Virus record (IMG/VR): IMGVR_UViG_3300042445_003306
Span: 1 to 52,037 of that record
DNA: 52,037 nucleotides
From: a virus
Strand: one strand, 5' to 3'
In this document: positions 1 to 52,037 of the stretch, piece after piece
How the letters are laid out: every line of letters starts with the position of its first letter
Position numbering within the stretch: position 1 is the first letter of the stretch
Notes under the pieces: model-generated
What the model was told of the DNA's origin: nothing
The model's input: the letters and a program-made list of their open reading frames with translations, nothing else
Databases searched by the model: none
Translations under genes and position numbers: made by a program

Positions 1-63
1 TTATGAAGCATGCCATGTAAAAACTCGACAGACACTATTTGTAACACCATACGACCTTAAAAG

Positions 64-585
64 ATGAACGCTAAAGAAGATACAACCACTGCAAATGTAG
101 CATTGCCAGCGACTGGCAATCGCCCGCATGACAACAGCGACACTATGATTCGCCGTAAAAAGTTTATGCAGTTTGATGTTAATAGCGATACATTTCGTAA
201 ATTTGAAACCGGTCGCAATCGCTTTGAGCGCTGGAGCAAATACTTAAATCTGCAAGATGACTCTGAAAAAGCAATTTATGATTATGCAATGAAAAATCGT
301 GATCATACCATTGTGTTGCGCAATGGAGATACTGGTGCAATGCGTAGTATCCGCCGTCGTGCACTCAATGAAGCAGACGCAAAAATGGCAGAGTTTAAAG
401 GATTCTTTAAACCAGTAGACACTCAAATTGATTATGATGCTGAACAATTAACAGTGGGGATAGAGGTAGAATCAGAACATACGCCTCATAAAGAAATTGC
501 TACTATAATAGCTAAGCATCATTTGGCAGAAGATCCTGACTACTATGTTAAGCTCAAGAAGTATGTTGAAAAGAAAGGTGCCTAA
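64..585 (+). CDS. Hypothetical phage protein (173 aa)
   Basis: An open reading frame of 173 codons with an acidic, charged product and no motif I recognise. Residues 1-28 are low-complexity and Asn/Thr-rich; the middle (about 29-105) is basic with RRK/RRR clusters. No signal peptide or membrane segment is seen. It ends about 65 bp before a strong terminator, so it looks like the last gene of a transcript entering the window from the left. Function unknown. Confidence 0.7.
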   Translation: MNAKEDTTTANVALPATGNRPHDNSDTMIRRKKFMQFDVNSDTFRKFETGRNRFERWSKYLNLQDDSEKAIYDYAMKNRDHTIVLRNGDTGAMRSIRRRALNEADAKMAEFKGFFKPVDTQIDYDAEQLTVGIEVESEHTPHKEIATIIAKHHLAEDPDYYVKLKKYVEKKGA

Positions 586-650
586 AATTCGCAAAATGTA
601 AAATAAAGATTTACATACTCAGAAATTCAATATATAATTTATATAGAAGG

Positions 651-679
651 TAGGCTACAGTAAAGTAGCCTATTTTTTT
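651..679 (+). terminator. Rho-independent terminator upstream of nrdB
   Basis: Perfect 8-bp stem (TAGGCTAC at 651-658, GTAGCCTA at 665-672) with a 6-nt loop, followed by seven T (673-679). It separates the 173-aa gene from nrdB. Confidence 0.85.
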
Positions 680-699
680 GCTAATTTTCCTTTAACCAT

Positions 700-1695
700 A
701 TGAATCCCGACAATACCAAAATGACCATCTTTGATGAGCAAATCTCACGTAAACCAAACCGCTACCCATGGACCGAGGGTTTTATTGAAGCTATGCATTC
801 CGGGTTTTGGACCGACAAAGAATTTTCATTTCAACCTGACTTACATGACTTTAAAACAGTTCTTGATGATCGCCGCCGTGAAATTGTTATACGTACGCTA
901 AGTGCTATTGGTCAAATTGAGGTTGCAGTCAAAACCTTTTGGGCTAAGTTGGGTGATAACTTGCCGCATCCATCATTGCAAGATCTTGGTTTTGTTATGG
1001 CCAATACTGAAGTGATTCACAACAATGCCTATGAGCGTTTGATTAGTGTATTGGATATGGAAGACATCTTTGAGGAGAATCTTAAATTGGAATGGATTCA
1101 AGGGCGTGTCAAATACCTAAAGAAATATACACACCGTTTTTATAAGGACAGCAATAAACAATATCTTTATGCACTAACTCTTTTTACATTGTTTGTTGAG
1201 AATGTTAGCTTATTTAGCCAGTTTTATGTTATCAATTGGTTTAAGACATTTGAAAATGTATTGACACATGCTGACCAACAAGTTAAGTATACACGCAACG
1301 AAGAAAACATTCATGCACTTGTTGGTATTCAAATCATCAATACCATGAGGCAGGAATTGCCTGACATGTTTGATGATGAATTGGAAGAGCGTATTATTGC
1401 GGCTGCACATGAAGCATACAAAGCAGAAAGTAAAATTGTTGATTGGATGATTAATGGTATCAATGAAACTGGTCTAAGTGCGCCAATTCTTAAAGAGTTT
1501 ATCAAAAATCGTATCAATGAAAGCATGACGCAAATTGGATTCCGTAAACCATTTGAGATTGATGAAGCATTGATTGCCGAAACAATGTGGTTTGATGAAC
1601 AGTTGCATGGCAACAATATGACCGACTTTTTTGCATCACGCCCAGTCGAATACAGCAAGAAAAATCAGAGCTTTGGTGAGGACGACTTGTTCTAA
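700..1695 (+). CDS. nrdB: Ribonucleotide reductase class I small subunit (NrdB)
   Basis: R2 (beta) subunit of class I ribonucleotide reductase, which makes the radical that NrdA uses to reduce ribonucleoside diphosphates. Visible metal ligands fit the family: a likely first acidic ligand E74, then E104 and H107 (EVIHNNAY), E167 (FVENVS), E202 and H205 (EENIH). The radical-tyrosine position is Y111, four residues after the ligand His, so this is not a Tyr-less variant. The C-terminal tail FGEDDLF resembles the R2 peptide that docks on R1. Length (331 aa) is normal. It lies 16 bp upstream of nrdA, so the two are probably co-transcribed. The gene order is B before A. Confidence 0.95.
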   Translation: MNPDNTKMTIFDEQISRKPNRYPWTEGFIEAMHSGFWTDKEFSFQPDLHDFKTVLDDRRREIVIRTLSAIGQIEVAVKTFWAKLGDNLPHPSLQDLGFVMANTEVIHNNAYERLISVLDMEDIFEENLKLEWIQGRVKYLKKYTHRFYKDSNKQYLYALTLFTLFVENVSLFSQFYVINWFKTFENVLTHADQQVKYTRNEENIHALVGIQIINTMRQELPDMFDDELEERIIAAAHEAYKAESKIVDWMINGINETGLSAPILKEFIKNRINESMTQIGFRKPFEIDEALIAETMWFDEQLHGNNMTDFFASRPVEYSKKNQSFGEDDLF

Positions 1696-1711
1696 TATAT
1701 AACTTTAGATT

Positions 1712-3373
1712 ATGAGTACAGAAGATATTTACTGGCTAAACAAAGACAGCCGAAAGTTCCTAAGCAGAGGTTATGTCCTTGAAGAAAACGGTGAAACTGC
1801 AGAAAGCCGCATGCGTGATATTGCTGTTGCGGCGGAAACACGATTAGGAATCGCTGGATTTGCTGACAAGTTTGAAAGCTATCTACACAAAGGATACTAT
1901 TCACTAAGCAGCCCAATCTGGAGTAATAGCGGTCGTGAGCGTGGATTGCCAATCAGTTGTTTTGGTACATATATTGATGATACTCTTGAAGAGATTGCTG
2001 GTTATAAAATCGCTGAAATCTCCATGATGACAAAAAATGGAGGTGGTACAAGTGCATACTTTGGCGCGCTACGCGGCCGCGGTACTCCTATTAGCACTGG
2101 CGGAACAAGCACAGGCGCTGTTCACTTCATGGAGCTTTATGACAAACTAATGAGTGTAGTATCTCAAGGCAATGTTCGCCGAGGCAGCTTTGCAGCATAC
2201 CTACCAATTGACCATCCTGACATTGAAGAATTCCTAAAAATTAAAGGAGAAGGCCACACCATTCAGGACATGAGTATTGGTGTTACTGTTAGTGACGCAT
2301 GGATGAAGCGCATGATTGATGGCGATAAAGAAGCACGCAAGACATGGGGATTAGTCATCAAGAAGCGTTTTGAAAGTGGCTATCCATACCTGTTCTTTAG
2401 TGATACCGCAAACAATGGTGCGCCTCAAGTATACAAGGACAAAGGTAAACGCATCCATGCAAGCAACCTTTGCAATGAAATTTACCTGAGTACGTGTAAA
2501 GACGAAAGCTTTGTTTGTAATCTATCATCAATCAACCTTGAGCGTTGGGATGACATGAAAGATACTGATGCTATTGAAACGTTGGTATACTTTCTTGACA
2601 GTGTCATGACTGAATTCATTGACAAGACTGAAGGTATGGCGCACATGGATGCTCCACGTCGGTTTGCAATCAATCAGCGCGCATTGGGTGTAGGCGTTCT
2701 TGGATGGCATAGTTACTTGCAAAGCAAAGCCTTGCCGTTTGAGAGTATGGAAGCCAAGATGGAAAATATCGGCATCTTTAAAACACTTCGTGAAAAATGT
2801 GACTCTGCTACAGAGCAACTTGCGCAGATGTATGGCGAACCTGAATTGCTCAAAGGGTATGGGCGGCGCAATGCTACAACCATTGCAATTGCACCAACCA
2901 CCAGCAGCTCATTTATTCTCGGTCAAGTTAGTCCAAGTATTGAACCTCTTAACAGCAACTACTTTGTTAAAGATCTTGCAAAAGGTAAATTCACATATAA
3001 GAATCCATACCTGACAAAGTTACTTAAGAGCAAAGCGTTGGACAACAGCGAAACATGGCGTGATATTCTTATTCATGGCGGCAGTGTTCAACATCTGACA
3101 ACACTAACGGATGAAGAGAAAGCCACATTTAAAACCTTTGGTGAAATCCCTCAAAAGGAAATTGTTATACAAGCAGCTCAACGTCAACGATATATAGATC
3201 AAGGACAAAGTCTTAATTTAATGATTGCACCAAAAGCCAAACCAAAAGAAGTAAATGAACTAATGATTTTTGCGTGGGAAAGCGGAATCAAAGGATTGTA
3301 TTATCAACGTAGTGCAAATCCTGCTCAAGAGCTAGCGCGCAGCATCATGACATGTTCAACCTGTGAAGCATAA
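1712..3373 (+). CDS. nrdA: Ribonucleotide reductase class I large subunit (NrdA), short form
   Basis: Catalytic R1 (alpha) subunit. Active-site residues are visible: C83 in ISCFGTY and C269 in VCNLSSINL (redox pair), N252-C254-E256 in NLCNE (radical cysteine), the radical-transfer pair Y530-Y531 in YYQR, and the C-terminal shuttle pair C548/C551 (CSTC). At 553 aa it is about 200 aa shorter than E. coli NrdA. The N-terminal ATP-cone that mediates overall activity control is absent, as in several phage enzymes. Its stop overlaps the start of the next membrane-protein gene (TAATG). Confidence 0.95.
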   Translation: MSTEDIYWLNKDSRKFLSRGYVLEENGETAESRMRDIAVAAETRLGIAGFADKFESYLHKGYYSLSSPIWSNSGRERGLPISCFGTYIDDTLEEIAGYKIAEISMMTKNGGGTSAYFGALRGRGTPISTGGTSTGAVHFMELYDKLMSVVSQGNVRRGSFAAYLPIDHPDIEEFLKIKGEGHTIQDMSIGVTVSDAWMKRMIDGDKEARKTWGLVIKKRFESGYPYLFFSDTANNGAPQVYKDKGKRIHASNLCNEIYLSTCKDESFVCNLSSINLERWDDMKDTDAIETLVYFLDSVMTEFIDKTEGMAHMDAPRRFAINQRALGVGVLGWHSYLQSKALPFESMEAKMENIGIFKTLREKCDSATEQLAQMYGEPELLKGYGRRNATTIAIAPTTSSSFILGQVSPSIEPLNSNYFVKDLAKGKFTYKNPYLTKLLKSKALDNSETWRDILIHGGSVQHLTTLTDEEKATFKTFGEIPQKEIVIQAAQRQRYIDQGQSLNLMIAPKAKPKEVNELMIFAWESGIKGLYYQRSANPAQELARSIMTCSTCEA

Positions 3374-3558
3374 TGACTGAAAAACCATCATCAGCAGATA
3401 GCCTTTCACCATTCTGGTACGCAGTTGGAACGTTGTTTAGCGTTCCACTATTAGTAATCATACTATTGATTACGTCCGTTGCATTTTTATGCAGTTGGCC
3501 AATAGTTCCAATATTAGCTTATTATCAACGTAAAGAAGAATTAAAAGATAATGATTGA
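3373..3558 (+). CDS. Small single-pass membrane protein (61 aa)
   Basis: The ATG shares its A with the nrdA stop (TAATG), implying translational coupling. Residues about 13-50 form a long hydrophobic stretch (one or two membrane helices), followed by a charged tail YYQRKEELKDND. No family recognised. Confidence 0.65.
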   Translation: MTEKPSSADSLSPFWYAVGTLFSVPLLVIILLITSVAFLCSWPIVPILAYYQRKEELKDND

Positions 3559-3763
3559 AACAAATAAATGTCCTGGTTGCAAACATGTGTATGAAATTGT
3601 TTGGGATGATGATAATAGCGAATATTATAATGATAATGAAGATGAAGATGAGCTAGACCAATTTGACGAATCAGAAGAGCTATATCCTGAGTATTGCCCT
3701 TTCTGTGGTATTCATCGTGATTATAATGGAGAGGTTGATTCGTCCGATGATGAATTACTCTGA
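3551..3763 (+). CDS. Acidic zinc-ribbon protein (70 aa)
   Basis: Two Cys pairs, CPGC near residues 7-10 and CPFC near 49-52, flank a very acidic linker rich in Asp, Glu, Asn and Tyr. This is a two-knuckle zinc ribbon. The start overlaps the preceding gene by 8 nt. The acidic body could be a DNA mimic or protein-binding segment; that is inference only. Confidence 0.65.
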   Translation: MIETNKCPGCKHVYEIVWDDDNSEYYNDNEDEDELDQFDESEELYPEYCPFCGIHRDYNGEVDSSDDELL

Positions 3764-3773
3764 TATATAATAC

Positions 3774-4205
3774 ATGGATTGGTATTACAATGGAGAAGTA
3801 TTTAGCGTTACACATGCGGTTGAAAAGATAGCTGAAGGTTACATCGGATTCATATATGAAGTAACTGACAATACCAATGGGAAAAAATATATTGGTAAGA
3901 AGCTATTAACTACAACTAAAAAATTACCGCCACTTAAAGGAACAAAGCGCAAGCGCAAAAAAATTGTACACAGTGATTGGCAAACATATTATGGAAGTAG
4001 CGAACTCGTTAAGCAGTTGGTTGAAGAACGGGAGGACACCTTCTCAAGAGAGATACTTGCGTTTGGTAAAGCAAAAGGCGAGCTGTCATACATTGAAGCA
4101 AAGTACCATTTTGACCGAGAAGTGCTCCTAAGTGACGATTACTACAATGAATTTATTGGCTGCCGCATTCATTCAAAGCATGTACAAAATTTGTGGAAAA
4201 AGTAA
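3774..4205 (+). CDS. SegE-like GIY-YIG family protein
   Basis: The segment GFIYEVTDNTNGKKYIGKK (residues about 26-44) is the GIY-YIG core as found in the T4 SegE-like family (the GIY/YIG tripeptides appear as FIY and YIG). It is followed by a basic KRKRKK patch, the typical SDWQTYYGS segment and an E-A-K segment that could supply the catalytic Glu. Members are phage endonucleases, often free-standing homing enzymes. A weak -10 (TATAAT) just before the ATG suggests its own short-leader transcript. Confidence 0.75.
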   Translation: MDWYYNGEVFSVTHAVEKIAEGYIGFIYEVTDNTNGKKYIGKKLLTTTKKLPPLKGTKRKRKKIVHSDWQTYYGSSELVKQLVEEREDTFSREILAFGKAKGELSYIEAKYHFDREVLLSDDYYNEFIGCRIHSKHVQNLWKK

Positions 4206-4234
4206 TTTACATTCTTTCGTTTTTAGATTATAAT
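4206..4234 (+). promoter_or_regulatory. sigma70-type promoter for the RNase H gene
   Basis: TTTACA at 4206-4211, 17-bp spacer, TATAAT at 4229-4234. The gene starts at 4255. Confidence 0.75.
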
Positions 4235-4254
4235 TACATAACAACCAAAACAAA

Positions 4255-5121
4255 ATGATTCTCATCGATTATAGTGGCATTGCCATTTCAAGTGTCTTTA
4301 GCCAAGCAAAGAGCAATAAGATTGAAGAAGACTTTCTTCGACATATTATTCTAAATAGCCTGCGCATGTATAACCTTAAGTACCGTGATAAGTATGGTAA
4401 GATGGTTATTGCCTGCGATGGCGGCAGCTGGCGCAAAGATTACTATCCACAATATAAAGCAGCCCGCCGTAAGAATCGTGAAGAAAGCAGCATGGACTGG
4501 AAGGAAATCTTCCGCATTCTCAACAACGTCAAAGCCGAAATTGTTGAGCATTTGCCATACACTGTAGTACAAACTGATAAGGCAGAAGCCGATGATGTTA
4601 TTGCTGCACTAGTGGAAACCACTCAAGAATTTGGCAACTATGAGCCTGTCATGATTATTAGTGCGGATAAGGACTTTATTCAATTGCAGCGATATGATAA
4701 TGTCGCACAATGGAGTCCAATGACCAAGAAGCTTATCACTGATAAAAATCCAGCAAGGTATCTGATGGAGCATGTTCTCAAAGGCGATAGCGGTGATGGC
4801 GTACCTAATGTTCTTAGTCCCGACAATACATTTACTGACAGCATTCGTCAAACAGCATTGCGTGCAACCAAGATTGACGAATGGATTTCAGCCGATAAAG
4901 CAGGCAAGCTGCAAAATGTTATGCCTGAAGAAACATATCGCAACTATATTCGCAACCGCACCGTGATTGATCTTGATTGCGCACCTACAGAGGTGCGCAA
5001 TGCTATTCTTACAGAATACAATTCAGCTCCGGTTAAAAATAACAGTAAGGTTCTTAACTATCTGATATCCAAACGTTGCAACATGCTTATTAGCAGTGCA
5101 TCAGAATTTTTTACCAAATAA
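4255..5121 (+). CDS. rnh: T4 RNase H-like 5'-3' exonuclease (FEN family)
   Basis: Removes RNA primers and 5' flaps during lagging-strand synthesis. The acidic metal-binding set of the PIN/FEN fold is visible: D5 (LIDYSG), D55 (CDGG), E111/D113/D114 (EADDV), D138/D140 (SADKD), D178/D181 (GDSGDG, start of the helix-hairpin-helix region). The patch WRKDYYPQYKAARR matches the T4 RNase H arch region. Length 288 aa is close to T4 RNase H (305 aa). It has its own promoter at 4206-4234. Confidence 0.9.
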   Translation: MILIDYSGIAISSVFSQAKSNKIEEDFLRHIILNSLRMYNLKYRDKYGKMVIACDGGSWRKDYYPQYKAARRKNREESSMDWKEIFRILNNVKAEIVEHLPYTVVQTDKAEADDVIAALVETTQEFGNYEPVMIISADKDFIQLQRYDNVAQWSPMTKKLITDKNPARYLMEHVLKGDSGDGVPNVLSPDNTFTDSIRQTALRATKIDEWISADKAGKLQNVMPEETYRNYIRNRTVIDLDCAPTEVRNAILTEYNSAPVKNNSKVLNYLISKRCNMLISSASEFFTK

Positions 5122-5125
5122 ACAT

Positions 5126-5560
5126 ATGATTAGAAGAATGAATGATAGGTTACCACATGAGGTATTTGAGTTGCTTGAAAAAACTACAAGTCTTGATGAA
5201 CGTGTAGAGGTTTTAAGAAACAATTTTACACAACCAGTTCAAATGATTTTGCAGGCAGCATTCAAACCTGACCTTCATTTGGATCTTCCAGCAGGAGCTC
5301 CTCCATACAATCCAGATCCTAACGCAGCGGGATTGCAACCTTCTCCATTAAAACAACAAATTAAAATTTTGCCAAGCCTATTGAAACGAAATGATCGTTT
5401 GTCTAGTATTCGTAAAGAAACATTGTTTATTCGTCTTATTGAGGGAGCACATGCAAAAGACGCTATTATAATTATTGCAGCTAAAGATAAAAAGCTACCT
5501 GAATTGTATCCATTGCTTACGGAGTCTTTAGTACGTGCTGCATTTCCAAATTTAATTTGA
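5126..5560 (+). CDS. DUF6433-like phage protein (144 aa)
   Basis: The layout (FELLEKTTSLDERVEVLR near the N-terminus, then PPYNP and a helical C-terminus with a LIEGAHAKDA segment) matches a conserved protein of T4-like phages assigned to DUF6433, from memory of the family. The start at 5126 is preferred over an in-frame upstream ATG at 5096 because that one lies inside the RNase H gene. Function unknown. Confidence 0.65.
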   Translation: MIRRMNDRLPHEVFELLEKTTSLDERVEVLRNNFTQPVQMILQAAFKPDLHLDLPAGAPPYNPDPNAAGLQPSPLKQQIKILPSLLKRNDRLSSIRKETLFIRLIEGAHAKDAIIIIAAKDKKLPELYPLLTESLVRAAFPNLI

Positions 5561-5561
5561 T

Positions 5562-5834
5562 ATGACTTATACATTTAAATGTACGTCGTGTGAGCATGAA
5601 TGGGACGCTAGTATGAGTATGGCAGACCGTGATGTTCCATTGACACAGCATTGTGTAGCATGTGCAGCAGAAGGGCCCGGCGTAATCAAACGCATCATTA
5701 GCAGTGCGCCTCGCATTTCATATGACGGTGCTCAAACGGTATTGCAACGCGCCGGTAGGGGATGGAACGATGTTCTGAAAAAAATCCAAAAGGCAAATGG
5801 CCGATACGCAAAGAAAAATATTGAAACACGATAA
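5562..5834 (+). CDS. FmdB-like zinc-ribbon protein (90 aa)
   Basis: CTSC (residues 7-10) and CVAC (31-34) form a zinc ribbon in the order and spacing of FmdB-type small regulators, followed by a basic helical tail (VIKRIISSAPRI...). Such proteins recur in T4-like phages next to replication genes. Its partner is unknown. Confidence 0.65.
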   Translation: MTYTFKCTSCEHEWDASMSMADRDVPLTQHCVACAAEGPGVIKRIISSAPRISYDGAQTVLQRAGRGWNDVLKKIQKANGRYAKKNIETR

Positions 5835-5839
5835 CGCAT

Positions 5840-6004
5840 ATGGGAAAGAGTCGAAAAAGCAAAGGATCTAATGGTCGTAAGCAATCATATTATGATGACG
5901 ACTATAACGCTGAAAATAAAAAACTCAAAAAGAGTAAACATTCTGATAGCCGAAAAGACAAAAGTGTGGAAAAAGGTATCTTTATTGATTGGAGTGCGCT
6001 ATGA
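5840..6004 (+). CDS. Small basic protein (54 aa)
   Basis: A 54-codon ORF, MGKSRKSKGSNGRKQ... to ...IFIDWSAL, rich in Lys, Arg and Ser, with an acidic Tyr/Asp patch in the middle. Its stop overlaps the next start (ATGA at 6001-6004), supporting a real translated gene. Probably nucleic-acid binding; function unknown. Confidence 0.55.
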   Translation: MGKSRKSKGSNGRKQSYYDDDYNAENKKLKKSKHSDSRKDKSVEKGIFIDWSAL

Positions 6005-6699
6005 ATGAGCGCAGAACTTTTGTGCATGATCCTGTTGAATTGGGTTATGCTGAGTTGGGCGATGCTAGCGTTCCAGGCACACGTGTATACGTTACACCTG
6101 AAGGGAAAAAGTATCCTAGTATTACAACCGTATTGGGTGCGCGCGGCAAGGAAGCTATCTATGAATGGCGCCGGCGCGTAGGTGAAGAAGAAGCTAACCG
6201 TATCACGCGGCATGCCTGTGCACGAGGAACGGCACTGCATACCATTGCTGAGAAGTATATTAATAACGAACTTGATATATACAAAAAGGATGAGATGCCC
6301 CATGTTGTAGCATTATTCCGTAGTATTCAACCAATCCTCGATAAGAACATTGGACGCGTTGTAATGCAGGAACGACCACTATATAGTGACCATCTTGGAA
6401 TTGCTGGAAGAGTTGATCTAATTGCAGAATATGAAGGAAAACTTAGTGTCATTGATTTTAAAACCAGTAAGCGTGTTAAAACTCGAGAAGAGATTAGCAA
6501 CTACTTTGTGCAGTCGTGTGCATATGCTATAATGTTTGAAGAGCGCACGGGTATACCAGTATCACGTACTGTAATTGTTATGGCTATTGATGACAATCCC
6601 GTTCCTATTGTATTTAAAGAAAAGCGAGACTCTTGGGCGGCTGAACTGCAAAAAGTAATTAAAGAATACAATACCAAAAAACTATTCGGACATGGATAA
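6001..6699 (+). CDS. PD-(D/E)XK exonuclease, Cas4/RecB-like
   Basis: The catalytic motifs are visible: GRVDLIAEYEGKLSVIDFKT holds the D...(D/E)XK residues (D in GRVDL, D and K in IDFKT), and ARGTALHTIAE is the upstream His/Glu helix. The Q-Y-like motif lies around VQSCAYAIMFEE. Related phage genes are annotated as exonucleases of DNA recombination or repair. The start at 6001 is chosen because of the ATGA overlap with the preceding gene; an in-frame ATG at 5989 exists. Confidence 0.8.
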   Translation: MNERRTFVHDPVELGYAELGDASVPGTRVYVTPEGKKYPSITTVLGARGKEAIYEWRRRVGEEEANRITRHACARGTALHTIAEKYINNELDIYKKDEMPHVVALFRSIQPILDKNIGRVVMQERPLYSDHLGIAGRVDLIAEYEGKLSVIDFKTSKRVKTREEISNYFVQSCAYAIMFEERTGIPVSRTVIVMAIDDNPVPIVFKEKRDSWAAELQKVIKEYNTKKLFGHG

Positions 6700-7315
6700 T
6701 ACAAAAACTAAAAACAACAAAGGCCTGCTTGATCTGCTAACAAGTGGACCACCAGACAGTTTCTCAAGCGATTATGGATGTGTACGTGAGTATTACCTGA
6801 GCGATGAAATTGGATCACCAAGTGAATATATCAGTTGGTTCCATGAGATTCGCAACTGTCGTGAAACTGATGCAATAAAGATTCATATCAATTGCCCAGG
6901 AGGAAACTTATTTACAACCATTCAATTCCTTCAAGCATTACAAGAAACTGAAGCACACATCATTGTAAGTGTTGAAGGCGCATGCATGAGCGCAGCAACA
7001 CTTATCTTCTTGTCGGCCGATGAATATATGATTACCAATCACAGCATGTTCCTGTTTCATAACTATAGTGCTGGAACAGTTGGCAAAGGCGGTGAAATGT
7101 ATCATGGCATGGTTCATGAGCGCAAATGGAGCACTGGATTGTTTCAAGACATGTATACCGACTTCCTTACACCTGAGGAAATTGTTGACATGACAAATGA
7201 TAAAGATATTTGGCTGGATGCAAATCAGGTTCTTGAGCGCCTTGAAAAGCGCGGCAAGCTGATGGAGAAAAAAGCTAAAAAGGCTGGACAGCCCAAAAAA
7301 ACTGAATCCAATTAA
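6692..7315 (+). CDS. clpP: ClpP-family serine protease
   Basis: ATP-independent peptidase core of the ClpP fold. Putative triad: S100 in EGACMSAATL, H123 in MFLFHNYSAG, D172 in DKDIWLDAN, with INCPGG (residues 66-71) forming the oxyanion region. At 207 aa it matches full-length ClpP and has a basic C-terminal extension. T4-like phages of aquatic bacteria often carry ClpP homologs; the substrate is unknown. No ClpA/X-type unfoldase is in this window. It overlaps the nuclease gene by 8 nt. Confidence 0.88.
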   Translation: MDNTKTKNNKGLLDLLTSGPPDSFSSDYGCVREYYLSDEIGSPSEYISWFHEIRNCRETDAIKIHINCPGGNLFTTIQFLQALQETEAHIIVSVEGACMSAATLIFLSADEYMITNHSMFLFHNYSAGTVGKGGEMYHGMVHERKWSTGLFQDMYTDFLTPEEIVDMTNDKDIWLDANQVLERLEKRGKLMEKKAKKAGQPKKTESN

Positions 7316-7322
7316 AGAGACG

Positions 7323-7358
7323 AAAAAGCCGCTGCAATTTGTTTTACAGCGGCTTTTT
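7323..7358. terminator. Bidirectional terminator between convergent genes
   Basis: A 12-bp perfect stem (AAAAAGCCGCTG at 7323-7334, CAGCGGCTTTTT at 7347-7358) with A and T tracts on both sides, placed exactly between the clpP stop and the stop of the minus-strand gene. Confidence 0.9.
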
Positions 7359-7360
7359 CT

Positions 7361-7939
7361 TTACTTGCTTTGTCCAGCCTTAATCCAGTTTCTCGCTGCA
7401 GCAATCAATTTGGGATGAGCAGCGCCCAATACAGTTTCCCATGAGTCGCCTATAAGAGGTTTTAATCCAGCCTCACGGAGAAAAGCATATCGCTTAGGTC
7501 GCCCGACTTTCAATAGGTTTGGGTTGAGGATAAAAAGTTTCATGCTTTCAGCAAAAACTTCATAAGCATTGGGCTCATACGGACTTACAGCCTTTTCGCC
7601 TTTGACTGCTTTCTTAATATGCTTTGAAGGTTTTTTAAGCATGTCATCAACATAATGTCCGCATTCATGAGCAATAACACCAGCGCCTGTCAAGTCTGCT
7701 TTGTATCCAGTATATGACCAGCAAAACCCAGGCGTGCGCACAGGCGTCAAAACAATTTTTTCATTCACGGAAATCGTCCCGCTGCCCCAATCATAAAATC
7801 CGTAATATGAAGTATTAGCAGCATTCACAATATACGGAATTGGGAGTTTGTTGATTTTACAAAAGGCGACAACAATGTCCCGCCCATACTTTAGGTTTTC
7901 AGGCTTTTTTTGGCCTGGGTGTGGGTATTCAATTCGCAT
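7361..7939 (-). CDS. Putative zinc metallopeptidase (HExxH)
   Basis: 192-aa protein with IAHECGHYVDD, a HExxH zinc-binding motif followed by a downstream Glu-containing helix (YEVFAESMKLF), as in zincin-like peptidases. The start at 7937-7939 is chosen because a promoter (-35 TGTAAA complement at 7970-7975, -10 complement at 7947-7952) puts the transcription start at the ATG, leaving no leader. Longer in-frame starts lie upstream of this promoter. It is one of only two minus-strand genes here. Confidence 0.75.
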   Translation of the reverse strand: MRIEYPHPGQKKPENLKYGRDIVVAFCKINKLPIPYIVNAANTSYYGFYDWGSGTISVNEKIVLTPVRTPGFCWSYTGYKADLTGAGVIAHECGHYVDDMLKKPSKHIKKAVKGEKAVSPYEPNAYEVFAESMKLFILNPNLLKVGRPKRYAFLREAGLKPLIGDSWETVLGAAHPKLIAAARNWIKAGQSK

Positions 7940-7946
7940 CAAGATT

Positions 7947-7975
7947 ATTATAAACCAAAAAGTGCAGCTTGTAAA
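7947..7975 (-). promoter_or_regulatory. Minus-strand sigma70-type promoter, leaderless
   Basis: On the minus strand: TTTACA (7975-7970), 17-bp spacer, TATAAT (7952-7947), then 7 nt to the ATG at 7939. Confidence 0.75.
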
Positions 7976-8004
7976 GGAAAAAATATGACAAAATGCATTC
8001 CTCC

Positions 8005-8089
8005 GTAACTTGTTGATATTCAACAAAACCGCAAAATATGCATTTTATGGCAAAAAGTCCTTTACAGAGCACAAGATTTAGAGTATAAT
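8005..8089 (+). promoter_or_regulatory. Early promoter cassette (copy 1)
   Basis: Contains the GTTGA/TCAAC inverted repeat, an AT-rich ATGCATTTT word, then TTTACA (8061-8066), 17 bp, TATAAT (8084-8089) and a leader with TAAGGA before the ATG at 8110. The same layout recurs elsewhere in the window. Confidence 0.75.
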
Positions 8090-8109
8090 GATCTTGTAAG
8101 GAAACTAAT

Positions 8110-8292
8110 ATGACACCTAATTTTTACGCTAGTCTCGCGGGAGCACTTAGAGGAACACTGCTTTCTCTAAAATATAATCGTGACATTGCTCACCTATTGG
8201 ACAATGAAGCGGATAAACTAAAAGCCTTTCAAGCGATTGTAGATAAGGCTATCATGCAAGCAGATAGGCAAAGTAAGGAGGTTGTTGAATGA
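8110..8292 (+). CDS. Small helical protein (60 aa)
   Basis: 60-aa mostly helical product without recognised domain, first gene behind the promoter at 8061-8089, with TAAGGA 10 nt upstream of the ATG. Its stop overlaps the HNH gene start (ATGA), so the two are co-translated. Confidence 0.6.
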   Translation: MTPNFYASLAGALRGTLLSLKYNRDIAHLLDNEADKLKAFQAIVDKAIMQADRQSKEVVE

Positions 8293-8873
8293 CACCTGTA
8301 GCGCCCAAAACAAAAACCACACTCGTCTTGACTGCAGGCTTTCAGGCCTGCGGATTCTTTAGTGCGCGCAGTACAGTTCGCAACATGATTGTGGGCGGCG
8401 TTAAAGCATATGACCTGTATGGCAATATTCATGATTGGGATAGCTGGATTGCAAATGATGAATATCTTGTGCCAGATCATCCAGCGTTGCGCAGTGTTGA
8501 TAGCAGCTGGGCTGTGCCTACAATTGTAGTGATCCCAGGATGGTTTGGCACTTTTGGCAAGAGGCGCAATCGTGTCATCAACTTGAGACAGCTATACTAT
8601 GTGTATGATGGCGAATGCCAATACTGTCTCAAAAAGATTCCATTTACGGCTGCAACACGTGATCATGTATTGCCACGCAGTCGAGGTGGAAGCAATGATG
8701 ACAGCAACATTGTATTGAGTTGCAAAAAGTGTAACAGCAAAAAGAGCAACAAGTTTCCATATCAGAACATCAAAGGCAGCAGTGTCAAACCAAAGATTCT
8801 TAATGATGTGGAGTTTACAGCACTAAGTGAAAAAGTAGAGATTCGAGAAGAGTGGAAAACCTTCCTTGTATAA
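8289..8873 (+). CDS. HNH endonuclease
   Basis: Zinc-bound HNH nuclease core: CQYC, then the first His in RDHVLPRSRGG, the Asn in DDSNIVLSC and CKKCNSKKSNK. This order (CxxC-H-N-CxxC-NxxK) is the standard HNH module with structural zinc, located in residues about 110-160 of 194. The N-terminal part (residues 1-105) matches no domain I know. Possibly a homing enzyme or a T4-like intron-less HNH. A late promoter overlaps its stop. Confidence 0.85.
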   Translation: MTPVAPKTKTTLVLTAGFQACGFFSARSTVRNMIVGGVKAYDLYGNIHDWDSWIANDEYLVPDHPALRSVDSSWAVPTIVVIPGWFGTFGKRRNRVINLRQLYYVYDGECQYCLKKIPFTAATRDHVLPRSRGGSNDDSNIVLSCKKCNSKKSNKFPYQNIKGSSVKPKILNDVEFTALSEKVEIREEWKTFLV

Positions 8874-8876
8874 ATA
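8869..8876 (+). promoter_or_regulatory. T4-type late promoter TATAAATA
   Basis: Exact TATAAATA, 9 nt upstream of the ATG at 8886. Confidence 0.75.
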
Positions 8877-8885
8877 AACTATAAT

Positions 8886-9257
8886 ATGAATATCACAACT
8901 GCATATCGTCAAATGGCTCAAGAATCTTATGATGCGTCGATGGCGGCCGAACAAACGCAATTGGACGAGGCTGCAATTAAATCTCAAATCATTAAGGATG
9001 GTTACATATACTTTCCTGACGATGACGAACTATATAAGGTTAGCCCATACAAGCTTATTGGCAAAGCTAGTAAGCTAGGCGCACTTGGTGTGCAAAAGTG
9101 GTATAGCGTAAATGTTGCGACTGGTGAGGATCTTGATGACGCTGGCCTAGCTGAAATTGATGCCGATGAAAAAGGACGCTGGTTTACTGTTACTAAAAAC
9201 ATTAAAGACACCGATGCGGCGCTTATTTCAAGCGAACCCAATAACATTTACTTATAA
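8886..9257 (+). CDS. Late protein with leader (putative internal head protein), 123 aa
   Basis: The N-terminus (TAYRQMAQESYDASMAAEQT) is a diverged version of the AYRAMLAEQ leader of the next genes. It is transcribed from a TATAAATA late promoter. The acidic body contains QLDEA, a possible (L/I)xE maturation-protease site. By analogy with T4 internal proteins it may be packaged into the prohead via the leader; this is inference. No enzymatic motif is seen. Confidence 0.65.
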   Translation: MNITTAYRQMAQESYDASMAAEQTQLDEAAIKSQIIKDGYIYFPDDDELYKVSPYKLIGKASKLGALGVQKWYSVNVATGEDLDDAGLAEIDADEKGRWFTVTKNIKDTDAALISSEPNNIYL

Positions 9258-9260
9258 ATA
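9253..9260 (+). promoter_or_regulatory. T4-type late promoter TATAAATA
   Basis: Exact TATAAATA overlapping the preceding stop codon, 11 nt before the ATG at 9272. Confidence 0.75.
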
Positions 9261-9271
9261 AGGTACAATCT

Positions 9272-10081
9272 ATGAATCCAAATATCTCAATCCCACCAAC
9301 AGCAGCTGACGCATATCGTGCAATGTTAGCAGAACAAACATACGCTTCTCTTAAAGAAGTTGCGCTAACCGAAGTAAAACAGGTTACACTTAGTATTCCA
9401 TTTCCTGGCTCCAACGAGAAAAAAGTTCTCGCCCAGGCTAAAGAGATTGGTGTTAAGAATGGATTTACCGTTCTTGGTGGTGAATATGACCGCTATGATG
9501 AAGCAGTATATGTCACAATCAAAGGCGATCTTAGCAAGTTAGCTAAATTTGTTAATAAGTGGATGAGCTCCGACGATAGTGACGAAGAAATTTTAAATGA
9601 CTATAGTGAATCATATGATTCCTCTATAAATGAAGGAAAGATGGTCACATTGACTGTTCCATTTCCTGGGTCAAACGAAGATAAAATTATGGCTCAGGCT
9701 AAAACTCTTGGTAAGACTCATGGCTTTACTGTTCTTGGTGGTGAATACAACCGTTATGACAAAACTGTTGATATTGAACTTAAAGGCGATCTTAGCAAGT
9801 TAGCTAAATTTGTTAATATGTGGATGCGTACTGACGACAGTGACGAGGAAATTTTAAATGACTATAGCGAATCATATGATTCCTCTATAGCTGAAGAAAC
9901 TGAAGCGCCTGATTATGGATTTGCTTCTAATCCTCCTAAAGTTAAGCTTAAGCAATTGAAGGCAGTCATTAAAAAAATTCCTGACAATAAAGTTGATTAC
10001 ATTGTACATGTTCTTGCGCGCCTTGCAAACTTTGAACAAATCAAAGAGATTATGAAGGGTATGAGCGTAAAGAGTAACTAA
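9272..10081 (+). CDS. Late leader-family protein with internal duplication (269 aa)
   Basis: Leader TAADAYRAMLAEQTYASLKE (residues 10-29) followed by two tandem copies of an ~85-residue domain. Each copy starts with V-T-L-S/T-(I/V)-PFPGSNE, contains GFTVLGGEY and ends in DDSDEEILNDYSESYDSSI. LAE|Q and LKE|V fit the (L/I)xE cleavage rule of the T4 head protease. The C-terminal 60 residues are helical and basic. Expressed from the late promoter at 9253. Putative packaged head protein; the domain function is unknown. Confidence 0.7.
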   Translation: MNPNISIPPTAADAYRAMLAEQTYASLKEVALTEVKQVTLSIPFPGSNEKKVLAQAKEIGVKNGFTVLGGEYDRYDEAVYVTIKGDLSKLAKFVNKWMSSDDSDEEILNDYSESYDSSINEGKMVTLTVPFPGSNEDKIMAQAKTLGKTHGFTVLGGEYNRYDKTVDIELKGDLSKLAKFVNMWMRTDDSDEEILNDYSESYDSSIAEETEAPDYGFASNPPKVKLKQLKAVIKKIPDNKVDYIVHVLARLANFEQIKEIMKGMSVKSN

Positions 10082-10092
10082 TAATCTAATTA

Positions 10093-10100
10093 TATAAATA
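10093..10100 (+). promoter_or_regulatory. T4-type late promoter TATAAATA
   Basis: Exact TATAAATA, 11 nt before the ATG at 10112. Confidence 0.75.
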
Positions 10101-10111
10101 AACTACAATCT

Positions 10112-10615
10112 ATGGACAACAATATCTCAACTGCAGCCGATGCATATCGTGCAATGTTAGCAGAACAAACATACGCCTCTCTTGAAGAAGCTGCACATGA
10201 AGTGCTTTCAGAAGGTAAGTATATAATTTCAGTTGACAACTTAAAGAAATCTTTTAAAGCGCTTTCATCGGCTCAAAACGGCTTAGATGTGGCAATAAAA
10301 GACTATGATTCAATTGAAGGCCATAGCGGTCATGGTTCAGGCCATCATCAAGCTGGAACGGTTATTGTATATTATCGCAAAAAAATTAAAGAACATATCA
10401 ATGCGATGATTGAAATTCAAGAGGGTTTAATGGAGCAAGGTGAAATGACAAAGCTATTGCAACGTGCTTTCATTGATGAATTGGAGGATAATGTTGAATC
10501 ATTGCAAAAACAAATTGAATCTCGTGATGATAATAATTATATTCTTAAGACTCAATTAAGCTCACGTAAAGCAGTGCTCGCTAAAGCAAAAGCAGATCTT
10601 AAGACTTTTAAATAA
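10112..10615 (+). CDS. Late leader-family protein (167 aa)
   Basis: Begins with the same TAADAYRAMLAEQTYASLEE leader as its neighbours, then a helical, probably coiled-coil body with a Gly/His-rich patch (HSGHGSGHHQAG, about residues 71-82). Candidate protease sites are LAE|Q and LEE|A. Late-transcribed. No known domain in the body. Confidence 0.7.
   Translation: MDNNISTAADAYRAMLAEQTYASLEEAAHEVLSEGKYIISVDNLKKSFKALSSAQNGLDVAIKDYDSIEGHSGHGSGHHQAGTVIVYYRKKIKEHINAMIEIQEGLMEQGEMTKLLQRAFIDELEDNVESLQKQIESRDDNNYILKTQLSSRKAVLAKAKADLKTFK
10607..10614 (+). promoter_or_regulatory. Variant late promoter TTTAAATA
   Basis: TTTAAATA (one mismatch to TATAAATA) inside the 3' end of the preceding gene. The downstream sequence AACTACAATCT before the ATG is identical to that after the 10093 promoter. 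Confidence 0.5.
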
Positions 10616-10625
10616 ACTACAATCT

Positions 10626-10769
10626 ATGAACGACCACATCTCAATCCCACCAACAGCAGCTGACGCATATCGTGCAATGTTAGCTGAACAAACATACGCC
10701 TCTCTTGAAGAAGCAGCCGATGCCATTGAAAAAGCTGGTGGTAAACGACCAAAGATTGTAAAGGCGTAA
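10626..10769 (+). CDS. 47-aa protein that is almost only the leader
   Basis: MNDHISIPPTAADAYRAMLAE and the rest of the shared leader (to SLEEAAD), then only about 15 residues ending KRPKIVKA. DNA is nearly identical to the leader of the 9272 gene. Either a decayed paralog or a functional leader peptide with a short basic cargo. Preceded by the TTTAAATA variant promoter and followed by a consensus late promoter. Confidence 0.6.
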   Translation: MNDHISIPPTAADAYRAMLAEQTYASLEEAADAIEKAGGKRPKIVKA

Positions 10770-10779
10770 CAACAACTTA

Positions 10780-10787
10780 TATAAATA
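10780..10787 (+). promoter_or_regulatory. T4-type late promoter TATAAATA
   Basis: Exact TATAAATA, 6 nt before the ATG at 10794. Confidence 0.7.
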
Positions 10788-10793
10788 AAGTAT

Positions 10794-11489
10794 ATGAACA
10801 ACAACAATATATCAACAGCGGCCAACGCATACCGTGCAATGTTAGCAGAACAAAGAAACCAATTAACCGAAGCTTTTTCATATAAGGATAATGGTGATAA
10901 AAATGAACTCTCTAAGAAAGAAGTAAAGTCTATAATTGATAAGTTTTGCGATAAACACAATTTGACTGTAGATTGGTATCCGGCTGCTAAAGATAGATTA
11001 GGTTGGTTTAAAGATGATGGCGATTTAAGCGTCAGAGTTAAAAAAAGTGATGCAGATACTCCTTCGTCTCCGCACATTGTGATACAATTCTCATGGTATA
11101 ATAATGGGATGTTGGTTGGTCTTCATGGCTATAAAGACAATCTTATGAAAGCTAAGCCTATTGATAAGGTTACATCTTCTGACGTTGAAGGCGCATTTGA
11201 AGCACAAATTGCTGGAGTAAAACCGGTTAAAGGTACTGTTGCTAAAATTAAAGAAGTTGCGCTTAAAACACTCTCTAAGATTAACAATGTTGATATTACA
11301 GCAGCCGATATTAAAACCGCAGAAGCAGACGTTGATGATGCTGGTATTACTCGCATTTTGATTCCTAGCACGTGTGTCATATACCTCTTGACCAATGCTG
11401 ACATTAAGGAATATGAATTTGGTGATAGTGACAATGAAGACCTGTTCTCTGTAGGCAATGGACAAAAACTTGTTGTTGTAGCAATCTAA
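10794..11489 (+). CDS. Late leader-family protein (231 aa)
   Basis: N-terminal NISTAANAYRAMLAEQRNQL matches the shared leader, followed by a soluble alpha/beta body without recognised motifs. LAE|Q is the expected processing site. Transcribed from the late promoter at 10780. Putative prohead-packaged protein; the body is unrelated to those of its neighbours, as in T4 internal proteins, which share the leader but not the cargo. Confidence 0.7.
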   Translation: MNNNNISTAANAYRAMLAEQRNQLTEAFSYKDNGDKNELSKKEVKSIIDKFCDKHNLTVDWYPAAKDRLGWFKDDGDLSVRVKKSDADTPSSPHIVIQFSWYNNGMLVGLHGYKDNLMKAKPIDKVTSSDVEGAFEAQIAGVKPVKGTVAKIKEVALKTLSKINNVDITAADIKTAEADVDDAGITRILIPSTCVIYLLTNADIKEYEFGDSDNEDLFSVGNGQKLVVVAI

Positions 11490-11492
11490 TTG

Positions 11493-11500
11493 TATAAATA
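11493..11500 (+). promoter_or_regulatory. T4-type late promoter TATAAATA
   Basis: Exact TATAAATA, 6 nt before an ATG at 11507. Confidence 0.65.
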
Positions 11501-11506
11501 AAGCGT

Positions 11507-11605
11507 ATGGTACAGGACAAACATAATAATACAGCAAACGAGCAGCTCGCAGGACCTGCGCCGTTCCGCTGCAGTATTATATCAAAGGGACTTCCGCCCG
11601 CATAG
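11507..11605 (+). CDS. Possible 32-aa late peptide
   Basis: MVQDKHNNTANEQLAGPA... 32 codons, correctly spaced behind a consensus late promoter and before a terminator. Too short for homology. It could be a remnant of the leader family (TANEQLAG resembles TAADAYRAMLAEQ only faintly). Confidence 0.35.
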   Translation: MVQDKHNNTANEQLAGPAPFRCSIISKGLPPA

Positions 11606-11634
11606 AATCCAGACACCGTAAATTTAAAACACTT

Positions 11635-11668
11635 ACCTTTGTTCTGGAAACGGAACAAAGGTTTTTTA
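11635..11668 (+). terminator. Rho-independent terminator ending the late block
   Basis: Stem ACCTTTGTTC (11635-11644) / GAACAAAGGT (11653-11662), then a T tract to 11667. Confidence 0.85.
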
Positions 11669-11693
11669 TTTTTACATTTTAGACAAAAACTCC

Positions 11694-11722
11694 TTTACAA
11701 ATCTCAATTTTTAGATTATAAT
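11694..11722 (+). promoter_or_regulatory. sigma70-type promoter of the tRNA array
   Basis: TTTACA at 11694-11699, 17-bp spacer, TATAAT at 11717-11722. Followed by a GGCAAC/GTTGCC hairpin (11738-11754) with a T run, which could attenuate, and then the first tRNA at 11917. Confidence 0.75.
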
Positions 11723-11754
11723 AATCGCATAACAAACGGCAACAACAAGTTGCC

Positions 11755-11916
11755 CAACATTTTTTCAAAATCTCAATGCGCGCCTTGTGCTACAAACAAG
11801 GTAACGACCGTGGTTGAACGGCTTGGATCTGAAAAGAGATGCAATGACAGTAAGTTTAAATATGGAGCCGTGAGTCCCTTAGCGCACACCAATGCGCAAC
11901 TCACAAATTTTCAAAA
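11755..11916 (+). ncRNA. Structured leader of the tRNA array, no gene seen
   Basis: No convincing ORF or tRNA. Hairpins are visible: CCTTG/CAAGG, CCGT/ACGG, and GTGAGT/ACTCAC enclosing GCGC/GCGC just before AAATTTT. It resembles the other structured spacers of the array. Confidence 0.35.
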
Positions 11917-11991
11917 CCTCCTGTAGCTCATCGGAAGAGCGGCTTCTTTATAAGGGGCGGGTAGTTGGGTCAGCACCAACCAGGAGGACCA
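11917..11991 (+). tRNA. tRNA-Ile(UAU)
   Basis: Acceptor CCTCCTG/CAGGAGG perfect, D stem GCTC/GAGC, anticodon stem GCTTC/GGGGC (G:U pairs) with loop TTTATAA giving anticodon TAT, T stem GTTGG/CCAAC, encoded CCA. Reads AUA without needing lysidine. Confidence 0.85.
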
Positions 11992-12009
11992 ATTTGCAAA
12001 CGGACTCAC

Positions 12010-12086
12010 GGAAAGTGGCGACGCACATGAGTGATTAAGTTCACGTCTTCGGATCAACATGACAAGTATGCCTGTAGAAGCTTTCC
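12010..12086 (+). ncRNA. tRNA-sized structured element (77 nt)
   Basis: Closed by GGAAAG/CTTTCC; internal GTGA/TCAC and ACTCA/TGAGT pairings compete. Not a canonical tRNA (no T arm, no CCA). Followed by AAATTTT like the tRNAs. Confidence 0.4.
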
Positions 12087-12095
12087 AAATTTTCA

Positions 12096-12172
12096 CGGAT
12101 ATTAGCTCAGCCTGTTAGAGCGCTGCGTTTGGGACGCAGAAGTCGTAGGTTAGAATCCTACATATCCGACCA
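12096..12172 (+). tRNA. tRNA-Pro(UGG)
   Basis: Acceptor CGGATAT/ATATCCG, anticodon stem CTGCG/CGCAG with loop TTTGGGA (anticodon TGG), T arm GTAGG/CCTAC, encoded CCA. Confidence 0.93.
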
Positions 12173-12179
12173 GCTTAAA

Positions 12180-12269
12180 GGAACGGTGGCTGAGTGGTCT
12201 AAAGTACTCCCTTGCTAAGGGAACGTGGCAGCAATGTCACCGTGGGTTCAAATCCCACTCGTTCCGCCA
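12180..12269 (+). tRNA. tRNA-Ser(GCU)
   Basis: Acceptor GGAACGG/TCGTTCC, anticodon loop TTGCTAA (GCT), long variable arm, T arm GTGGG/CCCAC, G discriminator and CCA. A normal class II serine tRNA. Confidence 0.93.
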
Positions 12270-12293
12270 ATCTCAAACCAATATATAAACTAT

Positions 12294-12530
12294 ATGAAAC
12301 AAACATACACACTAGCAAGCAGCGAATTTTGCGGACCATGCAAGATGATTAAGAAGTATCTCGCAGAGAATAGTATCTCCGTGGCTGTGATCAATATGGA
12401 AGATGATCAAAAGTTTTTCATGGAAAACGGTATCAAGACTGTTCCCGTTCTCCTAAGCTCTGATGGCGCCAGATATGCTGGTGTTGATGCCATTCTGGGC
12501 CATTTTTCAGCAAAAGCTGTAACTTGTTGA
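12294..12530 (+). CDS. Thioredoxin/glutaredoxin-like protein (78 aa)
   Basis: Short redoxin: active site SSEFCGPCKMIKKYL (CGPC near residues 14-17) and cis-Pro segment KTVPVL. At 78 aa it is glutaredoxin/NrdC-sized but has the thioredoxin CGPC motif. Probable electron donor to the phage NrdA. The start at 12294 follows the tRNA-Ser directly; earlier in-frame ATGs lie inside the tRNA. Its C-terminus (KAVTC-stop) is made by the GTAACTTGTTGA element of the downstream promoter cassette. Confidence 0.85.
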   Translation: MKQTYTLASSEFCGPCKMIKKYLAENSISVAVINMEDDQKFFMENGIKTVPVLLSSDGARYAGVDAILGHFSAKAVTC

Positions 12531-12602
12531 TTTTCAACGGCTAAAAATAAATGCAAAAACATGCATTTTTTCCTTTACAAAGCCGATTTTTTGTGGTATA
12601 AT
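12516..12602 (+). promoter_or_regulatory. Early promoter cassette (copy 2), drives structured RNA region
   Basis: GTTGATTTTCAAC inverted repeat, ATGCA/TGCAT pair, TTTACA at 12574-12579, 17 bp, TATAAT at 12597-12602, leader GTAAGGCGAAAC. No ORF follows; the transcript runs into the structured RNA/tRNA region. Confidence 0.75.
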
Positions 12603-12616
12603 AATTCTGTAAGGCG

Positions 12617-12696
12617 AAACTAATTCCCCAAACCGAAGCTAAATAAGATCTGGATTTAATAATACTTTCTTGTTTACAAGTTGCAGAAATTAGTTT
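12617..12696 (+). ncRNA. Structured element closed by AAACTAATT/AATTAGTTT (80 nt)
   Basis: 9-bp perfect terminal stem (12617-12625 / 12688-12696), internal CTTG/CAAG hairpin. Not a tRNA. No ORF. Confidence 0.4.
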
Positions 12697-12800
12697 ACAA
12701 TTACAACACGATCAAACTGGTTGAGATTCAAAACCTCGGCTGATGCGATTCCTTCAAGGCAAAGTCTTGATTGTAGCTTGTTCTCCAAATATGATTGTTG

Positions 12801-12898
12801 CTAGGCGAAGGGCTAATAACCCTGCTGAACGGTGAAAATCCGTTCCGTTAATCACTACGCTCTAAATGAGGTTACCGCCTCGGAATGAGAAGCCCTAG
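12801..12898 (+). ncRNA. Structured element with three hairpins (98 nt)
   Basis: Closed by CTAGG/CCTAG. Contains AGGG-CTAATAA-CCCT (7-nt loop), AACGG-TGAAAAT-CCGTT (7-nt loop) and GAGG-TTACCG-CCTC. The hairpins have tRNA-arm dimensions but the order and sequence are not those of a tRNA. 12697-12800 and 12899-12932 show no gene. Confidence 0.4.
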
Positions 12899-12932
12899 TT
12901 AAAATCATTGAGGTCATGTTGAGTGACAATCA

Positions 12933-13007
12933 TGTTTGGACCACAACATTTCTTTGACAACATTTTGATTTTGAAACCCAGGAGCATTCAGTCCCTGGTA
13001 CCAAACA
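12933..13007 (+). ncRNA. tRNA-length element with 7-bp acceptor-like stem (75 nt)
   Basis: TGTTTGG/CCAAACA is a perfect 7-bp terminal stem enclosing exactly 61 nt, as in a tRNA. A CCAGG/CCTGG hairpin sits near the T-arm position, but no anticodon arm with T33 can be drawn and no CCA is encoded. Confidence 0.4.
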
Positions 13008-13112
13008 AGAAGAATGTGATTCCGCTCCTCGCTTTGAGTTGAAGCCGTTCACAAGTAAAACTTCACTGAAAACACTTTTAGGTGCTCATCCAGCTGATCA
13101 AGGCGGTGAGTT

Positions 13113-13202
13113 AAACGTGCGATCAGTACGGCCTTTAAATTTTAATAGCACGTTTGATTATTGCGGCGAGCGACTGCAAGACCAGTGGTCGCAATAATCA
13201 AA
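13113..13202 (+). ncRNA. Two overlapping strong hairpins
   Basis: AAACGTGC (13113-13120) pairs with GCACGTTT (13148-13155). TTTGATTATTGCG (13153-13165) pairs with CGCAATAATCAAA (13190-13202), 13 bp perfect. They share TTT at 13153-13155, so their ends compete. 13008-13112 holds no gene I can see. Confidence 0.45.
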
Positions 13203-13226
13203 AGGAATTAGTGTAATACTTTTAAT

Positions 13227-13301
13227 CGCGGGTTAATCGAGTGGTTCAGATAGGTGTCTCATAAGCATCTCACGGGAGTTCGAATCTTCCACCCGCAACC
13301 A
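13227..13301 (+). tRNA. Initiator-type tRNA-fMet(CAU)
   Basis: Acceptor CGCGGGT/ACCCGCA leaves C1 opposite A72, the hallmark of bacterial initiator tRNA. Discriminator A and CCA are encoded. Anticodon stem GGTGT/GCATC, loop CTCATAA. The anticodon stem lacks the full GGG/CCC triplet, so initiator identity rests on C1:A72. Confidence 0.8.
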
Positions 13302-13306
13302 ATTTT

Positions 13307-13396
13307 GGGACGAAGGCAACTGTTAGATGCGTTGCGGCGGTCTGTAAAACCTCTACTTAAGAAACACCGTGGGTGCAATTCCCTCTCGGCCCACCA
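13307..13396 (+). tRNA. tRNA-Tyr(GUA)-like, with stem mismatches
   Basis: Acceptor GGGACGA/TCGGCCC with one A:G mismatch; D stem GCAAC/GTTGC; anticodon loop CTGTAAA (GTA) on a stem with one C:T mismatch; variable region long as in bacterial Tyr; T stem with one mismatch; CCA encoded. Could be a decaying duplicate of the Tyr tRNA at 13559. Confidence 0.55.
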
Positions 13397-13400
13397 TCCT

Positions 13401-13546
13401 TTATTGTTAAAGCATCTTTGGTTTGATGCTGTCCATATCGAGAACGGACTATGCCGGAGCATACGAACGAAGTACAAGTTCTATGGTGCAAACGGAAAAT
13501 GCGCTCAAAGGCGCGCGAGGTGGTTCAATTCCACAGACAATAAACA
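13401..13546 (+). ncRNA. tRNA-like shell with variable core, copy 1 (146 nt)
   Basis: Terminal stem TATTGTT/GACAATA (one G:U), D-arm-like AGCATC/GATGCT, GCGC/GCGC variable-arm-like hairpin, and a T arm GGTGG-TTCAATT-CCAC, ending AACA instead of a CCA end. The middle (about 13434-13496) has its own hairpins. The ends are nearly identical to the element at 16211-16345 while the core differs. Confidence 0.55.
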
Positions 13547-13558
13547 TTTTTGATTTTT

Positions 13559-13644
13559 GGGTAGGTATACCGTTAAGGAGACGGTTCAGACTGTAAATCT
13601 GACGCCGCAAGGCTCGCTGGGATCGTTCCCCAGACTGCCCACCA
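13559..13644 (+). tRNA. tRNA-Tyr(GUA)
   Basis: Acceptor GGGTAGG/ACTGCCC (last pair mismatched), anticodon CAGA-CTGTAAA-TCTG, variable arm CGCCGCAAGGC, T arm CTGGG/CCCAG, CCA encoded. Confidence 0.8.
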
Positions 13645-13651
13645 ATTTGTA

Positions 13652-13736
13652 TGAACAGCCGCTTTTCGTGTCTAGGGAAAAGCTCCACAATATCAAGGTT
13701 ATGATATGGCGCTGGTGAAATTCCAGAACGGATTCA
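13652..13736 (+). ncRNA. tRNA-like element with 6-nt hairpin loop (85 nt)
   Basis: Imperfect terminal pairing TGAA..CCG / CGG.TTCA; GCTTTTC/GAAAAGC arm; ATATCA-AGGTTA-TGATAT arm (13690-13707); CTGG-TGAAATT-CCAG T-like arm. No CCA. Confidence 0.4.
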
Positions 13737-13744
13737 AATTTTTA

Positions 13745-13819
13745 CCTGATGTAGCTCAGAGGAAGAGCATCCGCTTGATAAGCGGAAGGTCGAGATATCG
13801 TAATTCTCCATCAGGACCA
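13745..13819 (+). tRNA. tRNA-Ile(GAU)
   Basis: Acceptor CCTGATG/CATCAGG perfect, D stem GCTC/GAGC, anticodon TCCGC-TTGATAA-GCGGA (GAT), T stem GAGA/TCTC region, CCA encoded. Confidence 0.92.
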
Positions 13820-13821
13820 AT

Positions 13822-13895
13822 TGAGGATTAGCATAATGGTAATGCATCTGACTTTGACTCAGAACATAGAAGTTCGATTCTTCTATCCTCTACCA
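13822..13895 (+). tRNA. tRNA-Gln(UUG)
   Basis: Acceptor TGAGGAT/ATCCTCT with unpaired U1:U72 (a weak first pair is a glutamine identity feature), D stem GCAT/ATGC, anticodon TCTGA-CTTTGAC-TCAGA (TTG), T arm, CCA. Confidence 0.9.
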
Positions 13896-13900
13896 ATTTA

Positions 13901-13990
13901 TGGGCTGGTATGATCGAGCTGAGCTGATGATTGCATATTGCAATTGTTCTAAGGAACCTTAAGTGAGTTTGAATCTCACACTGTCCACCA
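13901..13990 (+). tRNA. Degenerate class II tRNA-like gene, identity unclear
   Basis: Good T arm GTGAG-TTTGAAT-CTCAC and CCA end, GTTC/GAAC long variable arm, but the acceptor has two mismatches and the anticodon arm (ATTGCATATTGCAAT) has no U33-type loop. Possibly a pseudo-tRNA. Confidence 0.4.
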
Positions 13991-14027
13991 ATTTCAATGA
14001 GAGATTAGAGGTAAGTTGATATACAAC

Positions 14028-14104
14028 ACCTTCTATAGCATTATGGTAATGCGCCGACATGATATGTTGGAGATTCCCGGGTTCAAATCCCGGAGAAGGG
14101 TGCT
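14028..14104 (+). tRNA. tRNA-like gene, possible Ile(GAU)
   Basis: T arm CCGGG-TTCAAAT-CCCGG and anticodon CCGAC-ATGATAT-GTTGG (GAT) are good, D stem GCAT/ATGC. The acceptor ACCTTCT/AGAAGGG has an A:G first pair and no CCA is encoded (GCT instead). Confidence 0.5.
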
Positions 14105-14157
14105 CTAATAAACAACGAGGCGTCAGACCACGCCTACAACATTGAGAAAATTTTAAT

Positions 14158-14232
14158 GGAGGTAAAGCTTTAATGGTGAAGCATCGAGCTTTTAACTCGA
14201 AGAACTGGGATCGTTACCCAGTGCCTCTACCA
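14158..14232 (+). tRNA. tRNA-Lys(UUU)
   Basis: Acceptor GGAGGTA/TGCCTCT with G:U pairs, anticodon TCGAG-CTTTTAA-CTCGA (TTT), T arm CTGGG/CCCAG, CCA. Confidence 0.9.
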
Positions 14233-14239
14233 ATTTCAT

Positions 14240-14314
14240 GGGGTTGTAGCATAACGGTAATGCACCTGCTTTGCAAGTAGTAGATTGTCAGTTCGAATCT
14301 GACTAGCTCCACCA
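14240..14314 (+). tRNA. tRNA-Ala(UGC)
   Basis: Acceptor GGGGTTG/TAGCTCC contains the G3:U70 alanine identity pair; anticodon loop TTTGCAA (TGC); T arm GTCAG/CTGAC; CCA. Confidence 0.88.
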
Positions 14315-14319
14315 ATTTC

Positions 14320-14414
14320 CCTTGGTATCTACCCGCAATTTGGGTATTGCTCACGAGTGTGAAGCAAGTCAGAAGTTAGGCTGGTCGCGACAGTAATCCT
14401 TCTGATGGCCAAGG
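14320..14414 (+). ncRNA. Four-arm structured RNA (95 nt)
   Basis: Terminal stem CCTTGG/CCAAGG; arms TACCC/GGGTA, TTGCTCAC/GTGAAGCAA and TCAGAAG/CTTCTGA. The order mimics a cloverleaf, but with a long third arm and no tRNA consensus bases. It lies between tRNA-Ala and tRNA-Gly. Confidence 0.5.
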
Positions 14415-14422
14415 CTCTTTTC

Positions 14423-14496
14423 GCGGGATTAGTTTAATGGTAAAATGATAGTCTTCCAAACTGAAGTCGAGAGTTCAATTCTCTCATCCCGCACCA
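14423..14496 (+). tRNA. tRNA-Gly(UCC)
   Basis: Acceptor GCGGGAT/ATCCCGC perfect, anticodon loop CTTCCAA (TCC), T arm GAGAG/CTCTC, CCA. Confidence 0.92.
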
Positions 14497-14503
14497 ATCA
14501 CAA

Positions 14504-14575
14504 TGGGCGATCTCTGGCATGGAGGTCTAAAAACCGAAAGGTATCCTCTGGGTTCGATTCCCAGTCGCTCCACCA
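14504..14575 (+). tRNA. Short atypical tRNA-like gene, identity unclear
   Basis: T arm CTGGG-TTCGATT-CCCAG and CCA are good. The acceptor TGGGCGA/TCGCTCC has a U1:C72 mismatch. The D stem is only CTC/GAG and the anticodon region (GGT-CTAAAA-ACC) has a 6-nt loop. 72 nt in total. Confidence 0.5.
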
Positions 14576-14583
14576 ATCATAAC

Positions 14584-14658
14584 GGGCTGTTAGTAGAATG
14601 GATATAACGTTGCGCTACGAACGCAAAGATCTAGGTTCAATTCCTGGGCGGCCTACCA
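14584..14658 (+). tRNA. tRNA-Arg(ACG)
   Basis: Acceptor GGGCTGT/GCGGCCT with G:U pairs, anticodon TTGCG-CTACGAA-CGCAA (ACG), T arm CTAGG/CCTGG, CCA. Anticodon A34 would normally be converted to inosine. Confidence 0.9.
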
Positions 14659-14665
14659 ATTTTCG

Positions 14666-14779
14666 CTAATGTATTCGGGTACGATGCATCGGCAACTCTA
14701 CCAGTGAAGCAAATCATATTTGCGAAGAATTCGTGACCAGTGAAAGTCGGTTTAACGGTAGAGCAATTTTAATACATAG
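14666..14779 (+). ncRNA. Nested structured RNA (114 nt)
   Basis: Outer stem CTAATGTATT/AATACATAG (one bulge) encloses a 68-nt unit closed by the perfect 7-bp stem CTCTACC/GGTAGAG (14696-14763), which holds GCAAAT/ATTTGC and CGAA/TTCG hairpins. Confidence 0.45.
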
Positions 14780-14802
14780 TGTAAAGGCATAAGATATAAA
14801 AA

Positions 14803-14879
14803 GATGCATTAGGGTAATTGGTTATCCCGCCACGCTTTCACCGTGGAGATTACGAGTTCAAATCTCGTATGCATTGCCA
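14803..14879 (+). tRNA. tRNA-Glu(UUC)
   Basis: Acceptor GATGCAT/ATGCATT, anticodon CCACG-CTTTCAC-CGTGG (TTC), T arm ACGAG/CTCGT, G discriminator, CCA. Confidence 0.92.
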
Positions 14880-14886
14880 TTCTTTT

Positions 14887-14961
14887 GGGTCGTTCGTTCA
14901 ACGGATAGGACTGAGGATTTCTACTCCTCCGATGCAGGTTCGATTCCTGCACGACCCACCA
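14887..14961 (+). tRNA. tRNA-Arg(UCU)
   Basis: Acceptor GGGTCGT/ACGACCC perfect, anticodon GAGGA-TTTCTAC-TCCTC (TCT), T arm GCAGG/CCTGC, CCA. Confidence 0.94.
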
Positions 14962-14967
14962 TTTTCT

Positions 14968-15035
14968 GATACTGTGGTGGTATCGCTTACAGGAGTTTTC
15001 GGTCCCTACACTGTGTCTTTGCTACACGGAACCGA
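14968..15035 (+). ncRNA. Structured spacer with two hairpins
   Basis: GATAC-TGTGGTG-GTATC (7-nt loop) then TCGGT/ACCGA enclosing GTGT-CTTTGCT-ACAC. Not a tRNA; sits between tRNA-Arg and tRNA-Asp. Confidence 0.4.
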
Positions 15036-15044
15036 TAAATTTTT

Positions 15045-15121
15045 GAAGATGTAGCTCAGCTGGTTAGAGCACTTGCCTGTCGAGCAAGACGTCGTGGGTT
15101 CGAGCCCCATCATTTTCGCCA
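15045..15121 (+). tRNA. tRNA-Asp(GUC)
   Basis: Acceptor GAAGATG/CATTTTC, D arm with GG, anticodon CTTGC-CTGTCGA-GCAAG (GTC), T arm GTGGG/CCCCA, G discriminator, CCA. Confidence 0.94.
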
Positions 15122-15132
15122 TTCTTTTCATT

Positions 15133-15209
15133 GGCCGTGTAGCCGAATTGGTATAGGCAGCGAACTTAAAATTCGTAATCTGTCGGTTCGAGTCCGACCA
15201 TGGCTACCA
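15133..15209 (+). tRNA. tRNA-Leu(UAA) with short variable loop
   Basis: Acceptor GGCCGTG/CATGGCT, Leu-type D region, anticodon GCGAA-CTTAAAA-TTCGT (TAA), T arm GTCGG/CCGAC, CCA. The variable loop is only about 5 nt, whereas bacterial Leu tRNAs have a long variable arm. Confidence 0.85.
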
Positions 15210-15256
15210 TTTTATAGCTTAAAGGTTAATGCAACAAACTCTGAAATTATGATTTG

Positions 15257-15264
15257 TATAAATA
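15257..15264 (+). promoter_or_regulatory. T4-type late promoter TATAAATA
   Basis: Exact TATAAATA, 5 nt before the ATG at 15270 of the GIY-YIG gene. Confidence 0.7.
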
Positions 15265-15269
15265 CTTTT

Positions 15270-15899
15270 ATGTTATATACAATCTATCAAGTAACCAATT
15301 TGCTTAACAGCAAGATATACATTGGAAAGCATCAGACAACTAATCCTGATGACTCTTATTATGGTTCAGGTGTTGCACTGAAGAAAAGTATTGCTAAACA
15401 TGGTAAAGATAACTTTAAGAAGGCGGTATTATTTGTATTTCAAACCGAAGAGGAAATGAATGCAAAGGAAACAGAATTGATTACTGAAGAATTTGTTGCT
15501 CGTAGCGATACATACAACATGGGAGTGGGTGGTGAAGGCGGCGCTCATTTTAAAGGCAAATCTCATTCGGCTGAAACTGTTGAACGTATCAAACAATCAC
15601 TTGGTTCTGATGAGAATAAACAAAAACTCATTGAAGCTGGACGTAAAGCAGGCTCTTTATCCAAAGGAAGAAAGTTAAGTGCAACTGCTCGACAGAATAT
15701 GTCTGACGCTCAGAGAAAAGCTATCTCCGATGAGACCAAGAAAAAAATTTCAGAATCATTAAAGAAATTTAATGAAGAAAATCCAGGCCACCTCAAAGGT
15801 CTAGTAAAAAGAAAACGCAAACCTTTAAGTGAAGAAACTAAGGAAAAGCTTAGACAAATTCAACTTAAACGTTGGCAAAATAAAAGGCTCGTAGCTTAG
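15270..15899 (+). CDS. GIY-YIG homing endonuclease with NUMOD3 repeats
   Basis: The N-terminal catalytic domain shows YTIYQVTN...KIYIGKH (the GIY and YIG strands as TIY/YIG), SYYGSG and the conserved Glu in NAKETELI. Residues about 90-209 carry NUMOD3-type DNA-binding motifs (KGKSHSAETVERIK, KGRKLSATARQNMS, ISDETKKKISESLK, LSEETKEKLRQIQ). The start at 15270 follows the late promoter; an earlier in-frame ATG at 15249 precedes it. The stop codon lies inside the next tRNA gene (15-nt overlap), as expected for an element that targets tRNA loci. Confidence 0.9.
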   Translation: MLYTIYQVTNLLNSKIYIGKHQTTNPDDSYYGSGVALKKSIAKHGKDNFKKAVLFVFQTEEEMNAKETELITEEFVARSDTYNMGVGGEGGAHFKGKSHSAETVERIKQSLGSDENKQKLIEAGRKAGSLSKGRKLSATARQNMSDAQRKAISDETKKKISESLKKFNEENPGHLKGLVKRKRKPLSEETKEKLRQIQLKRWQNKRLVA

Positions 15900-15962
15900 C
15901 GGTTTTAAAGCGTTCGACTCATAATCGAAGGATCCTCGGTTCGAGTCCGAGCGGGCCCACCA
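15885..15962 (+). tRNA. tRNA-Met(CAU) (elongator or Ile2)
   Basis: Acceptor AGGCTCG/CGGGCCC (six pairs, A1:C72 mismatch), anticodon TTCGA-CTCATAA-TCGAA (CAT), T arm CTCGG/CCGAG, CCA. Its 5' end overlaps the end of the homing endonuclease gene. CAU could also be a lysidine-modified Ile tRNA. Confidence 0.88.
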
Positions 15963-16210
15963 TTTTATATACCGTCTCGCGGCGTCACCGCTAGTGTGTT
16001 CACGAAAGAACGTAACAAAACGGCAAGTTGTTACCCATATGAAAGAAGCTTGTAGCGCAAGTAAAAATCGTAAGCCAAACGTTGAAGTGATGTTCAACAA
16101 AGGGTGCCCCGGCAGTTTGATGCCGTTATCTCGCAATTTGCTGGAGCATGCGTTAAGCATTGCGCAGAAGGCAAATGATGCAATTCGTTGCAGCGAGAAT
16201 CATTTACTTT
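15963..16210 (+). ncRNA. Structured spacer, no gene recognised
   Basis: Hairpins GCGGCG/CACCGC-type, GTTCACGAAAGAAC, GTTGAA/TTCAAC (around 16080-16098) and CGGCA/TGCCG. No tRNA and no convincing ORF; the ORF at 15994-16296 runs through RNA structures and is unlikely to be real. Confidence 0.3.
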
Positions 16211-16345
16211 TATTGTTAAAGCATCTTTGGTTGATGCTGTCTGCCCAGACTATGACAATACACCGAACGCTGATCATGTTCAAGTGTGTAATGTAAAATG
16301 TGCTCATAGGCGCGTGAGGTGGTTCAATTCCACAGACAATAAACA
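16211..16345 (+). ncRNA. tRNA-like shell with variable core, copy 2 (135 nt)
   Basis: Terminal stem TATTGTT/GACAATA, D-like AGCATC/GATGCT, GTGC/GCGC hairpin, T arm GGTGG-TTCAATT-CCAC, ending AACA. About 33 nt at the 5' end and 50 nt at the 3' end match copy 1 (13401-13546) almost exactly; the core 16242-16294 is unrelated to the copy 1 core. Confidence 0.55.
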
Positions 16346-16349
16346 TTTT

Positions 16350-16438
16350 TACAATGGAAATCGGTGAGTTAGGTGCATATTAGGTTATGCATACAGGCTT
16401 GAAATTCCGTGTGGGTCAATATCCATACATTGTAAATA
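16350..16438 (+). ncRNA. tRNA-like element, 7-bp stem, no CCA (89 nt)
   Basis: Perfect TACAATG/CATTGTA terminal stem, arm TGCATA-TTAGGT-TATGCA (16374-16391), T-like arm TGTGG/CCATA. Ends AATA. Starts 4 nt after the preceding element. Confidence 0.45.
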
Positions 16439-16552
16439 TAAAAAGCCATATGAAGGTTACGGGCTTCCTTCTCCAGCTATAAGGATTCATATAGCTAGTG
16501 CCAGTCCTGCATAACGCATTGAGAGTGCATACTCTATGGACAAATTTTCAAT
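16439..16552 (+). other. Spacer with hairpins, no gene
   Basis: Contains AGCTAT/ATAGCT and GGAAG-type pairings; CCATA...TATGG may close it. No ORF or tRNA recognised. Confidence 0.3.
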
Positions 16553-16627
16553 GGCTAGAGGGAATCTGGCGAGTGAATTCATAACGGGGTGCGACTCCCC
16601 GAGATTCCACAAACACTCTAGCCACCA
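16553..16627 (+). ncRNA. 75-nt CCA-ending RNA with nested stems
   Basis: GGCTAGAG/CTCTAGCC then ACCA, exactly tRNA length. A second stem, GGAATCT/AGATTCC (16561-16567 / 16602-16608), starts immediately inside, enclosing CGGGG-TGCGACT-CCCCG. No D or anticodon arm of tRNA type and no T arm at the acceptor. Confidence 0.5.
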
Positions 16628-16631
16628 TTTT

Positions 16632-16721
16632 TGGGTATCACTCCTCTGATAGGGAGAAGAAAAGAACAAGTCCCTGCGCTAGCAATGCAAACCCTAACAC
16701 CTGAATTGACAGGAACCCACC
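16632..16721 (+). ncRNA. Structured element closed by TGGGT/ACCCA
   Basis: Contains CTCC-TCTGATA-GGGAG and CCTG-AATTGA-CAGG hairpins, ends CC followed by a T run. tRNA-like outline but not canonical. Confidence 0.35.
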
Positions 16722-16727
16722 TTTTTT

Positions 16728-16829
16728 AGAAGAGTAACATAACGGCAGTTATGGTTGAGGTTCGAATCCCCATTTGTTGGAAACAACAATCTGGCGACTT
16801 ATATTGGTTCAATTCCAATCTCTTCTGCA
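16728..16829 (+). tRNA. tRNA-Ser(CGA), atypical
   Basis: Acceptor AGAAGAG/CTCTTCT perfect; D arm CATAAC/GTTATG; anticodon TGAGG-TTCGAAT-CCCCA gives CGA; long variable arm TTGTTG-GAAA-CAACAA; T arm ATTGG-TTCAATT-CCAAT; G discriminator. Only CA of the CCA is encoded and there is extra sequence before the T arm. Confidence 0.7.
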
Positions 16830-16834
16830 TTTTT

Positions 16835-16909
16835 AGATATGTAAAGGGAAGGACGTTCAGTTAGTCCTATAGTTTGCAAACTCCCGCAATCAAACTTTAT
16901 GCCATATCT
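16835..16909 (+). ncRNA. tRNA-length element, 7-bp stem (75 nt)
   Basis: Perfect AGATATG/CATATCT terminal stem; AGGAC/GTCCT and AGTTT/AAACT hairpins enclosed by GGGA/TCCC; GCA/TGC arm near the 3' side. No T loop or CCA. Confidence 0.45.
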
Positions 16910-17029
16910 ATTTTTCAATGCAACACGCAACCGTATAGGTTGCTTCGATATAGGAATAGTCATAAAAGCTTAATGACGTACCATATCTGAGAGGTTTTGA
17001 CACCAGTGCTTGCTCCAATTTTAACATCG

Positions 17030-17244
17030 GCGTGGAAAGCAGACACGCAGGAAAATGTGGTTGGTATGAAAGTGCTCTTGGAGATACACCGAGATGAGAG
17101 CATGAGTAGGCCGACCTTGACCGAAGAGAAGAGCCGTGTATGGCGAGTAAACAGAATGCAAACCAACTCCGAATCGAGATTGAGAGGCATGTCCTGTTGG
17201 TAGTAATAACTACGTCTAATCAGAGTAGCGCCTGATATGTTAAA
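17030..17244 (+). ncRNA. Large structured RNA closed by TTTAACAT/ATGTTAAA (215 nt)
   Basis: 8-bp perfect terminal stem. Internal CGTG/CACG and TGCTCT/AGAGCA hairpins and others. No ORF longer than random, no tRNA, and no match to RNase P or 6S RNA that I can recognise. Trailed by CATTTT. Confidence 0.45.
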
Positions 17245-17477
17245 CATTTTCTACTGCTCCAGCAGCGACCGTTCGCTACGGAAACTGTAAAGCATGGCTT
17301 ACAACACTGGAGGAAGGAAGCCACAAAGCACCTGTCTGTTAAATGCGCGGTTCTTCCGCAATAGGGTGTAAAGATGACAGCCGGAAAGACGGCACAACGT
17401 CAGCAGGAAAAGCAGGTTCAATGCCTGTCGCGAATGGCCATAAACCTCAGCGGGCCGGTAGGGATCGGACTGACACC
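17245..17477 (+). other. Structured spacer, no gene
   Basis: CTCCAG/CTGGAG stem near 17258-17316 and a T-arm-like CAGG-TTCAAT-GCCTG hairpin. No gene seen; the ORF at 17343-17546 reads through the RNA structures. Confidence 0.3.
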
Positions 17478-17632
17478 TTTATCTGTCGAGAATATCTACA
17501 CACGGCTGTGAAGACCTATGCTGATGATCCGTCTGAGGCGATGTAAATCGCTACAAAGTGGCCCTTCCATGATTCAGCGAAGATGCTGTATATACGTGAG
17601 GGGTATATGCATATACAGGTCTGACAGATAAA
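17478..17632 (+). ncRNA. Large structured RNA closed by TTTATCTGTC/GACAGATAAA (155 nt)
   Basis: 10-bp perfect terminal stem, internal GCGAT/ATCGC and TGTATAT/ATATACA hairpins, followed by CAATTTTT. Confidence 0.5.
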
Positions 17633-17660
17633 CAATTTTTGCGTCCTATGCGTTTTCTCA

Positions 17661-17742
17661 CCGTTTTTGCGACGATGCAATTGAAGCGCAATGAGCGGAA
17701 AAAACGGATCAGGTTAGAGGTTATCCAGTAAAAACCTCACCA
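17661..17742 (+). ncRNA. Structured element ending in a CCA minihelix
   Basis: CCGTTTTT/AAAAACGG stem (17661-17707) followed by the hairpin GAGGTT/AACCTC (17717-17738) and ACCA. The minihelix plus CCA resembles an acceptor end without the rest of a tRNA. Confidence 0.35.
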
Positions 17743-17747
17743 ATTTT

Positions 17748-17969
17748 ATGACAAACAAACAAGTAACATTATACAAAGGAACTCGTGAAGAGTTTGAAGC
17801 AAAATATGAAGATTACAAACCAGTGGGAAAATCATTCAAAGAACAATTGGATGCTATTCAATCTATTGGAATGGTATTTTATTTTTTAGAAACATCAACT
17901 AAGGATGAAGAAGGTAATTATCTAATAAATCGTTTAGTTGAAAATGATTTCATTATAATCGCATCATAA
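17748..17969 (+). CDS. Small protein within the tRNA array (73 aa)
   Basis: 73-aa ORF with normal phage-like composition (acidic, VTLYKGTREEFEAKYEDYKP), the only non-endonuclease, non-redoxin, soluble ORF inside the array. Starts 5 nt after a CCA end. No domain recognised. Confidence 0.55.
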   Translation: MTNKQVTLYKGTREEFEAKYEDYKPVGKSFKEQLDAIQSIGMVFYFLETSTKDEEGNYLINRLVENDFIIIAS

Positions 17970-17975
17970 ACAATT

Positions 17976-18137
17976 TTGCGGTCATTGAGGGGTATTCGTC
18001 ACTAAGACGTTTGTGCAAGGTAGTCAACATAAAACGCACGATTCAGCGATGAGTTAATGCAGTTGATAGAAATCGAGTCTTTCGAGGCGATTATTCGGTT
18101 GGGAACACATTGCACGATATAGCGACCTGAGCCGCAA
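17976..18137 (+). ncRNA. Large structured RNA closed by TTGCGG/CCGCAA (162 nt)
   Basis: 6-bp GC-rich terminal stem extended by CA/TG across small bulges. No ORF, no tRNA. Confidence 0.4.
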
Positions 18138-18145
18138 ACCCATTT

Positions 18146-18207
18146 CCAATTACCTGACTGCAAGCGGCTATACCTGATAAAGTAGTGCGCAGTAGGTCAG
18201 GAATTGG
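18146..18207 (+). ncRNA. Hairpin RNA CCAATT(A)CCTGAC/GTCAGGAATTGG
   Basis: 12-bp stem with one bulged A enclosing 37 nt. Followed by TCAATTTT, the same trailer as the tRNAs. Confidence 0.45.
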
Positions 18208-18215
18208 TCAATTTT

Positions 18216-18286
18216 ATGAGAGGATCATACGGAGATCGCTAGGCCCATAGTCTAGAGAGGAGGTTAAATTCCTTCCCCTCATAATT
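18216..18286 (+). tRNA. tRNA-like gene with CAU loop, no CCA
   Basis: Acceptor ATGAGAG/CCCTCAT with one mismatch, D stem GATC/GATC, anticodon CTAGG-CCCATAG-TCTAG (CAT but C33 instead of U33), T arm GGAGG-TTAAATT-CCTTC. Possible third CAU tRNA or a pseudogene. Confidence 0.45.
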
Positions 18287-18384
18287 CGTATTCATACGCG
18301 ATAAAGTATGACGCTGCTAAGAGTGTATCCTTAGATAGTCCCAGCCCTGGATGAGTCGTAGGCCGTAATGCTATGGGCACATCA

Positions 18385-18561
18385 TTTTCTATCGTGCGTT
18401 TTGATCGCCCGAAGTATTCGAGGAAAACAGACTGGAAGGTAGTCTATATACACATTGAGTATGTAGGTGTTCGGCGAGACAGTACTTGTAGAAAAGTGAA
18501 GAGGGATCAATGAAAAGTGAGAGTCTGCAAAACGACACCACACCTCTTCAGCGATAGAAAA
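18385..18561 (+). ncRNA. Large structured RNA closed by TTTTCTATCG/CGATAGAAAA (177 nt)
   Basis: 10-bp perfect terminal stem; inside, GTGAAGAGG/CCTCTTCA-type pairing. No ORF or tRNA recognised. 18287-18384 before it holds only a CATAC/GTATG hairpin. Confidence 0.5.
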
Positions 18562-18586
18562 ACTTTCGTATATATAACTATACAAA

Positions 18587-18676
18587 TCCACTGTACCCTA
18601 ATGGCAAGGGACCGCACTGTTAATGCGGCGTATATCCGAGAGGATTATGAAGGTTCGAGTCCTTCTGGTGGAGCCC
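18587..18676 (+). tRNA. tRNA-Asn(GUU) with long variable arm
   Basis: Acceptor TCCACTG/TGGTGGA, D stem CCCT/AGGG, anticodon CCGCA-CTGTTAA-TGCGG (GTT), T arm GAAGG-TTCGAGT-CCTTC, G discriminator followed by CCC. A 20-nt variable arm (ATCC-GAGA-GGAT) makes it class II, unlike any normal Asn tRNA. Confidence 0.75.
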
Positions 18677-18702
18677 TTTATTATTAACGACTTATATATA
18701 AT

Positions 18703-18777
18703 GGCTCATACGCATAGAAAGCGATGCACCGGATTTGTAACCCGGATAGGAGTGTGCATGTCACTCATGAGCCTCCA
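18703..18777 (+). tRNA. tRNA-Thr(UGU)
   Basis: Acceptor GGCTCAT/ATGAGCC perfect, D stem GCAT/ATGC, anticodon CCGGA-TTTGTAA-CCCGG (TGT; last pair A:C), T arm GAGTG/CACTC, U discriminator, CCA. Confidence 0.87.
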
Positions 18778-18784
18778 CTTTTAT

Positions 18785-18865
18785 GCAGGCGTTAGCGTAG
18801 CGGCCGAACGCACCTGATTTACATTCAGGCAATCACCGCAGGTTCGAATCCTGCCGCCTGTACCA
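18785..18865 (+). tRNA. tRNA-Val(UAC)
   Basis: Acceptor GCAGGCG/CGCCTGT, anticodon CCTGA-TTTACAT-TCAGG (TAC), T arm GCAGG/CCTGC, CCA. Variable region slightly long. Confidence 0.92.
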
Positions 18866-18889
18866 TTTCATAAGATGTATATATACTTT

Positions 18890-19525
18890 ATGAGAAAATT
18901 CATTTTGTTTTTAGCGCTGATGGCTGCCGTTCAATCATGCGCACCACAAAAAGAAACGCTGTTGTTGTCAAACCCACCAGTTGCACAGCTTGTGGCTCCA
19001 TCGGTTGAAAAAGCAATCAGTGTTAAAAACAAAATCAACAAAACGGTTGACTCACAGCGTGTTAATATAACAGCGGTTGACTCTGACATCAAACAGTCTA
19101 TAGCGTATGCAGTGTTGGTCAAACCATACACTGATGTGGATGCAAATGGCACCACGCATTATTCAGCCTTGATTCGTTACTTAAATAGTGCCGACACACA
19201 TATACAACTGCTTACAGCTGCAAACACAGCCTTGATTGCCGATGAGCAATCGCTGCAAACTCTTTTGGATGCTAGTTTATCAGCCGCACAAAACAAGGAT
19301 GCCGAAGCTGCGTCACTGATTGCAGCTGCCGCTAATAAAGACTTAGTGATAGCTGAAGGTAAGATCAAACTTAATGCCGCGCTTGCTAAAGCTCGTGTGT
19401 TAGAGCTTGATCTTGAAAACGCTGCAGCCTATAAGAAAGGCGTGGTTGCATTGGTTGCTCTAATTTTTCTCTATTTTATTTTCCGAGCAGTTGCTAGCAT
19501 ATGGTCGCCATTCTCTAAATTTTAA
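18890..19525 (+). CDS. Lipoprotein with C-terminal membrane helix (211 aa)
   Basis: Signal peptide MRKFILFLALMAAVQSC with lipobox VQSC (lipid Cys at residue 17), a long Ala-rich helical/coiled-coil middle, and a C-terminal transmembrane segment (VVALVALIFLYFIF, about residues 186-203). The topology suggests a protein anchored in both membranes or folded back, possibly a lysis (spanin-like) or superinfection protein; this is inference. The start at 18890 is preferred over 18875 because it gives a clean signal peptide. Confidence 0.65.
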   Translation: MRKFILFLALMAAVQSCAPQKETLLLSNPPVAQLVAPSVEKAISVKNKINKTVDSQRVNITAVDSDIKQSIAYAVLVKPYTDVDANGTTHYSALIRYLNSADTHIQLLTAANTALIADEQSLQTLLDASLSAAQNKDAEAASLIAAAANKDLVIAEGKIKLNAALAKARVLELDLENAAAYKKGVVALVALIFLYFIFRAVASIWSPFSKF

Positions 19526-19530
19526 TATAG

Positions 19531-19538
19531 TATAAATA
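19531..19538 (+). promoter_or_regulatory. TATAAATA late promoter directly before a tRNA
   Basis: Exact late-promoter word 11 nt upstream of tRNA-Ala at 19550, suggesting that the last tRNAs are also made late. Confidence 0.55.
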
Positions 19539-19549
19539 CAATTTCTAAA

Positions 19550-19624
19550 GGGGATATAGCTCAGCGGTAGAGCAGATCACTTGCACTGATAAGGTCTGCA
19601 GTTCGATCCTGCATATCTCCACCA
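19550..19624 (+). tRNA. tRNA-Ala(UGC), second copy
   Basis: Acceptor GGGGATA/TATCTCC with G3:U70, D stem GCTC/GAGC, loop CTTGCAC (TGC), T arm TGCAG/CTGCA, CCA. Confidence 0.88.
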
Positions 19625-19627
19625 AAT

Positions 19628-19701
19628 GCGTTGTTCGTCTAATGGTAAGACTATTGATTCCAAACCAATAAACGTGGGTTCGATTCCTACACAACGTGCC
19701 A
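19628..19701 (+). tRNA. tRNA-Trp(CCA)
   Basis: Acceptor GCGTTGT/ACAACGT, D stem GTCT/AGAC, anticodon ATTGA-TTCCAAA-CCAAT (CCA; A:C closing pair), T arm GTGGG/CCTAC, G discriminator as in Trp tRNAs, CCA. Confidence 0.85.
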
Positions 19702-19706
19702 TTTTT

Positions 19707-19781
19707 CCCTACTTAGCTGAGGCGGATTAGCGCAAGACTGAAAATCTTGAAAGGTTGGATCGTTACCAACAGTAGGGGCCA
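19707..19781 (+). tRNA. tRNA-Phe(GAA)
   Basis: Acceptor CCCTACT/AGTAGGG perfect, anticodon CAAGA-CTGAAAA-TCTTG (GAA), T arm GTTGG/CCAAC, CCA. Confidence 0.93.
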
Positions 19782-19794
19782 TTTTTTTATATAC

Positions 19795-19870
19795 GGAAGT
19801 TGTCCGGTTGGTCGAGGACACTGTCTTGAAAACGGAAGAGGGCGACGAGCTCTCCGTGGGTTCAAAGGTT
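19795..19870 (+). pseudogene. Truncated tRNA-Ser(UGA)
   Basis: GGAAGTT acceptor 5' strand, D arm GTCC/GGAC, anticodon CTGT-CTTGAAA-ACGG (TGA), variable arm, and T stem 5' strand GTGGG-TTCAAA. The 3' T strand, acceptor strand and CCA are missing, replaced by GGTTCGTTTTG and the late promoter of the HNH gene. Confidence 0.8.
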
Positions 19871-19877
19871 CGTTTTG

Positions 19878-19885
19878 TATAAATA
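19878..19885 (+). promoter_or_regulatory. T4-type late promoter TATAAATA
   Basis: Exact TATAAATA, 5 nt before the ATG at 19891 of the HNH gene. Confidence 0.75.
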
Positions 19886-19890
19886 AACCC

Positions 19891-20736
19891 ATGGACTATA
19901 AGCGAATCTATAATGACCTTATTACATATCGTCAAAATAATGTATTGTCTAATGGTTATATTGAAAAACATCATATAATTCCAAGATCGTTAGGTGGAAG
20001 CAATGATAAAGAAAACATTGTTTCATTAAGCGGGAGAGAACATTATATTGCACATTTATTACTTGCTCGATTTAATCGTTGTAGTAAAACGGCATATGCT
20101 CTTTGGATGATGCAGATGAAAAATTCTAAAGATTGTGATCGCCCTCGTATCAAGAGCGGCAGAATGTATGAATGGATTCGTAAGGAAATCATTAAGTATA
20201 CTTCAAGGAATAATAGGATTACATCTAAAGGCGAACGTAATAGCCAACATGGTACACGTTGGATTTGTAACATCAAATTGCAAGAAAACCGAAAGGTGAG
20301 TAAAGACGAACTTATTCTTGATGGATGGATTCTTGGGCGTAATAAATGGGTTGTCAGTACTTATGTTCCAAAGAAATATATTAACATATGTAATTTAGTT
20401 CTTCAATCAAATTCACGTATTATTTACGGCGAAGATATTCCCGATGGATGGGTAAAAGGAAAAAATAAATGGTTAACCCGTAAAAGAAAAGATACCAAGA
20501 CTAGAGTTAAGAAAACTAGAGCCGAACTTAAATTTTTAAGTGATGAAAAACTCAAAGGATTGGCAAAAACATTATGGGCTGAATTTTTTATTAGTAATCA
20601 TGAGTCTCTTAATTCTTTTGCAAAAGAAAAAGGCTTAATAAGAATGACAATAAAAGGATGGTTTAAAAAGTATATACCTGAGTATCCATCAGATATTACA
20701 ACCAAATCATTAAAGAAACATATAACGGGTACTTAA
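19891..20736 (+). CDS. HNH homing endonuclease in tRNA-Ser(UGA)
   Basis: T4-like HNH core IEKHHIIPRSLGGSNDKENI followed by SGREHYIAHLLLARF (residues about 23-63): HH, N and H catalytic/metal residues are visible. The C-terminal half is basic with repeated WILGRNKW/WVKGKNKW units (residues about 140-200) and a helix-turn-helix-like end, probably DNA binding. The start follows the late promoter; upstream in-frame codons belong to the truncated tRNA. The stop overlaps the next tRNA-Ser by 10 nt. Confidence 0.9.
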   Translation: MDYKRIYNDLITYRQNNVLSNGYIEKHHIIPRSLGGSNDKENIVSLSGREHYIAHLLLARFNRCSKTAYALWMMQMKNSKDCDRPRIKSGRMYEWIRKEIIKYTSRNNRITSKGERNSQHGTRWICNIKLQENRKVSKDELILDGWILGRNKWVVSTYVPKKYINICNLVLQSNSRIIYGEDIPDGWVKGKNKWLTRKRKDTKTRVKKTRAELKFLSDEKLKGLAKTLWAEFFISNHESLNSFAKEKGLIRMTIKGWFKKYIPEYPSDITTKSLKKHITGT

Positions 20737-20816
20737 CCAGAACGGCTTCTGGGACCGCCTTGAAAGCGAATCGTGGGATTATATCTCATGGGGATCGACA
20801 CCTCAGGTACCCGCCA
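20727..20816 (+). tRNA. tRNA-Ser(UGA), intact
   Basis: Acceptor GGGTACT/GGTACCC, D arm CCAGA/TTCTGG, anticodon CGC-CTTGAAA-GCG (TGA), variable arm TGGGAT/TCTCA, T arm TGGGG/CCTCA, G discriminator, CCA. Its sequence differs widely from the truncated copy at 19795, so it is a replacement rather than the original 3' half. Confidence 0.9.
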
Positions 20817-20870
20817 TTTTAAAACCATATCTTTATAAGAAAAAGGATAATGTTGAATTTGGCGTTTAAT

Positions 20871-20947
20871 GCAAGTGTAGCCCAATTGGCAGAGGCGACA
20901 GATTTAGGATCTGTATAGTGTAGGTTCGAGTCCTATCACTTGTACCA
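20871..20947 (+). tRNA. tRNA-Leu(UAG) with short variable loop
   Basis: Acceptor GCAAGTG/CACTTGT, anticodon ACAGA-TTTAGGA-TCTGT (TAG, reads CUA), 5-nt variable loop, T arm GTAGG/CCTAT, CCA. Second Leu tRNA here lacking the long variable arm. Confidence 0.87.
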
Positions 20948-20957
20948 TTTTTTTATA

Positions 20958-21032
20958 CGCACAGAGGGTGACTGGATAATCGACAGCCTGCAAAACTGTT
21001 TTTAGTGAGTTCGATTCTCACCTGTGCGTCCA
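20958..21032 (+). tRNA. tRNA-Cys(GCA)
   Basis: Acceptor CGCACAG/CTGTGCG perfect, anticodon loop CTGCAAA (GCA) on ACAGC/ACTGT (last pair mismatched), T arm GTGAG/CTCAC, U discriminator typical of Cys, CCA. The D arm is weak. Last gene of the array. Confidence 0.87.
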
Positions 21033-21061
21033 TTTTAAACTTATTGTCAAAATCAAAATGT

Positions 21062-21069
21062 TATAAATA
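21062..21069 (+). promoter_or_regulatory. T4-type late promoter TATAAATA
   Basis: Exact TATAAATA, 6 nt before the ATG at 21076. Confidence 0.75.
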
Positions 21070-21075
21070 CGGTAT

Positions 21076-21336
21076 ATGAATATATTTTCGTCATCATACA
21101 TCGACAGCATGATTGAAGACGCCGCGGCCATTCTTGAAGGCAAGACGCCAGCAGAGCGCAAACAATTCCTGCGAGATCGAGTGCAAAGCTTACGTGATCG
21201 CATGGATAAAAATAAACAAAAGATGCGTGACTCTTCACTTGAGCCTGAAGAAAAGAGCCGCCTTAAATTTCAGAATGATGCTATGACTAAAGAAATCACA
21301 TGGCTTAATAGCAAACTCAATGCACCAACCGTTTAA
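21076..21336 (+). CDS. Late protein, possible head-targeted (86 aa)
   Basis: Short helical protein; the N-terminus SYIDSMIEDAAAILEGKTPAE resembles the leader of the late family (small hydrophobic helix then a LEG/ILE site). The rest is a basic coiled coil (LRDRMDKNKQKMRD). Expressed from the late promoter at 21062. Confidence 0.6.
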   Translation: MNIFSSSYIDSMIEDAAAILEGKTPAERKQFLRDRVQSLRDRMDKNKQKMRDSSLEPEEKSRLKFQNDAMTKEITWLNSKLNAPTV

Positions 21337-21344
21337 TATAAATA
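21337..21344 (+). promoter_or_regulatory. T4-type late promoter TATAAATA
   Basis: Exact TATAAATA overlapping the preceding stop, 14 nt before the ATG at 21359. Confidence 0.7.
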
Positions 21345-21358
21345 ACTAACAACCAATT

Positions 21359-22324
21359 ATGAAACCATTCCATTATCACGAAGATCCAATGTATGCTGCA
21401 GCTGCAGCAATTCTCGCTCAAAAAACTGTATCTGAAGAAGCAGTACAACTCGATGAAGGCGTAGAAGATATTGCAGCTGCTGTTGCCAATTTCAAAAAAG
21501 GTGACAAAACAAACTTTGGTGTAGTTACCGATGTTTCTTCCACTAGTATTAGCTTTAAAGCAAAAGACCTGCCGGTTACAAAGATCGCTTTTAACCAACG
21601 CAAGATGGGCAGCAAAGATTTTGTACTTGATAAACTGGTTAAACTTAAAGAAGGCGTTTCCCTTGAAGAAGGTGTTATTGAATTACAAGAAGCCGTTTCA
21701 ATCCGTTTCATTGATGACCTAATTGATGCGGCTAACAAAAATCAAAGTAAAAATAAGCAATTGCGTCAAGGTCAAAGTATGATGATTGCTTTGAAGGACA
21801 TGAACTCAAAATTGTATTCTGATGTTACTGGTACCGATTATGATCCGTTTTATAATGATAAGAAAATTCCAGCATTACTGAAACATTTAAATCCTAATTG
21901 GAAGTTTTCTGATCTGGACGAGATCATGAAAGAAGCTATGGCTATGGGTATGGGTACAGCAACCATCACTGCTCCAGGCAACAAGTTGCACGGCAAACAA
22001 GTTAGCATCTTCCACAAGTTTGACGATGGTCGCCTTAATGTTCAATACGCAAAGAGTGACAAGAAGGGCGATGTGATTAATCTCACACTCAACAAAGGTC
22101 AATACAAATTGGATGAAGCTGCGCTCAAGCAAAGTTTACCAACTAAAGAAAACAAACAGCGCCTTGAATCATTTATGAAGAAGTTTAATGCGCTTCGTGA
22201 CGCATTTCCAGATGTAATATTTCGCGGTACACACGATGAAAAAGTTGAAACAGGTTTAATTGATGATGACAATATCGTTCAATATCTTGGATCAAAGATT
22301 CCATTAGTTCACAAAGGAAAATAA
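21359..22324 (+). CDS. Late leader-family protein with repeated LxE sites (321 aa)
   Basis: The N-terminal helix MYAAAAAILAQKTVSEEAVQ is followed by QLDE|G, KLKE|G, SLEE|G and ELQE|A within residues 28-112, a series of sites fitting the T4 head-protease rule (L/I)xE. The body includes LHGKQVSIFHKFDDGRLNVQ and NKGQYKLDEA, the latter shared with the next gene. Late promoter at 21337. Putative packaged head protein. Confidence 0.7.
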   Translation: MKPFHYHEDPMYAAAAAILAQKTVSEEAVQLDEGVEDIAAAVANFKKGDKTNFGVVTDVSSTSISFKAKDLPVTKIAFNQRKMGSKDFVLDKLVKLKEGVSLEEGVIELQEAVSIRFIDDLIDAANKNQSKNKQLRQGQSMMIALKDMNSKLYSDVTGTDYDPFYNDKKIPALLKHLNPNWKFSDLDEIMKEAMAMGMGTATITAPGNKLHGKQVSIFHKFDDGRLNVQYAKSDKKGDVINLTLNKGQYKLDEAALKQSLPTKENKQRLESFMKKFNALRDAFPDVIFRGTHDEKVETGLIDDDNIVQYLGSKIPLVHKGK

Positions 22325-22332
22325 ATACTAAT

Positions 22333-22752
22333 ATGAATAGTTTTGCATACAATATAAAAGGTGACGCACTTCTTAAAGCTGCGGAGTCAATTCTTCAAGA
22401 TTCTTTACAAGAAGCAGATATTAAGAGAGTCAAATATGACTTAGTTATTGCTAAACTTAAAGACGGAATTTGGGACACATCATATGATGTAAAACCTAGA
22501 ACGCATCTTGAAGTTATTGACAACAAAGGACAATATAAACTTGATGAATCGCACAAAGTAGGTTTTCCATTAACTAAAAAAGCAATCACAGCTGTAGCCA
22601 ATTTAGATCATGACGAATTTGAAGAATTTCTTGGAGGTATCGCTGATTATTTTCATGAATTAGATGCCGGAGATGAAGGTATCAGTGTTCGCGTGACTAC
22701 GCAAATTGCTATACATTTTGAACAGGCATATAAGATCTGGAAAAACCGATAA
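22333..22752 (+). CDS. Late leader-family protein (139 aa)
   Basis: The N-terminus DALLKAAESILQDSLQEADI parallels the leader of the preceding gene, with LQE|A as possible cleavage site, and DNKGQYKLDES repeats a motif of the 321-aa protein. A weak AATAAATA upstream (near 22319) may be a degenerate late promoter; read-through from 21337 is also possible. Ends before a strong terminator. Confidence 0.65.
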   Translation: MNSFAYNIKGDALLKAAESILQDSLQEADIKRVKYDLVIAKLKDGIWDTSYDVKPRTHLEVIDNKGQYKLDESHKVGFPLTKKAITAVANLDHDEFEEFLGGIADYFHELDAGDEGISVRVTTQIAIHFEQAYKIWKNR

Positions 22753-22769
22753 TAAGTATTTTCAAACAA

Positions 22770-22816
22770 ACCTCCCGCGCCTCTGCTTGCATGCGAAATT
22801 CGGGAGGTATTTTTTT
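22770..22816 (+). terminator. Rho-independent terminator
   Basis: CCTCCCG (22771-22777) / CGGGAGG (22801-22807) followed by a T run (22810-22816). Confidence 0.85.
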
Positions 22817-22885
22817 GTCTTTATATATAAACTGTAATGATTGCATACCGCGACATTACAAATTAACACAAACACACAAAAACAA

Positions 22886-23161
22886 ATGAATAAAAACGCA
22901 TATGAAATTCGCCTTGAACTATTAAATCTTGCGCATGGCGATTGTCAAAATCGCTTCTATGAAAAGCTTAACTTGCTTAAAGAAGCTGACAACCGTAACT
23001 TTGACTCTTATCTTAGAGCTGTTGAAAAAGACACTCCTGATACTGTAAGATTATCATTCATTAGCGAATGCACAGCCGAAAAGATTGACGCATTGCTTCC
23101 TAGCAGCGCTGAAATTATTACGCGAGCTGAGGAACTATACCGCTTCATTGAAGGCAAGTAA
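22886..23161 (+). CDS. Hypothetical helical protein (91 aa)
   Basis: MNKNAYEIRLELLNLAHGDC... all-helical acidic product. The start at 22886 is preferred because residues before it (from 22841) are Thr/Asn/Gln-rich and non-conserved in look. Terminators before and after make it a single-gene unit. Confidence 0.65.
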   Translation: MNKNAYEIRLELLNLAHGDCQNRFYEKLNLLKEADNRNFDSYLRAVEKDTPDTVRLSFISECTAEKIDALLPSSAEIITRAEELYRFIEGK

Positions 23162-23180
23162 AGCATTCGCAAACACACAG

Positions 23181-23215
23181 AAGTTTCATAGCAAAACCTG
23201 CTATGAAACTTTTTT
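23181..23215 (+). terminator. Rho-independent terminator
   Basis: AAGTTTCATAG (23181-23191) / CTATGAAACTT (23201-23211), 11 bp perfect, then T tract. Confidence 0.9.
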
Positions 23216-23236
23216 CATATCTGCAGCATTTTTCCA

Positions 23237-23265
23237 TTTACAACTTGACCCAAACATGTTACAAT
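23237..23265 (+). promoter_or_regulatory. sigma70-type promoter before the 81-aa gene and tmRNA
   Basis: TTTACA (23237-23242), 17 bp, TACAAT (23260-23265). The gene starts at 23275; no terminator separates it from the tmRNA, so this may also supply tmRNA. Confidence 0.7.
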
Positions 23266-23274
23266 AATCTCACA

Positions 23275-23520
23275 ATGAAAATCAACGCAACTAAAAAGTT
23301 TGAAGCTGAAATAAGTGAAGCTGAAGTAAAGCGCATTGCAGTTCAATGCATACGTGACGCTGTCGGCTGGCATACCGATCACTATGTTGAGAACGGCAAA
23401 CTTTACATTAGCAAAACCATGAATACCTCTCACCGTTGGACCGAAGAAATTGTGGTTGGTGAAGCTTCGCCCACCGACATTGCAGCTCAACACGTTATCA
23501 ATCAAATTTTAAAATCTTAG
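23275..23520 (+). CDS. Hypothetical protein (81 aa) directly upstream of tmRNA
   Basis: MKINATKKFEAEISEAEVKR... small alpha/beta protein without recognised domain. The ATG lies 9 nt after the -10, so it has a short or no leader. Its stop codon ends at the first base of the tmRNA acceptor. Not SmpB by length or motif. Confidence 0.6.
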   Translation: MKINATKKFEAEISEAEVKRIAVQCIRDAVGWHTDHYVENGKLYISKTMNTSHRWTEEIVVGEASPTDIAAQHVINQILKS

Positions 23521-23842
23521 TGCCTGTTCCGGTTTCGACATGATTCACAGGCGCTGCTTGCAACCAAAAGTCTGCTCGACTCTAAGAGCACAAAGACAAA
23601 AGGCGAAAACACACTCGCATTAGCTGCGTAAGCTACGTCACTTCACAGACTCCTCTATGTGAATGTGGCGACGACAGAGGATAGCTTGAGTGTGCAAATA
23701 CACTCTAGATTGAAGCATTCAAATATGTTTCCCAGATTCTTGGATTGAATATAATCAGGCACCGATGAAAAATGTGTTCTATAGTTGTAGAAGAGTAGCG
23801 TTAATGTTTCGTGGACGGGGTTCGACTCCCCCAGGTACACCA
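23520..23842 (+). ncRNA. ssrA: Phage-encoded transfer-messenger RNA (tmRNA)
   Basis: tRNA-like ends: 5' GTGCCTG pairs with 3' CAGGTAC (7 bp), the 5' segment TTCCGGTTTCGACATG is a classic tmRNA start, and the 3' T arm GACGG-GGTTCGACTCCCCC leads to A-CCA. The tag frame at about 23599-23631 reads K-GENTLALAA-stop, with the usual ALAA degradation end. Length (323 nt) is shorter than the ~360 nt of typical bacterial tmRNA. No smpB gene is visible here, so host SmpB is presumably used. Confidence 0.93.
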
Positions 23843-23873
23843 TCTTTTTAGGTTCAATTTTGCTCAGCTCCAG

Positions 23874-23881
23874 TATAAATA
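23874..23881 (+). promoter_or_regulatory. T4-type late promoter TATAAATA
   Basis: Exact TATAAATA, 5 nt before the ATG at 23887. Confidence 0.75.
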
Positions 23882-23886
23882 CTTAT

Positions 23887-24666
23887 ATGAAAGTATGTAA
23901 ACATTGTAACAGTGAATTCATTGCTACCGAAATTCATAAGTCATTTGCAAATCATGTTAGATGGTGTAATAAAAATCCAAATAGCACTGATAGCAAATGG
24001 TCTAATGGTGCAGATTCACGATTGGGAATCTTTTCGGACTTTTCAGTTAATTGCTGTAAATGTAATAAAGAATTTACCGTTAATGAACGTGAAAAACTTT
24101 TTCCCAAAAAAGAAAAATACTTTTGTTCACGTTCATGTGCAAATAGCAGAATATTTACAGACGAAACTAATTCTCTTAGAAGTCGATCGTGTTCTGCAGC
24201 GTCTAAAGTATTATGGCAAAATGCCGACTATCGAAAAATGATGGGGGAGCAAATGTCAAATAGCAAAAGATTCACAAGTAAAAACGAAGTTTTAATCAGA
24301 ACATATTTTATTGAAAATTATGTAAATGATGAATGGACTTTTGGCGGAATAATTTCACATAATGGTTATAATCTGTCACGTGATTTATATTCTAACAAAT
24401 TAAAAGTATGTTTTGAATATGACGGCGTATGGCATTTTAAAGACATACATGGGCAATTGGAAACTAAACAGATTAAGGACGCCGCTCTTAATGATTGGTG
24501 TAAACAAAACAATTATCGTATGATTAGACTCTCTGAAAGTTTTGCTGCTAAAAATAAAGATTTTATTTCTATACTTGAAAACTTTATTTACAATGAAAGC
24601 GGAAATAAGAATTTTGGGAAAGAATACATTTTTCCTTTACATACACACACCAGTTTGATACAATAA
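23887..24666 (+). CDS. Vsr-like (EDxHD) homing endonuclease next to tmRNA
   Basis: N-terminal zinc fingers (CKHC...HVRWC at residues 4-27; CCKCNKEF and CSRSC further on), a central helical region, then the catalytic core around residues 150-215: LYSNKLKVCFEYDGVWHFKD and KQIKDAALNDWCKQNNYRMI, the E-D-x-H-D type pattern of very-short-patch-repair-fold homing enzymes such as I-Bth0305I. The start at 23887 follows the late promoter. It sits 45 bp after the tmRNA. Confidence 0.8.
   Translation: MKVCKHCNSEFIATEIHKSFANHVRWCNKNPNSTDSKWSNGADSRLGIFSDFSVNCCKCNKEFTVNEREKLFPKKEKYFCSRSCANSRIFTDETNSLRSRSCSAASKVLWQNADYRKMMGEQMSNSKRFTSKNEVLIRTYFIENYVNDEWTFGGIISHNGYNLSRDLYSNKLKVCFEYDGVWHFKDIHGQLETKQIKDAALNDWCKQNNYRMIRLSESFAAKNKDFISILENFIYNESGNKNFGKEYIFPLHTHTSLIQ
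24636..24664 (+). promoter_or_regulatory. sigma70-type promoter for uvsE inside the endonuclease 3' end
   Basis: TTTACA (24636-24641), 17 bp, TACAAT (24659-24664), 6 nt before the ATG at 24671: predicted leaderless. Confidence 0.7.
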
Positions 24667-24670
24667 CAAC

Positions 24671-25582
24671 ATGAGATTAGGGTTAGTTTGCATCAGTGAG
24701 ATGCTTAGAGATGAGAAGAAGTTGAGCGCCAAAACAATGACACGCAAAGGATTCAATGCACTGCCTCGTGATGCCGCACTAGCGCTGTTGAGCGCTCGTA
24801 TTTTGCACAATACCACAGTTGTATATGCTACACTTGGCGGCATGGTTGGGCGCGGCATTTTGCACTATCGTATTAGCAGCTGTATTTTTCCATGTGTTAC
24901 CGATGCTACACTAAACATCAAGCTCGAAGACTTGCCTGACATTGACGCTATTCGAGCTAATCTTCGTGGTGCTGGTGATCTTGCGCGTGCAATGAATATC
25001 TCACTAAGTTGTCATCCAGATCAGTTTAATGTATTGTCGAGTTACAATACCGATGTGATTGATCGTAGTATCAAGGAATTGAATCATCAAAGCAACGTGT
25101 TGGATATGATGGGTTGCGCCCAAGATCTTAGCAGCCCAATGTGTTTGCATCTCAACAAGACGCCTGATCTCAAGCGTGAAACGGTGCAGGATTATCGTGA
25201 ACGTTTCTTGCGCTCATTAAGCCGATGCAATAGTGGAGTGCGCGCACGTCTTGTATTGGAAAACGAAGACAAAGGCTATTGGACCACTGAACAGCTGCAT
25301 CGCTGGTTTGGTGCACATCGCGCATTGGTATATGACAACCTGCATGACCGCTGCAATCCTAGTATTGACCAAAACATTGCGGTATCACTATTCCGACAAA
25401 CATGGAGTAATCATACGCCAGTGTTTCATTGGAGCGAAGGCACTGACTCAAAACCGCGCAGCCATGCTGAGCGCGCTAGTCACCTACCGCAGATTGTTTC
25501 AGCCAACTCTGACTGCATCTGGGAAGTGGAACTTAAAGACAAGGACTATGCAATTGTTGAAATCTTAACCAACCTATTATGA
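24671..25582 (+). CDS. uvsE: UV-damage endonuclease (UvsE/UVDE)
   Basis: TIM-barrel endonuclease that nicks 5' of UV photoproducts. Family signature regions are visible: LGLVCISEMLRDEK at the N-terminus, SLSCHPDQFNVLSS, MCLHLNKTPDLK, LVLENEDKGYWTTEQL and PVFHWSEG; their His, Glu and Asp residues bind the metals. Length 303 aa is typical of bacterial UvsE. Its last codon overlaps the next start (ATGA). Probably protects phage DNA from sunlight, consistent with an aquatic phage. Confidence 0.93.
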   Translation: MRLGLVCISEMLRDEKKLSAKTMTRKGFNALPRDAALALLSARILHNTTVVYATLGGMVGRGILHYRISSCIFPCVTDATLNIKLEDLPDIDAIRANLRGAGDLARAMNISLSCHPDQFNVLSSYNTDVIDRSIKELNHQSNVLDMMGCAQDLSSPMCLHLNKTPDLKRETVQDYRERFLRSLSRCNSGVRARLVLENEDKGYWTTEQLHRWFGAHRALVYDNLHDRCNPSIDQNIAVSLFRQTWSNHTPVFHWSEGTDSKPRSHAERASHLPQIVSANSDCIWEVELKDKDYAIVEILTNLL

Positions 25583-25806
25583 AAGAATTATACTACCGCC
25601 TCCGTGATCGTTATGACTGGTGGATTTACCGTCGTGCATATCGCTCTCTCGCCCGCATGAGCGTCAAAAGCCCAGGATTCTCCTATCTGATGCAGTTACA
25701 TCTTGAAGAATGGAATGGGAAGCGGCCGCTTCCCGATCAACTGAAAACTGCCGCGGAAAGCTTCCATGCTAGCCTGAAAACTGCAGAAAAAGCCGTAACT
25801 CGTTGA
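25579..25806 (+). CDS. Small basic protein (75 aa)
   Basis: Arg/Tyr/Trp-rich N-terminus (LYYRLRDRYDWWIYRRAYRS) and helical rest, coupled to uvsE by ATGA overlap. The C-terminus KAVTR-stop is encoded by the repeat GTAACTCGTTGA of the following promoter cassette. Function unknown. Confidence 0.6.
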   Translation: MKELYYRLRDRYDWWIYRRAYRSLARMSVKSPGFSYLMQLHLEEWNGKRPLPDQLKTAAESFHASLKTAEKAVTR

Positions 25807-25890
25807 TTTTCAACAAAAACCTTAAAAGATGTAAAAATATGCATTTTTGTTGAAAAAGTCCTTTACATTCTACTTTTTTTAGTGTATAAT
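25795..25890 (+). promoter_or_regulatory. Early promoter cassette (copy 3)
   Basis: GTAACTCGTTGATTTTCAAC, TGTAAAAATATGCATTTTTG, TTTACA (25862-25867), 17 bp, TATAAT (25885-25890), leader GTAAGGCAACCACC. Confidence 0.8.
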
Positions 25891-25910
25891 AATCCTGTAA
25901 GGCAACCACC

Positions 25911-26105
25911 ATGAATCACACCACCTACCAAACCCTCGATGCAGTCAAAGCTGCAGTCTCCGCCGGAGCCACCGTTTACTGGAGCAATCCTTCGTATGTT
26001 GTCAAATTGAGCAAGTCAGGTGACTACAACATTATCTGCTCAAACGGGCATGTTGCTTATATGGGAAATGCCTATACTGCAAAAGATTTTTACGCCATTG
26101 CTTAA
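25911..26105 (+). CDS. Small protein (64 aa)
   Basis: First gene of the cassette-3 transcript, 64 aa, predicted beta-rich (ATVYWSNPSYVVKLSKSGDY). Conserved leader with TAAGG upstream. No family recognised. Confidence 0.6.
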   Translation: MNHTTYQTLDAVKAAVSAGATVYWSNPSYVVKLSKSGDYNIICSNGHVAYMGNAYTAKDFYAIA

Positions 26106-26127
26106 TTTTTATCTAACCAACACTAAG

Positions 26128-26304
26128 ATGCACTGGAAAACTAAAGAGAAGATCACTCGGCTTATCAATGAGAAGCTTGAAGCATGCCCACGCAACAAAT
26201 CAGTGTGGGGCAATTTGACCGCAGAAGAACGGGCGGTCTACAATGAACGCTTTGGTCCGGCGGACCGTACATATCCAATTGACTGGATTATGAAAAACCG
26301 CTAA
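26128..26304 (+). CDS. Small protein (58 aa)
   Basis: MHWKTKEKITRLINEKLEAC... The start at 26128 is used because in-frame ATGs further upstream fall within the previous gene. Helical, ends RTYPIDWIMKNR. Function unknown. Confidence 0.55.
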   Translation: MHWKTKEKITRLINEKLEACPRNKSVWGNLTAEERAVYNERFGPADRTYPIDWIMKNR

Positions 26305-26312
26305 TACTTTTT

Positions 26313-26573
26313 ATGAATACCGCCACACAAATTAAAGATCAGGTCATTAGCCTATTTGAAGTTCAACAACCCAATGGGCATATGTTGAGTACAACTGTAA
26401 TGAAGAAAGGTAAGAAGCTGATTACAGGAACATCTGTCAAAGGCACTTTTTTTCGCAATGAATGGGCTGTCAACCTGAACAATTATGCTTCACTCAGTGA
26501 AGCACTTGATGACCTATACGAACAAGTTAAAGATAGCGCTCACGCTATGAACAGCAAACACCAATTGCTTTAA
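26313..26573 (+). CDS. Small protein (86 aa)
   Basis: Soluble 86-aa product, alpha/beta, no motif recognised; same transcript as its neighbours. Confidence 0.6.
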   Translation: MNTATQIKDQVISLFEVQQPNGHMLSTTVMKKGKKLITGTSVKGTFFRNEWAVNLNNYASLSEALDDLYEQVKDSAHAMNSKHQLL

Positions 26574-26585
26574 TATTAAAAAAAT

Positions 26586-26858
26586 ATGAACGCTAAAAAA
26601 GAACTCTTAGAGCACGCAGCTGGTCGCACTATACAATATGTGGAAGTCAAACATTGGCATTCATATGATGAAGAAGTTGTGATTTCCGGTGAACGGGGCG
26701 ACGTATTACCGCATCTGAACTTTGAATATGATAACGGCTATGGCTGCCAACATCTAGAAGGAACCGTTTGGTATGCTGACGGAACATGGTCAGAGCGCGT
26801 AGAATATGATGGCTCGGAATGGTGGGAACACCGTGAGCGCCCACCATTGCCAAAGTAA
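26586..26858 (+). CDS. Small Trp/Tyr-rich acidic protein (90 aa)
   Basis: Contains GTVWYADGTWSERVEYDGSEWW, loosely like the W-Y-x-D-G units of the repeat proteins at 27289 and 36130. No assigned function. Last gene before promoter cassette 4. Confidence 0.6.
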   Translation: MNAKKELLEHAAGRTIQYVEVKHWHSYDEEVVISGERGDVLPHLNFEYDNGYGCQHLEGTVWYADGTWSERVEYDGSEWWEHRERPPLPK

Positions 26859-26861
26859 TGC

Positions 26862-26949
26862 TGTAACTCGTTGATTACCAACAAAAATGCAAAAATATGC
26901 ATTTTTGCTGAAAAAAGTCCTTTACAAGTGGGATTTTTTAGTGTATAAT
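26862..26949 (+). promoter_or_regulatory. Early promoter cassette (copy 4)
   Basis: GTAACTCGTTGATTACCAAC, AAATGCA/TGCATTT pair, TTTACA (26921-26926), 17 bp, TATAAT (26944-26949), leader GTAAGGCAAACCACCAC. Confidence 0.85.
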
Positions 26950-26975
26950 AATCTTGTAAGGCAAACCACCACATC

Positions 26976-27269
26976 ATGAGTTTAGAAAAAGCAATCATTC
27001 ACCGGAAAGAAAATCGCAAACCATATCGCGGCAGCAAGGCATTTGATTGCTCTTGCCGCAACCACGGCAGCTGCGCCTATTGCGAAAGCAATCGTACGCT
27101 CTTCGACAAGAAAGCTCGGATGCGGGTCGAGGGTCAAGTGGATGAATGGTTTGGTTATTGGAACCTTCCAGACCCGTACGATGCCTCGAGCGATGCATAC
27201 GATGAGCGTCTCAAGCAAATTGACGTTGACCCTTGGGACTTTGAGACACGTCGAGAATTAGATATCTAA
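26976..27269 (+). CDS. Conserved phage protein with Cys-rich motif (97 aa)
   Basis: The pattern RKENRKPYRGSKAFDCSCRN followed by HGSCAYCESNRTL is a recurrent small-protein family in phages (from memory of family appearance), with four Cys that could bind zinc. The acidic C-terminus (VDPWDFETRRELDI) looks flexible. Function unknown. Confidence 0.7.
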   Translation: MSLEKAIIHRKENRKPYRGSKAFDCSCRNHGSCAYCESNRTLFDKKARMRVEGQVDEWFGYWNLPDPYDASSDAYDERLKQIDVDPWDFETRRELDI

Positions 27270-27288
27270 ACACAAATAAAATAAGCAT

Positions 27289-27681
27289 ATGAAACCACAA
27301 TACATTGAAATTGATGAAGGCGGCAAAAAGCGTTACTACTCTGACCGACATATGACTATTGCACATCGACTAGATGGGCCAGCAGTTGAATATGCTGATG
27401 GAAGTAAAGAGTGGTTTGTTAATGGTAAGCTTCATCGTACTGATGGTCCAGCAATTGAATGGGCTGATGGAGGTAGAGCATGGTGGCTAGATGGTAAGCT
27501 TCATCGTCTTGATGGTCCAGCAGTTGAATATGCTAATGGAAGTAAAGCATGGTATGTTGATGGTAAACGTCTCACTGAAGAACAATTCAATGCTCTCACA
27601 GCACCAACACTAGAGTTGACACTTGAAGACATTGCTGCTAAGTTTGGTGTTGATGTTGGTAAGATCAAGATTGTAAAGTGA
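27289..27681 (+). CDS. DGPA-repeat protein A (130 aa)
   Basis: Three to four tandem ~22-residue units of the form H-R-x-DGPA-x-E-x-A-(D/N)-G-x-x-x-W-(Y/F)-(V/L)-(D/N)-G-K, a beta-hairpin repeat related in style to MORN/toxin-associated repeats. The C-terminal tail LTLEDIAAKFGVDVGKIKIV is shared verbatim with the proteins at 36130 and nearly so at 36730. Function unknown; the repeat suggests a binding surface. Confidence 0.7.
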   Translation: MKPQYIEIDEGGKKRYYSDRHMTIAHRLDGPAVEYADGSKEWFVNGKLHRTDGPAIEWADGGRAWWLDGKLHRLDGPAVEYANGSKAWYVDGKRLTEEQFNALTAPTLELTLEDIAAKFGVDVGKIKIVK

Positions 27682-27693
27682 CAGGAACAATAA

Positions 27694-27699
27694 TATAAT
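27694..27699 (+). promoter_or_regulatory. Compact GGAAC-TATAAT promoter, leaderless
   Basis: GGAAC 6 nt upstream of TATAAT; the ATG at 27706 starts 6 nt after the -10. Same arrangement at 36118 and 36463. Confidence 0.6.
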
Positions 27700-27705
27700 A
27701 AAAGT

Positions 27706-28140
27706 ATGCAAGAACAATACATCGAGACATTAAAGAACGGTACAAAGAAGTACTACAAAGACAAAGCTAAGACAATTCTTCACCGTGAAGACGGTCCAGC
27801 AATTGAATATGCTGATGGAGGTAAAGAATGGCTAGTTGATGGTAAGTATCATCGGCTTGATGGTCCAGCAATTGAAAGCGCTAATGGTAAAGAAGCATGG
27901 TGCATCAACGGAGAATCTATTTCTGAGGATGAGTTCTTCAAGCGTACCGATTGGCGTGAAGACCAACACATTGTAGATCTTCAATACCTGCGTAATTTAC
28001 TCTCCATTGGCACAGTTGACACAGCTGACACAGCTAGCGAACTTCTCAAGACAAGCCTCATCAAGATGGCCCTAGACAGTGTCAATGAAATGCATCGCGT
28101 CGCGATGGAGGAGAAGAGGGCTAACGGATTTGTTGGATAA
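27706..28140 (+). CDS. DGPA-repeat protein B (144 aa)
   Basis: The N-terminal half (residues 1-75) has two DGPA units (HREDGPAIEYADG, HRLDGPAIESANG); the C-terminal half is an unrelated helical domain (LLKTSLIKMALDSVNEMHR). The start sits right behind a leaderless promoter. Confidence 0.7.
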   Translation: MQEQYIETLKNGTKKYYKDKAKTILHREDGPAIEYADGGKEWLVDGKYHRLDGPAIESANGKEAWCINGESISEDEFFKRTDWREDQHIVDLQYLRNLLSIGTVDTADTASELLKTSLIKMALDSVNEMHRVAMEEKRANGFVG

Positions 28141-28152
28141 AGGGAACACCGA

Positions 28153-28158
28153 TATAAT
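28153..28158 (+). promoter_or_regulatory. Compact GGGAAC-TATAAT promoter
   Basis: GGGAAC followed by TATAAT at 28153-28158; ATG at 28166. Confidence 0.55.
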
Positions 28159-28165
28159 AAAAATT

Positions 28166-28327
28166 ATGATTACAGAAAAAGAAATTGAACAAAAAGCAAA
28201 TGATGCATTAAAAAGTTTGGAAGCTAAGGTTGACAAATTAAATGATGGTAGCAAACAAAGTAAAGTAATCATTTGGGTTATTGCTGCAGTGATTGCTGTA
28301 ATCATCATTTACTTTAAGCAACACTAA
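28166..28327 (+). CDS. Small C-terminally anchored membrane protein (53 aa)
   Basis: MITEKEIEQKANDALKSLEA helical head, then a transmembrane segment VIIWVIAAVIAVIIIYF at the C-terminus. The start at 28166 is chosen from the promoter; the longer in-frame form begins inside the previous gene. Confidence 0.6.
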   Translation: MITEKEIEQKANDALKSLEAKVDKLNDGSKQSKVIIWVIAAVIAVIIIYFKQH

Positions 28328-28331
28328 ATTT

Positions 28332-28646
28332 ATGGAAAAATTTGCAGTTAATTTTGACCGCTTTAAAGAAGAAGTATTGTTTGAATGTATCTTGCACGGC
28401 AGCTTAGTTGCATGTCAATATTCATTTGAAGATTTTTATACACACAATGGAGAACCAAAAAATTGGAAGGATGACTTCCTATCGGACGTTCATGCTTGCC
28501 GACGTATAGAATATGGTGAAGAAATTTTCTTTGTGAATCGTGATACGGAGATTGATAGTATCCGTTATATTTTCCACGGGGGCAAAGTATATTCATTCGA
28601 TTCTTACTATACTGACTGTCCCATCTTACAAAGAATCTTAAAATGA
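28332..28646 (+). CDS. Hypothetical protein (104 aa)
   Basis: Soluble, aromatic and acidic 104-aa product (FYTHNGEPKNWKDDFLSDVH). No motif recognised. ATGA overlap with the next small ORF. Confidence 0.6.
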   Translation: MEKFAVNFDRFKEEVLFECILHGSLVACQYSFEDFYTHNGEPKNWKDDFLSDVHACRRIEYGEEIFFVNRDTEIDSIRYIFHGGKVYSFDSYYTDCPILQRILK

Positions 28647-28789
28647 GCATTCTTTGGTTATTGAAATTTTTAATTGCTTTTGGATGCGCATGTTGTATTT
28701 CGTACTGCACAGATTCTTTACATCGCAAAATTAAAATCATTGCATATCTGACCATCGCTTTATACTTCACATTACGTATTATTGAATAA
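28643..28789 (+). CDS. Small membrane protein (48 aa)
   Basis: MSILWLLKFLIAFGCACCIS... two hydrophobic stretches separated by a short polar loop (CTDSLHRKIK). Coupled to the preceding gene by ATGA overlap. Confidence 0.5.
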   Translation: MSILWLLKFLIAFGCACCISYCTDSLHRKIKIIAYLTIALYFTLRIIE

Positions 28790-28805
28790 TTATGAAACAC
28801 AATTT

Positions 28806-29102
28806 ATGAAAATCACAGAAGAAATTATTAAAGAGTTAGATGAATTAGCAAGCTGGGACGGTTGCGAAACTGGAGGTTATTGCCATATGCTACTTGAATT
28901 GCGTGAATCATATTTACCTACATATTGCTCTATTGAATTTGCAGAGGCTTTAGATACAGAATTGATTGTTTTGTATAATTCTTTTAAAGAATTTAAAGCT
29001 GATGAAGATGAGTTGACCGCTGAATTGTCATATGCTGACAAAAGAGAAAACGCTTTAGATAAACTAACTGATGAAGAAAAGAAAATCTTAGGATTGATTT
29101 GA
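28806..29102 (+). CDS. Acidic helical protein (98 aa)
   Basis: Highly acidic all-helical product with heptad-like C-terminus (ELSYADKRENALDKLTDEEK). The start at 28806 is preferred over the in-frame ATG at 28782, which overlaps the previous small ORF. Function unknown. Confidence 0.55.
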   Translation: MKITEEIIKELDELASWDGCETGGYCHMLLELRESYLPTYCSIEFAEALDTELIVLYNSFKEFKADEDELTAELSYADKRENALDKLTDEEKKILGLI

Positions 29103-29103
29103 T

Positions 29104-29382
29104 ATGAAAACAAAATACAAAATTATTAAAAGTGAGGGATGTACATCATTTGGCACTACGGTGAATGGTCAAAACGTTTATGGCGAATTTGAACCAATGT
29201 GCGAGTCTCAGATCAATGAGTTTGTGGATTATCTCTGCGAGAAATTCAAGGAAGAGTTAAAAGATAATACTGTCAGCCTTGACGATTTGATTGGTTGTTT
29301 CCAATATGACTCTTGTGAAACTGAGGATGGTTACTGTGAGACATGCGGTGATTCTGTGACAGAAACTACTTGGAATATTTAA
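29104..29382 (+). CDS. Cys-containing acidic protein (92 aa)
   Basis: The C-terminus CETEDGYCETCGDSV may bind a metal; the N-terminal part is alpha/beta. Same transcript as its neighbours. Confidence 0.6.
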   Translation: MKTKYKIIKSEGCTSFGTTVNGQNVYGEFEPMCESQINEFVDYLCEKFKEELKDNTVSLDDLIGCFQYDSCETEDGYCETCGDSVTETTWNI

Positions 29383-29392
29383 CATTTTCTTG

Positions 29393-29421
29393 TTTACCTT
29401 CCGAAGGAACTATGTTAAAAT
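29393..29421 (+). promoter_or_regulatory. Promoter TTTACC-N17-TAAAAT with GGAAC, leaderless
   Basis: TTTACC at 29393-29398, TAAAAT at 29416-29421 with GGAAC in between; ATG at 29428. Confidence 0.55.
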
Positions 29422-29427
29422 AATCAT

Positions 29428-29790
29428 ATGACGAACGAACAATACCTAGATAAACAAAGCAATCGCACTAAAACTATCAAAGAAAAAACCATGAATCCTG
29501 AAGCACAACGGATCGCCATCGCGAAAGCGTGTGGGTGGGAAAAAATACCATTACCAAAAGACCTTGGATGTGGAGCATCTGCGCCAGAGAAAAAATGGTA
29601 TTTAATCCATCAACTCCCCGACTACATCAACGACCTCAACGCGATGGCAGCAGCCGAGTCCATCATCATCAAGGCTGGGGCGCAAACCATTCGGCTTTAT
29701 GAGGACGCACTCCAAAAGTTTGTTGCTAACATCGTATTTGCCACCGCCGCACAACGCGCAGAAGCTTTTCTCCGCACCATTGGCAAATAG
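29428..29790 (+). CDS. Phage ABA-sandwich domain protein (120 aa)
   Basis: MNPEAQRIAIAKACGWE, LPDYINDLNAMAAAE and ATAAQRAEAFLRTIGK are the landmarks of the small Phage-ABA-sandwich family; the protein at 51460 is a paralog. The promoter supports the ATG at 29428, while the paralog begins at the MNPE position (29491 here), so the first 21 residues are uncertain. Biochemical role unknown. Confidence 0.75.
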   Translation: MTNEQYLDKQSNRTKTIKEKTMNPEAQRIAIAKACGWEKIPLPKDLGCGASAPEKKWYLIHQLPDYINDLNAMAAAESIIIKAGAQTIRLYEDALQKFVANIVFATAAQRAEAFLRTIGK

Positions 29791-29808
29791 AAGATAACGG
29801 AACTTTGG

Positions 29809-29814
29809 TATAAT
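29809..29814 (+). promoter_or_regulatory. Compact GGAAC-TATAAT promoter
   Basis: CGGAAC upstream, TATAAT at 29809-29814, ATG at 29821 (6-nt gap). Confidence 0.6.
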
Positions 29815-29820
29815 AATCAT

Positions 29821-30021
29821 ATGAAAGACAGTCTATCACTTATGCAAATCAACGACCTTATTGAATATGAAAAGCTTCATAGTTTCGTTCGTTTAGTAGC
29901 ATCTGGTCCTCGTCCAGATGGCACGTACAACTACTGCCGTGACGCTTTGCAGCGACGAGCAGAAAATGTCTTGGCTGACATTAAAAAAGTAAGAAATGAA
30001 ACCATAGAAAGTATGGGCTAA
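29821..30021 (+). CDS. Small protein (66 aa)
   Basis: MKDSLSLMQINDLIEYEKLH... soluble helical 66-aa protein ending with a basic helix (RRAENVLADIKKVRN). Predicted leaderless. Function unknown. Confidence 0.6.
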   Translation: MKDSLSLMQINDLIEYEKLHSFVRLVASGPRPDGTYNYCRDALQRRAENVLADIKKVRNETIESMG

Positions 30022-30108
30022 ATGATTAACATCGACACATTTGAAATGATTTTCGCTATACCTGTTTTGATCGCAGGTTTTTGGCTTATTTACGACTCTT
30101 TTAAATAA
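30022..30108 (+). CDS. Tiny membrane peptide (28 aa)
   Basis: 28 codons starting immediately after the previous stop (TAAATG): FEMIFAIPVLIAGFWLIY forms one transmembrane helix. Supported only by position and composition. Confidence 0.4.
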   Translation: MINIDTFEMIFAIPVLIAGFWLIYDSFK

Positions 30109-30118
30109 CAATAAAAAA

Positions 30119-30679
30119 ATGATTCACACATACAAAACCAATCCATTGAGAGTGTTTAAGCACCCCTCACTAATCTTTAACAGTTTCTTCTGGTGGGATT
30201 TGAAATATCAAATTTCTGCATCGTTTAATCCACGACAAAAGTGGTTAACCAAAAGCATTCCAAATACATGGTGTGATAAGACAACACTCATACCACATTT
30301 GCTTTTTGAGTGTCTTATTCATTATGTAGAAAAGGAAGAGGGTCTTCGGGATCAAACAGACTGGAGTGAGGATCTTAAAGCGGGATACGTGTCTCAAGAA
30401 TATATTAATACTTTAAAAACAAGAGACACTCTTCTTCGTGCAGTTTATAACTACGTAAAGACTGAGCGTACAGAACTTGAAGCAGCACACGACAACTCTC
30501 ATCCAATTCCGTTATGCCCCAAAAAAGATTTATTCTCAATGAGAAGTTGTGATGATGTTTATGGAATGCCATACGCAGAAGCATATGCCGAAACAAATCG
30601 TCTCGAAAAACTAATCGAAGAAAAAGACTTGTGGGCCATGAACATCATTGTTCAATATCATCAATACCTTTGGACATAA
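30119..30679 (+). CDS. Hypothetical protein (186 aa)
   Basis: Aromatic-rich, mostly helical soluble protein with features such as WWDLKYQISASFNPRQKWL and FECLIHYVEKEEG. It recalls unnamed phage proteins, but I cannot assign a domain. Confidence 0.65.
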   Translation: MIHTYKTNPLRVFKHPSLIFNSFFWWDLKYQISASFNPRQKWLTKSIPNTWCDKTTLIPHLLFECLIHYVEKEEGLRDQTDWSEDLKAGYVSQEYINTLKTRDTLLRAVYNYVKTERTELEAAHDNSHPIPLCPKKDLFSMRSCDDVYGMPYAEAYAETNRLEKLIEEKDLWAMNIIVQYHQYLWT

Positions 30680-30680
30680 T

Positions 30681-30743
30681 ATGTGTTTTATAATTATTAT
30701 AATCCTGCTATGCATCATCATTTACAAAGAAAATAATTCATGA
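30681..30743 (+). CDS. Tiny hydrophobic peptide (20 aa)
   Basis: MCFIIIIILLCIIIYKENNS, 20 codons, starting just after the 186-aa gene and overlapping the next start by ATGA. The clean coupling on both sides suggests that it is translated. Confidence 0.4.
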   Translation: MCFIIIIILLCIIIYKENNS

Positions 30744-30952
30744 CCGTAAAACAACTGATTGAAAAACTAAGCGCTTATGATCCAGAAACGATGGTTATTG
30801 TTTCTGGATATGAGGATGGAGTCAATGAAGCGGAATATGCAGCTGACGTTAAGATTAAACTTAATGTGTATACCGAATGGTATTATGGTAAACATGAAGT
30901 TGCTGATCGTGATGATGATCCGTTTGACTGTGAAGCAATTTATATTCATTAA
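30740..30952 (+). CDS. Conserved small phage protein (70 aa)
   Basis: MTVKQLIEKLSAYDPETMVIVSGYEDGV resembles a widespread small phage protein family that begins with an MTVKELI...DPD-type helix-strand. The rest is acidic. Function unknown. Confidence 0.65.
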   Translation: MTVKQLIEKLSAYDPETMVIVSGYEDGVNEAEYAADVKIKLNVYTEWYYGKHEVADRDDDPFDCEAIYIH

Positions 30953-30955
30953 ATT

Positions 30956-31429
30956 ATGACAAACCGAGAAACAATTAAATTCCGAGTCTGGACTAAAAAA
31001 TATAAACGATGGTTGAGTGCCGATGACGGAGGTACACACGCTAGTAGTAACTGGGTACTTGATATTTTTACTGGAAAAATCGTAGACTATGTAAACTGCA
31101 ATGGTGAGTATATACCATCACCAGAACCAGATCATTACTTTGATGGACTTACACACATCAATGAATCTCCTCTCGTCATTCAACAATGCACTGGTCTAAA
31201 AGATAAGAATGGTATAGACATCTACGAAGGCGACATTTTAGAAATTTTTAATCACTCTCATCACGAGGAGGTTGAATATGAACCTGAAGGGAGCGGTTTT
31301 GGATTTTTTGCATATGATAGTGCAAATCGAGATTGCGGTGCATTTCAATTTCTTAGCGATTGGACCACCTCTGAAGGCTATATGATTGTTGGCAACATCT
31401 TTGAGAACAGTGAACTATTAAAAGCATGA
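30956..31429 (+). CDS. YopX-family protein 1 (157 aa)
   Basis: Family landmarks: IKFRVWTKKYKRW at the start, QCTGLKDKNGIDIYEGDILE in the middle and VGNIFENSELL at the end. First of three tandem YopX genes. Members are common on mobile elements and phages; molecular function unknown. ATGA-coupled to the next. Confidence 0.85.
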   Translation: MTNRETIKFRVWTKKYKRWLSADDGGTHASSNWVLDIFTGKIVDYVNCNGEYIPSPEPDHYFDGLTHINESPLVIQQCTGLKDKNGIDIYEGDILEIFNHSHHEEVEYEPEGSGFGFFAYDSANRDCGAFQFLSDWTTSEGYMIVGNIFENSELLKA

Positions 31430-31839
31430 GAAAACTAAAATTTAGAGTGTGGTCAAAGACCTCAGAGAAGTTCTTTACAAAAGATGAATGGTTTTTTGAT
31501 TTTGATGGTGATTTATATTTTTTAGATATTGTAGAAAATGATATGATTAGAGTCCCTGACAATGAATATCTCGTTCAGCAATATACTGGCCTAAAAGATA
31601 AGAATAATGTTGAGATTTATGAGGGAGATATTGTAAAATATCACGAATGTCCATTGGCTCCTGTTGTGTTCTCCCCATTTGTTGTTGGGTTTGTCTTAAA
31701 CACGTCTGGTAGACATGCAATCGGCGACGATAAATATGGTAATTATATTCCCTTGGTGGCTAACTGCCCAAAAGAAGAGAATGTTTATTATGAAGTTGTT
31801 GGCAACATCTTTGAGAACAGTGAACTATTAGAAGCATGA
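31426..31839 (+). CDS. YopX-family protein 2 (137 aa)
   Basis: KLKFRVWSKTSEKFF, QQYTGLKDKNNVEIYEGDIV and VGNIFENSELLEA. About the same length as protein 1, with divergent central loops. ATGA overlaps on both sides. Confidence 0.85.
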   Translation: MRKLKFRVWSKTSEKFFTKDEWFFDFDGDLYFLDIVENDMIRVPDNEYLVQQYTGLKDKNNVEIYEGDIVKYHECPLAPVVFSPFVVGFVLNTSGRHAIGDDKYGNYIPLVANCPKEENVYYEVVGNIFENSELLEA

Positions 31840-32117
31840 ACAGAGAAATTAAATTTAGAGTCTGGGATAATCAGAGTGATTTTTATTGGGGTGAGGGAGA
31901 GGGAATGGATTTTAAAAAAATAGCTTTTAATTTTTATGATGCATTGTTTACTGATGAATCAAGATTTGTGTTTGAACAATACACTGGTCTAAAAGATAAG
32001 AATGGCGCTGAGATTTATGAAGGCGATATTGTAAAAGCGACATCTGATCAATACATAAATGAAAACTTTGTTGGCAAAGTGATTTTTGATGAAGGGTGTT
32101 TTTTTAACTTGGATTAA
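31836..32117 (+). pseudogene. YopX-family protein 3, frameshifted
   Basis: Starts normally (NREIKFRVWDNQSDF, QYTGLKDKNGAEIYEGDIV) but stops early at FFNLD. The expected C-terminal VIGNIFENTE continues in the +1 frame after a run of seven T at about 32099. A second frame change in an A5 run near 32199 would be needed to restore the usual TGA. Both are homopolymer indels, so sequencing error is an alternative to real decay. Confidence 0.7.
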
Positions 32118-32205
32118 TAAAAATGATATTCGGGGAATTTGGGGCGAGGAGGATATTGAGGTAATCGGCAACATCTTTGAAAACACTGAGCGTATTAGAA
32201 AAAGC

Positions 32206-32475
32206 ATGAGCGTATTTGAAAAAGATAAAGAAAGAATGGGACTCCCGAAAGATGGCCAAAAGATTACATTTACTCAACCTTGCACGCACGCATGGTTTAC
32301 CAATGTAGTAGACGATCAAAAGTATCTTGTCATTGGACAGGAATATACCGTGCGTAAAACTCAACTTAATTCCTCTTCGTCATATGTTTGGCTAGAAGAG
32401 ATCGAGCCTTATGACGCTGAACGTGATGTGCCATTTTTCAATATGTGGAGTTTCGATTGGGAAGGTAAAAAATGA
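32206..32475 (+). CDS. Small protein (89 aa)
   Basis: MSVFEKDKERMGLPKDGQKI... The ATG is at the position where the YopX 3 stop would overlap it. Contains PCTHAWFTNVVDDQKYLVIGQ and a VWLEE segment, reminiscent of SH3-like small phage proteins. A start at the internal MGLPKDG is possible. Confidence 0.55.
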   Translation: MSVFEKDKERMGLPKDGQKITFTQPCTHAWFTNVVDDQKYLVIGQEYTVRKTQLNSSSSYVWLEEIEPYDAERDVPFFNMWSFDWEGKK

Positions 32476-32543
32476 GCTCATTGGATTCCATGAGCCAAAG
32501 TATTTTCGCTTTTTATGTAAAAAGATGTGTACAAAGGCCCTGA
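32472..32543 (+). CDS. Possible 23-aa peptide
   Basis: MSSLDSMSQSIFAFYVKRCV..., ATGA-coupled to the preceding gene, before a terminator. Weak support. Confidence 0.25.
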   Translation: MSSLDSMSQSIFAFYVKRCVQRP

Positions 32544-32570
32544 ATACGGTAGGATACCCTTGTAACTGCC

Positions 32571-32616
32571 AAAAATCCTCGGAATCTGCAAAATCTTGCG
32601 GCCCTAGGATTTTTTA
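32571..32616 (+). terminator. Rho-independent terminator
   Basis: AAAAATCCT (32571-32579) / AGGATTTTT (32606-32614) plus an inner GC-rich region and T run. Confidence 0.75.
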
Positions 32617-32619
32617 TGC

Positions 32620-32710
32620 CTCTGTAACTCGTTGATTACCAACAAAAATGAAAAAATATGCATTTTTACTGAAAAAAGTCCTTTACATGTGGGATTTTTT
32701 AGTGTATAAT
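32620..32710 (+). promoter_or_regulatory. Early promoter cassette (copy 5)
   Basis: GTAACTCGTTGATTACCAAC, ATATGCATTTTT, TTTACA (32682-32687), 17 bp, TATAAT (32705-32710), leader GTAAGGCAAACCACCAC; nearly identical to copy 4. Confidence 0.85.
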
Positions 32711-32736
32711 AATCTCGTAAGGCAAACCACCACATT

Positions 32737-32916
32737 ATGATTACACTCGCTCCAAAATACAAGAAACATTCCCAATATCTCGGAAAGACAATTTATAAAC
32801 GTCTCCCGAACACTGGCACCAGCGGCGGAATGTGGTTGGCAGATTCCACTACGTTTCAATCATTGGCTCGTGTCAAAGCATTTTTGGAATATTACTACGG
32901 TTCAACCACAATATGA
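32737..32916 (+). CDS. Small basic protein (59 aa)
   Basis: MITLAPKYKKHSQYLGKTIY..., 59 aa, in the same position relative to the cassette as other first genes. Pattern GGMWLADSTTFQSLARVKAFLEYY. Overlaps the next start (ATATGA). Function unknown. Confidence 0.6.
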   Translation: MITLAPKYKKHSQYLGKTIYKRLPNTGTSGGMWLADSTTFQSLARVKAFLEYYYGSTTI

Positions 32917-33068
32917 AAGTCAAGATTCACAAATTCTGGATTCCAACTACTTCCTCTGTAGGAACATCCAAATATAAGAGCTTCGTAGCAAAAGCTGATT
33001 ATGATCGTGCAATGAAACAAATCAAAGAGCTCACTGAAATTATTAATCGGCTCGACGGTCTTGATTAA
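32913..33068 (+). CDS. Small basic protein (51 aa)
   Basis: MKVKIHKFWIPTTSSVGTSK... with a C-terminal helix (YDRAMKQIKELTEIINRLD). The start is chosen by ATGA coupling; the longer in-frame ORF begins inside the preceding gene. Confidence 0.55.
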   Translation: MKVKIHKFWIPTTSSVGTSKYKSFVAKADYDRAMKQIKELTEIINRLDGLD

Positions 33069-33079
33069 GGGAACTCCAA

Positions 33080-33085
33080 TATAAT
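33080..33085 (+). promoter_or_regulatory. Compact GGGAAC-TATAAT promoter
   Basis: GGGAACTCCAA then TATAAT (33080-33085), ATG at 33091 (5-nt gap). Confidence 0.6.
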
Positions 33086-33090
33086 AAGAC

Positions 33091-33291
33091 ATGAAAAAGC
33101 ACACAAAACTTCCAACTGGAAGACTAACTCAGATTCAAAATTACACTCAAGAAGAACAACTTGTATTGCTTACGCATATTTGTCATCAGATCTTCATTGC
33201 CAGAAATATTAGTATGAATCAAGAAGTAATCCTTGCTAATCTAAAGAAAATTGATACACTCTTCTGTACGGGACCAGAAGACGGAAATTAA
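33091..33291 (+). CDS. Small helical protein (66 aa)
   Basis: MKKHTKLPTGRLTQIQNYTQ..., predicted helical, leaderless. Function unknown. Confidence 0.6.
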   Translation: MKKHTKLPTGRLTQIQNYTQEEQLVLLTHICHQIFIARNISMNQEVILANLKKIDTLFCTGPEDGN

Positions 33292-33294
33292 AAT

Positions 33295-33660
33295 ATGAAA
33301 TCAACCGCAGAAATAATACTTGATCGTTTTGAAGAAATTGAAGCCGACAACAGGCATCTTATTAATCAAAATAAAGTATGGAAAATCAAGTGTGAAAAAC
33401 TTGAAGCTGTAGTCAAAGGTGATACATATAATATAAAAAGGCTATCTGAAGAAAATGAAAAATTGAAGATTGAACTTGCCGAAGCAAAAGATTATGCCGA
33501 TAGACTTGTAGAGCATAAAGACATGGTATGTCTACCAGCTGACCTAGCTAACCTTCGTGAAGCCAACGCTCGATTTGCCTCTGAGAATGCAAAACTTAAA
33601 GAAGGAATCAAAAGCTTATCAGAAATACTATCTATTGTAAATTACAAAATATACACATGA
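33295..33660 (+). CDS. Coiled-coil protein (121 aa)
   Basis: Continuous heptad-like helix (EIEADNRHLINQNKVWKIKC, RLSEENEKLKIELAEAKDYA, ANARFASENAKLKEGIKS). Overlaps the next gene by ATGA. Probably oligomeric; function unknown. Confidence 0.65.
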   Translation: MKSTAEIILDRFEEIEADNRHLINQNKVWKIKCEKLEAVVKGDTYNIKRLSEENEKLKIELAEAKDYADRLVEHKDMVCLPADLANLREANARFASENAKLKEGIKSLSEILSIVNYKIYT

Positions 33661-34160
33661 GCAACACACCAAAAACAGACGCCGCTGCTCGTCATATCGA
33701 TGGATTTGCCGATCAATGGGTTCCACGATATATAAGCGAAGAAATTGAAAGAGAAATGATCGAACTGAGAAAAGCAACAACTACGCAGGAGGAATTAGAT
33801 AAGTGGGAGCAATTAGCGTATGATAAACTTAGTGAAGTGTGCAAGCAAATCGAGAAAACAAGAATTGTCACCGAGCAACGAGATCAACTTAAACGTGAAT
33901 GTGATGCGTGGAAAGCCGCTCACGACAATCAAGTAAAACTAAAGCAAATCATTAGTGACCGCCCTGACTTGAAAGAGCGTGCTAAACTTGTAGCTGAGTT
34001 GATTGAAGAACGTGATGGCTGGAGAGAAGCCGCATACGCACTAGGCGAAGCAATTCCGCCATCATGGGATGAACTACAACCTCCAGCAGCACAACTACAA
34101 AAATTTAAAGAAATGGTTGCACTTCAAAACGAGAAAACCAAAAAAGAACTTAATTTATGA
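33657..34160 (+). CDS. Coiled-coil protein with NTPKTDAA N-terminus (167 aa)
   Basis: MSNTPKTDAAARHIDGFADQ then long helices (REMIELRKATTTQEELDKWE, TRIVTEQRDQLKRECDAW). The N-T-P-x-T-D start is shared with the partial gene at 51750, indicating a family in this phage. Confidence 0.65.
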   Translation: MSNTPKTDAAARHIDGFADQWVPRYISEEIEREMIELRKATTTQEELDKWEQLAYDKLSEVCKQIEKTRIVTEQRDQLKRECDAWKAAHDNQVKLKQIISDRPDLKERAKLVAELIEERDGWREAAYALGEAIPPSWDELQPPAAQLQKFKEMVALQNEKTKKELNL

Positions 34161-34384
34161 AACAAGATAGCCCGTTAATGTGTTTGGGTGTTGGTGTTTG
34201 TTTAGGAATAGCAATCCTTGCCTTAGTAATATCATTCTTTCCAAAAAATACTATTGCATATCGACAAGCAGTTAAGGATATTCATAAAGAAGCGTTTGAA
34301 AATGGCCTTATGATTAAAGAGATTAATAAAGATGATCAAGTAATTTACCGTTGGATTCACACAGAAAAACTCGGCTACGAATAA
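34157..34384 (+). CDS. Small membrane protein (75 aa)
   Basis: N-terminal transmembrane helix LMCLGVGVCLGIAILALVIS (residues 7-26) and a charged cytoplasmic or periplasmic tail. ATGA-coupled to the preceding gene. Confidence 0.6.
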   Translation: MKQDSPLMCLGVGVCLGIAILALVISFFPKNTIAYRQAVKDIHKEAFENGLMIKEINKDDQVIYRWIHTEKLGYE

Positions 34385-34385
34385 T

Positions 34386-34991
34386 ATGAAAAAATGCAAA
34401 GACTGCAATGACACCCTCTTCACGGATCGTTATGAAACATGTATGACCTGTTATGAAAAATATCACACCAAATTACTTATGAAAAAATGCCCTAATTGCG
34501 AAACCCACGCTAAAAATAGCGAGACGAAAAGCGACATCATTGGAGACTTGTGGAGCGTCTTAGACAAAACACTCTATGAACTGCCTGTAGGCTATATTCC
34601 TGCACATACCTATGAAAGTATTCCTGAGCGAGTAGCTTATTATGTTAATGAATATACGAAACTAGTCAATGATGTCATGAACACCGCCGATTATATCGAA
34701 AATGTGATACCTGATTTTTATCAGGATACTGAAGACATTACAATGTATAATACCACCAGAAAGTTATTCGCTATACTCAATAAGGCTGATCTTGAGTCTC
34801 GGGTAGATAGAGAAGCATTAGAAGCCCTACAAGGAGAGATTAAAATGACCTATAAGTATTATGCTGGCTTTGGAGCAAAGAAAGATCTTACGACTACTCA
34901 GATGTTGAATCATATCTTGAAGAACGTGGCAAACTATAAACCGACCAAAGAGGAGCACGATCTGGAAGATATGAAGCAAACATCGAACTGA
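34386..34991 (+). CDS. Zinc-ribbon N-terminus protein (201 aa)
   Basis: Three Cys pairs at the N-terminus (CKDC, CMTC, CPNC within residues 4-38) form one or two zinc ribbons; the remainder is a helical acidic domain (SVLDKTLYELPVGYIPAHTY). Could contact nucleic acid; unassigned. Confidence 0.65.
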   Translation: MKKCKDCNDTLFTDRYETCMTCYEKYHTKLLMKKCPNCETHAKNSETKSDIIGDLWSVLDKTLYELPVGYIPAHTYESIPERVAYYVNEYTKLVNDVMNTADYIENVIPDFYQDTEDITMYNTTRKLFAILNKADLESRVDREALEALQGEIKMTYKYYAGFGAKKDLTTTQMLNHILKNVANYKPTKEEHDLEDMKQTSN

Positions 34992-35003
34992 AAGAAAAAT
35001 AAC

Positions 35004-35420
35004 ATGAAATGGGAAGACTTTAAAGACAAATTAAAAAGGGGAATGGGCATTCCAAATGCTTATATTGTTGTTGATTATAATTGGACTGCCGATATACTAC
35101 ATTCTTACAGAAACGCTATGGAAAAATTAATTCGTAATACAGATGCTACTGATCTTAATTTAGACGAGATGAGTATTGATAAAGCAATTGAATATCTTAA
35201 ATCACTACAAGAAAAATATTCAAAGGATTGGACCGATTTACAAATCTATGAAGATTATTGCTATGAAGGCGGGTATCATCTCAAGCTTCGTGGTAAACGA
35301 TTTGAAACTGATCTTGAATACGCAAATCGATTAAAGTATGAAAAAGAACGTGACGAGGAAAAAATGATCAGAGCTCGTTCTGAATATGAGAGATTAAAAG
35401 CTTTATTTGAAAAGCAATAA
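35004..35420 (+). CDS. Hypothetical protein (138 aa)
   Basis: Helical, with a charged C-terminal coil (YEKERDEEKMIRARSEYERL). No domain recognised. Confidence 0.6.
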   Translation: MKWEDFKDKLKRGMGIPNAYIVVDYNWTADILHSYRNAMEKLIRNTDATDLNLDEMSIDKAIEYLKSLQEKYSKDWTDLQIYEDYCYEGGYHLKLRGKRFETDLEYANRLKYEKERDEEKMIRARSEYERLKALFEKQ

Positions 35421-35424
35421 TAAT

Positions 35425-36117
35425 ATGAAAACTAAAACCGTGAAAGAACTAAAAGAAAAAATCGAAGCAGAAGTCAAAGAAGATTTCGACTTTGAGCAAC
35501 ATCTGTTTAAAAAGTATCCGAGTCTTTTTTATACAGGAGAAGACGGCGAACTACTACCACAGTTTCAAAGATGCTGGAATGATTGCCCTAAAGGTTGGGA
35601 GACTCTCGTAGACAATCTTTGTGGAGCAATTGTAGACTATACCAAAAATACTTCTCGTTCGATTCCTAATCCAAATAAGAAAACTATGCGCTTTTTCCAA
35701 AAAGCTTGGACACCTATTCGGATAAAAATTGATCAATGGTTTAACCCATATAAAAACTGTAAAATTGCTTTTACTTTGGAACAAAAACAAAAACTTAAAA
35801 ATTCATTTGCTAGTAAAGTAAGAGCTGCAACCAGTAAGATTAGTCAATACTTTTACAATAAAGAGCTTTATGTCTATCAGAAACCACCAGCAGTAAAGGT
35901 TGACCAATATAAAGAAAAGTTTGGCACACTGAGATTTTATATTGATGGGGGTGATGAAACTGTTGAAGGTATGATTCGATTTGCGGAATATCTTAGTGGA
36001 AAGACCTGTCAGGAGACGGGTGAAGCAGGATCTACTGTTAGCAAAGGTGGCTGGTGGGCAACACTATCACCGAAAGTAGCCAAGCGATTGGGTTACTCTT
36101 CAAAGAAGGAACAATAA
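35425..36117 (+). CDS. Conserved hypothetical protein with KEKFGTLRFY motif (230 aa)
   Basis: The segment VDQYKEKFGTLRFYIDGGDE followed by a Cys-containing SGKTCQETGEAG region matches a hypothetical family seen in phages and bacteria (KFGxLRFY). N-terminal half helical and basic. The start at 35425 is favoured over 35407, which overlaps the previous gene. Function unknown. Confidence 0.65.
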   Translation: MKTKTVKELKEKIEAEVKEDFDFEQHLFKKYPSLFYTGEDGELLPQFQRCWNDCPKGWETLVDNLCGAIVDYTKNTSRSIPNPNKKTMRFFQKAWTPIRIKIDQWFNPYKNCKIAFTLEQKQKLKNSFASKVRAATSKISQYFYNKELYVYQKPPAVKVDQYKEKFGTLRFYIDGGDETVEGMIRFAEYLSGKTCQETGEAGSTVSKGGWWATLSPKVAKRLGYSSKKEQ

Positions 36118-36123
36118 TATAAT
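36118..36123 (+). promoter_or_regulatory. Compact GGAAC-TATAAT promoter
   Basis: AAGGAACAATAA then TATAAT (36118-36123), ATG at 36130. Sequence almost identical to the 27694 promoter. Confidence 0.6.
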
Positions 36124-36129
36124 AAAAGT

Positions 36130-36450
36130 ATGCAAGAACAATACATTCACATTGGCAAATATGGTAGTAAGATTTTCTACAAAGACCGAGAAATGAAAAT
36201 ATGTCATCGTCTTGATGGTCCAGCAGTTGAAGATGGTGATGGATATAAAGCTTGGTATGTTGATGGTAAACTTCATCGTCTTGATGGTCCAGCAATTGAA
36301 TGGGCTGATGGAAGTAAAGCATGGTATGTTGATGGTAAACTTCTATCAGAAGAAGCATTCAATGCTCTTACCAAGCCAATTGAGTTGACACTTGAAGACA
36401 TTGCTGCTAAGTTTGGTGTTGATGTTGGTAAGATCAAGATTGTAAAGTGA
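36130..36450 (+). CDS. DGPA-repeat protein C (106 aa)
   Basis: Two to three units (HRLDGPAVEDGDG, HRLDGPAIEWADG, AWYVDGK) and the tail LTLEDIAAKFGVDVGKIKIV identical to protein A at 27289. The N-terminus MQEQYI is shared with protein B. A recombinant-looking paralog. Confidence 0.7.
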   Translation: MQEQYIHIGKYGSKIFYKDREMKICHRLDGPAVEDGDGYKAWYVDGKLHRLDGPAIEWADGSKAWYVDGKLLSEEAFNALTKPIELTLEDIAAKFGVDVGKIKIVK

Positions 36451-36462
36451 CAGGAACAATAA

Positions 36463-36468
36463 TATAAT
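36463..36468 (+). promoter_or_regulatory. Compact GGAAC-TATAAT promoter
   Basis: CAGGAACAATAA then TATAAT (36463-36468), ATG at 36475. Confidence 0.6.
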
Positions 36469-36474
36469 AATAGT

Positions 36475-36711
36475 ATGCTGAACAACACTATGAAAACCAA
36501 AATCTTTGACACTCTCATCTTGATCTCGATGATCATCCTCTTCGCCCTCGCTCATGTCTCACCACTGGTCGGCATCATCATGATGTCACTAGCAGGTAAT
36601 ATGGTGTATCAAATCCTAGGAGCGATCTTACAAGTAGTATCTATTGCTGGACTTGTATACATTCATTACTGGAACGGCACATTCCGCTCCGATAAGAAAG
36701 ACCTCGACTAA
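36475..36711 (+). CDS. Two-helix membrane protein (78 aa)
   Basis: Hydrophobic segments TLILISMIILFALAHVSPLV and GAILQVVSIAGLVYIHYW, basic tail. Either ATG (36475 or 36490) could be used; the promoter favours the first. Confidence 0.6.
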   Translation: MLNNTMKTKIFDTLILISMIILFALAHVSPLVGIIMMSLAGNMVYQILGAILQVVSIAGLVYIHYWNGTFRSDKKDLD

Positions 36712-36717
36712 CACTAA

Positions 36718-36723
36718 TATAAT
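36718..36723 (+). promoter_or_regulatory. -10 element TATAAT, leaderless
   Basis: TATAAT at 36718-36723 with ATG at 36730; GGAAC is not present here. Confidence 0.45.
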
Positions 36724-36729
36724 AATAAT

Positions 36730-37110
36730 ATGAAAACAACAATCGCACAACAATTAAAAATCAAAGACTTTCCATTCGTCATCAAGGATAAAGATGGCAA
36801 TACAATCTATCTCGAAAAATCCACTGGTTATTGGGACAAAAGTGAACGTGATGCACATGGCAATGAAATCCGTTTCGAAAACTTCACTGGTTATTGGAGC
36901 AAAAGAGAATATGATGCCAATGGCAATGAAATTTATTACGAAAACTCCAATGGTTATTGGAGCAAAAGAGAATATGATGCCAATGAAATTTATTGGGAAA
37001 ACTCCAATGGAAAAATCATTGACAAACGCCCAAAAGTGGTGGAGCTAACACTCCAAGACATTGCTGCTAAGTTTGGTGTTGATGTTGGTAAGATCAAAAT
37101 TGTAAAGTGA
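36730..37110 (+). CDS. YD-like repeat protein with shared tail (126 aa)
   Basis: Tandem units of about 20 residues (G-N-E-I-x-x-E-N-x-x-G-Y-W-x-K-R-E-Y-D-A-N), related in style to Rhs/YD repeats; one unit lacks two residues (DANEIYW instead of DANGNEIYY). The C-terminal tail LTLQDIAAKFGVDVGKIKIV is shared with the DGPA-repeat proteins. Confidence 0.7.
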   Translation: MKTTIAQQLKIKDFPFVIKDKDGNTIYLEKSTGYWDKSERDAHGNEIRFENFTGYWSKREYDANGNEIYYENSNGYWSKREYDANEIYWENSNGKIIDKRPKVVELTLQDIAAKFGVDVGKIKIVK

Positions 37111-37128
37111 CGGGAACAATAATATAAT

Positions 37129-37320
37129 ATGCGATACTATATTGAAGGTAACAATGTGTTTTTTCCAAAACATGGCTTTGTTTTTCATTGTAGTTTCGCA
37201 GAAGTATATCGAAATTATTCCACTATAAACGCTAGACGAAAGCTGAAAAAGAGTTACACAAAATCACAACAGGATGACATCATCCACTATTTAAAAGATC
37301 AAAAATATATTACAATATGA
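37129..37320 (+). CDS. Small basic protein (63 aa)
   Basis: MRYYIEGNNVFFPKHGFVFH..., 63 aa with a basic centre (INARRKLKKSYTKSQ). TATAAT abuts the ATG directly. Overlaps the next gene by ATGA. Confidence 0.55.
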   Translation: MRYYIEGNNVFFPKHGFVFHCSFAEVYRNYSTINARRKLKKSYTKSQQDDIIHYLKDQKYITI

Positions 37321-38003
37321 GCAATCCAATTTACATTATCGGAGACATCCACGGCGCATTTAATCGTCTAATGAAGAAAGTTACTGACCTCGATTTGCGC
37401 GACTGCACATTGATTTGTGTTGGTGATCTTGGTATGGGATTTAACTATTCACCAGAGGGCGAACGTAAAGGTTGCTTCCTTATGAATGAATTTTTTGAAG
37501 AGCGAAATATGATATTTATGTCGATTCGCGGCAATCATGATGATCCACAATATTTTAATGGTTCTGATCGAATTGACCTGAGCCACTTTAAATTGCTGCC
37601 TGACTATCATACCGAAACGATCAACGGAGAAAAATTCTTGTTTGTCGGCGGAGCAGTAAGCATTGATCGAGTCTTTCGAAAAGAAGGTTTAAGTTACTGG
37701 AGTGATGAAGTATTCGTACTAAAACCAGAACTGGTTGAGAAGTGTGACGTTCTTATTACGCATTCTACGCCAAGTTGGATCGGCCCCTTTGATAAGGAAG
37801 GTCTTAGCGGTTGGTGCGAAAAAGATCCTACGCTCTGGGACTTATGCTATAAAGAGCGTATTGAACATAGCGAATTGATTAAACTCTGTCAGCCATCAAA
37901 ATCATATCATGGCCATTTTCACGAAAGTCATTGGGTTGACTTTGCTGAATGTTATTCTACAATTTTAGCGATTGAGGAAATAAAAGAGCATCGAAAAGCT
38001 TAA
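37317..38003 (+). CDS. Calcineurin-like metallophosphoesterase
   Basis: All five family motifs are visible: GDIHG (D10, H12), GDLG (D37), GNHDD (N73, H74), THSTP and GHFH. At 228 aa it is a minimal metal-dependent phosphatase/phosphodiesterase, close to phage Ser/Thr phosphatase and Ap4A-hydrolase-like enzymes. The substrate cannot be told. ATGA-coupled to the preceding gene. Confidence 0.9.
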   Translation: MSNPIYIIGDIHGAFNRLMKKVTDLDLRDCTLICVGDLGMGFNYSPEGERKGCFLMNEFFEERNMIFMSIRGNHDDPQYFNGSDRIDLSHFKLLPDYHTETINGEKFLFVGGAVSIDRVFRKEGLSYWSDEVFVLKPELVEKCDVLITHSTPSWIGPFDKEGLSGWCEKDPTLWDLCYKERIEHSELIKLCQPSKSYHGHFHESHWVDFAECYSTILAIEEIKEHRKA

Positions 38004-38026
38004 CAACTAACATATATTTTACACAC

Positions 38027-38845
38027 ATGATTACATCACAAATTGTTGCTGACAGCATTGCTCCTAACGGCAAACGTATTACTACGTTTGAACTTGAATA
38101 CCCGCGATTCATTCACAGTGAATTTATGACGCATCGTGCATTAAGCCGCAATGCAGCTAGCAGCAGAGCAATACCTGTAAGTGCTATGTTGTCGCGCATC
38201 TGGGAAGAACCGGCAGTTCCTGTACATTGGGGACGCAACGCGAGTGGCATGCAAGCCGCTGAAGAATTGCAAGGATGGCGGAAAGCATGCGCAGAATGTC
38301 TATGGGACTTGAGCGGGCGTGTGACATGCGGCTTTGCATGGCTTCTATCTAAAATTGGTGCACACAAACAAATTGTGAATCGTATAGTTGAGCCGTGGAG
38401 CCACATCAAGGTTGTTGCTACCGCAACCGAATGGGATAACTTTTTTTACTTGCGCAATCATCCAGATGCACAGCCTGAGATTCATGAACTTGCGGTATAT
38501 ATGTATGATGACTATCTGCACAGCAAACCCAAGTTGTTAAAAGCTGGTGAATGGCACCTGCCGTATGTTCCTGATTATACTAACTCTGACATATCACTTG
38601 AAGATGCGTTGAAACTTAGTGCTAGCTTGTGTGCTCAGGTGTCATATCGTAAAGCAGATCAAAGCGTAAAGAAGGCGCTGTTCATTTATGACCGATTGGT
38701 TGCTAGCAAACCAGTTCATGCATCGCCATTTGAGCATCAAGCATCTCCTGCTCCTAAGAAAGGTGACCGTAGTGGTAATTTTGTGGGATGGCTGCAGTAC
38801 CGTCAACAGATTGCTGACAATGTTTGCTCCTCATACAAGTCCTAA
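38027..38845 (+). CDS. thyX: Flavin-dependent thymidylate synthase (ThyX)
   Basis: Makes dTMP from dUMP using FAD and methylene-tetrahydrofolate. The ThyX motif HRx7S is present as THRALSRNAASSR (H36, R37, S45, R47). Downstream helices with IVEPWSHIKVVATATEW and SASLCAQVSYRK fit the dUMP/FAD binding regions. Length 272 aa is normal. It supplies thymidylate alongside NrdAB. Confidence 0.95.
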   Translation: MITSQIVADSIAPNGKRITTFELEYPRFIHSEFMTHRALSRNAASSRAIPVSAMLSRIWEEPAVPVHWGRNASGMQAAEELQGWRKACAECLWDLSGRVTCGFAWLLSKIGAHKQIVNRIVEPWSHIKVVATATEWDNFFYLRNHPDAQPEIHELAVYMYDDYLHSKPKLLKAGEWHLPYVPDYTNSDISLEDALKLSASLCAQVSYRKADQSVKKALFIYDRLVASKPVHASPFEHQASPAPKKGDRSGNFVGWLQYRQQIADNVCSSYKS

Positions 38846-38867
38846 AATACGCCTCGGTTTTTAAGAA

Positions 38868-39004
38868 AAAGCCGTAACTAGTTGACAGTCAACGTGCATT
38901 AAAATGCCGATTTATTTGTGTAACTTGTTGATTTTCAACGGTTAGTAAATAAATCCCATTTTAATGCATTTTTTATTTACATTCTCGGTAGTTTGTGGTA
39001 CAAT
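38868..39004 (+). promoter_or_regulatory. Early promoter cassette with doubled inverted repeat (copy 6)
   Basis: Two GTAACTxGTTGA...TCAAC units (38873 and 38922 regions), then TTTACA (38976-38981), 17 bp, TACAAT (38999-39004) and leader GTAAGGAAACCAC. Confidence 0.75.
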
Positions 39005-39026
39005 AATCCTGTAAGGAAACCACAAT

Positions 39027-39233
39027 ATGAAAGATTCTCAACAACTACTCGCTGACATTAAGGACGCTGAACGTGCCTTTGATGATGCCGCAACACACCT
39101 GTGCAGGTTGCTGTTTGCAGTCTCAACAAGTGAGCAGCTTAAAGATCGCTCACTACTATACGGCGAATTTCTTGACAGCATCCATGCCGATATTAAAAAA
39201 GCATTTCCGAACAATTACTTTCCAAACTTCTAA
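39027..39233 (+). CDS. Small helical protein (68 aa)
   Basis: MKDSQQLLADIKDAERAFDD..., helical, TAAGGA-containing leader upstream. Function unknown. Confidence 0.6.
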   Translation: MKDSQQLLADIKDAERAFDDAATHLCRLLFAVSTSEQLKDRSLLYGEFLDSIHADIKKAFPNNYFPNF

Positions 39234-39234
39234 T

Positions 39235-39378
39235 ATGAATCCATACGACACCATTATTGCGCGCTACTATGAATTGCTCAACAGCAAAACTCCACTCATC
39301 ATGAGTGAAGAAGCAGAATTCCGTGACATTTGCACAACGCTTCTGGGCTTCTTCTTGGAACAAAACAAGAATCGTTAA
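39235..39378 (+). CDS. Small protein (47 aa)
   Basis: MNPYDTIIARYYELLNSKTP... starts one base after the previous stop (TAATATG). Helical. Function unknown. Confidence 0.5.
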   Translation: MNPYDTIIARYYELLNSKTPLIMSEEAEFRDICTTLLGFFLEQNKNR

Positions 39379-39379
39379 T

Positions 39380-39457
39380 ATGCCTCTTGATTATGACTCG
39401 CTATCCGAAGCTGACCTTTGGGATCTAACTGACTACTATTACTCTATAACACAATAA
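39380..39457 (+). CDS. Tiny acidic peptide (25 aa)
   Basis: MPLDYDSLSEADLWDLTDYY..., starts right after the previous stop (TAATATG). Very acidic. Only positional support. Confidence 0.35.
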   Translation: MPLDYDSLSEADLWDLTDYYYSITQ

Positions 39458-39461
39458 ACAT

Positions 39462-39845
39462 ATGGGACTTGACATGTACTTTACGCGGGAGCCAAAAGCA
39501 AAGAGCTCTAAGGATAGCCGCCGCTATACAAGCGAGGTTGGATATTTCCGCAAACACAATGCGCTTCATGGCTGGCTAGTTGACAATGCACAAGGTGGCC
39601 TTGACGAATGTCAGCGAGTCGAACTCTCACATGAACTCCTAACCAAACTGTCCAGCTTGGTGGAAACTGCTCTGCAAACGCGAGAAGACACATTGTTTCC
39701 ACCAGTCGCTGGTTTCTTCTTTGGACACAATACTGTTGATGAATGGTATTGGTCAAAGATGGCTGACACAGATGAAACTCTAAAAACCATCATCAACACA
39801 ACTGACTTTGAAACTGAAAGCGTATACTATCAAAGTAGTTGGTAA
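39462..39845 (+). CDS. Conserved phage protein MGLDMY-type (127 aa)
   Basis: Begins MGLDMYFTREPK and contains EVGYFRKHNALHGWLVDNAQGG, hallmarks of a very widespread small phage/prophage protein of unknown function (EVGYWRKxNxIHxW-type core). Full length. Confidence 0.75.
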   Translation: MGLDMYFTREPKAKSSKDSRRYTSEVGYFRKHNALHGWLVDNAQGGLDECQRVELSHELLTKLSSLVETALQTREDTLFPPVAGFFFGHNTVDEWYWSKMADTDETLKTIINTTDFETESVYYQSSW

Positions 39846-39863
39846 ACACAGATATATAAAAAT

Positions 39864-40982
39864 ATGAGATTTCACCTGTTAGGATTACCGCACACGGTAT
39901 CAAATAAAGATTATGTTGCGTGCGCATATACGCAAAAAGTTGTCAAGTTTGGCAAGATGATGAAAGCACTTGGCCATACAATTATTCATTATGGTCATGA
40001 AGATAGCGATCTTGAATGCGATGAACATGTTACAGTAACTACCAATCGTGACCTTGAAATTGCTTATGGCAATTATGATTGGCGTGCTAACTTCTTTAAG
40101 TATGATCCCGAAGATCATGCATATCAAACATTTTATGGCAATGCTATTCGAGAAATTTCTGCGCGCAAACAGAAGAATGATTTCTTGCTTCCATTTTGGG
40201 GCAGCGGTGTTAGACCAATTTGTGATGCGCATAGTGATATGATTGTAGTTGAGCCTGGTATTGGTTATGGTGACGGACATTGGGCTAAGTTTAAGATCTT
40301 TGAAAGTTATGCAATTTATCATGCATATTGTGGTTTGCAGAGTGCAGTAGAATGTAAACAAAGTTGGAGAGAAGTAGTTATTCCAAACTACTTTGATGTC
40401 AATGACTTTAAGTATAACGCAAAGAAAGAAGATTACTTTCTTTATCTTGGGCGTGTATATGATGGCAAAGGTGTTAACATTGCTATTGATGCTACTCAAC
40501 GTGCTGGTGTTAAACTTGTGATTGCGGGGCAAAAAGAAAAAGGTTATAAGTTGCCTGCTCATGTTGAATATGTTGGTTATGCTGATACTGAAAAGCGCAA
40601 AGAACTTATGAGTAAAGCAAAAGCTAGTTTCTTACCTAGCATTTATCTTGAGCCGTTTGGTGGAGTTCAAATCGAAAACCTGTTAAGTGGCACACCAACC
40701 ATTACCACCGACTGGGGAGCTTTTGCCGAAAATAATTTGCATGGCATTACTGGTTATCGTTGCAGAGTAATGCAAGACTTTATTGACGCTATTCATCGTA
40801 TCGACGAAATTAAACCTAAAGATTGTCGTGTATGGGGTGAAAACTTTAGTCTTGAAAAGGTTGCTCTTATGTATGAAAAGTATTTTGTTGATGTTCTTAA
40901 TATGTACACAGGCAAAGGTTTTTATGATGAGAAAACCAAAGGCATCGATTGGCTTACTAAAAAATATCCTAAGAGCAAATGA
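39864..40982 (+). CDS. GT4-type glycosyltransferase (372 aa)
   Basis: GT-B fold: the C-terminal domain starts at FLYLGRVYDGKGV (acceptor/donor hinge) and contains EPFGGVQIEN, the EX7E nucleotide-sugar motif, then GTPTITTDWGAF. The N-terminal domain is atypical. First gene of a four-gene overlapping cassette, so it probably modifies a phage glycan, DNA base or host surface sugar. Confidence 0.85.
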   Translation: MRFHLLGLPHTVSNKDYVACAYTQKVVKFGKMMKALGHTIIHYGHEDSDLECDEHVTVTTNRDLEIAYGNYDWRANFFKYDPEDHAYQTFYGNAIREISARKQKNDFLLPFWGSGVRPICDAHSDMIVVEPGIGYGDGHWAKFKIFESYAIYHAYCGLQSAVECKQSWREVVIPNYFDVNDFKYNAKKEDYFLYLGRVYDGKGVNIAIDATQRAGVKLVIAGQKEKGYKLPAHVEYVGYADTEKRKELMSKAKASFLPSIYLEPFGGVQIENLLSGTPTITTDWGAFAENNLHGITGYRCRVMQDFIDAIHRIDEIKPKDCRVWGENFSLEKVALMYEKYFVDVLNMYTGKGFYDEKTKGIDWLTKKYPKSK

Positions 40983-41689
40983 AGAAGAATGTAGCGTTAT
41001 GTTATAGCGGTCAAATCCGCAATTTTAAAGAGTGTTGGCCAACACACCTTAAACATATTATTCAATGCAATCGAGACCGCTATAACTTTTATATTTTTGG
41101 CCACTTTTGGAATGACAACTCTTTGCATGGCCAAAATTATTGGCCTGAGATTGCTGATCGTGATGGTTATAGTTTAGCCAACGTATTATCATTTATTGAT
41201 TGCAATCCCGACTCTTACATTTGCGAAAAACCTATAGACTTTAAAAGTACCTTGATACCCGACTCAAGGTTTCCTCATCCAATACAAAATACGCTGTCGA
41301 TGTTTTCTTCAATGAATGGAGTTAATCTCGTCAAAAATGCTTTTGCATATAAACGCAATTTAAAGTTTGATATTACATTACGCTTAAGAACAGATTTGTA
41401 TTTTTCGCAAAATTTAGATTTTAATAAATTTGATGAAAAATATGTATATGTAAATGCAGACTATTATTATCAACATACTGAATATAGCGTGAATGATATT
41501 TTTGCAATTGGTAATGATGTGAATATGTGTAAGTACTTTTCAGTGTTTCAAAACATCAATCAGTTGGTAGCTGAAGGTTGTGCAATCAATCCTGAATGCT
41601 TTTTGGGTTTTAACTTGCAGAGACACGGCGTGCCAATACATAAAATTGAGATGCAGGACATTGCATATAAATTGTTTAGACATGTATGA
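40979..41689 (+). CDS. Putative glycosyltransferase-like protein, SGQ family (236 aa)
   Basis: Starts with VALCYSGQIRNFKECWPTH, a pattern of phage and capsule-locus proteins with a GT-A-like fold. LRLRTDLYF resembles the DxD-containing strand (RTDLYF). ATGA-coupled on both sides; a diverged paralog sits at 43038. Confidence 0.65.
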   Translation: MKKNVALCYSGQIRNFKECWPTHLKHIIQCNRDRYNFYIFGHFWNDNSLHGQNYWPEIADRDGYSLANVLSFIDCNPDSYICEKPIDFKSTLIPDSRFPHPIQNTLSMFSSMNGVNLVKNAFAYKRNLKFDITLRLRTDLYFSQNLDFNKFDEKYVYVNADYYYQHTEYSVNDIFAIGNDVNMCKYFSVFQNINQLVAEGCAINPECFLGFNLQRHGVPIHKIEMQDIAYKLFRHV

Positions 41690-43041
41690 TTAAACTTATT
41701 ATTTTTGACCTGGATGGCGTATTGGTAGATGCAAAGAAAATACATTATGATACGCTTAACCAAGCTCTTTACCAAATAGGTAAGCAGTATATTATAAGTG
41801 AAGCTGAACATTTGGCTGTTTATGATGGTCTTAAAACATTTGAAAAGTTAAACATACTTTCACAACGAAAAGCATTACCTATAGGAACGCACCAAACGGT
41901 TTGGGAAGAAAAACAAAGATTAACAATTGAAGCAATTTCACAATTGCAGTCTGACGCTAAACTTATTGGGATGTGTAGGCAGTTACGTGATGATGGTTTT
42001 AAACTTGCGTGTTGCAGCAACAGTATTCGCCGTAGTGTATTTGTAATGCTATCACGCCTTGGTATAGCTGAACATATGGATTTGATATATTCCAACGAAG
42101 ATGTAAGACATGGCAAGCCTCATCCTGAAATATATTGGGCTGCAATGAGTGCTCTTGGATTGTTGCCTGAAGATACTCTTGTGGTTGAAGATAGCCCGCA
42201 CGGATTGTTGGCTGCACAGCGTTGTGGTGCTGATGTATTGCGCGTTAAGAATTCCCAGGATCTCACATTGCAAAAAATACAAACACACCTAAAAAGAAAA
42301 GACACTCTTATGAATACAACATGGCAAGATAAAAATTTAAATGTACTTATACCTATGGCTGGTGCAGGCAGTCGATTTGAAAAGGCTGGCTATACATTCC
42401 CAAAACCATTGATTAGTGTACATGGTTCACCTATGATTAAAGTGGTTGTTGATAACTTAAACTTTGATGCACACCACATTTTCATTGCACAACGAGAGCA
42501 TCGCGAAAAATACAATCTTACTTCATTGCTAGGTTTAATCTCTAAGGATTGCGACATTATTGATGTTGATGGATTGACTGAAGGAGCATGTTGTACTACA
42601 TTGCTAGCCAAGCATCTTATTGACAACGACTCTCCATTACTTATTGCTAACAGTGATCAGTATCTTGATTGGAACACAAGTGAGTTTATGTACAAGATGC
42701 AAGAACAGGATGTTGATGCTGGTATGGTTACATTCCGCTCAACACATCCAAAATGGAGTTTTGCACGAATTGATAGCGATGGATATGTAACAGAGGTTGC
42801 CGAAAAGAATCCTATTAGTGATATTGCTACTGCTGGAATTTACTACTGGAAACATGGACGCGACTATGTACGATATGCGGAACAAATGATTGCGAAAGAG
42901 ATTCGTTTTAACAATGAATTTTATGTATGTCCAGTATTCAATCAGGCCGTTGCAGATGGTAAGAGAATTAAAACATATGATATTGATGGTATGTGGGGGA
43001 TTGGAACACCTGAAGACTTAAACACATTTTTAACACGATGA
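41686..43041 (+). CDS. HAD phosphatase fused to sugar nucleotidyltransferase (451 aa)
   Basis: Residues 1-205: HAD/beta-phosphoglucomutase-like hydrolase with IIFDLDGVLVDA (D8, D10), CCSNS, K144 in HGKPHPE and VVEDSPHG. Residues 217-451: nucleotidyltransferase with LIPMAGAGSRFEKAGY and FPKPLISV (signature loop), SDQYLDWN and GMWGIGTPEDL near the end. Together they would process a sugar phosphate and activate it as NDP-sugar for the neighbouring transferases. An internal ATG at 42310 could also give the second domain alone. Confidence 0.88.
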   Translation: MIKLIIFDLDGVLVDAKKIHYDTLNQALYQIGKQYIISEAEHLAVYDGLKTFEKLNILSQRKALPIGTHQTVWEEKQRLTIEAISQLQSDAKLIGMCRQLRDDGFKLACCSNSIRRSVFVMLSRLGIAEHMDLIYSNEDVRHGKPHPEIYWAAMSALGLLPEDTLVVEDSPHGLLAAQRCGADVLRVKNSQDLTLQKIQTHLKRKDTLMNTTWQDKNLNVLIPMAGAGSRFEKAGYTFPKPLISVHGSPMIKVVVDNLNFDAHHIFIAQREHREKYNLTSLLGLISKDCDIIDVDGLTEGACCTTLLAKHLIDNDSPLLIANSDQYLDWNTSEFMYKMQEQDVDAGMVTFRSTHPKWSFARIDSDGYVTEVAEKNPISDIATAGIYYWKHGRDYVRYAEQMIAKEIRFNNEFYVCPVFNQAVADGKRIKTYDIDGMWGIGTPEDLNTFLTR

Positions 43042-43754
43042 AGGTAGCAATATTATTTTTTGGCCAACCGCGTTTTATTGAAAATGCTCAGGTATTACAT
43101 ACATATAAAAATCTTATAAAAAGATATGATGCTGATGTATTTTGTCATGTGTGGTGGGAAGAATCTGGCATTTACGAAACAGCAACATGTAGTACATTAA
43201 ATGGATGCCGCATTCACAAAAATGCAATAGATATAATTAAAGAAAATTATAGGCCAAAAGTTATTGATGTAGAACAGTCTCGTAAATTTTTTATGCCTAT
43301 TCAAGTTAAACAGTTTCTTGATGCAAAATTTACGAATAGATTTGAACATTGGAATGAGCGTAATTATGGATGTGTGTTATCACAATTGTATAGTATTCAA
43401 AGTGTTTCACGATTGTTTGAGCAGTATGAAAAAGAAAATAATCAGAAGTATGATTGGATCTTCTTGGTACGATATGATGGCTATATTCACGCATTACCTA
43501 GATTAGATCATCCAAAATTGCCACAAGATAAATTTTATATTTCAGATCATCATCCTAATTTTCCTGATTTGGTTTTTTGTTACTCACGACGTTTTTGTGA
43601 TTGGTCGTCAAATGTGTTCGACGACATATCTAGTGTATATCATACAATATGGGAACCATCTGCTGAAGCGTTTAAGAGTGGTAGCTTTTACAAAAGATTT
43701 ACTGCACATGATATAATGCCTACACATATGAAGTGCGATATCATAAGAAATTAG
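43038..43754 (+). CDS. Putative glycosyltransferase-like protein, GQ family (238 aa)
   Basis: VAILFFGQPRFIENAQVLHT parallels the SGQ start of the 40979 protein, VFCHVWWEE parallels its FGHFWND, and WIFLVRYDGYI parallels its RTDLYF strand. Likely a second enzyme of the same family with a different acceptor. Last gene of the cassette. Confidence 0.65.
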   Translation: MKVAILFFGQPRFIENAQVLHTYKNLIKRYDADVFCHVWWEESGIYETATCSTLNGCRIHKNAIDIIKENYRPKVIDVEQSRKFFMPIQVKQFLDAKFTNRFEHWNERNYGCVLSQLYSIQSVSRLFEQYEKENNQKYDWIFLVRYDGYIHALPRLDHPKLPQDKFYISDHHPNFPDLVFCYSRRFCDWSSNVFDDISSVYHTIWEPSAEAFKSGSFYKRFTAHDIMPTHMKCDIIRN

Positions 43755-43765
43755 AGCCGCATTAT

Positions 43766-43773
43766 TATAAATA
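43766..43773 (+). promoter_or_regulatory. T4-type late promoter TATAAATA
   Basis: Exact TATAAATA. The following gene starts at 43832, leaving a 58-nt leader that holds a GTTC-TAGT-GAAC hairpin. Confidence 0.55.
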
Positions 43774-43831
43774 AACTCGATTACGCATGTTCTAGTGAAC
43801 ATGCAACTAATCACAACCAAAATATAAAAAT

Positions 43832-44014
43832 ATGGAAGTAATTATCTCACTGATCGAAAACCAACCATGGTTTGTCATTGTTTCCGCTGTAGTCACACTT
43901 GCAAGTGCAATTGCTGCAGCAACACCAACTCCACAAGCTGGTACGGTATTAGCCAAAATTTATAGTGTTATCGACCTGTTAGCACTTAACATTGGAAAAG
44001 CAAAGCAAAAATAA
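43832..44014 (+). CDS. Small holin-like membrane protein (60 aa)
   Basis: Hydrophobic helix WFVIVSAVVTLASAIAAATP, then TPQAGTVLAKIYSVIDLLAL and a basic end NIGKAKQK. This matches a small, widespread phage protein type with the TPTP turn; holin function is a guess. Late promoter upstream supports a late role. Confidence 0.65.
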   Translation: MEVIISLIENQPWFVIVSAVVTLASAIAAATPTPQAGTVLAKIYSVIDLLALNIGKAKQK

Positions 44015-44078
44015 TTTGATCTGCTCTTGCAGATACTTTATTTTAATTTACATATGATGCAGTACGCATCCGAAAAAT

Positions 44079-44129
44079 TGCCGATGCATCTTCTTAGGGT
44101 ACCCCGCCCTGGGTTCCGATGCATCGGCA
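44079..44129 (+). terminator. 12-bp hairpin, possible terminator or RNA switch
   Basis: TGCCGATGCATC (44079-44090) pairs perfectly with GATGCATCGGCA (44118-44129). The loop holds a second AGGG/CCCT pairing. Only a weak T tract follows (TTTAGTTTT). Confidence 0.55.
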
Positions 44130-44174
44130 GTTTAGTTTTATAAGACAATCTCATTAAACAAACAACCAAACAAT

Positions 44175-44945
44175 ATGCCAATCAACCCAATCGCACACCG
44201 TAGAGAAAAGAAACGTAAGGCCGCCGAAGCAGCAATGTATCATGATGATGCGTTGGCTGGAATTGAAAATGGAATGGCCGCTACCTTTTCATACAACTTT
44301 AAAATTAAAAAGCCATTTCACTTTAATGAAAATCACAAAGGGTTTTATGATAGTATCAAGTGCGATGACTCCAACATGACTTTTGTTGATGGCCCTGCTG
44401 GCAGTGCTAAAAGTTATATTGCAGTACTCGCCGCGCTTGAGCTGTTCAAGGAAAAAAAGATTAAGAACGTCATCTATATTCGTAGTGTAATTGAGAGCGC
44501 TTCACGCAGTATTGGTTCACTACCTGGGGAAGTTGATGACAAGTTCTTGCCATATGCAATGCCACTACTTGAAAAAGTTAAGGAGATTACAGATGATGCA
44601 ACATGCTTGCAACTAAAAACAGCCAACATCATTAGTGCTATTCCCGTCAACTTTTGCCGCGGCTTGACATTTAATGATAGTATAGTAATTATTGATGAAG
44701 CCCAAAACTTAACCAAAAGTGAGATTGTAACCATCCTTACACGCTTCGGTAAGAACAGCCGTTATGTTGTTTGTGGTGACCTTAAGCAAAGCGATATTGG
44801 CAAGCTTAGCGGCTATAAGGAAATCTACAATAAATTTGATACGCCAGAAGCGGCACAAAACCATATTCATGTATATAAATTTGGACAAAACGAAATTGTT
44901 CGCAGTAAGATCTTGCGCTTCATTGTTAGCGTTCTTGAAGCATAA
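44175..44945 (+). CDS. phoH: PhoH-like ATPase
   Basis: P-loop protein of the PhoH family: Walker A GPAGSAKS (residues 73-80), Walker B VIIDEAQN (DEAQ at 174-177), plus YIRSVIES and VVCGDLKQ (sensor). At 256 aa with a short basic N-terminus it matches cyanophage-type PhoH. Role unclear; a helicase/RNase-like function is suggested for relatives. Confidence 0.92.
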   Translation: MPINPIAHRREKKRKAAEAAMYHDDALAGIENGMAATFSYNFKIKKPFHFNENHKGFYDSIKCDDSNMTFVDGPAGSAKSYIAVLAALELFKEKKIKNVIYIRSVIESASRSIGSLPGEVDDKFLPYAMPLLEKVKEITDDATCLQLKTANIISAIPVNFCRGLTFNDSIVIIDEAQNLTKSEIVTILTRFGKNSRYVVCGDLKQSDIGKLSGYKEIYNKFDTPEAAQNHIHVYKFGQNEIVRSKILRFIVSVLEA

Positions 44946-44957
44946 TGCATTTTTTCC

Positions 44958-44985
44958 TTTACAATATAATATAACTTGTTATAAT
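44958..44985 (+). promoter_or_regulatory. sigma70-type promoter of a putative sRNA
   Basis: TTTACA (44958-44963), 16 bp, TATAAT (44980-44985). No ORF follows before the terminator at 45096. Confidence 0.65.
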
Positions 44986-44991
44986 AATATA

Positions 44992-45134
44992 AGATTCCAT
45001 TCCGCAACGGCTTCGCATTATACCTTAACAAATCTGGTGTTACCGTAGGTTCCCGCAGGGATGATTGAGAATCGGAGAAAGAGCAGTTAGACTCTAATCC
45101 CATGGCCGATATGATTCAGCCATGGGATTTTTTT
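44992..45134 (+). ncRNA. Candidate small RNA (~143 nt)
   Basis: Stand-alone unit: promoter at 44958-44985, no ORF of substance, TCCC/GGGA hairpin at about 45050-45061, and an 11-bp terminator at the end. The unpaired stretch GAGAATCGGAGAAAGAGCAG could base-pair with targets. Family unknown. Confidence 0.55.
45096..45134. terminator. Bidirectional terminator (sRNA and helicase)
   Basis: AATCCCATGGC (45096-45106) / GCCATGGGATT (45119-45129), 11 bp perfect, followed by a T7 run reaching the helicase stop codon (45133). The A-rich complement is weaker on the minus strand. Confidence 0.85.
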
Positions 45135-46848
45135 ATAATACACGAGCTAAGAAGCTGTCGCTGAAGTATCGCTTGTTGCCTTTTATAAACTTTGCAGCAC
45201 GATCATCGAGTATATAAGTTGTGCTCCAATCGTCAGCGTGACGAGTGCTGCGCCCTGCACTTTGTTCAAGTACAGCAGCCGTTTCTCCAAAGTAAACGTC
45301 TTTCTGAAATTTATAGCGGCGACTCCACAATTGGCTGCTTACATTTGGAAAGCTTAATTTGAATATGATGTTGAATCGTGCCAGCTCGTCACTCAAGTCG
45401 ATTCCTGTGAATAGTGATGGCCCGCACAATACAGCATTGCTAGGCAATTCACGAATGCGCTTTAACAGCTCAAGCTTTTCAGCAGTCCCATTGTAAGTGT
45501 ATAGTCGAGCTGCATGTCGTGAGCGGTCAAGTAAACTATTCATAATGACATTTGTTGTTGTATGAATAATGCCGCGTTCACTGCTGTGTGAGTCAAGCAA
45601 GCGATCAATCTTTTTGATTGCAGAGTCGACACTTGCCCGCCCATTGCTATATGACATGTTACTTGTTGCACAACAAACAATTGGACTTTTTAGCGGATCC
45701 CAATCGCTTTGAATATCAATTATGTGTGTTGTAGCTGGGTTTAAGTTCCAGCGCTGTATCAACAATTCAGGCTGCAGCGTAGCGCTCATGTATATACGCA
45801 CACCTGCATGTCGCCGAAAATGCTTGTGAAAAAGGTTGTAATCGGAAAGATTATGATATGACCGATCTCCGCCGTCGCCATTGCAAGCAACAAGATTGCG
45901 AAGCCCATGCACTTCAATCATTTGTGTATAGTCTTCAACTTTACAATGTTGATCTTTAACGTCATCAGCCAGCACAAATAATGCACGTGCTTCGCGAGGA
46001 AGTTTAGCGCTATATTGTTTTAGTGCTTCAGGTGATAAGTTGGCTGGCAAGTATTTTGCAGTCACAGCGGCCTTAACAGTATGAATGTCGTGAAGAAGAT
46101 CTGTATAAGCTTTATAAACTCGTTTGAGCGCATCGTGATGTAATGCTGGTGAAACACCTTCGGCATGACTTAATGCATGCTGTAATGCGGTTTGCAGTGC
46201 TTTTGTTGATACCGTAAAAGTAAAGCCGCAATTGTTTAGTGCACCTATTACAGCGTCAATTCTATTAACGACCTTTTCATTAAGGCGACACGCAAAGTGA
46301 CTTTCAATGATGTCAGGTATTTTGTGCGCCTCATCGCATATAACAACGTCACGCCGACAAAACGGCGGGCTCTTATACATTTTGGGCAAGACATAATTCA
46401 TTTGAATTAGCCAATAAGAATAATTCATTAAGACGCGATCGCTTTGGCGTGCAGTGTCCCATCGGGTCAAATAGCCGCATGTAGCAGCGCAAGGCATTGA
46501 AGCAATTGCTTCTTTATTGCTAAGGCCTAAATTGCGGCAAACACCCAATGAGAATTTTTCGCCATTCACGTCGCACGTGTATGTGTCAATGCCAGAAATA
46601 CTTGTCACGTCGGAATGAAGTGAAGAAAATTTTCCTTTGCAGTCAACTTCATACTGTTGCTGTAAACTTTTTTCGCTTGTTAGTATATATGACTTTTGCC
46701 CGTTTGCTTTAAGCAGCCGCGAAAGTTCAAGAGCAATAAGACTTTTTCCAGTGCCTGTTGGCGCTTGAATAAAAATGTCATGTTTCCCATTTTCTATGGC
46801 TGCTTGAATTTCAAGCAGCGCCTCTTTTTGTGCTTCTCGTAATTGCAT
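45133..46848 (-). CDS. DinG/XPD-type SF2 helicase with Fe-S cysteines (571 aa)
   Basis: Walker A APTGTGKS (residues 29-36), DEAH box at 172-175, motif VI region LEQSAGRSTRHADDWSTTYI. Four cysteines (C92, C104, C120, C124) lie between motifs I and II where DinG/XPD helicases hold a 4Fe-4S cluster. Likely 5'-3' DNA helicase, possibly for R-loop removal or recombination. Minus-strand promoter at 46857-46885 puts the ATG about 8 nt after the -10. Confidence 0.88.
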   Translation of the reverse strand: MQLREAQKEALLEIQAAIENGKHDIFIQAPTGTGKSLIALELSRLLKANGQKSYILTSEKSLQQQYEVDCKGKFSSLHSDVTSISGIDTYTCDVNGEKFSLGVCRNLGLSNKEAIASMPCAATCGYLTRWDTARQSDRVLMNYSYWLIQMNYVLPKMYKSPPFCRRDVVICDEAHKIPDIIESHFACRLNEKVVNRIDAVIGALNNCGFTFTVSTKALQTALQHALSHAEGVSPALHHDALKRVYKAYTDLLHDIHTVKAAVTAKYLPANLSPEALKQYSAKLPREARALFVLADDVKDQHCKVEDYTQMIEVHGLRNLVACNGDGGDRSYHNLSDYNLFHKHFRRHAGVRIYMSATLQPELLIQRWNLNPATTHIIDIQSDWDPLKSPIVCCATSNMSYSNGRASVDSAIKKIDRLLDSHSSERGIIHTTTNVIMNSLLDRSRHAARLYTYNGTAEKLELLKRIRELPSNAVLCGPSLFTGIDLSDELARFNIIFKLSFPNVSSQLWSRRYKFQKDVYFGETAAVLEQSAGRSTRHADDWSTTYILDDRAAKFIKGNKRYFSDSFLARVL

Positions 46849-46856
46849 CAGGTATT

Positions 46857-46885
46857 ATTATAATCAAAAAATAGGCATATGTAAA
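46857..46885 (-). promoter_or_regulatory. Minus-strand promoter for the helicase, leaderless
   Basis: On the minus strand: TTTACA (46885-46880), 17 bp, TATAAT (46862-46857), ATG at 46848. Confidence 0.75.
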
Positions 46886-46899
46886 CAAAAAAAATGACT

Positions 46900-46981
46900 C
46901 CGTTGAATATCAACGAGTTACGGCAAAAAATACATTTCACTAAAAAAAGTCCTTTACAAGTGGGCATTTTTAGAGTACAAT
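46900..46981 (+). promoter_or_regulatory. Early promoter cassette (copy 7), divergent from the helicase promoter
   Basis: GTTGAATATCAACGAGTTAC, TTTACA (46953-46958), 17 bp, TACAAT (46976-46981). Confidence 0.75.
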
Positions 46982-46994
46982 GATCACGTAAGCA

Positions 46995-47234
46995 ATGGCA
47001 ACCACCTACCTCACCGAACCTCAAATGGATCAGCTGATTATTCAAGTTCAGCGACTCCGAAAAGGACATAAGCTGAATTCTTTGCGTAAAAGATACACCG
47101 TAATTGTTGATGATGCGCATCACTATTTCCGCAGCACAACCACTTTAAGGAAGTTCTTAAACTCCTGTGTTTTTCCTGAAAACTTTCGGATTTTCCGCAA
47201 TTTTGACAAGGGCGTCAGCATAAATCTTGACTAA
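46995..47234 (+). CDS. Small basic protein (79 aa)
   Basis: MATTYLTEPQMDQLIIQVQR... basic centre (RKGHKLNSLRKRYT). Soluble. First gene after cassette 7. Confidence 0.55.
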   Translation: MATTYLTEPQMDQLIIQVQRLRKGHKLNSLRKRYTVIVDDAHHYFRSTTTLRKFLNSCVFPENFRIFRNFDKGVSINLD

Positions 47235-47235
47235 A

Positions 47236-47286
47236 TGCATTTTTCTGAAAAAAGTCCTTTACAAGTGGGATTTTTTAGTGTATAAT
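47236..47286 (+). promoter_or_regulatory. Early promoter cassette, short (copy 8)
   Basis: ATGCATTTTTCTG, TTTACA (47258-47263), 17 bp, TATAAT (47281-47286); the GTTGA repeat is absent. Leader TCGTAAGGAACCAC. Confidence 0.75.
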
Positions 47287-47307
47287 AATCTCGTAAGGAA
47301 CCACAAT

Positions 47308-47529
47308 ATGTATAAATTCACTAAAACCGAATACTGCCATACACCAATATCCATGGGCGGAGGGACTGGAGTCGAAACCAAAGTTTCATTCAGCCGCTCG
47401 CCCAAGTTGGCTGCATCACTGCAAGGAGTAATTGTTCGCACTGTTCGCGGTGATTGTGAATGTCCTCAACTAACCTACATCCGCTTTGAGCGCGATGGTA
47501 TGATTCTTAGCGAAGGCTGGATTGACTAA
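47308..47529 (+). CDS. Small beta-rich protein (73 aa)
   Basis: MYKFTKTEYCHTPISMGGGT..., the start fixed by the promoter leader with TAAGG. Predicted beta-rich (LQGVIVRTVRGDCECPQLTY). Function unknown. Confidence 0.6.
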   Translation: MYKFTKTEYCHTPISMGGGTGVETKVSFSRSPKLAASLQGVIVRTVRGDCECPQLTYIRFERDGMILSEGWID

Positions 47530-47540
47530 ACTACACTCAT

Positions 47541-47879
47541 ATGAAATTGATTGAAACCACCTCTTTTGGATATAAGTTTGAAACTAGCAACGGGTGCACT
47601 TTTACACGTGAGCGCTTGAAGCCGTGCCACATTGCATATGAACTTGATGGCTGGTATGGCTCACGTTCGCTATATGAACTTACTGAGCATGACCTCATAA
47701 CTTTTCCTGAAGCTACTCACCGCATTGCATTGACACAAGATCGCTCGCAAGATGATCCATTTTTTATTACTGTTCCTTGCTGGATTAAGAACGGAACCAA
47801 ACATCAGCTGCAATACATTTCCGACGATGATCAAAACTTTGATCAAGTAAAAATCAAAAAAGTATACGACTTCTCCTAA
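47541..47879 (+). CDS. Hypothetical protein (112 aa)
   Basis: Beta-rich soluble protein (GYKFETSNGCTFTRERLKPC). No domain recognised. Same transcript as its neighbours. Confidence 0.6.
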   Translation: MKLIETTSFGYKFETSNGCTFTRERLKPCHIAYELDGWYGSRSLYELTEHDLITFPEATHRIALTQDRSQDDPFFITVPCWIKNGTKHQLQYISDDDQNFDQVKIKKVYDFS

Positions 47880-47882
47880 ATT

Positions 47883-48176
47883 ATGACAAAACTTGAAGAA
47901 CTAAACATCGATCTTGAAATTCACGAAGCATCGTACGCAAAGCTGTTTGACCCAGCATACGTTGCGTATTGGCTTAAATTTAAAAAACTTGATGTGAATC
48001 TTTTAATCCCATCTTATATTAAAATCATCAAAAGTATCAAGGATGAAATTGCAATGATTGAAAGCAAAAAGAAACCGAAGGCTGAGTCAACAGCTAAGGT
48101 GAAGAAAGCTACTAAAACAGCTGTAAAGACAAAGAAAACAGCTAAAACCGCGACAAAGAAAACACCTAAAAAATGA
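47883..48176 (+). CDS. Protein with histone H1-like Lys/Ala/Thr tail (97 aa)
   Basis: Residues 1-62 form a helical domain; residues 63-97 are almost only K, A, T, P, V (KKATKTAVKTKKTAKTATKK), like bacterial and eukaryotic H1 tails. A DNA-binding or DNA-condensing role is inferred. ATGA overlap with the next gene. Confidence 0.65.
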   Translation: MTKLEELNIDLEIHEASYAKLFDPAYVAYWLKFKKLDVNLLIPSYIKIIKSIKDEIAMIESKKKPKAESTAKVKKATKTAVKTKKTAKTATKKTPKK

Positions 48177-48364
48177 GTGAAATAAAACTTACTAAAGAAG
48201 AAGACGTATTGCTGCGAAGCATGCTAAGAGGAATCATCGCTATTGCGGCTGGTGAGCAACAAGCAGCTGCTCTGTTTGACAATCAACAACTACAAAGTGG
48301 AAATGTTCAAACCGTCAATCGTATGGTTGACTATACCAAAAATTTTATCAGAGAAAACGCTTAA
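48173..48364 (+). CDS. Small helical protein (63 aa)
   Basis: MSEIKLTKEEDVLLRSMLRG..., helical, ATGA-coupled to the H1-like gene. Function unknown. Confidence 0.55.
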   Translation: MSEIKLTKEEDVLLRSMLRGIIAIAAGEQQAAALFDNQQLQSGNVQTVNRMVDYTKNFIRENA

Positions 48365-48365
48365 A

Positions 48366-49364
48366 ATGAAACTAGCAACAATTGAACGCATTCAAAGCAT
48401 CACTGCACATCCTAATGCAGACAAGCTTGATCTTGCCACCGTAAGCGGCTATACTTGTATTGTAGGTCGCGATCAATATGCCGTCGGAGAAGCTGTTGTG
48501 CTGATTCAACCAGATACACTATTGCCTGAAGCGCCGTGGAGCGAGATGTTCCGCAAGCGCAGTAATCGTGTTCGTGCTATGAAGTTGAGAGGCGAATGGA
48601 GCTTTGGTATTGTGATGCCATTTTCTACATTCTTTGATGGCATACTGCCAGTGCATTCACTAGCTCCTGGCTGTGAAGTAAGTCATCTGATTGGAGTCGC
48701 CAAGTATGAGCAGCCACAACCGCAGCAACTTGATGCAATGGGTTACCCACCATCTGGATTGCCAAAGACTGATGAAGAGCGCTATCAGAACCTTGACGGA
48801 ACTCTTCCTTATGGCGAACGCGTTGACATCACTCTTAAGATTGATGGCTCAAGTGCAACCTATTTCTGCAAGATGAATGCAGAGACTGGCGAATATGAAA
48901 CTGGAATCTGCAGCCGTTCATTGCGCCTCAAACCAGAGTGTGAAAATAACTATACGCGAGCAGAAGCACGCTACAACATTTTAGCTAAGCTTAAAGAATA
49001 TTGCGTCAACAACGGCGTTAGTCTTGCGGTGCGAGGAGAGGTATATGGCGCCGGCATTCAAGCGTTTAGTACCAATCCGCATGCCGGAGGAGAAGTAAAT
49101 TTTGCATTGTTTAGCGTATGGGATTTTGAGAAACATGAATACGCTAAACCGTCAGATCTTCACTATTATGCTAACCTAGGCTATGCACTCAGCATTCCTT
49201 GCGTGCCTTGCATTGAAAAGGATGTGGTGTTGACTCCCGAGATTGTCAAGTATTACGCACAGGGGATTGATCGCATTGCTGACAAGCCGTTTGAAGGAGT
49301 TGTAGTCAAGCACCACTCTGGTTCTTTTAAAGTTTTGAGCCTATCATACGATGAGCGCAAATAA
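48366..49364 (+). CDS. RNA ligase, DraRnl (Rnl5)-like
   Basis: N-terminal OB-type domain (LATIERIQSITAHPNADKLD), then nucleotidyltransferase core with motif I LKIDGSS (Lys158 as the AMP-accepting residue), motif III-like RGEVYG, motif IV FEGVVVK (309-315) and motif V SFKVL. Domain order (OB before ligase core) and length 332 aa fit the Deinococcus RNA ligase family. May seal 3'-OH/5'-P nicks in RNA, for instance cleaved tRNAs. The start at 48366 follows the previous stop; a longer in-frame ORF reads back into that gene. Confidence 0.85.
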   Translation: MKLATIERIQSITAHPNADKLDLATVSGYTCIVGRDQYAVGEAVVLIQPDTLLPEAPWSEMFRKRSNRVRAMKLRGEWSFGIVMPFSTFFDGILPVHSLAPGCEVSHLIGVAKYEQPQPQQLDAMGYPPSGLPKTDEERYQNLDGTLPYGERVDITLKIDGSSATYFCKMNAETGEYETGICSRSLRLKPECENNYTRAEARYNILAKLKEYCVNNGVSLAVRGEVYGAGIQAFSTNPHAGGEVNFALFSVWDFEKHEYAKPSDLHYYANLGYALSIPCVPCIEKDVVLTPEIVKYYAQGIDRIADKPFEGVVVKHHSGSFKVLSLSYDERK

Positions 49365-49806
49365 AAACATTGACCTGAGCAAATACCGCTATGTCTATTA
49401 TGTAGATTCTGGAGAATTGTATGAAGTTGATGGATGGCATAACCTAGGGCGTTACTCTGATGTAGGCGGTCTTGTGGCCTATGAAGTAAAGAGCTGGAAA
49501 CCGTTTCGAGTACGCCGTCTTATTGACGGATTGGTGGTTGACAATAAAGCTGACAATAAAGCTGCATTTCTCGGTTTTCTCCGCATTCTCCAGCCATGCA
49601 TTATCAACGAGTTACAACTTTTTTCACAATTTATGCATTTTTTCCTTTACAAGCCGCTTTTTTTAGTGTATAATAATCTCGTAAGGCAAACCACCACACC
49701 ATATGACCAACACCACACTATCATCCCACATCGTCAGTCTCAATGCCGCAACTCTCGCTTGGGTTGCAGAAGATCCGACAAACCGCGGTGCGTGCACCTA
49801 CACTGA
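49351..49806 (+). CDS. ORF of uncertain 3' end (151 aa open)
   Basis: The first ~75 residues (KYRYVYYVDSGELYEVDGWH, LVAYEVKSWKPFRVRRLIDG) look like a genuine small protein, coupled to the ligase gene. The frame then runs through promoter cassette 9 and 100 nt into the next gene, which is not credible. Either a frameshift removed the stop near 49560 or the protein really has a long tail. Confidence 0.45.
   Translation: MSANKNIDLSKYRYVYYVDSGELYEVDGWHNLGRYSDVGGLVAYEVKSWKPFRVRRLIDGLVVDNKADNKAAFLGFLRILQPCIINELQLFSQFMHFFLYKPLFLVYNNLVRQTTTPYDQHHTIIPHRQSQCRNSRLGCRRSDKPRCVHLH
49598..49674 (+). promoter_or_regulatory. Early promoter cassette (copy 9)
   Basis: TATCAACGAGTTACAA half-repeat, ATGCATTTTTTCC, TTTACA (49646-49651), 17 bp, TATAAT (49669-49674), leader GTAAGGCAAACCACCAC. 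Confidence 0.8.
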
Positions 49807-50134
49807 GGATATGTCCTATTGGAATGAGATGGGCGTTTGCACAGTGGAAGACTTTCAACGCAACGAGCTGGAATCCACAATTTGGGATTTGTACAAAAGC
49901 GTGCATGGAATCCGCCCTCGTTGGGTAAACTTCAAGGAAATGTCAATCGAGGATCTTGAGAAAACCATTACAAGTCTCCACGAGACGGCCGCATGGCATG
50001 CCGAAATGGAGGAGAAATATGCCGCTCAACAAAAGATTGAGGACGCATGGCGTGCCGAAGTGGATGCACACGAAGTCACTCTTTGCATTCCAGGTGAATT
50101 GCAATTCGTCCGTGGAACCTGGGCTGTCGCTTAA
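49703..50134 (+). CDS. Hypothetical protein (143 aa)
   Basis: Soluble, Trp/Glu-rich, helical C-terminal half (TAAWHAEMEEKYAAQQKIED). No domain recognised. Behind cassette 9. Confidence 0.65.
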   Translation: MTNTTLSSHIVSLNAATLAWVAEDPTNRGACTYTEDMSYWNEMGVCTVEDFQRNELESTIWDLYKSVHGIRPRWVNFKEMSIEDLEKTITSLHETAAWHAEMEEKYAAQQKIEDAWRAEVDAHEVTLCIPGELQFVRGTWAVA

Positions 50135-50151
50135 TATTTAAATCTAACATT

Positions 50152-50475
50152 ATGAAAAAACAAGAAGTTAAAAAAACATTGGACAGCAATTGCCTGTATG
50201 AATTGGACGGTCTCACTCTTCGTGAAGCTGCAGCTTATTTGCTTAAGCGTTCTACTGAATATGAAGCAGAAGGCTATACCTACATTTCGTTTGATACCGA
50301 CACGGATTATGACAATACATGCTTGATGATCAATGGCTCTCGCCCTGAAACGACTGAAGAAGCAATTGCACGATCTGAAGCTGAAGCACGTAGAGCAAGA
50401 GTAAGTCATGAACACGATCTGAAGGTCTTTAAGGCTACTGCGGAACGTCTGGGAATTAACATTGAAAACATCTAA
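50152..50475 (+). CDS. Hypothetical protein (107 aa)
   Basis: An alpha/beta start (LTLREAAAYLLKRSTEYEAE) followed by a charged helix (ARSEAEARRARVSHEHDLKV). Function unknown. Confidence 0.6.
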   Translation: MKKQEVKKTLDSNCLYELDGLTLREAAAYLLKRSTEYEAEGYTYISFDTDTDYDNTCLMINGSRPETTEEAIARSEAEARRARVSHEHDLKVFKATAERLGINIENI

Positions 50476-50479
50476 CAGT

Positions 50480-50704
50480 ATGAAACATATTAAACATCTA
50501 TTGGTGCTGCTCGCTTGCGGCATATCTTTTACCAGTTGTGCTGTAAGCTATGACGCTTATGGCGTGACTGTTGCCGCTCCGGTTATATACACTCCTCAGT
50601 ACTATACATACCGCTGTCGCCCTAGCGTATACTCACATTATGATTATTCCATTGCACGTGCGCATGGCATTCAGAATCGTTATATGCGGCGCTGTCATTA
50701 TTAA
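50480..50704 (+). CDS. Small lipoprotein (74 aa)
   Basis: Signal peptide MKHIKHLLVLLACGISFTSC with lipobox FTSC (Cys 20); the mature part is Tyr/Arg/His-rich (YTPQYYTYRCRPSVYSHYDY). Outer-membrane lipoproteins of this size can be o-spanins, but there is no partner i-spanin visible next to it. The start at 50480 gives the clean signal peptide. Confidence 0.65.
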   Translation: MKHIKHLLVLLACGISFTSCAVSYDAYGVTVAAPVIYTPQYYTYRCRPSVYSHYDYSIARAHGIQNRYMRRCHY

Positions 50705-50719
50705 GACCAAAATTTTTCC

Positions 50720-50748
50720 TTTACAACTCTTGTTTTTTATTGTATAAT
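50720..50748 (+). promoter_or_regulatory. sigma70-type promoter, leaderless
   Basis: TTTACA (50720-50725), 17 bp, TATAAT (50743-50748); the ATG at 50755 lies at the predicted transcription start. Confidence 0.8.
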
Positions 50749-50754
50749 AATCTT

Positions 50755-51096
50755 ATGGAAGTAGAATATACATGTACTGAAGATGGAATGATTCAATTTC
50801 ATTGCACTGACTCTGATGGCGCAGTGTATGGTGTTGCAGACACCGTTAGCGATGGGCTGATCACCGATACACTCGTCATTAATATGGAAACATATGATGA
50901 AGTTGAAGATAGCGAGCTGTTTAAGCGTATTGTGATTGCGCGCGCGGCTTTTATGAATGACAATTACTTTGTGCAGGAAGCACTCACCGTAAAAACCACG
51001 GAACGCGCCAAACGTGCCTTGGGACGTGCCGCATTTTCTTCGCTGAACGTCCAAGGTGACGGATCGTCCGTCACTAACACTCAACCAACAAAATAA
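50755..51096 (+). CDS. Acidic protein (113 aa)
   Basis: MEVEYTCTEDGMIQFHCTDS..., acidic beta-rich N-terminal half and a basic helical C-terminus (TERAKRALGRAAFSSLN). The start is fixed by the promoter. Function unknown. Confidence 0.6.
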   Translation: MEVEYTCTEDGMIQFHCTDSDGAVYGVADTVSDGLITDTLVINMETYDEVEDSELFKRIVIARAAFMNDNYFVQEALTVKTTERAKRALGRAAFSSLNVQGDGSSVTNTQPTK

Positions 51097-51470
51097 TGCC
51101 ACTACCACCAACACCCGCCGACAGCCCAGTCATCTATGGTGCATCGCTTGTGATCCCAACAAACCCATCGTGGGCAAACAGTCCGATCCATCAAGAGGTT
51201 CAGGAGTGGGAGAAGGAGTCGATCCATTCCCAGTATGTGAACAAACCAAGTGAGACATTGGTCGCCGCGCTCGATGAGCTGGACGATCAACTGGATCAAA
51301 TAATACTCCGACTTGGCGAAACGCAAGAACGCATGATTGATGCGGAGAGGCAGCGGGACAGGCTGGCTGAGGCTTTGAATAGAGCGTGTGCCAATCCAAC
51401 GACTGGCACCTGGTATCGAGAAGCCCAAGACGCTTTAGCTGCATGGAAGGTGGCGCGCTGTGAATCCTGA
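51096..51470 (+). CDS. Coiled-coil protein (124 aa)
   Basis: Pro-rich N-terminus (PLPPTPADSPVIYG), then a long helix (LDDQLDQIILRLGETQERMI). The GC content rises here relative to the preceding genes. Overlaps the ABA-sandwich gene by 11 nt. Confidence 0.6.
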   Translation: MPLPPTPADSPVIYGASLVIPTNPSWANSPIHQEVQEWEKESIHSQYVNKPSETLVAALDELDDQLDQIILRLGETQERMIDAERQRDRLAEALNRACANPTTGTWYREAQDALAAWKVARCES

Positions 51471-51753
51471 ACAACAAAGAATCGCCATAGCGGAAGCGTG
51501 TGGGTTTGCTAAAGACTGGGATTTTAAAAGGGCGCAACCTTGCCGTGGATGGTGTGTCACTAGCCTTCCCGACTACCTCAACGACCTCAACGCGATGCAC
51601 GAGGCGGAGAATGTGCTGACGAACGAACAATGGTGGTTGTTTGTGGAGTTTCTTACTGAAATCCGTGGTGGTGGTGTAGCTCTTTGTATTTCAGCCACCG
51701 CTGCTCAACGCGCTGAAGCCTTTTTGAAAACACTGAACCTATGGAAACCATGA
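51460..51753 (+). CDS. Phage ABA-sandwich domain protein, GTG start (97 aa)
   Basis: NPEQQRIAIAEACGF, LPDYLNDLNAMHEAENVL and ATAAQRAEAFLKTLNLW define the family; paralog of the 29428 gene. It starts with GTG at the family's normal N-terminus. ATGA-coupled to the next gene. Confidence 0.8.
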   Translation: MNPEQQRIAIAEACGFAKDWDFKRAQPCRGWCVTSLPDYLNDLNAMHEAENVLTNEQWWLFVEFLTEIRGGGVALCISATAAQRAEAFLKTLNLWKP

Positions 51754-52037
51754 ATACAGACACACCAGAAACAGACGGAGAATGGAACCGCCTAGCTTGC
51801 CAAGACCACCCGGAATTTGAACGGAACCTAGCTGACTTCGCCCGTAAGCTCGAACGCGAGCGCGATGAGGTGCTGGAGCAGGTGCAACAACTGAACCACC
51901 AACTCGATAGATCGCAAGCAGCCGGAACAATCTGGTATCGCCGCTGTTTCAGCGAGGATGCGGAATGGAATCTAGGAGAGTTGACCAAGCTGACTGAGGA
52001 GCGCGATGAACTCCGCGACATGCTACAAGAAGAACAA
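51750..52037 (+). CDS. Coiled-coil protein with NTPETD-type N-terminus, partial
   Basis: MNTDTPETDGEWNRLACQDH, then helical heptads (RKLERERDEVLEQVQQLNHQ, LTKLTEERDELRDMLQEE). The reading frame stays open to the end of the window. The ATGA overlap fixes the start at 51750 (an in-frame ATG at 51741 also exists). Related in design to the 33657 protein. Confidence 0.7.
   Translation, partial: MNTDTPETDGEWNRLACQDHPEFERNLADFARKLERERDEVLEQVQQLNHQLDRSQAAGTIWYRRCFSEDAEWNLGELTKLTEERDELRDMLQEEQ

What the first reader, a model, noticed from the sequence alone, without database searches (positions are those of the whole stretch)
8886..22752. Family of late proteins sharing a leader with (L/I)xE sites: candidate capsid-targeted cargo
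Proteins starting at 9272, 10112, 10626 and 10794 share TAADAYRAMLAEQ-like N-termini but have unrelated bodies; 8886, 21076, 21359 and 22333 have diverged helical leaders. Each has LAE, LKE, LEE, LDE or LQE sites like T4 gp21 cleavage sites. T4 internal proteins (IPI-III, Alt) are organised in just this way and are injected with DNA, so these may be new host-takeover or anti-defence effectors.
Basis: partly seen in the sequence, partly recalled or inferred. Interest (0 to 1): 0.82.

Follow-up and report, generated by a model that had tools for sequence, protein, structure and literature searches.

The report
Phage head cargo with cleavable leaders
A freshwater relative of phage T4 carries a set of late genes whose proteins share swappable start tags ending at the head protease's cutting signal, so they are very probably packed into the virus head, trimmed and injected into the host; some of the same cargo pieces are also built into the head scaffold protein itself.

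Summary
Four window proteins share the AADAYRAMLAEQ-type leader; 8886 has a diverged version, and 21076, 21359 and 22333 have a third, helical type. In related contigs the same bodies sit under different leaders. At 21 leader/body and body/body junctions, P3 is L/I and P1 is E in every case while P2 varies: the published gp21 rule L/I-x-E. Six of eight genes have a T4 late promoter (TATAAATA) just before the ATG, against 2 of 81 other ORFs. The genes flank a tRNA cluster, as ipI and ipII/ipIII do in T4. One relative's body at this locus is a remote homologue of T4 IPI, the injected anti-restriction protein. Close relatives carry gp20-21-22-23, and three long contigs hold gp21 together with the cargo. 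New features: leaders unrelated in sequence to the T4 tag; cargo polyproteins of up to 953 aa with L/I-x-E sites enriched at module borders; and cargo modules inserted in the scaffold protein gp22. Packaging, cleavage and injection are inferred. Verdict: a new variant of the T4 internal-protein system.

The parts
8869..8876 (+). T4-type late promoter TATAAATA of gene 8886
8886..8969 (+). class-2 leader (MNITTAYRQMAQ...QLDE|), aa 1-28
   Evidence: alignment; site LDE|A
8970..9257 (+). body C; under a class-1 leader in G004 36298, class-2 in L049/L140, and (distantly) the last module of the 687-953 aa polyproteins L170-L178
9253..9260 (+). late promoter TATAAATA of gene 9272
9272..9373 (+). class-1 leader (TAADAYRAMLAEQ...ALTE|), aa 1-34
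9374..10081 (+). two body-D repeats separated by SINE|G (P1 = aa 121), then SIAE|E (P1 = aa 208) and a C-terminal helical part; low-confidence model gives beta-alpha-beta-beta-alpha repeats
10093..10100 (+). late promoter TATAAATA of gene 10112
10112..10213 (+). class-1 leader ending EVLSE|G, aa 1-34
10214..10615 (+). body E; same body with an extended C-terminus in G005 19157
10626..10769 (+). 47-aa gene, nearly leader only (decayed cargo gene or mini-cargo); no exact late promoter (TTTTAAATA)
10780..10787 (+). late promoter TATAAATA of gene 10794
10794..10871 (+). class-1 leader ending NQLTE|A, aa 1-26
10872..11489 (+). body of 10794; C-terminal 53 aa shared with leaderless G005 17722
11917..21032 (+). 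cluster of 23 tRNA genes lying between the two cargo loci
21062..21069 (+). late promoter TATAAATA of gene 21076
21076..21336 (+). class-3 leader (DSMIEDAAAILE|G) plus short helical body
21337..21344 (+). late promoter TATAAATA of gene 21359
21359..21457 (+). class-3 leader (FHYHEDPMYAAAAAIL...QLDE|G), aa 1-33; same leader on polyproteins L161-L163 and L170-L179
21458..21652 (+). module D1 (KKGDKTNFGVV...NQRKMGSK), also inside the gp22 scaffold of L063 and L168 and in cargo polyproteins
21722..21901 (+). module related to the stand-alone 73-aa protein g226 of cyanophage S-CRM01 (phrog_8466)
22118..22324 (+). body A after YKLDE|A; stands alone behind class-1 or class-2 leaders in L049, L047, L140 and L154
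22333..22413 (+). class-3 leader of 22333 (GDALLKAAESILQDSLQE|A), aa 1-27; promoter-like AATAAATA upstream
22549..22752 (+). module (HKVGFPLTKKAI...) after YKLDE|S; C-terminal module of polyproteins L163 (84.5% identity) and L162 after ELEE|A

Best explanation
The genes encode internal head proteins of a T4-superfamily (Kyanoviridae-related) phage. They are transcribed late, each usually from its own TATAAATA promoter. A short helical N-terminal leader docks the protein to the gp22-type scaffold core as the prohead assembles. The gp21-type prohead protease then cuts after L/I-x-E, removing the leader and, in multi-domain cargo (9272, 21359, 22333), separating the modules. The freed small domains stay in the head with the DNA and are injected, where they probably act against host defences such as modification-dependent restriction. 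Leader and promoter form a cassette that recombines with new bodies at two hypervariable loci flanking the tRNA cluster. Shown: modular swapping, conserved junction motif, late promoters, presence of the protease and head genes in relatives, IPI homology in relatives, module sharing with gp22. Inferred: docking, cutting, packaging, injection, target.
For: Shuffling: bodies A, B, C, D and the RLPG body each occur under more than one leader or as an internal module. Junctions: P3 L20/I1, P1 E21/21, P2 six different residues. Borders of shared modules lie within 6 aa of an [LI]xE more often than random positions in the same proteins: 47 vs 24.6 expected, p=5e-4. Late promoters: 6/8 vs 2/81, p=1.3e-6; 12 TATAAATA in the window, all on +, 3.9 expected; also before most relatives' cargo genes and before gp21. 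gp21 = PF03420 at 1e-41, gp22 PF25623, gp23 PF07068. gp23 N-termini keep [FY]L[NSA]E|[GN] in 10/10 contigs. gp21 and cargo on one contig in L172 (173.8 kb), L174 and L179. IPI: phrog_4363 E=0.004, shown to be T4 ipI; reverse search ranks body-B proteins first among 4011 ORFs (E 0.003-0.03), hhalign 86.5%; 0/200 shuffled profiles reach the scores. T4 ipI and ipII/III flank the T4 tRNAs.
Against: No virion proteomics or cleavage data. The window record and its near-identical contigs lack gp21-23, so protease and cargo are joined through relatives. Class-1, -2 and -3 leaders show no significant similarity to the T4 tag or to this genus's own gp23/gp22/gp21 termini. Body B (IPI-like) is not in the window, its similarity to IPI is remote, and its structure model failed (pLDDT 36). 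L/I-x-E is short and common: [LI]xE occurs in 39/81 other ORFs' first 60 aa.
Confidence: 0.85

Rival explanations
1. The leader is a recombination and expression cassette (late promoter, start region, helix) that spreads by duplication; the proteins are soluble late accessory proteins and L/I-x-E sites are coincidental.
For: Promoter plus leader DNA is nearly identical between copies; L/I-x-E is a short motif common in acidic linkers; 10626 is a bare leader.
Against: Three sequence-unrelated leader types do the same job on the same bodies; P3 and P1 are invariant while P2 drifts; modules are shared with the scaffold gp22 and include an IPI homologue.
Confidence: 0.08
2. The proteins are extra structural or core proteins (like T4 gp67/gp68) that help build the head and are then degraded to peptides, not injected effectors.
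For: gp22 carries the same modules; late promoters; T4 IPIII also influences head assembly (PMC9026906).
Against: Bodies are hypervariable between near-identical phages and include an IPI-like domain; [LI]xE sites are concentrated at module borders, as expected for releasing domains rather than destroying them.
Confidence: 0.25
3. They are early or middle host-takeover proteins made inside the cell, not packaged.
For: The locus is accessory and hypervariable, beside tRNAs and homing endonucleases.
Against: Gene-by-gene late promoters and leader/body junctions that match the head protease rule.
Confidence: 0.04

Closest known systems
T4 internal proteins IPI, IPII, IPIII with capsid targeting sequence (CTS)
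   Same: Short N-terminal propeptide shared by unrelated bodies, L/I-x-E cut site, hypervariable loci, ip genes on both sides of a tRNA cluster (PMC9026906, PMC12373910); one body class in relatives is a remote IPI homologue.
   Different: Leader sequences are unrelated to MKTYQEFIAEA; at least three exchangeable leader classes; multi-module polyproteins; modules shared with gp22; lineage outside Tevenvirinae.
T4 Alt (packaged ADP-ribosyltransferase)
   Same: Packaged, gp21-trimmed, injected protein (PMC9026906).
   Different: No ADP-ribosyltransferase family hit in any window cargo protein.
Polyvalent proteins (PMC5512222)
   Same: Multi-domain proteins thought to be packaged and injected, with rapid domain shuffling.
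   Different: Here L/I-x-E sites sit between modules and suit the head protease; no Pfam-recognised peptidase or other domain was found in the polyproteins.
phiKZ/SPN3US packaged head and ejection proteins
   Same: Propeptide-bearing head cargo processed after a glutamate by a gp21-like protease, often with redundant sites (PMC9026906).
   Different: Different phage lineage and motif (phiKZ S/A-x-E).
T4 gp22 scaffold family (PF25623, phrog_237)
   Same: The C-terminal core is a normal gp22.
   Different: The N-terminal half carries variable cargo-type inserts; proteins with 97-99% identical cores differ by roughly 85-107 aa.

Membership tests
T4-type CTS internal proteins | Short N-terminal leader shared by otherwise unrelated proteins | tested here: met
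T4-type CTS internal proteins | L/I-x-E prohead protease site between leader and body | tested here: met
   21/21 junctions; 7/8 genes
T4-type CTS internal proteins | gp21-type prohead protease, gp22 scaffold and gp23 in the same phage | tested here: met
   Relatives only; gp21 on the same contig as cargo in three long contigs. Absent from the window fragment.
T4-type CTS internal proteins | Late expression | tested here: met
   Promoter sequence only:
T4-type CTS internal proteins | Leader sequence homologous to the T4 CTS | tested here: not met
   other genes of relatives (G003 44335, 47259, 49283) do have T4-like FKxYLxE starts
T4-type CTS internal proteins | Presence in virion, trimming and injection | not testable with these tools
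   needs proteomics
T4 IPI family (phrog_4363) | Sequence homology of the mature domain to IPI | tested here: met
   Body B of relatives only; no window protein matches
T4 IPI family (phrog_4363) | IPI* fold | tested here: inconclusive
   AlphaFold model pLDDT 36
T4 IPI family (phrog_4363) | Inhibition of a GmrSD-type enzyme | not testable with these tools
   needs plaque assays
Polyvalent proteins | Recognisable peptidase/ART/ParB-type effector domains in one chain | tested here: not met
   no Pfam domain in the polyproteins

The most novel reading that the evidence does not exclude
In this lineage the head scaffold gp22 is itself a cargo carrier: effector modules bounded by protease sites are inserted in its N-terminal half and trade places with leader-tagged proteins and cargo polyproteins, so one protease both dismantles the scaffold and releases a combinatorial set of small injected effectors.
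Probability: 0.45. Interest if true: 0.82.

Novelty: new variant of a known kind. Interest (0 to 1): 0.7.

Why it matters
Injected anti-restriction proteins with a packaging tag are characterised essentially in T-even phages of enteric bacteria. This shows the same logic with different, exchangeable tags in freshwater T4 relatives, gives a sequence rule for finding packaged effectors (swappable leader or module border at L/I-x-E, plus a late promoter), and suggests that the scaffold can carry cargo. It yields many candidate anti-defence domains of unknown fold and makes packaging by different leaders directly testable.

Tried and rejected
Leader as a copy of this genus's gp23, gp22, gp21 or core-protein N-terminus: local alignments against shuffled leaders were not convincing (best p about 0.03 for the window leader classes among many tests). 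Assigning bodies by Pfam, PHROGs or PADLOC: only weak hits below cut-offs. AlphaFold of body B failed (pLDDT 36). The 9272 model shows beta-alpha-beta-beta-alpha repeats at pLDDT 65-76, but Foldseek gave no match at E<=0.001 in PDB or BFVD. Direct homologues of window cargo in the phage collection: none for 9272, 22333 and 10794; 21359 only through one small module. gp21 in the window or its near-identical contigs: absent, as these fragments do not include the head genes. L/I-x-E counts inside gp22 were not used as evidence, since its N-terminus is glutamate-rich. A gp22 module (SSDEEF...) and the L087 insert gave no new contexts.
Full report
WHAT THE WINDOW IS. The window is a 52-kb virus fragment from IMG/VR. 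A contig of 84.9 kb is 99.95% identical and extends it on both sides; three further contigs are about 90% identical over long stretches. Their gene content and order (UvsX, clamp loader, SbcCD, UvsW and others) match the T4 superfamily. The nearest isolate by UvsX is Phage C48C1 (Kyanoviridae, 76% identity), then Acidovorax phage ACP17 (65%).

THE OBSERVATION. All eight genes exist as described. Three leader classes can be told apart. Class 1 is (IPP)TAA[DN]AYRAML[AD]EQ (9272, 10112, 10626, 10794). Class 2 is NITTAYRQMAQxSYD (8886) and aligns with class 1. Class 3 is a helix of the type D-x-[LM]-x-x-AA-x-x-[IV]L (21076, 21359, 22333). The promoter-leader DNA of the class-1 copies is nearly identical and diverges just after the leader.

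THE LEADER IS A SWAPPABLE MODULE. In the 90%-identical relatives and in further contigs the same bodies occur with other leaders. Body C (8886) is under class 1 in G004 and class 2 in L049/L140. Body A stands behind class 1 (L049) or class 2 (L047, L140, L154), and is the C-terminal module of window 21359. Body B is behind class 1 (L047, L049, L140), behind class 3 (L143), or fused behind body D (G004 37296). Body D is single, double or fused. The RLPG body of G004 35982 (class 2) appears with a class-3 leader in L170/L172 (by eye). So the three leader types are interchangeable.

THE JUNCTIONS FIT THE HEAD PROTEASE. In 21 junctions P3 is Leu (20) or Ile (1), P1 is Glu (21), P2 is one of six residues, and P1' is mostly Ala or Gly. 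The published gp21 motif is L/I-X-E (PMC9026906). These junctions are not all independent, since some bodies are close homologues; the informative point is that P2 drifts while P3 and P1 do not. Borders of shared modules lie within 6 aa of such a site 47 times versus 24.6 expected at random positions in the same proteins (p=5e-4). For the window proteins alone the figure is 9 versus 5.0, p=0.03.

LATE EXPRESSION. TATAAATA occurs 12 times in the window, all on the + strand, against 3.9 expected. It lies 6-14 nt before the ATG of 6/8 cargo genes versus 2/81 other ORFs (p=1.3e-6); the two exceptions have near-matches. Most cargo genes of relatives, and gp21, have it too.

PROTEASE AND SCAFFOLD. 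Contigs anchored on a UvsW about 90% identical to that of the G003 relative carry gp20, gp21 (PF03420, E=1.3e-41), gp22 (PF25623) and gp23 (PF07068) in T4 order. gp23 has a conserved [FY]L[NSA]E|[GN] at the expected propeptide border in 10/10 contigs. In contigs of 173.8, 143.9 and 106.6 kb, gp21 and a class-3-leader cargo polyprotein lie on the same contig, which removes the need to join fragments for those relatives.

LINK TO T4 IPI. Body B matches phrog_4363 at E=0.004; that profile is T4 ipI itself (E=3e-49 at T4 73597-73878). A profile from T4, dhaeg and Salicola SCTP-2 IPI ranks the body-B proteins first among 4011 ORFs (E 0.003-0.03); hhalign gives 86.5% over 78 columns; 0 of 200 column-shuffled profiles reach the scores. 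The reverse tblastn search finds SCTP-2 gp68 as top hit (E=0.2), itself an IPI homologue (E=1e-4). The homology is remote but reciprocal, collinear and in the expected place, directly after a leader and an L/I-x-E site. In T4, ipI lies on one side and ipII/ipIII on the other side of the tRNA cluster; here cargo genes lie at 8886-11489 and 21076-22752, on both sides of 23 tRNA genes. Ip1, Ip2 and Ip3 are injected inhibitors of distinct GmrSD type IV restriction enzymes (PMC12373910). A relative of the window phage has a C5-cytosine methylase, so its DNA may be modified; this is suggestive only.

POLYPROTEINS AND THE SCAFFOLD. Window 21359 consists of a leader, module D1, a module related to cyanophage S-CRM01 g226, a further stretch, and body A, with [LIM]xE sites clustered at the borders. 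Its leader (FHYHEDPMYAAAAAIL) heads proteins of 172-953 aa in L161-L163 and L170-L179. Window 22333's second half is the last module of L163 (84.5%) and L162. Body C is distantly the last module of L170-L178. Module D1 also lies inside gp22 of L063 (55% over 82 aa) and of L168 (60% over 80 aa). A second module is shared between the L172 polyprotein and gp22 of L083 and L068. gp22 proteins with 97-99% identical cores differ in length by roughly 85-107 aa through inserts at one place. I read this as the scaffold serving as another carrier for the same cargo. The alternative, that these modules have a scaffold function, is not excluded.

MECHANISM AND CERTAINTY. Best account: late synthesis, docking of leader (or gp22) to the core, cutting by gp21 at L/I-x-E, retention of freed domains with the DNA, injection, action against host defence. 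Modularity, junction motif, promoters, protease in relatives and IPI homology are shown by calculation. Docking, cutting, packaging, injection and target are inferred. Packaged and trimmed: about 0.85. Injected effectors rather than core components: about 0.6-0.7. Function of each window body: unknown.

NOVELTY. The kind (CTS-tagged internal proteins) is known from T4. New are the leader families, the polyproteins, module sharing with gp22, and a probable IPI homologue outside the T-even group in this lineage. A limited search of open-access papers found no report of these; subscription papers and preprints were not searched.

Noticed in passing
7361-8026 (-): Minus-strand gene just left of the cargo locus with a zincin-like HECGHYVDDM motif; only a weak Pfam match (Zn_peptidase_2, E=0.07). 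Not seen at this place in the 90% relatives.
   Followed up: no
G003 (oriented) 44335-52957: Genes with T4-CTS-like starts (FKSYLAEA, FKQHYLTEG, FKEYLSES), one with a ligase-like KWDGAPA motif and one cytidylyltransferase-like; probably more packaged proteins.
   Followed up: partly
G003 (oriented) 40207-42629: UvsX reading frame interrupted by an intein-like/homing-type insertion.
   Followed up: no
27289-28140 and 36130-36450: Proteins made of short HRLDGPA[VI]E.ADG...W.VDGK repeats, several paralogues.
   Followed up: no
8289-8873, 15249-15899, 19891-20736: HNH (8289, Pfam) and other homing-endonuclease-like genes in and beside the tRNA/cargo region, a possible cause of its high turnover.
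   Followed up: partly
gp22 genes of L062, L063, L070, L077, L087 and L131: Scaffold inserts of several unrelated domain types, including a small domain (IAKKLG[IL][TS]...) that also seems to occur in the L170 polyprotein.
   Followed up: partly
39864-43754: Run of glycosyltransferase, HAD/NTP-transferase and unknown sugar-related genes.
   Followed up: partly

Follow-up and report, generated by a model that had tools for sequence, protein, structure and literature searches.

The large ornate RNAs GOLLD and ROOL are structured noncoding RNAs from phages and prophages, several hundred nucleotides long and multimeric. Another RNA of interest is the bacterial Y RNA YrlA, which carries a tRNA-like domain and for which a role as a possible competitive inhibitor of anticodon nuclease has been proposed (PMC7790460). 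The closest precedent for the locus considered here is found in the tRNA cluster of phage T4, where two non-tRNA RNAs, RNAC (species 1 RNA, 139 nt) and RNAD (species 2 RNA, 119 nt), are encoded on the tRNA strand and where the cluster includes the GIY-YIG gene segB. RNAC and RNAD count among the late RNAs, were validated by Northern blot, and are RNAs whose function is unknown (PMC9697503; PMC3014915).

The DNA analysed here (the window, 52,037 nt) derives from an uncultured large phage and contains a tRNA array, at 11917-18676, in which about 25 small structured RNA elements lie between the tRNA genes. As in T4, these putative non-tRNA RNA genes share a cluster and a strand with phage tRNA genes and are accompanied by a GIY-YIG gene; moreover, from our reading of the folds, families b and g and element k3 resemble RNAC in ending in a T-arm without an anticodon arm. 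However, T4 has only two such RNAs, and these have been demonstrated as RNAs, whereas the elements of the array are predicted from sequence. The array RNAs also have no sequence homology to RNAC and RNAD (nhmmer, no match at E<=10 in the window and all loci), which speaks against the T4-like interpretation preferred below. Some elements share a tRNA-like domain with YrlA, but YrlA is located outside tRNA arrays; the Y RNA models of Rfam 15 did not match the array at E<=5 and no Ro/Rsr protein gene was found among the ORFs searched. GOLLD and ROOL are likewise structured phage RNAs, but they differ in that the Rfam 15 search matched no family except tRNA and tmRNA. When the array was compared at the nucleotide level with 50,697 phage records, only tRNAs and homing endonucleases were among the matches listed, and a literature search conducted mostly outside subscription journals found no account of such arrays.

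The preliminary description had proposed that the spacers of the array are tRNA-sized structured RNAs, closed by terminal stems and followed by T-rich trailers. That the inter-tRNA stretches are mostly discrete structured elements, and not filler, is largely right. Once tRNAs and ORFs are set aside, 4,072 nt remain, of which about 64%, as judged from summed element coordinates, falls within elements having homologues in other contigs. On the other hand, three of the spacers correspond to tRNAs or a tRNA-like gene. A tRNA-Tyr(GTA) at 13558-13644, missed here by ARAGORN and Rfam, is 87% identical to its counterpart in the related array L041, for which ARAGORN does return Tyr(gta). A tRNA-Thr(TGT) at 18703-18774, missed by ARAGORN, scores 36.5 bits with the Rfam tRNA model, above the cutoff. 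A tRNA-Thr(TGT)-like gene at 13307-13397, also missed by ARAGORN, shows by eye a T-arm, CCA and a TGT loop but scores 25.2 bits, below the cutoff. All array features and promoter-like sites listed here and below are on the + strand. The description as tRNA-sized fails for families m, n and o, which at 213, 155 and about 240 nt are far above the size of a tRNA. The array also contains two homing endonucleases, one of them a GIY-YIG enzyme (15249-15899; PF01541, SegE-like, phrog_314).

Terminal stems were recovered by folding at 12010-12086, 12617-12696, 12933-13007, 14320-14414, 16348-16436 (family h) and 16834-16910, and the trailers ATTTT or AATTT indeed follow many elements, as they follow the tRNAs. 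Nevertheless, terminal stems alone are weak evidence and were rejected as sole support, because windows of 60-100 nt closed by at least 7 bp, trailer ignored, are only marginally in excess of shuffled sequences (32 versus 22.9+-4.4). The combination of stem and T-run does exceed the shuffles: there are 10 windows of 60-180 nt that have a closure of at least 8 bp and a T-run behind it, versus 2.2+-1.4 (maximum 5 in 60 shuffles), and 17 versus 8.1+-2.5 when the closure is at least 7 bp. A promoter-like site, TTTACA-N-TATAATAAT, is found upstream of the array (11694-11725) and a second one with the same motif inside it (12574-12605, identical in the homologous locus L008). The motif occurs 11 times in the window, against 0.01 expected.

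Compensatory changes between homologues, which had been proposed as a check, are present in several families and are strong in three of them. In family h, a three-way junction at 16348-16436, 12 of 21 pairs have changed on both sides among 18 distinct sequences (97.7% paired), a level reached in 0 of 500 shuffles. The corresponding values are 14 of 26 pairs in family a (12010-12086; 13 distinct sequences, 97.3% paired; 19 strong matches of its model R2 in 62 sources, the window counted in) and 10 of 17 in family f, which consists of two hairpins and a conserved linker (14967-15035; 25 IMG/VR contigs). Sliding the pair partners removes the signal in all three. One-sided changes yield G-U far more often than A-C (155 versus 12), which identifies the tRNA strand as the RNA strand, although part of this bias may stem from structures having been picked by RNA energy. 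Changes on both sides are also seen in family e (14663-14763; 5 sequences, 6 pairs), family m (17024-17236; 4 sequences, 16 pairs), family n (17478-17632, 11-bp closure; 10 sequences, 11 pairs, 99.1% paired; core in 12 IMG/VR contigs), element r (18468-18580; 14 sequences, 3 pairs) and element p2, a relative of s (18284-18384; 24 sequences, 6 pairs). A hammerhead-like CUGAUGA in n was rejected as a ribozyme signature because the homologues do not keep it. Ten sequences each were aligned for family o (17975-18215) and element q (18384-18440). Elements i and s (16440-16545) occur at 12 and 11 loci, respectively, s being repeated within L071 and L072.

Other elements are supported by conservation or by folding. 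Element l (16920-17018) is 93% identical in locus L038, and the short hairpin c (14102-14154) keeps 82-86% identity in L040 and L042. The four-way junction d (14320-14414; -37.4 kcal/mol) is identical in L007 and L008. Comparison with L008 also shows a U-A to C-G change in the closing stem of e4 (about 140 nt, 12792-12933); e3 (12709-12776) is near-identical there and gives no covariation signal, and e5 (12933-13009, fold with a 7-bp closure) is near-identical too. For about seven elements the support comes from folding alone or nearly so. Among them, e2 (12617-12696) has its 9-bp terminal stem in the window but is a weak case, because the stem is poorly kept in L008. At the place of the long hairpin e5c (13153-13208), L008 has another stem-closed sequence. 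Elements k2 (16632-16722) and k4 (16834-16910, 8-bp closure) combine a fold with a T-run; x (13653-13737) and the stretch y (15968-16205) each have one homologous locus, while the search of the loci for homologues of m2 (17240-17476) was empty. Element n2 (17640-17745) likewise has a fold and one homologous locus.

The elements had been said to lack T-loops and, for the most part, CCA. The first statement is wrong for six of them, which carry T-arms with canonical loops that the others do not have; from shuffles, 0.04 would be expected, and the minus strand has none. These are the two copies of family g (13400-13545, T-arm 13520, without an anticodon arm, with copies in the window, L038, L087 and L112; and 16209-16344, T-arm 16319, 78% identical to the first), family b (13902-13990, T-arm 13963; 4 sequences, 5 pairs changed on both sides), tl (14505-14575, T-arm 14548), k (16552-16628, T-arm 16585; 4 sequences) and k3 (16727-16830, T-arm 16803). 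The second statement does not apply to b, tl and k, which by direct reading end in ACCA. Family b combines an acceptor stem, a T-arm and ACCA without a 7-nt anticodon loop. Element tl has a D-arm, a T-arm and CCA, with a GAAA hairpin where the anticodon arm would be. Element k has nested acceptor-like stems and a T-arm-like hairpin; k3 adds extra hairpins to an acceptor stem and T-arm and gives a sub-threshold tRNA-Sec match (21.6 bits). The claimed lack of a U33 anticodon loop was borne out, since inspection and folds gave no 7-nt U33 loop; family p, a compact cloverleaf without CCA (18216-18282; 33 IMG/VR contigs, 95% mean column identity), possibly has a 7-nt loop, with C33. The elements resemble canonical phage tRNAs in array, strand and trailer, and some of them in T-arm and CCA, but only tRNA genes, and no noncanonical element, pass the curated cutoff of RF00005. 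An acceptor stem and T-arm without an anticodon arm also recall tmRNA. However, the best element, 14505-14575, remains far under the RF00023 cutoff (14.9 versus 47 bits) and no tag reading frame was seen; a true tmRNA is located at 23520-23842.

About 18 of the spacer families are found again in related contigs from uncultured phages, where they appear as whole cassettes and the tRNA order varies. The window and L008 differ by entire cassettes, with ACCA-ATTT junctions at the points of gain or loss; the cassette of tl, for example, is absent from L008. By pattern scans, h, f and p were traced to about 25-33 IMG/VR contigs each, beside many different tRNAs, and the tRNAs within 5 kb of their matches are on the same strand in 757 cases and on the opposite strand in none. 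Seven of the 32 matches of the 17-nt h pattern were set aside as chance, because the remaining motif is missing and no tRNA lies within 5 kb. A scan of the genome contigs with pattern p, and a search with model R1 of the 462-kb huge phage LR756500, the nearest named relative by its helicase, gave no match. The array elements look like real RNA genes, with no function assigned. The earlier suggestion that they are RNAs of a kind distinct from tRNAs is supported, but they make up about 18 shared families that differ in architecture, not one class; the idea of tRNA mimicry suits only a subset, namely the six elements with T-arms and perhaps also p and h.

Considering these properties, there is about an even chance that the elements, like RNAC and RNAD, are released from the tRNA precursor as small stable RNAs, with a T-armed subset that binds proteins. 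In this model, noncoding RNA genes carried as cassettes in the array would be transcribed on the tRNA strand from promoters shared with the tRNAs. They would be excised from the common precursor by the enzymes of tRNA maturation and through cuts in the A/U-rich trailers, and would accumulate as stable trans-acting RNAs. Where a T-arm is present but a normal anticodon arm is not (g, b, tl, k, k3, perhaps p and h), the element would most likely bind proteins, of the host or of the phage, by which tRNAs are recognised at the acceptor stem and T-arm, and such binding could divert or occupy tRNA-handling proteins during infection. This model is preferred because covariation exceeds shuffles and slid controls, the G-U bias and the strict strand agreement point to RNA, h occurs as one copy per record, and cassettes are gained and lost, array spacers being 88-98% identical to L038 while UvdE of that contig is only 58% identical. 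The six T-arms, the two promoter-like sites, the T4 precedent and an RNA-ligase-like gene argue in the same direction. One mechanism for all elements is unlikely, however, because a, f, n, m and o have no tRNA resemblance.

That each family would have its own regulatory or catalytic role (antisense, ligand-binding, guide, ribozyme) that has nothing to do with tRNA handling, the array being a mere expression site, seems rather unlikely. The diverse architectures, the long loops kept invariant in h, n, m and o and the single copy of h would agree with it, but the strict one-strand co-location with tRNAs, together with several tRNA-like architectures, suggests a link to tRNAs for at least some elements. 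A bolder reading, also unlikely, would make the array an RNA toolbox, a modular island whose roughly 25 distinct RNAs are exchanged as cassettes between large phages, each fold, tRNA-like or other, occupying a different host protein, such as a tRNA-cutting defence nuclease, a synthetase, RNase P or a ribosome factor.

It may also be imagined that the structures only separate tRNAs and offer RNase P or RNase E cleavage sites, being functionless after release. Trailers shared by tRNAs and elements, stem-closed units between tRNAs, and T-armed units that would be natural RNase P substrates fit such a role. Yet as a sole role it is improbable: cassettes keep their sequence beside any tRNAs, many tRNA pairs are only 2-8 nt apart with no element between, the junction loops of h, f and p are almost invariant, beyond the need of a spacer, and elements of 155-240 nt are far bigger than required. 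Highly improbable as a general explanation is the earlier suggestion of decayed tRNAs, here taken as decayed or chimeric genes that arose when tRNA genes recombined. It could account for the T-arms and CCA that some elements carry, for the three members with tRNA identity and for the recombination visible at T-arm/ACCA-ATTT repeats, and single elements, for instance the Thr-like gene at 13307 or k3, may have this origin. Most families, however, have no tRNA feature and last across many contigs, compensatory changes maintain helices, and invariant loops are kept, across contigs with UvdE identity of only about 58%; decay is strongly disfavoured for a, f, h and n. Finally, elements acting as DNA (recombination sites or homing-endonuclease targets, with single-stranded hairpins) are hardly credible: two homing endonucleases and clear cassette exchange would suit them, but the 155:12 asymmetry and the fixed orientation with tRNAs point to RNA, and family sequences differ, unlike a common site. 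No end motif common to the elements, as integron-type attC sites would have, was noticed.

Large phages are often described by their tRNA count, and the DNA between tRNAs usually goes unannotated; none of the array elements with homologues has an Rfam family. About 25 elements greatly enlarge a puzzle so far posed by two T4 RNAs, and the roughly 18 families found in common, several of which have models backed by covariation, open a comparative route to the function of RNAC and RNAD. These families supply markers searchable with covariance models and are candidates for RNA-based phage counter-defence. The toolbox, if real, would parallel, at the RNA level, the anti-defence gene islands of phages. 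As regards other genes of the window, the RNA-ligase-like gene is located at 48243-49364 and would suit a phage exposed to tRNA damage. No group I intron (RF00028) was found in the window; the related array L041 contains two RF00028 matches.

The elements lying between the tRNA genes of the array are almost certainly genuine structured RNA genes. The terminal stems named in the preliminary description are present at their places. Stem closure by itself (at least 7 bp, 60-100 nt) gave 32 windows against 22.9 ± 4.4 in shuffled sequence, which is weak evidence; with at least 8 bp and a T-run after the stem, 10 windows were counted against 2.2 ± 1.4, with a maximum of 5 in 60 shuffles. The elements had also been said to lack T-loops. 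This is incorrect for six of them, which carry T-arms, the background being 0.04 on average in shuffled spacers and 0 on the minus strand. Furthermore, three supposed spacers are in fact tRNAs, namely Tyr(GTA) at 13558-13644, Thr(TGT) at 18703-18774 and, in degenerate form, a second Thr(TGT) at 13307-13397.

Compensatory changes between homologues were indeed seen, as both-sided pair changes in several families. In family h (16348-16436), 18 distinct sequences gave 97.7% paired cells over 21 pairs, 12 of which (37 cells) change on both sides; slid controls reached 24-57% and at most 4 such pairs, and none of 500 shuffles was equally high on four of five measures. In family f (14967-15035; 10 sequences), 93.3% of cells are paired and 10 of 17 pairs (31 cells) change on both sides, a number of changed pairs matched by 10 of 500 shuffles; the structures of h and f were fixed after the sequences had been viewed, which biases both percentages towards them. 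Family a (12010-12086; 13 sequences) shows both-sided change in 14 of 26 pairs (45 cells), with at most 3 in slid controls, and 97.3% pairing (at most 51% in slid controls), a percentage biased, as in the exploratory families, towards a structure taken from RNAalifold. In the exploratory families, both-sided changes numbered 11 in n (17478-17632), 16 in m (17024-17236; 4 sequences), 6 in p2 (18284-18384), 6 in e (14663-14763), 5 in b (13902-13990) and 4 in g (13400-13545 and 16209-16344). One-sided departures were G-U in 155 cases and A-C in 12, as expected if the tRNA-sense strand works as RNA, although structures derived from energies are themselves biased towards G-U. Overall, h, a and f are strongly supported as RNA genes. 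There is good evidence for n, m, b, e, g, p and p2, and weak evidence for e2, e5c, k2, k4, m2, x and y.

Anatomy was read by eye from sequence and predicted folds. Element h forms a three-way junction, where the 3' hairpin meets the closing stem without linker, much as a tRNA T-arm meets the acceptor. Element p (18216-18282) reads as a four-arm cloverleaf of 67 nt, with a 7-nt T-like loop (TTAAATT in the window) and without CCA; it could also be interpreted as a tRNA having a CAU anticodon and C33. Element g combines a canonical T-arm with an acceptor-like stem and a D-like arm, and about 90 nt replace the anticodon arm. Acceptor, T-arm and ACCA are found in b and tl (14505-14575), the latter with a GAAA hairpin at the anticodon-arm position, and k (16552-16628) nests an acceptor/T-arm minihelix within a second stem ending in ACCA. 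No tRNA architecture was seen in a, f, n, m or o (17975-18215). In every copy of b, G3 and U70, the alanine identity pair, appear to be paired; charging by AlaRS is conceivable.

The majority of the window elements were found again in related arrays, using array regions of 16 stretches from related records plus pattern scans. Similarity breakpoints coincide with element boundaries; thus, the units behave as cassettes. In the comparison of the window with the related contig L008, entire units are absent between ACCA-ATTT repeats. Matching units of the L038 array are 88-98% identical to those of the window whereas the UvdE protein of its contig is just 58% identical, a contrast pointing to exchange of cassettes or to strong constraint. 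Pattern scans matched h, f and p in 32, 25 and 33 contigs, with varying flanking tRNAs. Within 5 kb of these matches, 757 tRNAs lie on the same strand and 0 on the opposite one, a count that enters tRNAs close to several sites more than once and leaves out seven tRNA-free h matches (judged chance), one f and one p. With model R1, 13 of 20 records yielded h, each of them a single copy.

T4 already offers examples of small RNAs encoded in a phage tRNA cluster, its own containing RNAC, RNAD and segB. RNAC and RNAD have been assigned to the late RNAs and validated by Northern blot (PMC9697503), their roles are not known (PMC3014915), and convergent mutation of an rnaD homologue was reported in adaptation to one host (PMC12685909). 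In our reading of its fold, RNAC ends in a T-arm and has no anticodon arm, like b, g and k3; no homology to RNAC or RNAD was found for the window elements and related loci. Rfam 15 at gathering thresholds matched only tRNA and tmRNA, with nothing else credible at E<=5, and the papers searched contained no description of such an array. The number, diversity and cassette exchange of the elements appear new. Because of shared strand, trailers and promoters, and of the T4 precedent, the elements would probably be excised from the tRNA precursor transcript. More tentatively, the T-armed subset may bind tRNA-handling proteins and serve as decoys, by analogy notably with a suggestion made for YrlA (PMC7790460).

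ARAGORN called 23 tRNAs, all on the + strand (11917-21032), and a tmRNA lies at 23520-23842. Two homing endonucleases are located within the array (15249-15899 and about 19825-20736). Eleven near-identical sites TTTACA-N-TATAATAAT (7944-50751; 0.01 expected), including one upstream of the array (11694) and one inside it (12574), likely represent a phage promoter class. The 52,037-base window, a complete IMG/VR virus record, is probably a piece of a larger phage. It encodes ribonucleotide reductase, UvdE, PhoH, a Thy1-like protein, an RNA-ligase-like protein and a helicase, whose closest relative (33% identity) is from the 462-kb uncultured phage LR756500. The RNA-ligase-like protein (48243-49364; PF09414, PHA02142 OB-fold) is possibly a tRNA-repair enzyme. 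Two distant stretches, 27269-27901 and 36107-36488, form a repeated DNA family (74-87% identity).

In related arrays, L041 carries two group I introns and one abiF RNA (10191-10379, 4937-5131 and 13297-13333, all on the minus strand). Matches limited to positions 8-63 of the tRNA model, the acceptor stem being unmatched, occur in L034 (8074-8132), L038 (11829-11885) and L041 (10059-10115). Finally, L040 (12107-12181) and L042 (11559-11633) contain a tRNA with a CTA anticodon, a possible UAG suppressor.
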